In this document: piece after piece, positions 1-64,000 of the stretch
Position numbering within the stretch: the first letter of the stretch is position 1
Layout of the letters: every line of letters starts with the position of its first letter
Assembly (NCBI GenBank): GCA_037951105.1
Contig: JBAMJV010001800.1
Location: 62,001 to 126,000, forward strand
Length of the DNA: 64,000 nt
Source: Echinarachnius parma
Lineage: Eukaryota; Echinodermata; Echinoidea; Clypeasteroida; Echinarachniidae
Reading direction: 5' to 3'
Notes under the pieces: generated by a model
The model's input: the letters and a program-made list of their open reading frames with translations, nothing else
What the model was told of the DNA's origin: nothing
The model's database searches: none
Position numbers and translations under genes: made by a program

Positions 1-43
1 TTCGAAGGCCTGGAACAACCGCCAGAGGACCAGGAACATGAGA
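1..43 (+). CDS. MICAL3: MICAL exon 1 of window (5'-truncated by the window edge)
   Basis: Reads [14 protein letters not shown] and one base of a split codon, followed by the donor gtaagt. The same stretch (FEG..EPPEDQ) precedes the KIGWRAE segment in vertebrate MICALs. The A before the donor joins AG of the next exon to make Lys. The exon continues upstream of the window. Confidence 0.92.
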
Positions 44-3000
44 GTAAGTCCAGGACTAGCCTGATCAGGCATCAAAAGTATTCACATTTAATTCATCTCA
101 TTCTCACATACAGTCAAACTTGTCTTAGTGGCCACCTGTCTATAACAGCCAACCTGCCTATAGTGGCCACCAAAAGTGATCCCATGTAGAGAAAACAATG
201 TTATGGAACCTGTCTAGATATAGGTCACGTGTCTTAAGTGGCCACTTTTCTTTTATCCCTTTAGGTGGTCACTATACACAGGTTTGACTGTATGTGTGTG
301 TTCATGTGTCTTTATAGTATACAGGCTGCATGTCATTAGTCTCATTTTGCTTCCGACAAAGTTTCTGCTAGATCTAAAGCTCAGGCTCTGTATTGACTCT
401 CATAATTTATCTTACTTTGAATTTCAAATCACGAGAAGAAGAATGAGCACAATGAAGAAATACTGGAAGATAATGAGAAGAAAGAGTTGAGATTTTAGAA
501 GAAAAAATCAAATCAAAGGGAGCATAAGGTGTAGAAATAACGGGAGGAATTGGTTAAAGAAGAAGATGGAGAAGAGGAGGATGAAGAGGAAGAGGAGGAG
601 GAGGAAGGATGAGAGAAGAAGGCGAAGGAGAGGAACAGGAAGGAGAAAAGGTGGAGGAGGAGTAGGAGGAGGAGGGGATAGGGGAGGAGGAGAAGGAAGA
701 AGATGAAAAGGAGGAGGAAAATGAGAAGAAGGAAGAGAAGGTGAAGGAAGATGAAGGATAAAAGGAAATGGAGGAGGAAGAGGGGAAAGGAAGAGATGAC
801 CACATTCTGAGGGGAAAGAAAATAATATAAATTGTGCATAGAAATGAAATCGGATCAATGAATAAATGTGCTATTATAAATATTTGCAACCTGAAGTTGC
901 TAGACATCACTTGAACATGTTGGCTTGATTCAGGTTGGATAAGAAATCCTGTTAGAATGTTAAATCTGTAAAAGTGTAAAATGGGATTTCACATTTAGGG
1001 GTGTTAACATACATGTCTAAATAGGATTATATTCCCATTCATATTTTAAATCAGTTTACGGGTGCGCTATTGAAAACATGAACACTGCAACTCCAGAATA
1101 CAACGTGTATAGTCTCTTGATGGTGATGTTGTCTGTCTAATGAATGGATGCACTTTTTACCCTTTTTTAAAATCTGTGATCAAAAGCTGAGCATTTAATA
1201 CAGCATATATATGATTTCTATGCCATTGGCTGTAATTGTTGCTGCATTATGTTCATTCTTTACATTGTCAGTTATACCACTAACATGTAGTGCAGGGGCA
1301 TTTAAAAAGAGTTGCATCTATTTCTTTTGGAGCGTTCTAATGAATTGGTGCACTTTTCACCGGTTGCATAGGTGTAACCATGACGACTAGTGAAGCTATG
1401 GGAGCATGGCCTGTCTGGGGTTCCATTATCACGATGACATTGACTTACGAGGGACGCGTGTTCTCTTTATTAAATCATTCATAGAGCCCAGGCGCCATCC
1501 ACACAGTATGGAAATCAAATGTCAGGATCAGAATAATCTATCACTTTGCGAAAGGGCGAGATTTAGGAGATTGTCTAGCACTTTATATTTTATATAAAGT
1601 TGTAGCTCTCCAAGATACATGTAGGTTCATTACACAAGTACAAGTACGATGCAATGACATCTGCATACTGTTTTAATCAAATATTTCAAGGATGACCTAT
1701 TCACCTATTTCCATTTCAATCTACAGAATGCAGAACAAAATTAAACACTCAAATTGTAATGGAAAACATGGTCCAAATTCTAAACTAGAACATATATTTT
1801 CCTCAACTAATTCAAATTAATGCAGATTATACACTAAGTACTCTACATGTATATCAAGTACTAATGACATCTGCATACTATATTTAATCAAATATTTCAA
1901 GGATAGCCTATTTAATTTCACAGAAAAGATGTAAACATTCACGTTTTAATGGAAAACACTGTCCTAACGAATACTTGTACACATGTGTATTTTCCTCAAA
2001 ATTGGACTGTTTCAAATGATTTAAGATTCTACACTTTTATCAAGTACTAATGACATATGCATACTTTAATCAAATATTTCAAGGATAGCCTATTTCAGGG
2101 CTCCACACTCATCTTTTTAGTCAGTGGCCCGGTCGGGCCAGTGAAATAGTTTCTTCCCCTATTCTGGTGGCCCGAAAGAAAATTTACTGGCCCCAAAATT
2201 GTATTTCATGAGTAAGCTTTTTACTATTCAAAATATCACTCTTTCCTAATATCAAACCTATGATTACAGATGTAGCATGACATAAAAGATTTTTCAGTTT
2301 TTCAATGTCGGGTTGCAAATCTGCTTGCCCGATCGGACCAAAATATGACTTGTATATACATTTTGCTGGCCCCAAGTGCAATTTCACTGGCCCCGTGCCA
2401 GCGGGCCAGTGCGAGTGTCAGAGCTTTGCCTATTTGCAATGTTGCATTTCACAGAAGAGATGTAAACATTCACGTTTTTAATGGAAAACACGGTCAAAAT
2501 TCCTCAATTTGACTGTTTCAAATTGTGACCTGTCAATCTAGTGGACATGTGAAATTTATTGCCTTGACATGCTTGAATTGGGAACTGGTTTATGCATCTG
2601 ACAGTCGTTATGATCCCTGTCAAGATGATATAAATATTGCACTATGATATGACTCACTTTATCTGTGATATAGATTCAAAATCTGTATTTGGACAATCTT
2701 GAGCATACAAAACCTGGGAAGCACGTAAAATGCATCAACAAAAATACAAAGCTAATTAAACGTCTTATTTAAAAAAAATCCCATTTACAATGTATGCCCT
2801 GTAATTTATCTTTCAATCGATTGATCATAATTTTATATGATTTTGTAATTATTGATCATGAAATCAATTGATATGGCCTATCAATCGATCACTCAATAAT
2901 TGTTTAAGAAACCATATGATCAATCAGTGCAGTGTATGATCAATGGAGATCGTACAATTGATTGTAAAGTTACAGGGCCCGAAAATACTCCAGGCTTGGG

Positions 3001-6000
3001 TGTAAATGGAGAATATAGTGTGATACATGTACAATAGTCATGTACGCATATCAAATCATCCCCAATGTGTGAATGTGGAAACTGGAAACGTCCATGTACA
3101 TGTACTTCCATAAATCGCTATATTGATTTTTTGCCATCGCTGTAGGAGAGTGCTAGATTCAGATCTTAAATGGTGTTGATACAGCAGTATATTGGAGGAA
3201 AATTGCAATATCCTATTGGATGACTTTTTCCAATAAATTCTAGAATTTTGGCTCAAGGGTGGTCAATTTAGTCCTGACCCTAGTCCAATTTGATTCTTGA
3301 CCACCAACTGCATATCATAACCTCAAGTTAAAAAAAGAAAAGAAAAACAGATATCCATTTCAGAGTGCTACACAGCAGGCGAGCTTGAAAAGTACTAAAT
3401 TGCGGGGGGGGGGGGGGGGATTTACTTTTTGCTATTCCATCCAGGGGCTAGATTGTCCCTGTGTTTTTAAATATTTGCTCACTCACTGTTTTTCATCGAC
3501 TTGTTTGTGACATAAATATTGGTTTCAATCTAATTCCAAAAAATTGCAGTCTTCTCTTTACAAGTACTTTTTTTGTTTGTAGGTGGCACGATTTCATGCA
3601 ATGATATTAAAAAGTGCAGGAGTATTGTAGATAGATCTATGCAAAATTATATGGGGATTCGGGCCACTTTTAATTTTAACAGTTTATTCACAGTTTTCAA
3701 CTTTTCCTGCGTTGTAATACAGGACAATGGGCAAAAATTTGAATACACGCACACAGACAGAATTGGGGGTTACTGGGGTAGACATTATCCCCCAGTGCAT
3801 AACTTGAGCTGAGTGCACACCAGTCTCAACTATTGGTCTGGGTTCAAACTTACTTATTCAGTTTGCTCAACTTGGAACGTACAGTTTTCAACTTTTCATA
3901 CATTCTGATATAACACGATGGAGACATTTTTGGAGTACACAATCTGCACATCTGAGCGCTGGGGTAAAGCTTCTATCCCCTAGTGCATAACTTGAGTGCA
4001 CTGGTTCAGTCTCGGCTATTGTTTGGGTTAAAAACGTTGCACTTTGGTTGACCTCATTGTTGTGGTAGATAGTCTGCCTTCAAGGCAGTGTTATCATTTG
4101 ATTTCTCAGTGATTTTACTAATTTAATGATTAACATTATTTTGACTTCATAGTGAAGAATTGACTTAGATGAAATGAACTCTTTTTAGATAACTCTCAGT
4201 GAATAAATTGCATATGTGTATACACCAAACCCAATATGTTTTATTTCTAATATCATAAAGGGGTCCTGGGAATTTCTCATTAATAGAGTACAATGTAATC
4301 TAATTTCAAAGTACAATCAAACCTGTGTATAGTGACCAGCTAAGGCAAACTGGAAAAGTGGTTGTAGACAAGTGACCTCTATAGACAGGTACAACACATT
4401 TTAATTATCTTTCTGGGAATAACTTGGCCACTATAGGCAGGTTGGTTGCCATAGACAGGAGGTCACTGAGACAGGTTTGAATATACTATCATTTTAAGAC
4501 AGACAGCCGCTAAAAATACAACAGATCTCTTTCCCATGCAACTAGTAATTGCTGAGATATATATCTAGGGTCTATTTTTGTATACTTTGCCAATTTTCTT
4601 TTTCCCCTTAGGTGGTCACTATACACAGGTTTTACTGTATCACAATTTCAAGAAAGGCATGAAGCCTCTAAAAATAAAACATAACTCTTTTTCATGCTAG
4701 AAGTAATGCATGTAGGACAAATTAATCCTAGGTGCCGAGAAGACCTCATATCCAGGGTCTCTTTTGAATGCTTGGCCTATAAAAATACAATTCTGTCATG
4801 AGTCACGTCCCATTTCTGTCACGGATAGCTGGTGACAGGAGGGGGCTGAACCGAAACCGTGATTTAGAAAATTAATTCGGTTATGCCTGCCTTCCCTCGG
4901 TGATTGAAAATCTTATGCCAAATATTGTGACTTGACTGACTTCTTAAATGGGACACAACTCTTTGATTGTGAACTTGATCTGCGCTTTTCTGAAACTACC
5001 ACTTACAATTAATTCCTGTTGCAATTATTGACTGATATGATTAGATAAATTTGTTTATGTCATTAATAAATGCTTTGAGTATGAGGTATACAAATATATT
5101 TTTAAAAATCTGCTATCAGTCATTAAATATTGCAGAGAAAAACAAAGAGAGACAGTTCATAAATTCAAGTTGATATGTTAATCTACAGAATTGCAGAAAT
5201 GTCCAACATTTGTACAGTATTATAACGAACATTAAAGTGGTATAAACTCTTTCCCCATAAATCCGGTGAGTGTGAACTCTCTATTTTTCCTTGGTATACT
5301 AGAATTAGAAGCATTTTATCGATATTAATGAATAATTAACATGAACAAAAAACAATTTATTTTGTTTTGTTTTGGTTTGGGTTCTTTAAATAATCTGATG
5401 TGATTTATTAGAAACAAAATACTAGAATATTATGCTGACCGCATTTTCTCAGTAAGTTTTGTTTTAAAAGAGTAAAGCATGTATAAGAATTCATATTAAA
5501 TGGGAGCAAGCTGTCAATCAGCTCAACATACCCCCTAACCTAGATACAGTCTATAGCTAAAGGAACACTGGAGGTGACAAAAAGGAAATATTTCCCTAGT
5601 TTAGGAAATTAAATTTGTTGTAATAAATACCCCTTTCCTCGGTGAATGATATCAAAAAATGCAAAGTGATATTTGCTTACTAACTTTAACTTTGTACACA
5701 CAGTTGGAAGTCTCCAAAGGAGACTTTCAAATTCAAACATTTCAATCATAAATACCTTTATGACAAAAGAGAAATTCAGAAAACTAAACCCTGTTCCATG
5801 ATTCTGTTGGTAAATACAAATACAACAAGGTACATTGTATGAATGAACTGCTTGAGTTCTAATTAAAATTTGTTGATTTTGACAACAAATTTACTACAAG
5901 ATCCCTTCATCAGTATAAATTCAAATGTATGAAATAGAGCAAGCTGTCAATCAGCTCGACATACCCCCTAACCTAAACCCCTTTTTAATTGAGGAAAATA

Positions 6001-9000
6001 GTCGCGGTAACGTCCGGACGTTGTCAGGAAGACATTCTACTGCGTTTGTATTAAAAAGGTCCAATCGGGGTAACGTCCTGACAACAGCGCGGTAACATTC
6101 AACCTAGTCGGGCTAGGGTAATAGCGAGGTAACGTCAGGACGTTGTCAGGATGTTAAGCTGATAAACATTGTATTAAAAAGCGCGCAGAACGTTACCCGG
6201 GTAGATGACGTCATGGCCGTAAAAAATGTAAGCATTGCAGCGATCGCGTTTTGGATCGGGAACATGTGGTACTCTTGTAAACAAGGTTGCCAATTTAAAC
6301 TGCTGTAAGTTCACACACAAACACTATTCCACATACTCCTAATTTTAGACTTAAATTTGCCCAAATAATACAAGTTATAATACTATGAATATAAAAATTG
6401 GAAGTTTAACAAATCTAAAATTTGATAAGTACAACAGCTCACTCCAGGGTACATCTACGTGTGCGCATTATTCATCGCTGATCTTCAGCTCATGCAATAT
6501 CCCAACACCTGTATCGGCGAGATTTAACTAGAATTATTTGTTCCTGAATTATAATCTACCGTCTAGCGTGACTATAGTAGACTGACAATTGCGCTCCCGA
6601 TTGCCTGTTGTATGTTTGAATTGACCGTCAAAATTTCCCGCGCTAACGTATACCAGCGCGCGCCGATTAGCACATGTCACGCCAGCTGGTCGCATGATGA
6701 GAGAGGTGCGGTTGCTATAGTAACCTACCCGGAGAAACACTTTTGATTAAAACGCTGCACAACCTCTCGCTGAGTCTTTTACGACCCGACCTCCTACTGT
6801 TTTTATGGAAATCTTACTCGGGTAATAGCGAGCTAGAAAATACGTTCTCCAATTAAAAAGGGGTTTTAGATACAATCTATAGCTAAAGGAACACTTGAGG
6901 TGACAAAGCGGATATATTTCCCTAGTTTAGGAAATTAAATTTGTTATAATGCCCCCTTCCCTCGTGAATGATATCAGACACCTTTGCTGCCAGATTAGTA
7001 GAGCTATGGAGGGGAATTTGCAGTAGAATCTAGTTTATAATGTAAAGAAATTGAATTGTGCACTGATAATTAAAACACCTGCTGAAACAACATTGAATGA
7101 TTTGATTACTGTAAATAAGTATTTAATATTTTAAATGAGAACAACACTTACCCGAGGAAGTATTCTCACTATTTATTATGTTAGTAATTTACATTACATG
7201 ATTTACATGAATGGTATCAAACACCTTTGCTGCCAGATTAGTAGAGCTACGGAGGGCAATTTGCAGTAAAATCTTTAAAAGAAAGTGAATTCTACAGTGG
7301 CAATTAATTATTAAAGCACCTGGTGAAGACATTAAATGATTTGATTACTGTTATAAGCAAGTTCTTTATCAAACTCGCTATATTTTAAAGAATGAAAAGA
7401 AAACTTACCCTAGAATGCTCACTTTTTATTCTGTGATTGCAGTATGATCTTGAAAAGAAAGTAAATGCTACTGTAGTGACAATTAATTATTAAAGCACCT
7501 GGTGAAGACATTGAATGATTTGATTACTGTAATATAAAGTAAGTTATATTTTAAATGAGAACAACACTTACCCTATGAAGTATTCTCACTATTTATTCTG
7601 TTAGTAATTTGCATTCTGATTTACATGATCTACATGCATGTACATGAATGATATCAAACACCTTTGCTGCAAGATTAGGATGGAGCTGCGGAGGAGAATT
7701 TGCAGTACGAATCTTGAAAAGAAAGTGAATGCTACTGTAGTGACAATTCATTATTAAAGCACATGGTGAAGACATTGAATGATTTGATTACTGTTATTTT
7801 TAAGTTTCATGTTTCAGTACAGTACTTGTCAGTTCTTGCCTAGACGAAGGGTCTGCTAGATTTGAAAGTTCGGCTTACCGCTATATATATACCTTTACTT
7901 ACATTTTTAAAATTAAATTTCTATATCAAACTCAATGTATTTCAAAGAATGAAAAGAACACTTACCCTAGTATGCTCACTTTTTATTCTGTTATCAAACA
8001 TTTTTTTTTTAAATGAGATATAATTTACATTCTCTACATGTATTTATAAAATTAAAGTTTGTTAAATATATTTTCTATGTTTCTTGTACATAGGAATCAA
8101 TAAGGAATTTTGTTATTCATATTTTGGTTGCCCATTTGGGTCAGTGGAATCATATTCCACATTTATGAAATTTGGTGGCACTGGCCCAAAGGGCTTGTGC
8201 TATTGTTTAGCATAAAATATCAATTAATCTATCATTGATATTCAAACAAATATGTTATCTTTTGTATGTTTTTATCTTGCAGAGATCGGTTGGAGGGCGA
8301 AACTGGACCCTCGGGATCACCCTGCTTCAGAATTTGAGTTTGATGTCATCTTGGGCGCAGATGGAAAACGGAACACACTACCCGGTAAGATTCATTATAT
8401 TTGTAAAGAAAATAAGAAGGAAATATAAAAGACTTTGTAAATTGAGAACCATTCTTGTTTTTATTTTTTATTTCTTATTTCATTGTATCATAAAGATTTT
8501 GTTTGTATGTTATAGTTATTATTGCAGCTAAATGAAAAGGTGAATTTCAGGAACCAGAGTCAATTGCTCCGTGCTCTTATTTTCAAATGATGTTCAGATT
8601 AGATCCGGGCTGGTTCCATGATTAATTCAATTAAATGACAATAATAAGCAAAGAAGATTGGGCTCCCTCATTTATTGTTTATATTTCTGGTCAGTTTCCT
8701 TAAAGATGTTTGAAATAATCAATTCAATTAGAACACATGTTTTGTTCAGGTACAAACTTCAAAGAAGAAAAAGCAACAACAGAAGTATTGAACATAACAC
8801 AAAATCCTGCCCCCCCCCCCCAAAAAAAAAAAAGTCAAAAGAAAGAAAAGGAATGAAGCTGTACAAGAAAAGGGTATATATTTAAAGGGACCTTCACCAC
8901 AAGGGCTCAGTATTTTTATTTAAAGAATAGCCACAATGGTCACGAATGATCAAAAATGTTTATTCAAGCAATCGCCACAATGGTCACAAGCACTCAAAAA

Positions 9001-12000
9001 TGTTTATTCAAAGAATCGCCACAATGGTCGCAAGATTTGGACTGGCTAGTAGTATGAACTACAGTAGTAGTCAAAGTACACATGAACGAGAGTAGCCACA
9101 TTGGTCCAAGGCTAGGTTTACACCAAATGTGTGAGCTGTGGTTTCAACGTTTTGTACCCAAAATATGTTTTCTTTTTTCTTTTTCTTTTAGCAAAACACA
9201 GGATTTGGTATCTTGTACAATTGCTCTACAATGTTTTGATATGTACAGAGAAAATTATAGTATCCATACACATGAACAGGTACGTGTATGTATTAAGGGC
9301 AAGGAAAGGTTTACACCTAATGTTTGACCTGTGGTTATAACCATTTGTACTAATTGTTTTTGGCATAATAACAGGATATAGAATCTTGTAAAAGGGTTCA
9401 AAATGTTTGTTCTAAACAAATGTGATTTGTGGGCTATTCTTTGATGAAAGGTAGAAGAACAATTATTAGAGTTATACTTACGCATGAAGGAGTAGCCACA
9501 TTGGTCCAAGGCTAGGTTTACACCCAATGTGTGACCTGCGGTTTCAATGTTTTGTCAAGGTTTTGTACCCATAATTTTGTTATTTTTCAGCTAAAGAAGG
9601 GATATATGGAATCTTCTACTTGTGCTCTGCAATGTTGTGATATGTACATTAGAAAAATTATTAGAGTATCCATACACATGAACAAGTACAAGTACATGCA
9701 TGTACTGTACAAGGGCAAGGCTAGGTTTACACCTATTTTGTGACCTGTGGTTATAACATTTTGTACTCATTTTTGTGCATAATAGCAGGATATGGAAGCT
9801 TCTACAAAAATTGTAAAATGTTTGTTCAAAACAAATGTGATTTGTGGGCTATTCTGTGATGAAAAGTAGCATTAAAGGACACATTATAAGAGTTATTCTT
9901 ACACATGAATGAGTACCCACATTGGTCAGAATTGATGAGGTTTTGGCATGTTTGAATGTGGATGTGGTGTGGCAAGATCGGTAGAGCGTGCGCTTTCAGA
10001 TCTCGAGATCCCGAGTTCGAACCCTGCCCACTCCATTTGTCCTTCAGCAAGACAATTAATCCACATTGCTGCTCTCTACCCAGGAGTATAAATGGGTACT
10101 TGGTCGGGTGTTAATTAGCCTTCAGCGCCCGTTGGGCAGCTTGGGCTAGTATGCTCCCCTGGGAGTTGAGATGGTGCACAAGATAATTGTGCGGGTTTGA
10201 ACTGTACCTGATGACCAAGGGTAATAATGCGCCTCTGAATAGGCAACTAGATAGATGGCTCTCTATAAAAGCTATATATTAGGATCACAAATAATAAGAA
10301 TGTATGCTACACATGAACAAGTAAAAACAGTGGTCCCATGTAAGCTTAGTCCCATGATGTACATACAAAGCTGCAGTTAGGAACTTAGGATTAATTCACA
10401 ATTTTAAAATAATTTTAGTAATTTAATTCATCATTGTTCATATTTTGTTTTGCACAATAACAGGATATGGTAAAGCAGCAGTTTTGAGTAGGCAGCCAAG
10501 TGTCTATGCTACTTCAAAATTATGACATTAGACAAACAAACATAAATTTACTCCAGGGCTCAGGCTTTTGATAAGTACTCACTTTTATGGCACAGTGTAA
10601 TTTAGCCCATATAATTGCTTTTATTTATAAACTGGGCTCCAAAAGAAACTTATCACTTTTCAGAGCGACGCTCACTAAAATCCATAGCATCAAATTGAAT
10701 CATATTAAGACACAGATAAGCTATCATTCTCCTTATGAAGCAAATCTGAAAAATTACAAGTTTGCTTTTGTCAAAAAAGAGAAAAATGCCATGGAATCAC
10801 TACAGGTCACTTTTCAAAAATCACAGAAACTGCTCGCTGCGAACCTCCACGAAAGGCGGTCTATTCAGAACTTTCAATAGCGGGTTATGTAAGCACTAGA
10901 CTGGCTATTGTCCGTACCGAGCTGTGTGCCCGGAAAGCGAGCAGTGTCTGTGATTTTTGAAAAATTACCTCTTGCGATTTCACCTTATTTTATTCTTTGT
11001 TGACTAAAGCAAACATAATTTTTTTTAGATGAGCTTGCTAAGGAGTATTATAGCTAATCTCTGCCCAATTATGATGAATTATTATGCTTTGGATTTTAAT
11101 GTGTGTCGCTCTGAAGAAGTGATAAGTTTCTTTTGGAGCCCAGTTTATAAATTTATATTATTTTTTAGACTCCCCTTTCTTCATAAATTCATAATCCAAA
11201 CAACATACATTTGAAAGTACAGATTAGAGTTTAAAGTGCTTGATTTTATGGCGCAGTGTAAATTAGCCCTTGTGATGTTATGTGTGGTTATGTGCTTGTT
11301 TGTTTTGCCATGCATTGTTTCCACAGGCTTTGCATGGTTCATCATAGTCTTTATACTGTATGTCTATGGTGTGGGCGGGGTTAGATTGTTTAATAGTTTC
11401 CACGGCAACGAGGTGTTGTTGTCTTGAAGTTATTTTCCCGAGCGTGTTAATTTTCTATTTAATCTGCTAAGAGTGCAGCTTGATTGACTTGAAAAATAAA
11501 ATGAAAACACATTTAAAACGTGACAAGGCATGTAAATTACTTTTTAACATGATGACCACTGTTATGATATTAATCCATTTAATGTTGAAGAAACTTTTTG
11601 TGTGGGGTGGGGGGGGGGGGGGGGGGTGATGCATTTGTGTATACCCCTCTCCCCCTTCCATCAAATGAACTGCTTTTATACAGATCTATGTCAGGGGTTT
11701 GAACAAACTTCATAACAAAAAGATAATATAACAAATAACTAAATTCCCCCTTTTTATAAATCAGTCTGCATTTTACCAAGTACTACCTATTTCCTTTTTA
11801 CACTTTACCATAAATTATACTGATCTATAAACAATCTTTATTCAAGGAATTTCTCAAATACCTGTTTCAAGGAGTTTTTATGCAACTTCATTGTATTTCA
11901 ATGCTTCAAAACACTCTATAGACCCTAACACCAAACAGTATAATTCAGACAAAAATTAACAACAGAAAAATTCCTAGAAATTACATTTATAATTAAATCT

Positions 12001-15000
12001 GGCAAGGATGTGCTATTCCTAAATCATGACAAATGTAAAGTTTATTGAACCGTCTACAATTGTAAAGCCATATTACATGTACATGTCAAGGAAAATTTAA
12101 ATACAACAAACAGTATAATTAACCCATTAAAACCAATTTGTTTTTGGCATAGCATGCATTCTCATTAGACCTCAGCCCGAGTATTTTTGGAACTAGTCCT
12201 GAACAGGTTAAAAAAACAACAACAATTAAATGCCTGTCCCAAGATTACAAAAAAGTATTGCCAAAAAAAAAAAAGCATAACATAAACACCTAAAATGACT
12301 GTAAAGTTGTTTAAATGAATCTCGCCATACTATTCTGTACATGTACATGTATACTTGTGTACACTATACTTTATTTTAAGGTACAATGTATGAACATAAA
12401 CATTTGTCAGTGGGTTACCAACTTGGTGGATATAAAATTAAACTCAAATACTGCAAAAAGCAATATAAAAACACACAAAATGAATGTAAAGCTTATAAAT
12501 ATGAATCTAGCCATACTATTCTGTATGTACACACGTACACCATATCTATGTGACTGGCTATAGCAAAACCCTGCACTTGTCAGTAAAAATCAATATGGAG
12601 ATTTTCATACCATTAGAAAGGCCTCATCACAAGCTTTCATTTGATGCTTTGTTCTAACAAATTGGTCAATAATTGGCGAAGATATGATTGTTTAAATTTT
12701 ACAATCATACAGTAAGTCTTTTACACACATTATGTGATCTTAAAATGCTCATTTCTTCAAAACATGAATTACTGACAAGTGCAGGGTTTTGCTATAACCG
12801 GTCACATATATTTAGTGTATGAACTGTCACTGTGGATCTAAATGTCACGTGGGCAACCGTGCATGACACCTAATGCATTTCAATTCATCAGCCCATGCTT
12901 GTTTACCAAATGGGGTGAAATGAGATTCGTTAAATGAGATTTGTTATGACCTAATCGGCCCAATGACTCAATAGTATTATGGCTCCACAATATGGGAGGA
13001 GATAATATCGTTGGCTGAGGAACAGAAGGGCGCTAAAGTCACATTTTGTACTTTGGAGTTAATCATGTTTAAAGGGATCTAGTAACTTTGTTGACATGTG
13101 CAAAAAGTGATGAATGGTTGATGCAATGTATATTGTTGTTATCTAATATGTCCACAGGGTATTGTGTGAAAATTTCAAGTCAAATGGACATTGTATGGCC
13201 AAGTAATGAGTGAAAATGCAAAGTGATATTCAGTAACTCACTGCACTCACTTTGTACACGGAAGAAAAACTCGCCCGGAGTTTTTCTTATCTGAATACTT
13301 CATTCATACATATCTTTGTAACGAAAGGGAAATTTGAAAAACCGAAACCGGTCCCATGATTTTATTGTTAATACGAATACAACAAGATAAAGGGAACCGC
13401 TAGAATTAAAATTTTATTTTGAGGATTTGGACAATGTTACTAAGTCCCTTTAAAGTTTGATTGAAAGCCATGTAGAAACCAAGTGTAGTAGAGAAATTTG
13501 AGATTTGTTATGACCTAATCGGCCCAATGACTCAATAGTATTATGGCTCCACAATATGGGAGGATATTGTTTGAGAAAGAGAAGGGCGCAAAGTCACCTT
13601 TTATACTTCTGCGATAATCATGTTCAAAGTTTGAATGCCATGTAGAAACCAATGAAGTAGAGTGATGTTTTATAATAATAATTGATAAATAATAACATAG
13701 AATATTTATATTGCGCAATATCCACCTAATATGGTGCTCAAAGCGCATGGGAAAAGATAGTATATAATAATGAAACAAACAAGTAAGAAGGGGACAGTAA
13801 GTTGAAGGGAAGAAAGAAGGTCTACTTTATATTAAATGCTGTTTGAATCAAATTATATTTCAACCTGTCCTTAAATGTGTCCACGGTGCCACTATCCCGA
13901 ATATGTGAGGGTAATTGATTCCAAAGAAATGGTCCAGCATGTGCAAAGGACCTGTCCCCCATATTTATATTTATATTTGTGGAATGTTCTCATTGGACAT
14001 AATTATTATCATGTAGAGGAGACTCCAACCTACAAGATGACATGCGTAACTCAATTTAGCAAACAATTGACTTAATACCCTTCTTGCTCTCATCCTGCAA
14101 TATGCTCACCTACAATGTACACATACATTAGGCGGTGTCAGACAGAAAAATCCCGACCCATCTGAAATATACTAGTATTTAATTTAAATCCCGATAGCTC
14201 ACTTACGTAGGTGTCAGACAGGCGTAAATAATACCGGTATTTAAAAAATCCCATACCCATGCGCAATGCGCCGAAACAGTCTGCGCGCGATACGCCGTGA
14301 TGTAACAATAGGAGATTGAATGATTGAAGTTAGCGACTAAATTAGCCATAGAGCATTTACTTGTACGGGTACATCATCACAATTGTTGCTAATCTCGGGT
14401 ATAATTACGGGATTTTTCGCGGGATTATTTAAAATCGGTGTCATCTGGACAGAAAAATCCCACAAATAATACCGGTATTATTTGAAATAATCCTGGTTCG
14501 TTGCAGGATTTTTCGCGGTATTATTTGCGGGATTATTGGTGTCAGACAGCAAATAATCCAGAAATAATACCGATATTTTTTGCTCTGTCTGACACCGCCT
14601 AGTGTATGGTATGCGTCAACATAATATGGATTCACCCATGTCAAAACTTGATGACAAACGTCATAAATTGTTAATTAAATAAATTTGATAAATTACCTTT
14701 CTTAAATTTTGCGTGAAAGACAACTTAGAATTGTGCATTGTGTTTGTGTTTTCTTTATGGTTCAGTCCAGATGTGAATTTAAAATCAAGTAACAGCACAA
14801 GTTCATCTTGAAATTATGATATAATCTTCACATCAGGTGTAGTGTTGTTTATTTTAATCATACTTTGTGTTATTAAATATGTATGACCTTTGCTACAGTT
14901 TGCATGATAAATTTTTGTTTGTGGTGATTGTGGTTTATTCCCACACCACTGGGTAAATATTCTAATTGTCTTTGTGTATAATATCTATTGTCAATTTGAA

Positions 15001-18000
15001 GGATCTGCATGTATTGTGTGTACACTGTCCATAAACAGGTGGATCTTTTTTCTTTTCTTTTCTGTCTATAAATGGACTTCGAACACCACTCCCCAGGGAT
15101 GTAAATTTGTCTTTGGCAATTTAAAAACATATTTAGGCGGAACTACATTTGTGCATAATTTGCAAGCTATAATATATACTACATGTATGTAACTAAAAAT
15201 TATTACACTGTATTTTTTTATTTTTTATAGTAGGTCAATATTGTTGACAAAGATGTACACTGTACATGTATCTTATTCTATAGAAATGTACATTTTAACC
15301 CTCTTAAATCTTTTTTCTTGCATATAATTTGATTTATGAAATTTACATTTTTACTCTCTTTAAAGGGGAAGGAACTCCTAGCCTTTTGACTTACTGGATG
15401 TGATGAGAGCATAACTCCTGTCATTTCTAGTCACTTATTTCCTCATGAATATTCCCAATAATGAAAATAATCAATATTTGATGGACCACTGTCGTCTGCT
15501 TTCAATGCCCACAGGAGGCGGCCATTTCTTCAAATTCTCGCGGTGAAATGACGTGTCAGGCGGAGAACACAATAGCGGGTTACGATAATGCTATTGTGTT
15601 CTCCGCCTGCCACGTCATTTCACGGCGAGAAGTTTGAAGAAATGGCCGCCTCCTATGTGCATTGAAAGCAGACGACAGTGGTCCATAAAATATTGATTAT
15701 TTTTGTAATCGGGAATATTCATGAGGAAATAAGTGACTAGCAATGATAGTAGTTATGCTCTCATCACATCCAGTAAGTCAAAAGGCTAGGGGTTCCTTCC
15801 CCTTTAAATGTCCTGGCTTACTGTAAATGTTAATCGTTGCATTATTTAAAAACAAAATTTGTTTTTCTTTAAACAGGAATAAAAGAATTCTCCCTGTACC
15901 GTAAAAAATATGATCATTTTGCAATGTGCAAATATTATTTATTACCAATTTGAATGTTTGCACAAATGACCTTGCACATCTGGCTTCACTTGAATATTGC
16001 ATTTAGGTAATTGTTATAGTCTGCCAGTCTTCAAGAAAGAACCCTGCAGAAAAAATATGTAATTTTGAAATGTGCAAATATTATTTATTAACCAATCGGT
16101 ATGTTTGCACAAATGACATTGCACAGCATCAAGATAGTATTTTGGCAATTTTCTAGTCATTCAATATTTATAGTTTTGGTGGTTAACATTTTACAAGTTC
16201 AAACTTTGTTGCTATTTATACAGGCTAGCAAGGAGAATAGGTCAAAACATTTCATTAAACTTTATATGTTGATAGTCATAACATTTGATTGAAACAAGTG
16301 GTACGTTATTTTTGCAATATGGTACAAATGTTTTTTGGCACAGTACTATACATTTTAAACAGCTATGTACAATCTACCTGCAAGTTTGAAAATTGAGGTC
16401 TTAGAAATTAATGGGGTTATAGCAATTGCTGGAAATTAATTGCTTTCAACCAAATGTCAAAAGTTGCAATGATAATAAAATCCACAGTTATAATGTTTCT
16501 ACTTTATTTATTATTTTTACAGGATTCCAACAAGAACTTTTCATTATTCATTAATGTGAAACTAAACTCATAAATAATATGTGTGGTTTACGGGTACACC
16601 ATGTGAGATGGGTGGATTGGTAAGCCCTGAAAAGGACTATGGTAGTCCTAGAAAGGACTGTTGGTGTAGTTCTGAAAAGAACTGTTGGTATTCTTTCTAG
16701 GAGAGTTCTAAAAAGAACTGTTGGTAGTCCTAGAAAGGACTGTTGGTAGTCCTATAAAGGACTGTTGGGATAGTCCTGAAAAAGACTGTTGGTATTCTTT
16801 CTAGGAGAGTCCTAAAAAGGACAATTGGTAGTCCTAGAAAGAACTGTTGTTAGTCCTAGAAAGGACTGTTGGGATAGTCCTGAAAAGGATAGTTGGTAGT
16901 CCTAGAAAGGACTGTTGATAGTCCTAGAAAGGACTGTTGGTATTGCGAGGAGAGGGTGGATGGTAGGAGGGACTCGACGTTTCGAATAGGTTGACTATCC
17001 GTCGTCAGGAATTATTCTAAACTCATAAAGTTGTACTTTCCATCTTTGTAAAATTAAAGGGAACTTTATCCAGAGAAAATGGCTATTAAAAGCTATCACT
17101 TATCACAAATAAGTGATAAGCAATATTGCTCCTATATGATTTGTGTACGAAATTATGAAATATCTGTAAAATTGGCTCATTTCTATCTTTGCACATTGTT
17201 CAAAAGAAATTAATTTTGGGTAATGCTTGCTATAGTGATCACATACTTATCAACCAGTATTCCAATGAAGATGCATACTTATATGTTGAAGGAAAGAATG
17301 GTGTATTCTTCTTAAACAAAAGTTCAATGATTCACCAATTAATGTCATAACAAACTTTTTTTATTGTTTGATCTTATTTCATTTGACACGTTTCAAAAGG
17401 AAATAATTTCAAGGGAAACTCCCGATATCAATCACAGCGAACTTCAACTGGTATTCCAACAAAGAGGCAAGCGTCGAGGAAATCAGAGGTGTTTCCTTCA
17501 TCTTCAATTAATGAACAATTATTCTAAATAATACATCAATTAAACATTGTTTTCTATTGTTTCATGTCCTTTCTTTGACAGGCTTCAAAAGGAAAGAATT
17601 TCGGGGGAAACTTGCCATAGCCATCACAGCAAACTTCATCAACCGTCATTCCAACGAAGAGGCTTCTGTCGAGGAAATCAGCGGCGTCGCGTTCATCTTC
17701 AACCAGAAGTTCTTCCAAGACCTCCGAGAATCAACTGGCATCGATCTCGAAAACATTGTCTACTACAAAGACGACACTCACTACTTTGTTATGACGGCCA
17801 AGAAACAGAGCTTGCTAGCGAAAGGAGTTATTTGCAAGGTAAATTTTCAAATCTTTTCATTGTAATGGTTTGTTTTGGCTGTCAACAAAATGGATTAGCA
17901 CACTTATTTACAATGGTAACATTTGATAAAGAGATGACGATTGATCTAAATCAATCGTCTCCAAAGATAAAACACACTGCTTTTTGAGGCATTCAAAGAA

Positions 18001-18231
18001 AGCCCTTTTTTCTTTACTTTTATACTTTTTGAGGCATTCAAAGAAAGCCCTTTTTTCTTTACTTTTATACTTTTTCTTTTTAAATGTCTTTTTGTTCTAA
18101 ACAAATCTTTTTGTTCTAAAAAAATGGATGAAAACACTTACCCTATTTGCTGGTGTATTAACCGCACCTTTTTTCAACAAAAAAAAAAGAAAAAAAAAGG
18201 GGTGCGGTTAATACACGACCGTATTAAAGAC

Positions 18232-18265
<34 letters not shown>

Positions 18266-21200
18266 GGGTGCGGTTAATACACCGGAGCGGTTAATACACC
18301 GACAAATACGGTATTAAAAATATAACAAAGTTGGGGATTGATCTGAAAAAAAAAACACCTATATGGTTGCCCACAGCTAGTATGCTCCTCAGGGAGTTGA
18401 GAATGTGTACAAGATAATTGTGCGGGTCTGAACTGTACCAAATGACCAGGGATAATAATAAGCGCTTAGAGGCTGTTCTGCATTAGGCGCTATACAAATA
18501 CAATCTATTATTATTATTATCATACGCACTACTTTGGGATGATTTCCAAGAAGCTTAATTTCCCCTCCCGCCCCCTCGTCCCACCCCCTCGTCCCAGCCC
18601 TCTTCCCCCTTCCTCCCTCCAAGATCTTGGGCTTAAAATAAATGAATTAAACAATAATTGCAGATAAAACACAGGAAGAATATAAACCCCTTCCGCAATT
18701 CAAGTTTGAGTGTCGATATCTCTCTTGTCTCTATATTATCTTCCCGAAATATGGGGCTGTTTCAAGATTGAAATGTTGCAATGCATGTTTTCGTGTGACC
18801 ATTCAAAACACAAACCTCCTAACAAATGAAGTATTCACATTGACAATAACGTTGTATTTTGCAACATTTCGCTTTTGACACGGCTTCATATTCAGGTCTA
18901 CTACTGCACATTCCATAATTACATAAATATTACAAAATGAGGCATCAATGTAAAGGGGAATAAACTGGCTCGTCAATTATATCAAATTCGAGTAGAATCA
19001 TTTCATAACAAAATAGATATCAACGCTCAAACTTGAATTGCGGAACTTTTTGTGAGATGTTTATATTGAGATAGATGCAGACCTTAATCCCTTCCAAGAA
19101 AAAAGAAAAAATGGGAAAGAAACATTTCTAAAAGTATCAGAGCTTCTTACATGTATGTGAAAGTTCAAGGCTTTCTGTTTGAAAAAACAAAACAAAAAAC
19201 TTTCTTATTTTAAAAAGAAGAAGATTTGACGAGCCTTGATACGGGCTCCCATGAGGCGAGGGAAAACCTTTCTTTTAGGTTTTTTTTACATGATATTGAA
19301 AGGAAATGTGACTCAAAGATGTGACATATCTTATCAGCATTAGCGTCATTCAACATGAGCTGTAGAGAACAGTCGATCAACATCATTCAATGTATCAAAG
19401 CCAAAGTTAACAGTTGCTGGAGAATGCACGGGGGCTTGAAAAGGGTGGGTGTGGAACATTTTAAAGGCAATCAACACCCCAAAATAATATTCCAATAATA
19501 AATGGAAGGAAATCCATTCCACCTCAAAAGTTCAGAAAAAAGGTTTCCAGTCAAATTATATGATTGAAAAACTCATCACCATCCCAAAGTACCTGTGTTC
19601 ATGGGTCTGCAGAAGAAGACTATCTATTGTCTAGGACATATGCGGCTTCTGTGGTTGTAATGGTGTCAAACGCGTGTATAGAATGGGCGCTCTCACATAC
19701 GTTTGGCTCATACAGAACCATGAGGCACTGTTGGTTCCGTAAGTGTTGGTAAATTTAAAGGGACTTAGTAACATTGTTCAAATCCTCAAAATCTAATTGG
19801 AATTCTAGCGGTTCCCTCATACCTTCTTGTATTTGTATTAACAATAAAAGCACGGGACCGGTTTTGGTTTTTCACATTTGTATTTACGATTGAAGTGAGT
19901 GCAATGAGTTAGTGAATATCACTTTGCATTTTTGCTCATTACTCGGCCATATAATTTTGACACAACACCCAGTGGACATATCAGATAACAATAATATACA
20001 TTGGGTGATTTCAAGTATGGTGTTTAAGGCTGGTGTTAGTGTTTATTACACACAAACACCAGTTTGATAAACACTAACACCAGCCCTAAACACCATACAA
20101 GTACTTGAAATCACCCAGCGTATCAACCACTCACCACTTTTTGCACATGTCAACAAAGTTACTAGATCCCTTTGAGGCAAATTTAAGAGACTTTGCTACA
20201 AAGAGGTGTGACTAAGGTTGAATTGAAATATTAAAGTTTAAATTGAACATTGTAACATGGATATGGGGAAAACGTCAATGAATTAGGCAAAAAAGCAGAG
20301 CACAGGAATAGAATAAAGTGAATATAGAAAATTACAAGTATTCTCTGTATCAAATCATGGAAAATGGGATAAATGTCACAGAAATAAACAAAATACAGAA
20401 TAAAGGAATGGGAATCAAACATTGATATATTTGCAATATTTGTTTATGTTCTACATTATTCATGAAACATTTCTTAGTATCTGGTGGACACAGTGCAGCT
20501 ACTGCGGCCAGAAATAGTTGAACAACACACCAAATTCTCTATAATGGTTTAGTAATGTCACCATTACCACTATCACCACCATCACCACTTCCTCAATCAT
20601 ATTTGAAATTTGTAATGTTAGTTCATACAGGATATCTTTTGTACATCGTAAGGAACATTTTTTTTCTAGGATGTGGCGGACGCAGTACAGCTGCTACGCC
20701 CCCAAAAGGTCGACCAACAAATGTTGCAAGAGTTTGCCCGAGAGAAACCGATTCCTAATTGTCTCTATTTTTACTTTTTGTTTGCACTTTCACAATTACT
20801 GCTATCACCATCACAATTCCCTCAATCATGTTTAAAACTTGGATATGGCTGACACAGTGCAACTACTACAACCCAAACCAGTAAAAAATGTAAAAAACAT
20901 GAGGGCTCGGGGCAAATTCACCCCTAAAATGCCCAAAAGAGCCCCCGTAAAGCACAAAAATGCAAATCAAATATTGGATTGTTATTTTCATGCAGGCAAG
21001 CTTGAAAAGGGAGCCCCCGAAAAATATATAAACATTTTTTCCCTGACCCAAATGCAATGTTGCAAGAAACCACCAAATTCTCTAATATTTATTGTTGATG
21101 ATGATGAGAATAATTTATATTTATTGTTATGCACTATCAGCACCATCATCATTCCCTCAATCGTATTATCGTTTGTGTTTTTGAAACATTTTCTAGGATG

Positions 21201-22840
21201 TCCCAGACACGATACAGCTGTTGAGTCCCAAAAACGTCGACCAGCACATGCTGCAAGAGTACGGCCGCGAGGCCGCCGACTTCTGCACGAGCTTCCAGCT
21301 TCCCACGCTAGACTACGCCCTCAACCATCACGGTCAGCCGGACGTTGCGATGTTCGATTTCACGTCGATCTTCGCCGCCGAAAACGCAGCCCGGGTGATC
21401 GATCGCAACAAACATAAGCTGCTGATGGCGTTGGTTGGCGACAGCTTACTAGAGGTTTGTGCTATAAATATTGTTTAGAACATTCTCTAGCTGAGAATGT
21501 TGTGTCTTTCAATGTCATAGGAATGCGTTCCAGAATGCTTTTCGATAGTACTCAGTCAAAATAAATGGGCAAAGGTGATGAAATCATTTGGTAAACAGTG
21601 AGCCGCTTTCTATGAAACTTGCAGATAACATTCAGAGTAATCTGACAATGATATTGATATATGACTGAAGTCTCAAGTTGGTACACTTAATGGGTAATCG
21701 CCAAGAATTTGTTCCTGGTAATGCTTAAAGGACAATGAAATCCAGACAAATTGTTGTATGCACTATAAGACACTAAATATAATGAATAGTCTCTGAAAAT
21801 TTGAGCTCAATTGGTCAAGAAATAAGAAAACTATGGCTCTTTGAAAAGAGCCATGTATTTCTTCGAGTGACTCAAATTGGCAACACACTCTGGCAATGTT
21901 GTGGACAACTTCCCATACAGTTTGTACACAAAATTTCAGTTTTGTTCAATTTTCTCAAAATGTATGTTTACCCTTCGTTCAAGTTCAACATATGTTTTGT
22001 AGAATGCTTTTATACATAACATATCATGAGTTGGGGGAATGGAAAAATGTGACTATGAAGAAAACTGTAAAAATGGGAACATTTGTGTACAAAACATATG
22101 GGGAGTTGTCCACACACTTATCAGAGTTCGTTGCCAATTTGAGTTCCCCATAGGAATAAATGGACATCTTCAAAGAGCCGTAGTTTTCTTGTTTCTTACC
22201 CGATTATGCTCTAACTTTCAGAGATTCTTCTTCTTAATCTCTTCAAGACTATGAAAGCAACATTTTGCTTGGGTTTCATTGCCCTTTAAGAATCGTGGGC
22301 TAAAGCAAAGGATAGTGCGCTTAAAGCAATGATCATTGGTTGTTTAATGAAATGAAATTATGCTATATGAAGAAAAAAAACCTTCCCTTTTCTCTCATTT
22401 AGCCCTTCAGGCCACCTGGCTCGGGCTGTACTCGAGCCTTCCTTGGTGCCTTTGACGCAGCAGTGACAATTCATAGCTGTTACTCAAATGTTGTGATACA
22501 AACTGGTGGTTTGGCTAATGTGTTTTCTTTGAGCTATTTGCCCTCATTTTTGTCTTGATTTCTTTTACTATCAGCCCTTCTGGCCGACTGGTTCGGGATG
22601 CGCTCGAGGATTCCTCGGTGCCTTTGACGCAGCATGGATGATCCGAAACTGGTCTTCAGGAGACGTGACCCCGCTGGAGGTACTAGCGGAGCGGGAAGGA
22701 GCATACCGTCTCTTGGCGCAGACTACGCCTGAAAATCTTGGCAAGGTATGACTAGTTATTATCATTAATCAGCTTTAATATCTTCATCATCATCATCATT
22801 ATCATCGTAGTCATTATCGTTACCATCATCAGCAGCAGCA

Positions 22841-22887
<47 letters not shown>

Positions 22888-25800
22888 ATCATCATCATCA
22901 CCACCACCACCACTACCGCTACCACTACCACCAACACCACCACCACCACCACCACCACTACCACTACCACCACCGGCATCACCATAACCATCTCCATCTC
23001 ACCACAAAGGCAGTGGCCCCTCAAGAATGTATGATTATTCCCATTAATTTATTTAATGATGATCACCACCACTATCCTCATCATGATTATTGTCAATATT
23101 TCTCTCTATAGGACTATGAACTGTATGGAATTATCCCCAACTCAAGATACCCACATCTCAACACCAAGGCCGTGCTCCCTCAAGAGGTCATCCATCTCTA
23201 TGACACTCTTGATGAAGACCTCAAGGCGCAGTTTGAGATCCTGGAGAAGAAACCGTCGATCCTGATCAGGCAATGTAAGTTGGATGAAACCTACTTATTT
23301 ATCTTGCCCTTTCACTCTTCATCCTCCTCTCGTTTGCCTCTTCCTTTTTCTTATCTTCCTCTTTCTATTTTCCTCCTCCTCCTCCTCCTCCTCCTCCTCC
23401 TCTTCCACCTTCTTCTCCTCCCCCCCCCCCCTTCCCCTCTTTATCCACCTCGGCTCACATGGCTCGTTACTGGCCCAACACTCGAAGAATCTTTCATAAT
23501 AACCAGAAGAACTTTCTTCCTCCTCCTCCCCCTCCTCCTCCTCCTCCTTCTCCTCCTTCTCCTCCTCCTCCTCCTTTTCCTCCTCTTCCTCCTTTTCCTC
23601 CTCATCCTCCTCTTCCTCCACTTTCCGCTCCTCATCTCGCATAGAGGAATCTTTCATAATGACCAGACTAACTTTGGTGTATGAAGCAACGAAGACGACC
23701 ACACAGGAGTGATTTCCATGGATGCAGGCGGCAACATGAAGAATGTCTTCAATAGGTTCTGTGGTGGTCTCAACCAGTTTGAAAATATGCCCCTCCCCCT
23801 CTTCATCTTCCTCCTCCCCTCCCCTCCCCCTTCTCCCCCTCCCCCTCCCCCTCCCCCTCCTCCTCATCTTCCTCCTCCTCATCTTCCTCCTCCACCTCCC
23901 CTCCTCAACTTCCTCCTCCTCATCTTCCTCCTCCACCTCTTCTCCCCCTCCCCCTCCTCCTCATCTTCCTTCTCCTCCCCTCCTCATCTTCCTCCTCCTC
24001 ATCTTCCTTCTCCTCCTCATCTTCCTCCTCCACCTCCCATCCCCCTTCTCCCCCTCCCCCTCCCCCTCCTCTTCATCTTCCTCCTCATCTTCCTCCTACT
24101 CATCTTCTTCCTCCCTTCCTCATTTTTTCTCCACCTCCCCTTCACCCTCCTCCTTACTGTGGATAGGCAAATATTGAATCAATAGGAATTAAAGCTACAT
24201 TCACCTAACTCTAACCCTAACTCTATTCTTATATTCTAACATTTTAACATTTTAAAACTACATTTTATTCTGCTTGTCCATCATTTTTGAACTCACAGCT
24301 GCAGGTGTGAAACATCGATATAAAAATACTGGATATAGCAACAGCGCCCTCATCATTAAGCCAGCGACAGTGTGAAAAAGTACTCCAAAAGTACTCCAAA
24401 TACAAAGACCATGCTCGCTCGAGTGAATCGATTTACGGAAATGAATAGAAGCACCTTTTGTATTTGGTCACTTAGGTGGACTTTTAGATACTTGCGGCGG
24501 CTTCAACGTCGCTCATTCGGCATTGTTCAGCGTGCTGTATCCAGTGTGTATATATCGATGGTGTGAAAGGACGTAAAATGTTGCTGTGGTGCCAGCGAGC
24601 GACAGAGTACTACCCCAACGTACGGGTCGACAACATGACTCAAAAGATTCAACTTAATTTCTTTAGATGAAAACGTAATTACTGTAAATTTCTTTCTATT
24701 TATATTTGCTTTTCTTTCAAAGTAATTGTTTGATTTTATCCCACAGCTTCGGTCGTGAAGGGAAGTAAGCTGTTGCTGTGGTGCCAGCGAGTGACAGAGT
24801 ACTACCCCAACGTACGGGTCGACAACATGACTTCTAGTTGGAAGAACGGGCTGGCGCTATGTGCAATCATCCACAGATACAGGCCGGATCTCCTGTAAGT
24901 AACAAACCTGAAAGGAATCTAGAATCCACTAACATTGCTTTACTAAAACTTGTAATAAGATGTAAAGTAGACAATTTTAGGGGAACGAATCATAGACGAC
25001 GGTAGATCAGACTTCAATCTTTCGATATGAGCCATGTACTTGGCACAAGAAGGACAAAATACATAATTTTCAAGCAAATTAATGAGGCTTTCCTGGGAAC
25101 CGGGAAAACACTGCTCCCATCTCTGAACGCTTCTCACAGGAACCGGGAAAACACTGCTCCCATCTCTGAACACTTCTCAAGGGAACCGGGAAAACACTGC
25201 TCCCATCTCTGAACACTTCTCAAGGGAACCGGGAAAACACTGCTCCCATCTCTGAACACTTCTCATGGGAACCGGGAAAACACTGCTCCCATCTCTGAAC
25301 ACTTCTCAAGGGAACCGGGAAAACACTGCTCCCATCTCTGAACACTTCTCACGGGAACTGGGAAAACACTGCTCCCATCTCTGAACACTTCTCAAGGGAA
25401 CCGGGAAAACACTGCTCCCATCTCTGAACACTTCTCATGGGAACCGGGAAAACACTGCTCCCAACTCTGAACACTTCTCATGGGAACCGGGAAAACACTG
25501 CTCCCATCTCTGAACACGTCTCACGGGAACCGCGAAACTACGTAGTAAAGGGTTTAAGTGATATAGTGGCCACCTGTCCATAGCAACCAACCTGGCTACA
25601 GTGGCCACCAAAAGGGATCCCCTGCAGAGATAAGGGATGTTATGGAATCTGTCTATAGAGGCCACATGTCTATACAGAGGCAACTTTTCTTTTTTCCCTT
25701 ACATAGTCACTATACACAAGTTTGGCTGTAATATGTTATGGAACCTGTATATACCTGTCTTCAACTTTTCTTGTTGGTCACTATACACAGGTTTTACTTG

Positions 25801-28800
25801 ACCCGTTCTTTAATTCCTTGATTAGATTCATCTGATTGTGAAATTGGTATAACAAAGAGTGATATTCTCACACCAGCAACATACTATTTTTTACTTGACA
25901 TTACCAACATATAAAATGTTCTTCCTCAAAAGTTGTACTTAGTCTTTTCTTAAAGGGATCTAGTAACTTTGTTGACATGTGCATAAAGTGATTAAATGGT
26001 TGATAAAATGTGTATCTATGTGCTCTGATATATCAACTTAGTACTGAGTAAACATTTCACGTTAAAGGGGACCACCAGGCAAAGGACAACACATTATTAT
26101 ATGTTTTGGTACCGTTTTGTGATATCAAAGAGATACCCAACATTTTGCAAAGGGTTGTGTAATTCATAATCAAAGCAATTAATTTCCACCACTTACGGAA
26201 CCACGGATATCTCGTGGTTCCACATGGGCCAGGCATTTGCGAGTGCGCCAATGCAATTCACGCGTACGTCAATAGAATCCCGGATGATTCGTTCGCTCTG
26301 CATAGAGCGCCGCTGGCTCTGCTCGCATAATAGTCTGCGCATTCAGACCGCATGGCTGAGAATGGTGATGTGTTTTCCAATTATATATTTTTTCTGAAAA
26401 CATATTTTTGTGAACTTATTGAAGGGATGGAATACTAAAGATGTTACCTTTCTATAAAAAGATTATTATTTTTGGGTGGTGGTACCCTTTAAATGGATTT
26501 TATATAGCCAAGTAGTGAGTAAAAATGCAGAGTGATATTCTTTAATTCATTGCACTGACTTTGTACAAGAGTTATAATGTTCCAGTGGATAATTTAAAAT
26601 CTGAACACTTCAATCATAAATATCTTTGCAACGAAAGGGAAATTTGAACTGTTATAATGCTCCAGTGGATAATAAAAAAATCTGAACACTTCAATCATAA
26701 ATATCTTTATAACAAAAGGGAAATTTGAAAAAAAAAAAACCTGTTCCATATACAACAAGGTATGAGAGAACCACTATAGTTCTAAGTAAGTTTTGTGGAT
26801 TTGGACAATGTTAATATACATGTATCCCTTTATTGTATGCAGAAACTATAATGCCCTGAGAGCGGAGAACGTCACGGAGAACAACCAGCGTGCTTTCGAC
26901 ATCGCCGAACGGGAGCTCGGCATCCCGCCTGCGATGACTGCCAAAGAAATGGCCACGATAACGTGCCCGGACAAACTGACGATGGTCGCGTACCTTCTGC
27001 GCTTCTACGACCTCTTCAAAGACGAAGTGCCACCCTCAACCAAGAGTAAGTTGATTTTAAAGGGAAATGCCAGTAGTGGGAAACGCCCCACCCCCTAAAA
27101 GTGAAATGTACGCTCTCATTACCAACCATGTGAAAGAATATAGTTTTACTAATATGGGATTATACAAATTTGGCCAAGAAACCGCCTACTAATTGATATA
27201 TTTGCAAAATTATAAATTGATCCGTTGCGGATAGATATCGTCAACGCGGAATCCAAATACCCTACGTGCATTATTGATTACGTGCGTTCGTTATACGGGC
27301 TTGTCCCCAGCTTGTCGATATCTCCAGTCCAGCGCTAGCGGCGCGGACAGGTGCGAACCGGCGGTGGATTTATCATTTCACGGGCGGGTATTGGATTTCT
27401 TCTGATATTTCTGCATTTAACGCATCGTTAGGTTCGGATTTTACCACACAAGCCCTTCTTAGATACTTATTCAACAATATTGATCATTTATAAATGTGTT
27501 CTGTAACTTTCCCAAAACTGTTATTCATCTTCAAGGGGACCACCAGTAAAAAACAACACAGAATTATATGTTTTGGTATCGTTGTGTGATATTAAAGGGG
27601 ACCACCAGTCAAAGAACAACACAGAATTATATGTTTTGGTATCCTTGTGTGATATTAAATAGAGGCCATCACTTTGCAAAGGGGTGTGTAATTAATAAAC
27701 AATACAATTAATAACCGCCACTTACGGAACCAACATGGCCTCATGGTTCTGTATGCGCCAACGTCTGCAAGTTCGCCACACGTATGTTACACGTATGTAT
27801 GGAAACAGAATCATGGACATTTATCCTGAACAAAAGGTAGTCTCTGTCTGCAGACCCATGAACCCAGGCTTTAGTACTGTGATGCGTTTTCCAATTATAT
27901 CATTTGTCTAGAAACCTATTTTGTCGCTGGTTCAAATCCATCTTTGATCAACTTTTATTTATTTCTTTGTTGTCTTTCCCTTTGAGCAGAAGATGAAACA
28001 CATGACATTGGCACGCCCATGGAGGCCCGCCAGCAAGTCATCCATTCAAAAGTCGTCATTCCTGTCACAGCTCACTGCGCGGGTCCGCCGAAAGTCACTG
28101 GTTCGAATCCCTCATTAATTAAGTTTTCTTTCTTTGTTCCCTTTCTCTTTGAGCAGAAGACGAATCACATGACATTGGCACACCAATTGAGGTGAGCGCC
28201 GCCCCCGCCAGCAAGTCTTCCATTCCAAAGTCGTCATTCCTGTCGCGGCTCACGAATCGAGTCCGCCGAAAGTCGCACGAGAAGCACGAGAAGCGGGACA
28301 AGGAGAACGGGGAGAAAGCGGCGGCGGTCGGGTCCAAGCGAAAGCACAAACACAAAGAGCCAGTCGTGGTACGTGAAGATAATACAGTTATACCTGCTCT
28401 CGCGAGTACCTGTGTATAAGGACCCCTCGTCTATAAAGATCACCTGTCCAAAAGGCCACTAAATTTGTCTCCCAATGAAGCATTTTGCATGTAAATGAAC
28501 CCGCCTATAAATCAGCATGGACAAACAAAGAATTAGAATGATAATTTTGATTACAAATAATAAATACAAATAATAATGATGGTACAAATTCTAAAGCGCC
28601 TAATATGATACAGTATTGTCTCGAAAATGCCAGCCCACAAATATTGTAAGCACCATCTCCACTCCGTGGGGGAGTATACTATCCAAGTCACTCATGGGCA
28701 TTGAGAAGATTAACACTCAGAGTGCCAGGGATTTGTATTAAAGCTCTATGGCATTTGTGTGTATTGTGTGGTGCAAAAATGCGAGCTTGGCACTCAAGGA

Positions 28801-31800
28801 GTTGACACTTTAGTATTCAAGTCACATGGTAACCTCATTTTTGTTGGTGCACTCTTCTCTCTGGTGGCCTTCTGGCAACCTTAAAGGGACCTCGTAACTT
28901 TGTTGACATGTGCAAAAAGTGATGAGTGGTTGATACAATGTATATTGTTGTTATCTGATATTTTCCACTGGGTGTTGTCTGAAAATTTCAAGTTATTATG
29001 GCCGAGTAATGAGCAAAAATGCAAAGTGATATTCACTAACTCATTGCACTCACTTTGTACACGGTTTCGACGATCCATTGGATAATTTAACATCTGAAAA
29101 CGTAAATATCTTTTTAACGAAAAGGAAATTTGAAACACCGAAACCTATCCCATGATTTTATTGTTAATACGAATACAACAAGGTATGAGGGAACCGCTAG
29201 AATTCCAATTGGATTTTGAGGATTTGGACAATGTTACTATTAAGTTCCTTAATGTATGATTACAAGATATAAATGAAAGAAGAAAAAAAGGGATATTAAT
29301 CAATCAACTTTTTAATCTCTTCACCAGGTTGACGACGTCCGGGAGAAGCGCAAACTGATCCACGAAGAAAAGATGAAGAACGCCAACGGGGAGCTGAGCC
29401 TCAAGGACAAAAACGAATTGAACGTCGGCGTACGGGGCCAGAACAAAGTCAGCGGGCTGGCTGAACAGCTCCAGGCGAACCTGCGCTCAAACTATGGCAT
29501 GGATACACCTGACGCCAGTGGCGCGCCTGGGAGACCTGTGAGTTTTGCTTACTTGTCTGTTTGTGTGTTTGTTTGTTTGTTTGTTTGTTTGTTTGTTTGT
29601 TTGTTTTTGTTCATAGTGGATTTGTTAACCGTGCTAGGCATGGCCTCCCACCACATCTCTTCGGCGAACATGAAAACGATGACTACGATTGCGACAATGG
29701 TGCCAATGAAGGAGGATGATGGTGACAACAAGGAGCATGGTGATGATGATGATGATGAGGATTTTAATGGTACTGATGGTGATGATGCAATTGATGATGA
29801 TGATAATGAAGATCTTGATGATGATCATAGTGGTTATGATGACGGTGACGGCGCCGGCGCTGATGACGATGATCACGATAATGAAGATGATGATGATGAC
29901 GATCACCACATTTATTATGATGATGGTGATAATAATGATGGTGATGAAGATGAAGATTATGATGGTGATGATGGATGTAATCACACTTATGCTATATTTT
30001 GAATCCCCCTCTAGAAACCAAAACCACTGAGTAAGGCTGGCAACGTGCCACAGAGCCAGCTGTGCGTGTTCTGCAGCAAGCGTGTCTACATAATAGAGCA
30101 GTTTTGATGATGATGATGACGAGGATAATGATTGATGTTATAGTGTTACAACTATATTGGGATACATTTTCGTTCATTTATCAGAAACCCAAACCACTGA
30201 GTGAGGCGGGCAACGTGCCACAGAGCCAGCTGTGCGTGTTCTGCAGCAAGCTTATCTACGTAATGTAGCAGATTTGATGATGATGATGATGATGATGATA
30301 ATCAAGATAATGGTAATGATAATGATGGATGTAATAATTATACAATTAATGTGAATAAAACAAAATTGTTCATCTTCTACCAGAAACCCAAACCACTGAG
30401 TGAGGCGGGCAACGTGCCGCAGAGCCAGCTGTGCTTGTTCTGCAGCAAGCGTGTCTACGTGATGGAGAGGCTAAGCGCGGAGAGCATGTTCTTCCACCGA
30501 GACTGCTTCAAGTGCGAGGATTGCGACATCACGCTGAGGATCGGCAACTACGCGTACCTGCCTGACCCAGACGGCAAGAGTAGAGGTAAAAGCAATATGT
30601 CAGAAAATGATGTGAATATTTTGTTGGGTGAGAGTGGTAAGGGCGTAAAGTCAGTTTTGGGCTAAATTGAGTTGTGAATCAATCTTGTAGATCAGAGCAT
30701 TCTCTATGTTAAACCGTTTTCAGATAATAGTTGTTTCTAGTTGATGAAATATTATCAAAAATTAAAAAAAAACATTCAGTTTCTACAGAGCTCCCAAACT
30801 TTCATTCAACATGATAAACTCCAAAGTACAAAAAGTGACTTTAATAGCACTCTTCTCTTTCTCAACTGACGATTTGCTAATACATAAATTACTTGCAGCC
30901 CAGCGGATTTCAAAGAAATTTTTAGAATTAATGGAGATAATTGACACCAATAAAACAAAGTAACCAAAGTAAATACATATACATGTACATCTTCATCTTA
31001 AAGGGACTTAGTAACATTGTCCAAATCCTCAAAACAAAATTTTAATTCTAGCGGTTCCCTTATACCTTGTTGTATTCGTATTAACAATAAAATCATGGGA
31101 CGGGTTTCGGTTTTTCAAATTTCCCTTTTGTTACAAAGATATGTATGATTGAAGTATTCAGATAAGAAAAACTCTGGGCTAGTTTTTCTTCCGTGTACAA
31201 AGTGAGTGCAGTGAGTTACTGAATATCACTTTGCATTTTCGCTCATTACTTGGCCATACAATGTCCATTTGACTTGAAATTTTCACACAATACCCTGTGG
31301 TCATATGAGATAACAACAATATACATTGCATCAACCATTCATCACTTTTTGCACATGTCAACAAAGTTACTAGATCCCTTTAACATGGAATAGTGCTAAT
31401 GTTTAGGCTTGATAGGATAAAAAACCCACTCTCACATGGTGCAACCGCAAACCACGCGTATTAAAAAACCCATTCTTTATTATCACTTTTGAAATTTCTA
31501 ATTTGTAAATTACATGCAGCCCAGCAGATTTCAAAGTAATTTTTTAGATTTAATGGAGATAATTGACACCAATAAAAAAAAAAGTAACCAAAGTAAATAC
31601 ATATATTAAATCTTCATGAACTACTACTACCTATCATGAAATAATGCTAATATTTAGGCTTGATGGTATATAAAAAAAAAAAACAGTGTTTACTATCACT
31701 ATTGAAATTTAAAATCTTATTTTCTCCTCTCCAGGACGCTTTTTGTGTAGGGCCCACTTCGCCGAAACCAAGCTTGCGGCCAGGAAACGTGCATATGTGG

Positions 31801-33805
31801 GCACCGTTGCAGAGGGAACCAAACCAAAGGTACAAAGTTTTTACAAAGGTTTACTGTAGGGAACCCCCCTAAAAGAATGTAAATACAGTCAAACCTGTTT
31901 AAAGGGGCCGTCACATATCGCGTTTCTTAGGGGTCGGCCGACGTTCGCAGGGCACCGAAACCTGCTCCCAAATTCAGCGATTTCGGCCCGATTCCTTTTG
32001 TTTCCTGATGTTCATAGGGTTCTCCCGAACCCCCGTCCAATATGCGACTCTCTGGCGATCTATGAATTCGGCCGGGGTCCATTTGATTTGTGACGCATGC
32101 TTTAGCGGACAGCTATCTATATCAGCCATCCTGCCTATATAGTGGCCACCAAGGGTGATCTCCTGGAGAGAAAAACAATATTATAGAACCTGTCTATAGA
32201 GTGCACCTGCCTACAGTGGCCATATTTCTTGTTTCTCTTTCCCTTAGGTAAACTATTTCCCATACATCATCTGTGAATTCTTACATCCCCAAAACAAAAA
32301 CAAAATAAAAAATTGTACGTCTCTAAATATTTAATGACATGAACATGGTACTTTTGTTAGGACACAATAATGGCATGTATGTAGCATCATGCAATACAAA
32401 TTAAAATGTCCATATTTTTTACTCAGAACATTACAATTATGAAGATCGTTATAAGAACTTTGCATACTTTGCTCCTACTTCCAAAATATTATTGAAAAAT
32501 ATGAGCATTTTCCCCCCGTTTACACAGAAATTATCAACCATGAAAAGGCGCAAAGTATTCCTTTTAAATTGACACAATCGGTTTTGATTAATTTCTTTCA
32601 TACAGAAAACAGCAATCATGACTATAGATGAAGTGGAAGACGAGAACGAGAACATCGCCCACCCCACCCCGACATCGCCCAAGTCACCCAAATCACCCAA
32701 AACGCCAAAGACGTCATCGAGGAAACGATCACTATTGCCTTCGTTCTCGTGGAAGAGATCAAAGACAACTCCCGAGAGGGATGGTAAGAAAGAGACTTTT
32801 ATAACATTTTACAACATATATTCAACTCATAAATGGATGTGGTGTGGCAAGATTGGTAGAGCGCGCGCTTTACCGATCATGAGATTTCGAGTTCGAACCC
32901 TGCCCACTGCGTTATCACAATTTATCCACAATTGCTGCGGTAGGAGGTGAAAGCCTATATGTGAAGGATCTTCTCAATGCCCATGAGCCGCTTGGAAGGA
33001 ATGCTCCTCAGGGAGTGGAGATGGTGCACGCAATGTGTGCTGGTTTGCATTGTATCCTATGACCGGGGGTAATAATATCATTGTAAAGCGCTTAGAGATG
33101 ATTATCAATCATATTAGGCGCTATATAAATCAAGTATATTATTAATATTATTATAATCAACCCATTTACTACTAGTCCGTTCTTGTTATTACTTCCATGA
33201 TAACAGTCTAAAATCATACTGTAACCTTTCATGTAACGTGGCATTTGATCACTTGGGTTGGGGTCGGGTTAGGTTTGGGATAAAGGTCTAAAGAGTCTAA
33301 AGGTCTCCAGGGTGCATGACATAGGGGAACAATAATTTAACATTTTTGGGAGGGGGGGCTATTAATTCAGAACTCAAATGTGCAATAAAAAGCCTTTTCT
33401 GTATGTCCAAGGAGTGGAAAAGTGTAGTAGAGCAGTATCATGAAAAGAAAAGAACAAAAGAAATCACCAATTAACAAAATGAAAATGCAATGTAAATTTA
33501 CGGGGGGTTTTGTATGATTTTTTGTTGGATCTTTTAGGCTGTTTGGTGGATCTTTTAGGCTGTTTGGGAGCTAAATCCCCCTGAATCTCCACCTATTTCT
33601 TCCCCTGCTTGACCGACAAATATCCCACATTTTCTTGTCCCGCAGAGATGCAGAAGATGTACGCTAAGATGGCAGAGACGACAGGAACCCTGACAGAGGA
33701 GGAACAGGCCAGATACAACCTGGGAACCTCCGTCAACACCGATGATGAGCTGGATGAGTAAGTGACGATCATGATGATGACGGTGGTCGTGGTGTTGATG
33801 ATGGA

Positions 33806-33838
<33 letters not shown>

Positions 33839-33942
33839 TATGGTGGTGATGATGACAATTTGGTAATATATGGCACGTTTCATGACTGAAGTCTACACTA
33901 TACGTTTCATTGGATCACTATCAATTTGATGATGATGTTGAC

Positions 33943-33977
<35 letters not shown>

Positions 33978-36900
33978 CGATGACGACGACGGCGACGACG
34001 ACGATTGTGATGGTGATGGTGATGATGACAATGTCGCCAATGGCAATGATGTCGACGATGACAATGATGTCGACGATGACAATGATTAATTTGAAAGTTG
34101 ACCAATTTTCAATTTAAGACCTTCTTGTACCTCTCCCACAATTTTTAAACAAATTTAGTTTCTTTGTTTTCTAAATATTAATTACCCGGCTCATTTGTGT
34201 GATGTTGTTTCCGTGGTAACAGGTCGTCAGAGAGTGAACTTGATGAGGAGGAGAAGGCATGGCTGGCGAAGGAGGGGGGTAAAATCCCATCAAGTGAGTT
34301 CTATGTCCCTTGTGCTAAGAAACCCAAACTATATTGATTTGTAGAATTTGTCCCAAATTTGTTAGTATTTTTAGTACTTTACTATATTTCTCAGGGCTAC
34401 ACAATAATTTTTACTTTTGAATAAAAAACTAGCTAGTTGAAAAATACATGTATATTTGATTGATAGTCTTCATATTGTTTTTTTTAATGTATTATATTAG
34501 AAATATAGAAAAAAAATGAAGTACATTTAGCAAACAATTCTCAATATTAATTGTTCTAATTTTCGATGTATATTTGAACCCTTAATGTCTATTATGTGAT
34601 AATGATACAAGTTCTTAATTCAATCAATGGATATCTGCATGTACACATTTTTATAACGTGTCAATAGCAAAGTGAGATAACAAATTTAAAAGGCAAACAA
34701 ATTTCTAAGCATTTTCAACTGAAATTCAGAAACATTTTAAGTATTGACTGTTTGGTTTGAGATTTCCTGTATGTTGCACCCCAACATGTTTGGCAACTTG
34801 GTTCTGTAATGATGTGAATATTTATTTCTGTGTTGCATGATTGTGGCTACCATACCTACCATCCATATACAGTGGAACCTTATTATAACGAGGTCCTTTG
34901 GATCATGAGAATTACCTTGTTATATCAGGTATTCTGTGAAATCTTGGTTATAAATAAAGAGCTTGGACCATCAAAATTACCCTGTTAAAAGAGGGTTTTG
35001 TTATTAAAAAGCAGAGCTCTTTATAATGAGGTTCCGCTGTAGACTGATTCAGTTTCAAGTCTATAGTACTCTAGCGTCAGCCATAACTGCGGGGCTTTGA
35101 GCATGTCTCGCATGCTGAACAAAAGTTTCCAACCACTTTGATTTGTTTAGCAGAGAAAAATACACCTGCCATGTTGATTAATAATGTTTAAAACCTATCA
35201 AAATCATCTTTTTTTGGTACTCTTGGATGGCCCCCAGTTATGGCTGACTCTGCTTACATCTTTTTTTTAAAACCGAATCAGTCTATAGAGTACCAAAGTG
35301 TGATGTCACAGCTATTCGTTGCCATGGTTAATGGTTCTATACAATGTTAGGCAAGCCAGATATTTTGTGAACTAGCGGTTGCTAAGAAGGCGATCGTCCA
35401 AATTTGACCTACTACCAAAAGCCTGAATCAAAGGACAAATTGTTTAGAACATCAACATGTTGTAATGTCAAAATAATCTGAAATCATAGGCAAGCCAGAA
35501 ATGTTGTGACCTAGCAGTTGCTATGGACACAATCATCCAGTTTCTAACCCACTACCACAAGCCCGAATCTAAGGACAAGTTGTTTTTGAACTATGACTAT
35601 GTTATAACATAATACTGTGATGTCACTACTTTGGTACTCTGTTCTTACCTGTGTATTAAATATCCCTTCACGATCTTGCATGTTGCATGCTGCTTGTATT
35701 CATTCTTGTTGCTGCATTTTGCTTACTGGTATATTTGCATGTTTCTTTACATATTTATTGCATGCTATCCTTTTTAATTTCATTGTTGTAGATATTTGTA
35801 GAAGAAAAAAAAATGCAGAATACATGTACACTTGAAATAAAGGACAGTTTTTTTATAAAAAGGGAAATTAATGCGTAATTAATTTTACATTTTTGCCTTC
35901 ATCAATAGACAGCTTTAGGCTTGTTCAGGGAGCAATGTACAGTAGTACATGTACAATTTGTATTGAAAACAAAATTTGTTGAGTTTTGCCATGTAATTGT
36001 TTTAAGTTTAGGTACATGCTTACGTATTTTGACGAATTGAAGCCATTTTTGTCATTTATTTCTCAAGTGGAAATATTCAGACCATTTGATTTCATTTGTA
36101 GTGAATGCTTGACAAGACAACAATATATTGTCAATAGTGCACCCTGTGCATAGCATGAAATAGAAATACATGTATGAAATGTAATCAAAATTGAATATGT
36201 AGTTCTGAGAAAATTATTCAATAAAGGCAAAGTTTCATTAGATAATGAACGTGAAGTCGAAACAAATCAAAATAGAATGAATGTAATATCTGTTGTACCC
36301 TTTTGACAATTTTACACGAAAAGAGAGATGGGGGAGGGAAATGCAGTAATGCCTTGTATTATACCCTTGAAAGATGTTTATCTTCTCAATATGAAACAAG
36401 CTAATAAAATGTAGATTTAGATATAACAAAATATATGTATTTGTATCATGCAAAACACATTTCATTCTATATGTACTTATCACCACCTATAATGTTGCTA
36501 TTTATCCACTGTAGTAATTTAGAATAGTTATCATCCTTTATCTTATTTTCTCCATTTAGTAGTTTATTAGAAAAACCCATGTACACTGGCTCTCAGAATA
36601 GGCACAATTATTTATCAAAAGCTCACTTAACAAAACAAATTATCTGCTTGAATGCATAATGAATATGTTATAAGAAAAATATTTCAGATTAAACAACAAC
36701 AAAAAATAAGCAGGACTATATTTGAGCAGACTGCAGAAATACTTCTGTAATTATACCAATATTGTTGTTAATTAAAATGTCGAATTTCATGACTTTAAGT
36801 ACTGAACAATGAGAGGGCTTAATAGGATGATCTGATTAAATGAAGAGCCCCATAAAATCATAGAAACAGCATCAAAATCATAAAAGGGATCCTGTAATTG

Positions 36901-39900
36901 CTCATAGAGTTCAATGCAAAATTGAAAATGTATATATCAGAAAGAATTTAATGCAAAATTTAAAATGTATATATCAGAAAGATATCTCAGTGCGGACAAG
37001 CTTTGAAAAAAGCTCTCCAGAATTTAGCTTTTATTTTCCTCTTTGGCTGAAAGGCTAAAATCTACTTTTGAATTTCACTGGTTGAGGAATGATAAAGTAA
37101 ATTATCATCACTTTTGATTGAGCACACCTGGGGGTATTTTACTAAACACTAAAATCGGTTTTAACATCTTCTTGATCACTAAAATATTGACGCTAAAATC
37201 GATTTTTAGTGTTTAGTGAAACACCACCCTGATTGAATGATTCCAAAGGGTGGTTATTTCTAAAAACTAATAAGAAAAAGCATAATTCAAAATGTGTGAG
37301 TGTTAGTTTTCATGAATTTGACCCAATGTGGTAATTCTGAGAGTCAAGACATTTTGTATTTCATCATGTTTTAAATAATATTTTGTTTTTATTTTGTCTG
37401 TTATTAACCAGAGGTATGCCTCGACCCTGGGCTATTAACCGACTCATTCTTTTGATTTGTTTATTTTGCTTTTTGCTTTAAAGGGATAGTTGAGTTTCGG
37501 TAAAGAGAGTACAGTTTTGGTCAAACTGAATTTTAGTAACCAAAACCTGCACCATTACATTACAAACTAATATATATAACTCCACCATGCTCGAAAGGAG
37601 TACAAAATTACAAATGACTAAGTAAAAAGCCTGTTATGATTCAAAAAGAGCCCTTAAAACTCAAGAGGGTGCTCTCTAAACACCCATCGATTTGAACCAT
37701 TTTGAATAAAATATCGTGCAAGTGATTTTTGGTAAAAATTGTGATTAGATAGAGAGATAATCAACAACCATTTAAAAACCTCTTTTGTAAATTTTTGAAA
37801 TATAGGAAGCATTTTTTTGGTGTAATTTTAACGGCTGATTCAAAATTATTGAATATTTGTGGGGCCCCACAATTATTACAAATGGTTATGTTCATGGATA
37901 TTTCAGCTATTTCTGAACCGATTTTGATCAAATAAAGTTTATTCTGTCATTAAAACTGTATGCTCTTTCAAATTTGACACTCAGTTTTTCATTATCTCAC
38001 AAAAAATTATTTTGTGTAGTGCCCTCTTTACCAAAACTCAACTATCCCTTTAAATCATTCATTTGAACTACTGTACATCTTGTATATAACAGTGCCTCCT
38101 TGATACTAAATGTACACTACATACATTGTACTTATACTTGGTTTTAAAGCAAATTCTTGTTTGAGGTGTCCTACCTATCGTTCATTCCCACATTTTACTT
38201 TGTATTTAAGATGGGGAACATGTAACAGATATTTATATGTTCATATTTATTTGGGTTTGTCTTGTGGTCCCATAACTTCCCTTTAGTAGTGGATTTTTTT
38301 TTCATTTTAAAAATGTCGTGCTGATTGTGCTTCCAACTAAATATGACTGTTAATATTAGTGTTTTTTGTCCTGATCTTGATAGATTTAGACCATTTTTTG
38401 GTCAGAGATTCATATTATTAATCTTTTATTCTATTATAAAACGCTTTTCCAGTCATAAATGTAGTTGAAGAAAAACAGCACAAATTACACAAATTTAGGC
38501 TATCTGTTGTTTAGAGAATCAACATTATCAGATTTTACATGTTTAAAGTTTAAACTTGACAGGCTGCAAAATCAGTTAAAATATTGAAATAAGTAAATAA
38601 ATCTCACAGTACACTGTACCATTATCCACCCACTACTTTAATAATTTTAAACATTTTGAAACAGAATCACTTAGGATTAATTTGAGAAACAAGCTACAAT
38701 ATTAACTCCACATGATTATGTTTAAAAGAGGGATACAAATACACCTTTAATTAAAAACCCAACCCCGCTAAAATTTACAATAACTTATTCTACCCCCTCC
38801 ACATTGGCCCGTATTCACAAAGGAGGTTTGTACAAACCATGGTTTAAACCATGGTTTACATCTATGGAATGCCAATTGTAAACTGATGGAGAGAGAATGT
38901 GTACCATCAATATTGTTAACAAGTAAGGAATTTACATTCTCTCTCCATCAGTTTCCAATTGGCATTCCATAGATGTAAACCATGGTTTAAACCATGGTTT
39001 GTACAAACATCCTTTGTGAATACGGGCCTATGACTTTAATATCTTATCTTTTAGTGTGCTATACATGTTTGTCTTAAAATCTTTGTGTGCCCTATCCCCA
39101 ACTACTTCTAACGTCATTTGCAACTCAGTTGTAGTTCATGTGTCTACCTCTAAAACCTATTTGAGGTAAAACGATTTTTAGTATAACACGGGTCTCTGTT
39201 TAAAGGGATAGTTGAGTATTGGTCAAACTTAACTTTAGTAACCAAAACCTGCACGATTACGATACAAACTAATAGTTATAACTTCACCATGCTCGAAAAG
39301 TATACACAATTACAAACGACAAAGTAAAACCCCTGTTATCATTCAAAAAGAGCCGTTACAACTCGAAGTGTCAAATTAACTCGGCGCGAAGCACTAGCGT
39401 TGTAGGTCCTAATACGGGACTCTATAGTGCAGTGTGCGGTAATACGGGACTGTAGTGCAGTCACTGTGTGCGGTAATACTATACAGTAGTACGTGTATAT
39501 TATGTATCGCAACCATAGAAGTATGACTCCAACACTGCCGTTGACGCAACACGCAAGCCCCATTCGCATTCGTTCGCCTTTCGTTCACAGTCGCGCTAAC
39601 ACACGGAGAGACTGGTCCATGAGGCGCATATATCACTGATTTTTTGCGGAATGGAAGGAAAAATCATAATCTTAATCCACCCGGTAGTTGGATCACATAT
39701 TGGAGAGTAAATTGCTGGTAAGTACCGTATCATATGTATAGTTTTAAGCACAATTAGCGTGCACACAAATATTTGGTTTCAGAACGCTAGTGCCTCGCAC
39801 TAGCGGTTCTAAAAAGTGATACCCGGGCGTCAACCACTTTTATATAATAATTTTGAAAGCAAATTTCACAACAATTAGAGCATTTGAATGGAAATTATTA

Positions 39901-42900
39901 TTATTTCCCATGTTTTTTTCGATGATCTTTCATATGGAATTGAAATCAACCAAATCCGTTACAATCGATGTTGGGGGGGCACTTTGGAAATTACCAAAAC
40001 TCAACTTGGCCTTTAACGTGTGCCTTTTCCAAAACTACTTCATTATTTGCAACTATGCAGCAATAATTTGGTGGCTACCTCCTACCTTTTAAACTTATGC
40101 GATGCAAATGATTTATTATAACACAAGTAGAAGATGTCCTTTCTGTGTCTCCGCGTTTAATGTGTGCCCTTTCCAAAACCACTTCATCATTTGCAACTAT
40201 GCAGCAATAATTCTGTGGCTATTCCCCCTCTCTAATTCACAGCTGTCCTGAAGCTCTAATAGTGAAACTAGATTTTTAACCAAACCAGAATAGTCGTTAA
40301 CCATGGTGGTTTTCCTCAAATCTTTAACTCTTCTTTGAAGATAAGCATCTTATTGTGTCGCTACATTTCTTTAGAAAAAAATCTGATTGCCCCCCCCCCC
40401 CCCCCTTTATCCTCTTTTTTTGTTGTTATAACTTATAGGTATGGATATTATGTAGAAAGTTTTCAGTTTTCAGGGTGTATCCAAATTCCTTCATTTATAA
40501 GTTTGTTTCTTTAACATCACTTTACATAATTACACATCCATGCCATATCTCTTATTGTTTTTGTTTTATTATTAGGTATTATACTATTATATTAGGGGTA
40601 TTTATATACATGTACATGATGAATATTACCAATCGTTATTTTGGTGAAGTTTTATTTCTTAATATTAATGGGATTTCTAAAGAGGGGTGGTCTGCTTATT
40701 TTATGTTCAGGGCTTTTCTAAGGTGTTATTTATCATATTTTATTTTCCCCATAAACGAGCATCACCTATGATCCCTTAACTTTACATTCACATTCACATT
40801 CGCAAGCCCCTTTAATTTTATTTTCAATATTTTGGTATATCAGTTTTGCCATCATCATTCTTAATTTTACTTCAAAATAACCTTCATATTACATATATAT
40901 ACATACATGACCATGTGCTTTAATCTGATGACAACATATTGTAAGCTTCAGCAGAGGATACAAACATAATGTATATAATCCATGATTTTTCCAAAGAAAC
41001 TATTTAAAATCAGATTTTCTAAACAAAATCCTGAGCTTACTTTCCATTCATTTCTCTCATAAGGTAAATATGAGTGAAATTGCATGCAGTTTTCATTTCT
41101 AATTTCAAAGCATTCAGGATTAATACAGCAATACTCGCAACAAACATTTGGTAGTTTGTTCCAAATCTATTCAAAATATAATCTTAAAATGGTACACACA
41201 ATGTTTAAAAACAATAATTCCCTAGAATACATAATACACACATACGGTAAGAATTTTGTTTTCAAAGGTGTTTCTGTTTTCTTTTTTTTCTTGCCAGTGT
41301 TGTGTTTCCTGTAAATAAAGCAGAATTTATCTTCTCTGAACATTTTTTCGTTTTCAATTTGAAAAAAGAAATGCTTTCCCCCCCCCCCCCAAAAAAAAAA
41401 GTTTGCCGATTAGTGATTTATTGAAATTGCATCCCTCTTTCAAATTGAACAAGAATTTGCTTTAAAGTTGTGTATGAAAATAGTGAAATAATGTACATAA
41501 AATGTTTGAAAAAACGGACCTTTCTTTTATGTTGAAATGTATCAGAAAGAATACATTTTACAGAGTCTTTTTTATCTCGGAAGACAACTTGTGAGATTCT
41601 TCAATTACACACAGTGGTCTTGAAAATTTGTTATTGACTTGTAATACATTATTTAAAGAAATATTTTACTTCCGTGACTCATTAAAAGACCTGTATTACT
41701 CTGTGAGAATATGTTTATTCGTGTTTATTCATACAAGTGTTGTTCTATGCAATGTTCTGTATATTTGTTTAAGTCAATTTGTTCAAGGAGAGAGCACTGT
41801 TATATAAATGATGTACAATATGTTTTTGCTTTGTAAAGTCAAATGCCTCACATGTTTAATTTTCCTTTTCTTTTTTCACAATATGTGTTCCTCCCATGTA
41901 TACAAATGTAGTTGTTAACATACATTTTATAGCCTCAAGTTGCCAGCCTTCCTTTCAGAATGTTTGGTGTGTTGTGGTGTGTTGTCTCGCATGCTATATC
42001 AGTGCTTTTGTAGTTCATATAATAGATCTAGTGCCTGGTTTACAAGCCTATGTCGCTCAGTGATGTTGTTGTTTGGGTTGTAGTGTTTCAAGTGGTTTTC
42101 GCATGACCGTCAAAATGACCCCCAGTAGAAGTGGTCGTTTGTAAACCGTCATCCCGTAGTGCAGCGTGTTCACTTGCATCCAATCATTTCAACAGCACAT
42201 GGATATCATCAAGTAAGTCTTGTCTTTCTTGTTCCGTTATTGTACCCACATGTTTTATGAAATGAACTGCTTCAAACCACTGGTGGTGAATGAATCCTCA
42301 TTTCACTCCTGTTTCTCTAAAAGGAATGGAGAGCGTCGAAGAAGAGGAAGAAGATGAAGAAGAAGAGGAGGAGGAGGAAGAAGATGAGTATGACGATGAG
42401 GAGGAAGACGAAGAAGAGAAAGACGTTGAATACGAATATGAAGAACTTGAAGAAGAAGAAGAAGAAGAAGAAGAAATGGAATCTGGAGAGGAGAGTGGCG
42501 AATACTACACGGACGTCAGTGATGAAGAGTATGAAGACGAGGACGAGGACGAGGACAGTGATGATGAGGAGGAGGAGGAAGTTGAGGAGAAAAAAGAAGA
42601 ACCAACTTTCCAACACATACGCAGCATCTCGAATCTCAAGATGCAGTGGCTGAACGACACAAAGGCTCCTCAGATGGCACCATGGAAACCACCGGAGGTC
42701 ATCAAGAGGGAGAAGGAGGAGGCAGAGAGGAAGCGGAGAGAGGAGGAGGAGGAACAAAGACGACTGGAAGAAGAGGAAGAGCGGAAGCGATTGGAGGAGG
42801 AGGAAGAGGAGAGAAGAAGGTTGGAGGAAGAGCAGAGGCAACAAGAGGAGGAGGAGAAAGCGAAAAGGCAAGCAGAACTGGAAGAAAGAATATCAAGAGG

Positions 42901-45900
42901 AGTAGAGGAAAACTCATCGGAGGAGGGGGAGGAAGGAAGAGAAGATGGGGATGCCCTCAGCGCACTCAGACACGATCCCCATGGCGACCATTGGGTAGAG
43001 AGGAGGAAGAGTTGGAGGGACAACTTGGCCAACAAGTACTCGTACTACGAGGATGATACGCCCATTGGCAGGAAGCACCGGGCAGAGCTTGAAGAGGCCG
43101 GAGCTTTCGCCCAGCTCTTGGGCGAGGAAGATGCAGTTGATGTCGGAGAAACCTTCAAAGACTCACAAAATCAGGAGGGATATGATGAAGTTGATACCAA
43201 GGATGAAACAGAGGAGTTAGATGATGAAGAAGTTCTTGAAGGTTTTGAGGATAGTCTGGATGGAGACCTTTCCCGAGAGGGAACCATGGAAAGGGATCTT
43301 CGGGACATCGCTACACTTGCCCAGAGTTATCTCGCCGAAGGAGAAGATTATGATGACGATCACGGATCGTCAGAACATGTCGAGACGGAAGAGGAGGATA
43401 TAGGACATGAGGACCAGGACTTGCAGGAAGAGGACTTGATTAGTGCCGACTACACAGAAGAGCTAGTCAGCTACGAAGCAGACCTGACCAAAGGCACTCT
43501 TCAGGACACTGAACAGAGTGAGAGCATTCTTGACGAAGAATACATGGTTGGCAAGGTTCAAGTCAATCAGATGCATGGAGTCATTGAAGGAGAGGTCGTC
43601 ACTGTGGATTATAGCAGTTCAGAAGCAGAGGAAATAGACATTGATGAACTCATTAGTAGTCCAGATAGGAGTGCGATGTCCACTCCATCTGGCGGTAGTC
43701 ATCCGGCGCTGAACGACGCAAGACCAGCACTTGCCCCGCTCCAGACGCGAATCGTTGATATCTATTCGGACGATGCGATAACTCCAAATGATGAGAGTTC
43801 GGCACTGCAGGAGCCTGATTATGAACAATACGAACCAAGTTCGGAAGCGTGCGAACCAAGCTCTGGAGCGTATGAGCCAAGCTTAGAGCCTTTTGATCCG
43901 AGCTCAGGGCATTATGAACATTCATCAGAACTTTGCGAACCCAGCCCGTTACCTCATGACCTTGATACAGAGTCGGAGCATAGCAGTGCTTTGCCCACTG
44001 ACCACGAAGCAGTACTATCGCAGAATAGCGCAGAATTCCAGACCAACAGTACGGCATCAGAGTTTTCTAGTTTAGAACCAAAGAAATGTGAAGTAGGTAC
44101 TAGCGAATACAGTACTGATGAAGACCCGCTTGCTAAGCATTCCTCCCCAGCAATAAAAGTAATAGATAGAGACTTAAATGATGAGCAAGATGTGTTTGAA
44201 CTGGTAAGTGTTACAAACGAGGCAGTAGGCCTGCCTGGAAGTCACCTAGTTAGTAACTCGGAGAATAGAACTGATACAACTCAAATCAATTCAATCACAA
44301 CTCCTTTAAATTCCTCAGGAAACAATGTACTTAGGGAACAGCCAAGTGCCAAACAAGAAGATAATATTATTGAAAGGACTAGCGTTAACGATATAAACGC
44401 AAGTAAGGATTCTGCCATTGAACAGGGCAGACAAGTAGACTCTGTTGAAATTGAAGGTGAGCATTTACCGCCACTCCGTCGAAGGGAGACTCCAAACACG
44501 TACGGTAGTTTACCCCACAAGAAGAACCAGAGATTTAGTGTTGAGTTTGAGGGTGAGTTGGATGTAGATTCGATAGATGATGCTGCTGCAGCAGGCATGA
44601 CTGGGAGTCCTTCGTTGCCTGAGAATCTGAGTGAAGCAGCTGTATTACCACCACCGTCCAGGCCGAAGTACCGGTCACTCTATTCAAGAGGAAGCGGCGG
44701 AGTGCGATCATTATTGTCATCGTCATTTTCGGAATCCTTTTGCCAGATGCCGTCGCTGGATGACATTAATGGAATGAACAACTCAAAGAAGTCGGAGGAG
44801 AAAAGTGAACTCGGTAGTAGTGCTAATAAGAATGCAAACAATGCTATGGCAAGTGCAAAACCAGAGGATATAGTGATTACGGAAAGTGCAAAGTCAGATG
44901 ATATCGCGGCGAGAACATGTGCAAGTCCAGATGATGTCATCTTGAGGGCGGAATCAAGCGGAGAGTACGTCCCTCCCCCAAGTGCAATTCATGCAGGGTG
45001 CATCATGAGGGACACCCTGTCCGGTAACCCCCAGGCGAAGTCTCATACGACAACGGCAAAGGCCAAGGTGGAGAAACAGCGGAGCAAGAAGGGAAGCCCG
45101 AAGAAGCGCATCCTGAAGCGGTCGAAGGACAAGCGGAAGAGTGAGAGTGATGTGGTGGTGAAAGAGCATGGACGGAAAGAGGACAGGCGGAAACAATATG
45201 AGGTAGTTGTTGATGAGGAGGGAAAGGAGGCTTGGCAAGAAGGGAGAGGTGGTGGTGATGGTAGGTTGGGTGTCCCGGGGCTTCTGTCAGGACCAACTCC
45301 TGATCTTTGTCAATCTTGTACCCCTCATGATCTAGAGCACCGCAGCAGCAAACGAAAGTCTTCCAGCAAGAAGAAAGGTAGCAAATCACCGGTGGCTAAT
45401 CTCGAGGTGCCCTTGGCTCACGGCGAGCTCGAAATCCCCATCGATGAGCTCTCCCCAATGAGTGATGTCCCGCCCCCAATGTTCGAGGGCGGCATCCCTC
45501 GTTCAGAATCGCGGTCCAAGGAGAAGAAGTCCAGACTTAGCAGGATGCGTATGGACCTTCCCCACCGGAGAGATGCCTTGAAAGACAAGAAGCGTCAGTC
45601 GAACGCTGGCATCACGGAAGTCGACGAGGGCCAGACACCGAGTCGGGAACTCAAGCGCTCCGAGAGTGCCAAGGAAGATAGCAGCATGTCGAAAAACAAC
45701 GGCGCCATCCCAAAGCAGCGCAAGAGCAAGTCCTTAAGAAGCAAGAAGAAGGTCTCTACCGGAAGGCTCAATCTTTCATCGACAGAAGGCGACAGCGGGG
45801 GAGAGGGTGACAGACCACCGCTCTCTCCTAGTGCCCTTGACCTACCTCTAGGGATGTTTGGGGAAGACGCTCCCAGATCGAAGCGGAAGGTCCCGGATGT

Positions 45901-48739
45901 CGTTGCGGACCTCGGGGTGACCACGCCTGAGGCGGCCGCATCGGAACAACTCCCGAGGCTCAGTAAGTTGGCCTTTAGATTTTGTTAATTAGGTAGAGAT
46001 ACAATACATGTATATCAAGTTTGTTTGATGCCATTTGAAATATATGAATGTTGATTGGAGTAGAGATACAATATATACCAAGTTTGTTTGATGACGTTGA
46101 AGAAATTTGAATGTCACAAACAAGTTCCTTGATTAGAATAATTCCTAAAACTAATAGTTGACCCTTCATTTCAGATGAAAATGAGAATCAAAGTCGATAT
46201 GTATTGATACATTTTTTTCCCCAGTTGATCATTTATTAATAATTTTTATAAATGCTGGTCAATGTGAAACTACTTTAATTTCTGTTATTTTCTCTCATGT
46301 ATACCTTTAGGAACGGATGATTTTGCATAAGTTGATATTTAATTACAGTTTAAAGGGTAAATAATGAAGTTAATTTGGCAAGCTTTATGGAAATGAATGA
46401 ATAAGTTGCATGTGCATGAGCATTATGATATCTTGATTATATTTAGTCTTCTTTCCAGCCCCTTTGATATATCTTACCAATAATTGCTGTAATTTGACGA
46501 GATCATAATTTTCAACATGGTTTCTAAACTTTCTATCCACATTTCCAGTGGTTAGTGAATAGAATAATTATACATGCTTTTTTAGAAAATAATACTGAAA
46601 TGTTTTTATTGAACTCCAAATAAAACCACTGGCTTAAGCAAAAACAAAAAAAAGGACTTGGAAGAAGACTATTATAGCGAATCAAACGAAAACCTTTTAT
46701 TTTGTTTAAAGCAGATTAAGTTTGCATTGGAAAAATGTGCATTTTGAATTTGAAGGTCATTCAAATTTAATGTTTTGATAACTTTGTTTTAAATTTCATG
46801 TTTTTAACTTTTGTTTTTATTTGTTTCTCTCCCTACCCCATTCTCTCTCTAAAATGATCAAATTTCCAATGAAAATCATTCCTTGCCCCTGTCTTTTCAC
46901 ATTCATTTTTATTGTAATTCATTTTCATTTTTTTTTTCAATCATCCCCCCTTTCAAATTTTGCATAATTTTCCCTCCTTTTCATCCCCATTGTCTCATTG
47001 TCCCTATCATTTCATCTATTATCATTTCATCTATTATCATTTCATATTGATATGATCCATTCTCTTTGTTGCCCATTGTTTTTTGCATCGTTATTCATGT
47101 TATCTTCTACTATCTTCTCTCATTTTTGAAAATTTTCCCCATTCTTTCAATCCAATCATCTCCAATTGTTTAATGATATCCTCGTATAAATGATTTTTCT
47201 TCCATTCATATGGAAACCCATCTCATTCCCATTCCATAATCTGTGATACCCTATTCCAAACCTCTTTCACAATATAAATGTTCCCTTGCTTTAATCCTTC
47301 CTCTTCCTCTGTATTAACCCTACCCCCTCATCTCGTACCCATCCACCCCCCCCCCCCCCAAAAAAAAAAACCAACACACAATCTTAACCCCAAACAGTCA
47401 AGAAGCTGAGCGTGGATGCCAGTCTGATCGGCGGCTTCGACGATTTCGGCTCGACGACGGAGGAAGAGGAGGAGGGGCTGTCGTCGTCAAGGCAACGGGA
47501 CGAGGAGGTTAAGAGTTCCCAGGAGCGGCTTGAACCCCGGTCCTCACCGGCGATGTCCGGCTCGCCCCGCCACAAGGCGAAGTCCCCCCGCCGGATGTGG
47601 GGCAAGCGATTCAAGGTACGTACACAAGCAAGCAAACAAATAAATAGGTAGACAAACAAACAAATAAGCATTAAACAAATTAAAAAACAAAACAAATAAT
47701 TAAACCAATAAGTAAACTAACAAGTAAATTAACTAAAAAGTAAGCAAATTAACAAACTAAGAAACAAGTAAACAAGCAAGCTAGCAAGTAAAAACAAAAA
47801 CAAATAAACATGCACATTATGCATGTAATGGTTCAATGAATTGTCTTTTCATGCAGTTTTATTAGGAGTCTCATTGAGTACTTAGTGATCATTTATAATT
47901 TTGTCATTAAAAGAAACTATGAACTCAAATGAACTTTGTTTGATCACAAATCATAGATCAAATGCAACTTTCATTTAATTGTAATTCTTTATGTAACAGA
48001 CCCATTAGCTGATAGTTATTATAATGACCTAATCAAACATTTTGTGAAATGTTTGCCTAATTCTTACTATCCACCCCTTTTCATCACGCTTCTTCATCTC
48101 TTAATCAATAAATTTCTTTTTCAGATTTAAAATTCCTGTAATTTTCCTTCTTTGCATATTAATCTACATGTAGATGAGCTTCTGTATAATCTAGATTAGT
48201 TTATGATATCCAAAGTTGTCTATTTCCTGAAACTGTTTGATTCTTGTTCTTGGTGCTAATACACCGTACAGTGTGCATAAAACATGTAATTGATAAATTA
48301 TGTGAATGTATGAATATTTATCTATCACTATTTCAAATGCACTTCATTCATTCCTTCCTCCTTCCACCGTGTGAACTTGGTAAACAGAAGTTAAGATCAT
48401 TGAAAAAACTCCGGAAGGTAAAAAGAAAATGTTATGTGGAAGTTAGACCCTGTTAACGTCCAAGTGGCTGTTTTCATTTTGTTATATTTAAATTTGATTT
48501 CCATTCCCAGGGCTTGTTGTATAACCGTTCCGTTCCGTCTATAGATTCCTAATTTTTATTTATCTGGTTTAGGTCTTATTGTATACATGTATGACGTTCT
48601 GTCTTTGTGCATTTTTTCTTCTTCTCCTTCTTCTTGGTTGGCGTCGTCTTCTTCCTTTTCTTCTTCTTCTTCTTCTCCGTTTTCGTCGTCTTCTTCTTCG
48701 TTATCGTCATCTTCTGCTTCTTTTTCTTCTCCTTCTTTG

Positions 48740-48770
<31 letters not shown>

Positions 48771-51700
48771 CTTCTTCTTCTTCTTCTTCTTCTTCTCCTT
48801 CTCCTTCTCCTTCTCCTTCTCCTCCTTCTCCTTCTCCTTCTCCTTCTCCTTCTCCTTCTCCTTCTCCTTCTCCTTCTCCTTCTCCTTCTCCTTCTCCTTC
48901 TCCTTCTTCTCCTCCTCCTCCTTCTCCTCCTTCTCCTCCTTCTCCTTCTCCTTCTCCTTCTCCTTCTCCTTCTCCTTCTCCTTCTCCTTCTCCTTCTCCT
49001 TCTCCTTCTCCTTCTCCTTCTCCTTCTCCTTCTCCTCCTCCTTCTCCTTCTCCTTCTCCTTCTCCTCCTCCTTCTCCTCCTCCTCCTCCTTCTCCTCCTT
49101 CTCCTTCTCCTTCTCCTTCTCCTTCTCCTTCTCCTTCTCCTTCTCCTTCTCCTTCTACTTTGCCTTTGCCTCCTACTCCTACCTCTACTCCTTCTGTTTC
49201 TTCTTCTACTCCTACAACTATTACTCTGGCTAAGAATCCATCTCTTTCTTCTTTGTCTTTGTTTTCCTCTATCACTCTCTTTCTCGCTTTTTTTCTTCTC
49301 CACATTCTCAAATTTTATCATGCTTTGCTTTCATCATCTTCCTCTTTCTTCTGTTTCTATCTGCTTCTGCTTTCTCTTGTTTGTTCATTCTCTGTCATTC
49401 TCATCTTCATCTTTAACGTTCATTTCCTATCATTTATGTTTAACTTTAAGTTAAAATTCTCTTTCTTTTCTTTTTATTTTGCTTTGCTCATGATGTATGT
49501 TTGCATGGCATGTGAACTTTTAGTTTATGACTTTGCTCATGGAGAAATATAGGCATCGTAAAAAGTAGTTTTAGTCTGAAATAGTGACAGTGAAACCTTT
49601 ATAGATAGAATAGTTCTGGGAGTTAGTTCAGGTAGTAACAAATTAATTTGACATGACAGTATGGGTGAAAATCTTAAATACAGAGTTTACAATTATATTT
49701 TTAATTAGGGTTCCACTTTGTTACTTGTGAAAGGTTAGAAAAGCACATGTATACCTTTTTAGTTGATTTTATAATTGTTTTTATTTTTAGTTCATTATAG
49801 AATAATGTACATTAGGTTTTAATAAACTAATACAAAAACTACACTATTGTTTTATGTGGTAAAAGGTGGATTTGAGGACTAATTTTTATTTGATTTTATT
49901 TTCATCCACTTTATAGTAACTATATTATTTGACATTGTTTTGAATGTCTAGGGTAATTTGTACAAGTCCAAAACTATGTACACTGTAAACAAAATTTAAA
50001 TAATAATCTATTTAATAAAATTGTATGTACAGTGTTTTTTTCTTTAAAATTGTTATTGTACTTCTATAAACAATCTATAAACGTTGATAGATTTGAAGAA
50101 CTCTTTATTATGAAGCTGGTCAAACAAACAATTAAGCCATTAAAGTGGAGGATATAAACACTAAATTTTAATAGCGTAATTTCAGTTTTATGCATGTGCA
50201 ATATGTAGGTTTCAGGGGGGGGGGGGGGAGTTTCACAAAGATCATAAGTTGGACTTAAAAGTTAAAATAATGGAAAGCCATTATTTGCTATGTAAATATT
50301 ACATTTTGTTGAAAATCATAACTATCATCCATTATAAGGGAGATTTTATATTCTTGATGTAAACTTCATTAAAAGTATCAAATATGTGCATTTTTGCTAT
50401 TGAATATTTGTTCATTCCAAGGCTACTGTACATGTACAACTGGCTTTCCATAACTTTTAAGTCTAACCTAAATTTAAGTTCAACTTAAAATTTGTGTGAA
50501 ATACCCCCCAGGTTGCATTTTACAGGGGCATGCATGATTTGGCTTTTATTTTATACACCTGTTAAAAATGCTTGATATAGAGAACATGTAAATGATCTTT
50601 TAAATTATATATATATAAGATTTTGCTTTTATTTACACCTTTGAAAAAATGCTTGATATACAGTTACATGTAAATGATCTTTTATGTTTTTATACATAAA
50701 GGCAACGCTTTTGTGCTATAATTCAAGCTAATTTCCAGATCAATTGTACCCGATACCTAAATTGATGCATTTTAATAAGCATTGGAATTTGCAGATCAAT
50801 TATATTTTTTTAAGTTGAGTAATTTGTATTGTATGTTTACTACATACATGTATATGTAACAATTGTAAAGCGTCTTTCAATATACACACTTTTCTGTTTA
50901 TGTTGGGCAAAGCTTATTTTTGTAAAAAGAAGTACAATTATGCTTGTGTTAATTATATATATATTTTGTATAACAAAGACCTATATCATACAACAAAAAT
51001 GCATTATTTTGAGGTTTAGAGAGGAAGTATAGCTATGTACTAAATCTTAAACAGTTGCTTTAAATTGCCCATCATATGTTTATAAAAATTAAATGTTTTT
51101 TTGAAGTTCCATTATATTGCACCCCATTTGATGAAAAAATAGGTAGATTTTTTAGTGAACTTGTGTGCAAATTTAATATGGTAGCTATGGGGTGATTTTC
51201 ATTGACTGTTGATTGGTCTTTCAGCAATTTTGATATATGGAATGCCATTTTGAAGTCCATTATGCACCTTGTATGATGAAGAAATAGGTTGAATTTTTAG
51301 TGAACTTGTGTGAGAATTTCATGGTCACAAGGTCTGCTAAAAAGTAATAGTTTACCTGTGGGGTGATTTTTATTTACTTTTGATTAGACTTACATTTTGA
51401 ATGAAATTGTGTATTTTTATGACATTGCGCCTTGTGTGATGAAGAATTGTATACTTACTGTAGGTAGATTTTTAAGGATGAACTTGTGTGAGGATTTCTT
51501 GATCACACTTGATGTTTAAACCATAACCATGCACTTGTAAGATTGACCGAAATTACATACAAAAAGAAAACTCAGAAAAGTGGTTGCAAAGTTGTGCGGA
51601 TTACTTAAGCCATGTTTGTCATTGTTTATCTTTCATTTAAAAAAAAGTGAATCTATGCTTTCTGCAAAATATATCGATGATACCCCTACATTTTTGTACG

Positions 51701-54700
51701 AGATGTTACACATTTTTTTTTATGAAGCATTGTATGGCATAAAAATGTGCAATTATATTCAATTAATTTTGCAATCTAATTTTGTCCATCTAATTATTGC
51801 AAAAGTCTCAGGCAATGATTATGTTTTGCTACTTTCATATTTGAATACATATTTCTCCATCAATATTTTTATTTCAATACAAAGTTATGCAATTAAATTT
51901 GTTGAATTCTTGCCCCGTTCCTGACACTGAACATTTTTGTCCATCTAATTATTGCAAAAGTCTCAGGCAATGATTATGTTTTGCTACTTTCATATTTGAA
52001 TACATATTTCTCCATCAATATTTGATTTTAATACAAAGTTATGCAATTAAATTTGTTGAATTCTTGCCCTGTTTCCTGACACTGAAAATGATTCGGACAA
52101 AAACCTGCCTTCAATTCGATACATACAGGAGGTAGTGTATTTTGCTTTAAATTACTTTCCCCCTTTTTTTAATATCTGCCATGCACCAATTTTTATTTCC
52201 AATCTCATTTGATTGGGCTGCATTTGAATTACAATGCTACTCCTTTCATGCACCAAGTTTATTTGCAATTTTGTTTGATTCGGGTTGCATTTAAATTGTG
52301 TTGGCATTTAACTGCCTTTGTTGCACCTATTATTAAAGTTCCTTTGCAATTAGGTTTATTTTTGGTTGCATTTTACTTCTGTTGGCAGTTCCCCCCCTCT
52401 ACTCACTCATTTTTATTTGCAATTTGGTTTGGTTTTGGTTGCATTTAGTTCTGTTGGCATTTTGCCTCTGTATATGCACTAAGTTAATTTGCAATTTGGT
52501 TTAATTTTGGTTGCGTTTGATTTTGTTGGCATTTACCTCCCCTTGATGCACTAGCCAAGTCCAGTTTATACTTTGGTTTAATTTTGGTCACATCAAGTTT
52601 TGTTTTTAGTAGTTAGATACATATATAGTGTTTCATTTTAATTACATTTACTAAACCTAAGTTGATAGTTACAATTCTTCTTTTCTTTTGAATAGCTGTG
52701 CACCAAGTTTAATTTGATTTTGGTCTGATTTAAATTGGTTGCACTGGCATTCTGCTGGCATTTTTCTTTAAGTTGTTATTTACCATTTTCTCCTCTTTGT
52801 GCACCATGTTTAATCTAAACCTTATTTTCTTTCAGTTTGTTTTGGATTTATTTTCTTTATTAATAAGCATTATTTTGTTTTAGTTGGGTGTACAGCATTA
52901 AAATATTGGTACAAATGTTTATTTTACAGTGCCCTGTATCTGCACATGTATACAGCTAGGTTTATTTATAGATTTATTTTATCAGTTGCAGTACTTTAAC
53001 TTATCTGATTTTTAGCTCATCCGGCCCGAAGGGCCCGATGAGCTTATGCCATGGCGTTGCGTCCGGCGTCCGTCCGTCCGTCCGTCCTTCCGTCCTTCCG
53101 TCCGTCCGTCCTTCCGTCCGTCCGTCCGTCCGTCCGTCCGTCCGTCCGTCCACAATTTTCAAAATGCTTCTTCTTCGTTATTTTTCAACCGATTTTGATT
53201 CTGATTGTTTCATAAGATAGGGCTAGGAGGGGGATTTAAAACTTCTACACAGAATCGTGAAATTCATTATATATGCTAATTTATGCAAATTTATTCGAAA
53301 TCACAAAAAATGCTTCTTCTCCTTCATTTCTTGACCGATTTTGATTTGGTTTGCTTTATCTGGTAGAGCTAACTTTGGTACACTAAACTTCTACACAGAA
53401 TTTTGAAATTTTTCTCCATTAATTAATTATGGTAATTTATGCAAATTTATTCCAAAAATCACAAAAAATGCTTCTTCTCCTTCATTTCTCGACCGATTTT
53501 GATTTGGTTTGCTTTATCTGGTAGAGCTAACTTTGGTACACTAAACTTCTACACAGAATTTTGAAATTTTTCTCCATTAATTAATTATGGTAATTTATGC
53601 AAATTTATTCCAAAAATCACAAAAAATGCTTCTTCTCCTTCATTTCTCGACCGATTTTGATTTGGTTTGCTTTATCTGGTAGAGCTAACTTTGGTACACT
53701 AAACTTCTACACAGAATTTTGAAATTTTTCTCCATTAATTAATTATGGTAATTTATGCAAATTTATTCCAAAAATCACAAAAAATGCTTCTTCTCCTTCA
53801 TTTCTCGACCGATTTTGATTTGGTTTGCCTTATCTGGTAGAGCTAGGTTTCATAAGATAGGGCTAAGAGGGGGATTTCAAACTTCTATACAGATTCATGA
53901 AATTCATTATCTATGGTAATTTATGCAAATTATTCGAAATCACAAAAAATGCTTCTTCTTCATTTCTCGACCGATTTTGATTTGGTTTGCTTTATCTGGT
54001 AGAGCTAACTTTGGTACACTAAACTGCTACACAGAATTGTGAAATTTTTCTCCATTCATTAATTATGGTAAATTTTTTATTTTTTTATTTTTTTTATTTT
54101 TTTTAATTTAATTTTTATTTATTTTTCTATTTTTATTTTTATTTTTTTATTTTTTTTTTAATTTTTTGTTTGTTTGTTTGTTTGTTTTGTTTGTTTTGTT
54201 TTTTATTTTATTTATTTTTATTTTTATTTTGATTTTTTAAATTTATTTATTTTTTTTTTTTTTTTTTCCCATGTCCCTTCCAGGGCATCAAATTTTTATT
54301 TTTTGACCAGTTGAAAAGTGTACCACATGAAATTTGCGATATTTGATGTTGCGAGATGGCGGATGAGCGCTACGTCATTGACGTTCTGTTTTTTTTTTTT
54401 CTTTTACGTTGAAACAGGGCTCCACACTCACCTTTTTAACTCTTGGCCCATTCGGGGCCAGAAAAATAATTTGTTTCAACCTTTAGTGGCATGAAAAGTA
54501 ATTCCTGCCCCCCCCCCCCCCCCCCCCCTCCTCAAATTATCTTCACTTTTATAATGTAAACTATTGAAAATCTCGCCCTCTAGATATTGATTAAAACTAC
54601 AATTGCAGATACAAAATGTAGTTACTCATTCGATTGTTGTCAGTTTGAAAATCGAGTTACCTCCTTAGGCCATTATAAAAATGACTTTCATTAAATGTTT

Positions 54701-57700
54701 TCTTATTCCTAATATTAAAAAATTTAATCCCTTTATTGATCAAAATTGTGAAAGTATGGGTGAGGCTTGACATTGAAGACATTTCTGTGATTGCCAGTTT
54801 GAAAATCATGTGGCGCGCTGGTAGTTTCTCTGTTATTGCTGAAATAGCCAAATTTTTTTTTAAATATGAGATTCAGGATTTTTATATTTCCTGAATAAGG
54901 GTATCTTAATCAACCTTCTATGAAAATTTGAGCATCAGAAATCATGTTTAAATATTATTTTTCATCAAATAACAGCGGTTGAATTGGATGCCGATCTTTG
55001 AAGCGGTCCGTTTTCTCCCTTGTTTTAAAACTGCTTCAGCCATGTTCCAAATATTTGGCACTCATTTTGAGAGGGTTTGCCTAGTCCGAATATAACAAAT
55101 TATATACCATTTTAAAGGTAATGACTTCTACTTTGAGACTTTTGTGAATTGTGTTGCTGGCCTCAGGTAGATTGTTACTGTTGAGCCCTTCATGAAGCAC
55201 TTTCTTTCTCTGCATGGCTTTATATTTATTTGGCAAAGTGCACTTTTTATCTCATGTACGATAATTTGAAGGGTTAAAAGGATCAAATCATGAAGAAAAA
55301 AAACTGTTTAAAGATAATTGTGATAGGGATATGACAGGGCTCCACACTTACCTTTTTTTGTCAGTGGCCCGGTCAGGCCAGTGAAATGATTTATTTACCT
55401 TTTCTGGTTGTCCAAAAGAAAAATTTGCTCGCCCCAAAATCAAAATATCACTCTTTCCTGATCAAACCTGTGATTATAGATAAAGCATGACCGGGAAGAA
55501 AACAAGATCTTTCTAATTTTGTTAATTTCGGGTTGAAAAACTGCTTGCCCGTCGGGCCACCAAAATATGAATTTTATACATTTTTACTGGCCCGAAGTGC
55601 AATTTCACTGGCCCCGGAGGGCCAACGGGCCAGTGCGAGTGTCGAGCCCTGGATATAGTCACTGTAGTAAGTAGTTCAGTAGTAGTAGTTGTAGTACAAG
55701 TACATGTACATGTAGTAGTAAATGTATGCGCTATGTTATAATGAGAATGCTATGATTCTCCACCGTAAATTAATGTTTGAATTTCAATACATTTAAAGGG
55801 CATCAAGCGTGGGGATGCTACACAGCGGGTCGCCATTTTGAACTGGGCTAGTTTGCGCGCACCGCATGACACTGAGCTAACGTGCATTACGCACCGTGCG
55901 CAACGTGTACTTAAGATGGCGCCGCGCATATGATTTGACGAATCTGAACTACCTTTAACTCGTTCATCATTTATGAACATTCACTCCTAAAACTACGTGT
56001 AGATATCCACACAATTATGTAATGAACATGTAGTACTCTACTATTTAGACCTATTTTACCGTGAACATTTTTTCAACTTGTTTCTTTCAGCATAAGGTAA
56101 ATTTCCAAAATTTCTATTTTAATAAAAGACTTTGTTTTGAAGCAATTTTGTGCGTGATAAATTGAGCTTCATTTCTTGGACATTGGCATATTTTTTTTTC
56201 CAATTTGAAATCATTTTGCTGTGTGCAAAGAGTTTGATCATGAAAATCAAGATTTGGGCTTTTAGTTGATAAATTATTGGTACAGCGTTAACAAATATAA
56301 TTTCATCGCTTTTTGTTCCTGCAGGGTATTTTAATTTGAATGGAATAATTTTGTTTTAATTTATCCTATTACTGTTAAGCATCGTGTTTGCAAACATGCA
56401 TTACTTTTCTTTTTAATTATTAGGTCTCTCAGATCTGCAGTCTAATTTCCCTTTTTTTTTATTTATTTTTTAATTTTTTATAAATATCTGTGTAAACTGT
56501 TAAATTTCCCTACAAATTGATTTCCCTCTTTTATATCATGGTTGTTTTCCTTTCATTGTATTATCTCCCGATGAACTTTAAACAAAATTTTACTTGCATC
56601 AATTTGTCTCTTTCTTTATTTCATTTAATAATGTTACTATGAATTGCGGGGAAAAAAAACCTTGCAGGCCAGGAATTTTGTCCCCTAATTTTGTAATTTG
56701 ACAAATTTTGGTGGCCCAGAACTTGACCTGTAAATGGCCCCATGCAAACTGTTTTTAGATGTACATCAGGCACAAAGTACAACAAATGTGCGTAAAGTCG
56801 ATCTGGGGCCCGTTTCATGAAACTTACAATTGATGTAACTTGTAAATCAACAAATTATGAAACACACCCCCCGATGTACCATTGCTTTTCTTTGTCTTTT
56901 TTCATGATGCTTTTTCGTGATGCTCCAGATTTCTACTTTTTCCTATATTAGTATTTTTTCTTCAATATGTGTGTGCTTTGTAGTAGATCCCTGCATATTG
57001 TTACAGCATCTTTTCTATATTTGACCGAGTTTTGACTACTATTATCCTTCAAGTGCTTTCGACTCTTTTTCACCTTTTCAGGCGATAAGTAAAAAAGCTG
57101 CCAGACAAGAACAGGTACAGGTATATAAATAATACTTGCTCCAGAGTACCTCCAGTCTGTGCATGCCGCCCACCCCCGTAGTACTACAGAGTGGTCTAAC
57201 CCACACCCTCGTCACTTATATTGGATATGCCCCACCCCTTCCCCTTAATCGACCCATACTTGCTCCATGGTGCTCCAGTCTGTGCGTGCTGCCCATCCCC
57301 GTAGTACTGCAGAATGGTCTAACCCACACCCTCTCCACTTTTATGCTACACCCTTTCCCCTTATCTACCAATAGAGTACCGAAGTGTGACGTCAGAGCTA
57401 TTCATTGCCATGGGTGATGGTTCTACACAATGTCAGGCAAGCAATGAATTGGTGATCTAGCGGTTGCTAAGAAGGCAATCGTCCGGCTCCAACCCACTAC
57501 TAAATGCCAGTATGAAAGGAAAAGTTGTTTAGAACCATTGCTATGCCATAACAAAAGCATGTGACGTCACTACTTCGGTACTCTATAGTAATACTTACTC
57601 CAGAGTACCTCTAGTCTGTGCATGCTGCCCACCCCCGTAGTACTATAGAATGGTCTAACCCACAGGCCACACCCTCTCCTTTCGTATGCCCCGCCCCCTT

Positions 57701-60700
57701 CCTCACCAGCATCTACCAATCTTGTATTCTTGCAATGTGTCGGATATGATTAGAATGTGCATGATTGTATGTTTGACGTTTATAAAAAACTTGGGAGGCG
57801 TAATGTATTTCCTTTCACTAGCTTAGCTAGCACGAGCGTGAATAGGGGTTTTATTGGAAGTACCACCAGTATAAGAGCATTTTGTAGCTTAGTGGTTTAG
57901 AGCACTGGGTTCATATTTATTAAAGCCTGCTAGCTTAATAGTTTCATTTTGGATGTACTAAAGATATGAGCGTTTAGTTGCTAACTTGGGGTAAGTTAAT
58001 AATGGCACTGTTGTGGACTAGGGAAACGGTTTTATTGCTCACTAAACCGCGTCATCTGAAATGGACTTAGCATGGAACTAAGCTAGCGGGGTTTTATGAA
58101 TATGGGCCCTGGTCTAGCAATCTGGAGGTTTTGGGGTTTGATTCCTGGGGGGTGTTTCACAAAGATTCTACGTTGAACTTAATTCTAAGTAGGACCTACA
58201 TTGTAACTATTATGGAAAGCCATTTGTAGCCTTGGTATAAAACATATTCAAAAGCAAGAATGGAAGTATTTTAGACTTTCATACATTTTTCATCAAGAAC
58301 ATGAAATCTCCTTGATAATAGAAAATATAATTATGATTTGAATCAACAATTTCTCAAAGAAACGAATGGCTTTCCATAATTGTTAAGTCCAACTCAGAGC
58401 TAAGTTCAACTTGGGATCTTTGTGAAACACCCCCCTGGTGGAGCCCAATTTACTTTGCTAATTTTTGTTACCAATTAATCAAAGTATGTGATTGCAGCTC
58501 CTGTTACCTACATCTTGTACATGATTGTGAAGTGTCTCGGGGGAAGGCCTGGTGCAGTAATTTTGTTAAATCAGAATAAACGCTTTACTAATTTAAGTCT
58601 GGTTTGTCTACTAATCAAAAAGTGTGTTATGATCTGCATGATTTGATGCTATTTTTATGTGTTTTTTTGTATATAAAATGCAGTGTTATTTTGCATAGGG
58701 TTACTGGTTGATTTACATGTACTAAGTGATACATTAACTTTGTCAAATTCAACCAAAAAGTCATTTCACATTTCTTTTGTACCATCTTGCTTTCCTTATG
58801 GTAACAAAATGGTAACAAAAGAATGAAATGGGTTTGAATTTTCCAAATGTCTCCTTAAAGGGATAGTTGAGTTTTGGTATAGAGGGCGCTACACAAAATA
58901 ATTTGTTGTGAGATAATGTAAAACTGAGTGTCAAATTTGAAAGAGCATACAATTTTAATGACAGAATAAACTTTATTTGATCAAAATCGGTTCAGAAATG
59001 GCTGAAATATCCATAAACTCTTTTCAAAAATTTACAAAAGAGGTTTTTAAATAGTTGTTGAATATCTCTCTATCTAATCACTATTTCAACAAAACATCAC
59101 ATGCACAATATTTTATTTTAAATGGTTGAACCCGATGACTGTTTAGAGAGCACCCTCATGAGTTTTAACGGCTCTTTTTGAATGATAACATGCTTTTTAC
59201 TTAGTCATTTGTAATTTTGTATTCCTTTTCGAGCATGGTGGAGTTATTACTATTAGTTTGTTATGTATTGGTGCAGGTTTTGGTTACTAAAATTCAGTTT
59301 GACCTAAACTGTACTCTCTTTACCAGAACTCAACTATCCCTTTAATTATGGAGATATATTATATGATTGGACAAAAAGCGTTATTATAGGAACTAGGAAC
59401 GCTTTTGCGATTGTAGTCAAAATGAGTGTGCTCTATGTAATAAAATCTGACATACATTTATACTTTTTATCACTAGGTACCCCATGTTCTTTTTCTGTGA
59501 AACTATCACACATCATTCAGACAAATATTGCAATATTGTATTGGTGTACATTATGATGGAAGTCCCAAGTATCACATTTTGAAAAATCTTGTGAAGTTTA
59601 ATAATGGATCACTTAAATCATTCAAATGAATAGACCTATCCAATAGTCGTGCATGTACATGTATACTGTTTATCACAGAATGCCATTGAGGGATGAATTC
59701 ACTCAACAAATGTAGAGAGATTATTGTTGGTAGTATTAAATGGTACAATTTACATGTATATGCATGTACAGTATATCAAAAATTACCCAGAGTCACCCCC
59801 ACATTTAGAATTCACCATTAAAGGCCTGGTCACATATCACCGGATAGCATTAAACGGATGCCCGACAGAGAGTATAATATTGTATCCGTTCGTATGCATT
59901 TCTTGTCCGTTCCTTGTCTGGCGATGTACATTGTTCTATCTGGCGGAATGTTTTGTGCATGAAGAAATGGAGACGGCTTTCACCACCAGATTATTTGATT
60001 TTGCAAATTGTCTATTCGTCGGGCATCCGTTTACGCTAGATCCAGTGATATGTGACTGGGCCTTTAGGTAGACATTCCTAGACAGATCATTTAGGAAATT
60101 CTGTACATTATAGTGTAACACCTAGTGTGTACTGTGGAAAAAAAGGTAGGACTAACTTGCTGTTTTTTCAGGTGTTAAATCACATTTATTAATTGTGTGT
60201 GTGTGTGTTTGCCATGCTAGCCTAGGATATTTTGTTGGAGACAGAATGTATACACAGTCATAAAACATGTTAGCATTAAGCCCTCTGCACACAGAGCCGA
60301 CACGACCCGATCCGACTGGTTTTCTGTCGGTTTAGCTCAGTATACGTTGCCTCAGGACTCCTGTCTTGCCGGTCAAGAGCCAGTCGGAGATCATTCGAGG
60401 CCGCTTCAACATGTTGAATCGGCTCCGACTGAGCGAAACCGACTCTAGCCTGACTGAAAACCAGTCGGGTCGAGTCAGCTCTGTGTGCGGAGGGCTTAAT
60501 GCATGTGTACACAGAGTGATAATCATTTCATTAAAAAAAATGTATAATGCTCTTGCAGTGGAATTTTTGAAGAGTAGAGTGACGTGAAATGCATGGATAC
60601 ACAAGCCTGGATTGACCTCTTTTTTTTTTTTTTTTAATGGATAAAACATTTGTTTTATTTAAGGAAAAAAATAACTTTTAAAGCAATACTCCACATTAGT

Positions 60701-62910: not shown

Positions 62911-63077
62911 GTGAGTAAAACAAAATTGAAATCATTTCATAAAAATATGGTTTAGATTCAACCACATACAAAATACATTGGAAAATCTTGGCTTCAACCA
63001 CCCATGAATATGAGATATTACATTCATTCATTCATTCATTCATTCATTTTTCATTCCAACGGAAGTATAAAAAACAC

Positions 63078-63151
63078 ACATTTTATGAGATGATCGAAGT
63101 CGTGGAGCAAAGAGATTCCCTGGTTACCTTTCTTGAAGAAGAAAGACTCAA
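63078..63151 (+). pseudogene. Ghost of MICAL exon 22, copy 1, intact donor
   Basis: Frame reads YEMIEVVEQRDSLVTFLEEE then RLK with the donor gtgagt intact. About ten changes, half synonymous. The 5' part and acceptor are absent. The downstream intron (aaaatatggtttag, (cattcatt)n) is repeated as well. Confidence 0.88.
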
Positions 63152-63298
63152 GTGAGTTAAAAAAATAAATAAATAGAAATCACATGTCATAAAAATATGG
63201 TTTAGCTTACTAACCACATACATGTATGAATAAGAGATATTACATTCATGCATTCATTCATTCATTTTTCATTTCCAACAAAAGTATAAACAGTACAA

Positions 63299-63370
63299 AT
63301 TTGTTGATGAGATGTTAGAAGTCGTGGAGCAAAGAGATGCCCCGGTCGCCTTCCTTGAAGAAGGACTCGT
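63299..63370 (+). pseudogene. Ghost of MICAL exon 22, copy 2, damaged donor
   Basis: Reads [19 protein letters not shown], then an in-frame 3-base loss and a changed end; the donor gtgagt is now gtgaat. Spacing to copy 1 is about 217 bp. Confidence 0.85.
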
Positions 63371-63477
63371 GTGAATAAAAACAAACACAGAACCCTCATA
63401 GATACATGTATTCATCCACAGGTCTATGAAAATTAAACTTTATATACACTCGCCCGTTCATTTTTCATTCCAAAGAA

Positions 63478-63530
63478 GGAAAACTTTAAAAAATGTATTT
63501 TCGATAAGATGCTGGAACTTGAGAAAGAAT
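63478..63530 (+). pseudogene. Very faint ghost of MICAL exon 22, copy 3
   Basis: ttcgataagatgctggaac resembles gatgaaatgttggaag of the exon and sits at the expected phase of the tandem unit, after the same ttcatttttcattcca lead. No further coding similarity; weak. Confidence 0.45.
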
Positions 63531-64000
63531 GACGCGATGGAATATCAACACAAAATCTTATTCCATGACAATAAATTGTAAAATCTGAGCTTCACCATCC
63601 ATTGGTCATAAGACATCACATTCATGTTCATTCATTTATTTGCGTCTCCAACAAAAAACTATACAAAGCAATCTTTATTTATCATAAAAGGTAAGTATCC
63701 ATCTGTGGATGTAAGAGTGTGTGTGTGATTATACATACTTGTTTAAAGTATACTCAAATTCCTTTCACTCCTTTTTCCAAAAGAGGTGTCACTTATTAAA
63801 TGAACTCATCTTTGACCAGATGATTATAAATATCTTCAGAATTTGTTCCAAAAATACTTGGGCACGAGTTCATAGACAATGCTATCAGCAAAATGAAATA
63901 TTCTTGAATGGATTAAGACTACTGCTTGTACATGATTTACACATTTTAACTTTGTTTTCAAAATTACAATACCATCATTTGCAAAAGTTTAAGGCCACCC

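Follow-up and report, generated by a model that had tools for sequence, protein, structure and literature searches.

Why should one exon after another of a single gene have decayed fragments of itself in the adjoining intron, and is it the gene, or the DNA at large, that has the habit? The question is raised by a MICAL3-type gene on the plus strand of the 64,000-nucleotide stretch of Echinarachnius parma DNA analysed here (the window), which is positions 62001-126000 of a 263,674-bp contig, C1799, in an assembly of 1.2 Gb and 14,790 contigs. The mitochondrial DNA agrees with an echinoderm source: COX1, on contig C14600, reads open through 521 codons with the echinoderm code as well as with codes 4, 5, 13 and 24, has under it Asn for an AAA codon at a position where Asn is conserved, and precedes tRNA-Arg, ND4L and COX2, a gene order that points to echinoderms. 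The reading developed below, to which we give a probability of about 0.85, is that these fragments, 'ghosts' for short, are the exon-touching members of a genome-wide set of short head-to-tail tandem duplications, probably made by the repair of staggered breaks.

A MICAL gene and its half-exon copies

Exons were placed by their splice sites, with agreeing phases, and the spliced model has 19 of them (e2-e17 and e20-e22 in the numbering of the original prediction), which read in frame through 2244 residues with 0 stops. Since e17 joins e20 in phase, exons 18 and 19 may not exist. e1 straddles the window start and e0 is 6.5 kb before it; neither a first nor a last coding exon was found in the gene model. 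What makes the product a MICAL is the ordered presence, on a single strand, of the flavin domain (Pfam Rossman_Mical, 2e-64), CH (1.1e-22), LIM (1.6e-5) and bMERB (1.1e-39), with MICAL3 6ici as its best PDB match (E 1.2e-187). A giant 3.6-kb exon, e16 (window 42324-45962), has a very acidic start, and the masked self-comparison found no tandem pairs in it.

To find ghosts, every exon was taken together with 60 bp of its flanks and compared with the 4 kb on either side, a DNA match at E <= 1e-5 being termed firm. Partial copies had been predicted beside nine exons, at least 17 in all. Direct intron copies are indeed present beside all nine, and 17 are counted in the window, 14 of them firm and three weaker: two at e3, three at e4, one each at e5, e7 and e9, two at e11, one at e20 and three each at e21 and e22. 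A single copy was found for e0 and likewise for e1, both of them beyond the window. Parent exons and ghosts, in window coordinates, are as follows.

17582..17838, plus strand: parent exon e3 (gene model)
17325..17507, plus strand: e3 ghost, intron flank and exon bases 1-121, shift ~193, stop, acceptor lost
17171..17274, plus strand: e3 second ghost, exon bases 1-82, shift ~386, stop, acceptor lost
21197..21454, plus strand: parent exon e4 (gene model)
20662..20744, plus strand: e4 ghost, exon bases 1-75, acceptor kept, shift 527
20463..20529, plus strand: e4 weak ghost, exon bases 1-52, shift 719 (protein match, E 0.005)
20806..20883, plus strand: e4 weak ghost, 22 bp of intron (DNA) and the first 14 residues, shift 335-355 (tblastn, E 0.012)
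22575..22745, plus strand: parent exon e5 (gene model)
22401..22462, plus strand: e5 ghost, exon bases 1-60, shift 172
24747..24894, plus strand: parent exon e7, CH domain (gene model, Pfam)
24560..24640, plus strand: e7 ghost, exon bases 5-86, 93% identical, shift ~192
28157..28368, plus strand: parent exon e9 (gene model)
27923..28096, plus strand: e9 ghost, 58 bp of intron and exon bases 1-118, shift 167-171
30384..30585, plus strand: parent exon e11, LIM domain (gene model, Pfam)
30172..30268, plus strand: e11 ghost, exon bases 1-84, acceptor kept, then a stop, shift ~199
30013..30098, plus strand: e11 second ghost, exon bases 1-84, shift ~369
61007..61214, plus strand: parent exon e20, bMERB domain (gene model, Pfam)
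61267..61440, plus strand: e20 ghost, exon bases 82-208 and intron, shift 179
61530..61703, plus strand: parent exon e21, bMERB domain (gene model, Pfam)
61836..61965, plus strand: e21 ghost, exon bases 83-174, donor GT and intron, shift 224
62022..62144, plus strand: e21 second ghost, 186 bp beyond the first
62208..62359, plus strand: e21 third ghost, 186 bp beyond the second
62796..62910, plus strand: parent exon e22, bMERB domain (gene model, Pfam)
63085..63222, plus strand: e22 ghost, exon bases 49-115, donor GT and intron, shift 241
63306..63385, plus strand: e22 second ghost, exon bases 48-115, donor GT, shift 463
63506..63560, plus strand: e22 third, weak ghost (repeat-unit alignment only; missed by the exon search)

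The e4 ghost at shift 719 has a DNA score of 24 against 22 for the best shuffle, and both weak e4 copies have a protein match near the exon start, with a spacing that fits ~180 bp. Within 4 kb of the exons there was no inverted match to exon sequence at E <= 1e-5; the single inverted match (E 1e-6) is in the intron flank of e8, and the remaining direct matches at E <= 1e-5 are to the intron flanks of e8, e12 and e22 or to the acidic low-complexity start of e16.

The geometry is simple. Ghosts lying upstream (e0, e1, e3, e4, e5, e7, e9 and e11) consist of the 5' part of the exon, 60-121 nt of it in the firm copies, and those lying downstream (e20-e22) of its 3' part, 67-127 nt, continuing into the intron. 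Parent exons are whole at every ghosted exon, and all 17 copies fall short of a full exon. In 10 of the 11 ghosted exons the shift from the exon to its first copy is 167-241 bp; at e4 the copies are at 335-355, 527 and 719 bp, ~180 bp apart. Each ghost fits a tandem duplication with one break in the exon and the other in the intron, and a duplication of this kind must leave 5' parts upstream and 3' parts downstream. To call them failed exon duplications, as was done originally, is thus inexact with 0 of 17 whole, although duplications they are, across one exon edge.

Their origin as genomic tandem duplications was well judged. Direct and adjoining, they combine part of an exon with intron, as partial tandem exon duplications do: 10 of the 14 firm window copies run at least 7 bp beyond the exon edge into the intron, the e5 copy and both e11 copies have 1-5 bp of intron and the e7 copy aligns within the exon only. 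A search of the whole genome with the e2-e9 protein gave 21 matches, nine on the MICAL contig (seven exons and two ghosts) and 12 on other contigs, the latter to the CH part. Processed retro-copies are ruled out, intron being copied and the protein matches on other contigs being to the CH part only.

Two further regularities were considered for the MICAL exons. The ghosted 5' exons have their copies upstream in 8 of 8 cases and the ghosted 3' exons downstream in 3 of 3; this split is possibly due to chance, the control exons introduced below being mixed. A general bias to the 5' side, eight MICAL exons against three, was rejected, but only once the controls had given three against four (five with the borderline L036). 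A clustering of breaks 60-127 nt inside the MICAL exons, judged on the firm copies, was set aside as weak and subject to detection limits; the estimate for it, about 0.02, is rough, made by hand and post hoc.

Blocks of similar length within and beyond the gene

Local self-comparison of 176 kb of the contig gave 238 direct and 38 inverted pairs at E <= 1e-5, as against none direct and one inverted in a first-order Markov resample of the stretch, so that the repeats exceed chance. Direct tandem pairs with a shift of up to 1500 bp account for 18.5% of the bases and inverted ones for 3.1%. For unit length the sample was 244 kb, namely the contig stretch and 20 other loci, with short-period repeats masked before tandem clusters were called. 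It has 101 clusters in 90 sequence families, and after 18 of the 101, belonging to seven shared repeat families, had been dropped there were 83 unrelated loci, a density near one recognisable unrelated event for every 3 kb sampled.

A process that keeps copying blocks of about 200 bp had been proposed, and the unit lengths bear this out. Among the 83 loci 36 have units of 150-199 bp, 44 of 140-215 bp and 10 of more than 250 bp; the mode is 174 bp (bootstrap 160-185), or 164 bp (149-181) when the loci labelled as touching exons are left aside. A log-uniform distribution over 50-1400 bp, a null of convenience that embodies no mutation model, predicts 12.9% in the 140-215 bp range where 44 of 83 are seen (P about 3e-18). 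The 16 loci labelled as exon-touching, a list in which e4 (shift 527), L027 and L062 go unlabelled and L036 is counted in, have units of 150-241 bp. At 18 of the 83 loci, e1, e9 and e20 included, the homology is as long as the shift (ratio 0.90-1.15); at 24 of the 83 it is below 0.6 of the shift, where a spacer and decay look the same, and strict adjacency therefore holds for some loci only. Three or more copies are present at 16 of the 83. Blocks most often of 140-240 bp have, then, been duplicated adjacent to themselves and in the same orientation, in exons, in introns and in other DNA.

What makes them? The head-to-tail direct arrangement (238 pairs against 38, with full-length homology at 18 of 83 loci) is that to be looked for if double-strand breaks with staggered ends, from nicks on opposite strands, were filled in and joined, and Vaughn and Bennetzen are said to have traced small tandem duplications to staggered breaks in 2014. 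We infer that end-joining repair of such breaks is the best-supported mechanism; the spacing of the nicks would then set the length of the block.

A length of 174 bp is near that of the DNA of one nucleosome, and also near that of the nucleosome-paced pieces of the lagging strand. The first likeness invites a chromatin-gauged version of staggered-break repair, in which nicks about one nucleosome apart would be filled in and joined genome-wide, marking a third to a half of exons; the nicked places might be the linkers flanking a nucleosome, or replication intermediates of that length might be joined. The nucleosome link to block size is speculative and we think this version, taken whole, rather improbable. 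The second likeness bears on the alternative that best survives, which has the same genome-wide background arise through replication without any staggered break, by misjoined or re-primed lagging-strand pieces, slippage or unequal exchange. Arrays of equal units, such as that of e21 (186 and 186 bp), would fit unequal exchange after a first event, and the mode fits the lagging-strand pieces; yet the association with simple repeats is absent, and the literature on small tandem duplications, in the portions available of PMC8355091 and PMC5730883, favours breaks with overhangs. On balance an origin in replication is doubtful, though well worth keeping in mind, and staggered-break repair is preferred.

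Duplication driven by microsatellites was considered separately and rejected: of 61 tandem clusters of the contig, called after the masking of short-period repeats, 28 are within 50 bp of a simple repeat where 30.2 are expected, and the corresponding figures for GAT repeats are 3 and 2.5, which is to say no association.

The window has repeats of other kinds as well. A 43-bp minisatellite of ten copies, 96% identical, is at 25095-25537, and a 158-bp unit present five times at 53161-54071, with (CGTC)n at 53067-53151 just before it, is possibly an array internal to a mobile element. One repeat occurs twice inside MICAL introns, in inverted orientation (37478-38053 and 58855-59345), the copies being ~21 kb apart and 91-96% alike. 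A palindromic element of ~570 bp at 21725-22290, its strands 71-72% alike, has other copies that are 92-98% identical among the 40 scored of 5078 candidates; its family is young and MITE-like and masks other DNA matches.

Exons of MICAL and exons elsewhere

Is MICAL, then, exceptional? With e16 (3.6 kb and no tandem bases) left out, 11 of 20 MICAL exons touch a tandem pair, against 5.4 +/- 2.0 random non-exonic intervals of equal length (P = 0.006), 5.1 +/- 1.9 when the intervals are drawn inside the introns of the gene (P = 0.004) and 5.4 +/- 2.1 under circular shift (P = 0.014). With the 17 window copies, these figures are what could be said for a hotspot, a gene-specific excess of duplication at exon edges.

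The comparison with other genes says otherwise. The controls, 13 CH-domain and seven tyrosine-phosphatase exons, were picked blind to ghosts and with haplotigs counted once (the duplicates L002, L034, L046, L051, L055/L056 and L063 being left out); a control ghost is a direct copy at E <= 1e-5 that takes in 30 bp or more of the domain match. Seven of the 20 have one (L001, L027, L030, L035, L050, L061 and L062), L036, whose copy overlaps the domain match by 15 bp, is borderline, L003 and L033 fall short of the threshold, and no direct copy was found in the flanks of the remaining 10. Eleven of 20 against seven of 20 gives a Fisher P of 0.34, and against eight of 20 a P of 0.53. The flank searched was 0.6 kb for the phosphatase exons and up to 2.5 kb for the CH exons (less for L034, L003 and others) as against 4 kb for MICAL, so the controls may be undercounted. 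In all seven the ghost obeys the rule of sides, 5' part upstream and 3' part downstream. The flanks of a mobile element (L018-L026), left uncounted, have direct pairs in seven of nine, some clearly arrays. Tandem pairs cover 14.0% of exon bases, 17.2% of MICAL introns and 19.6% of the contig sequence outside the gene. Further, MICAL was chosen for its ghosts in the first place. A hotspot is accordingly very improbable, and the suggestion that the gene stands out for its serial copies largely fails; the ghosts look like a sample of a genome-wide duplication habit, with MICAL close to ordinary.

It had been allowed at the outset that such a background would undo the special standing of the gene, and to a large extent it does; yet exons are touched about twice as often as random intervals, and of all the results this twofold excess speaks most strongly against a background and nothing more. 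We would account for it by what selection holds. Where a block ends within an exon on one side and within intron on the other, the exon is left whole with a half-exon copy on the side of that intron. The copy misses one splice side, and if splicing still picks the whole exon the change would be nearly neutral and could be retained. The copy would decay while selection holds the parent, and exon-touching duplications should stay recognisable for longer; the twofold excess over random intervals may thus be put down to pairs with one selected member decaying more slowly.

The decay itself is graded, in keeping with what had been noticed earlier, stops, lost acceptors and frameshifts all being seen in the exon-copy alignments. 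Copies diverge from their exons by about 7-33%; stops or frameshifts are present in those of e0, e1, e3 and e11, AG is kept at each of the two e11 copies, at two of those of e4 and at that of e1, and GT at all three e21 copies and two of those of e22. Despite these kept splice sites, the copies have practically no prospect of being functional alternative or decoy exons, given their stops and frameshifts and that none of the 17 has both exon ends, or the two splice sites and open frame of a mutually exclusive or cassette exon.

An assembly artefact of collapsed or misjoined repeats can be put aside with much the same assurance, for although MICAL is on a single contig, its copies are ~7-33% off their exons and control ghosts recur in three haplotig pairs. 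The assembly holds uncollapsed haplotigs (C3459/C3781, C4036/C6179 and C4246/C1058, for example) in which substitutions amount to 0.4-4% where the sequences align and large insertions set the haplotypes apart. C4246/C1058 and C6179/C4036 have ghosts in common, as do C3459/C3781 in one case, where a 387-bp insertion splits the ghost in one haplotype. These three pairs are 96-98% identical, and since the ghosts are common to both members they are not assembly artefacts at the control loci. No second MICAL haplotig is among the matches listed, and so for the MICAL copies a single assembly is the source. In six haplotig pairs (~13 kb aligned) there is no duplication restricted to one haplotype save a 12-bp near-match: among insertions of at least 12 bp that one matched its flank at 0.75 and the others at 0.47 or less. 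Ongoing activity therefore lacks support.

Ghosts as a possible record, and their relatives

While the gene-specific claim is close to ordinary, the block size is the part worth pursuing, and its narrow range would allow a possible link between duplication and chromatin to be put to the test. If the whole genome had a background as dense as that of the 244 kb, half-exon ghosts would be a ready fossil record: a ghost is datable against its parent because selection holds the parent exon, and ghosts could yield the frequency, size and place of tandem duplications and tell which of them selection removes. Annotators of such genomes should beware of false exons from ghosts. In open-licence literature, represented mostly by listings and the beginnings of abstracts, we found no gene described as having so many half-exon copies, no mode of ~174 bp or sharp mode of any kind for two-copy tandem duplications, and no genome with ghosts at a third to a half of the exons sampled.

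Exon duplications of the partial and the intronic kind have been described before (PMC12343006), and genes with partial, inter-boundary or intronic events significantly outnumber those with full-exon events, the latter being ~4-7% of vertebrate genes. The likeness to that class is in part-exon copies within an intron of the same gene; the unlikeness is in the share of sampled exons affected here, about a third to a half, the direct orientation, the nearness to the exon and the narrow unit range, a contrast that is descriptive. Tandem duplication of whole exons affects ~10% of animal genes and may lead to mutually exclusive exons (Letunic et al. 2002 in PMC9013439). It shares with the ghosts a local tandem origin and similar copies beside exons, but its exons are whole where 0 of 17 are so here. 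Simple repeats are reported to bound duplications in the sea urchin SpTrf clusters (PMC8634487), in contrast to the lack of any such edge association here.

Closer in size are the repair-mediated proximal duplicates of vertebrates (Pace et al. 2009, PMC2671141), with a mean of 162 bp and a median of 147 bp. They too are short and near their source, and a few of their donors overlap exon edges. Copies within 50 bp of the source, the tandem cases, were excluded from that set, in which the mean distance is 1.2 kb; here, by contrast, many copies are adjacent and most direct. As to a spacer of more than 50 bp, 18 of 83 loci, those with well-kept homology, are adjacent, and at the 24 of 83 with homology below 0.6 of the shift a spacer and decay would look alike. 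Closest in form are tandem duplications reported for mouse and human cells, where Pol alpha-primase fills in the complementary 3' overhangs of a break and cNHEJ joins the ends (PMC8355091, PMC5730883); older work cited in these papers infers nicks on opposite strands. Human insertions in PMC8355091 are under 100 bp whereas the mode here is 174 bp, with a repair step that we infer, but in being short blocks, direct and head-to-tail, the duplications of which the MICAL ghosts are a part are like those of staggered breaks.
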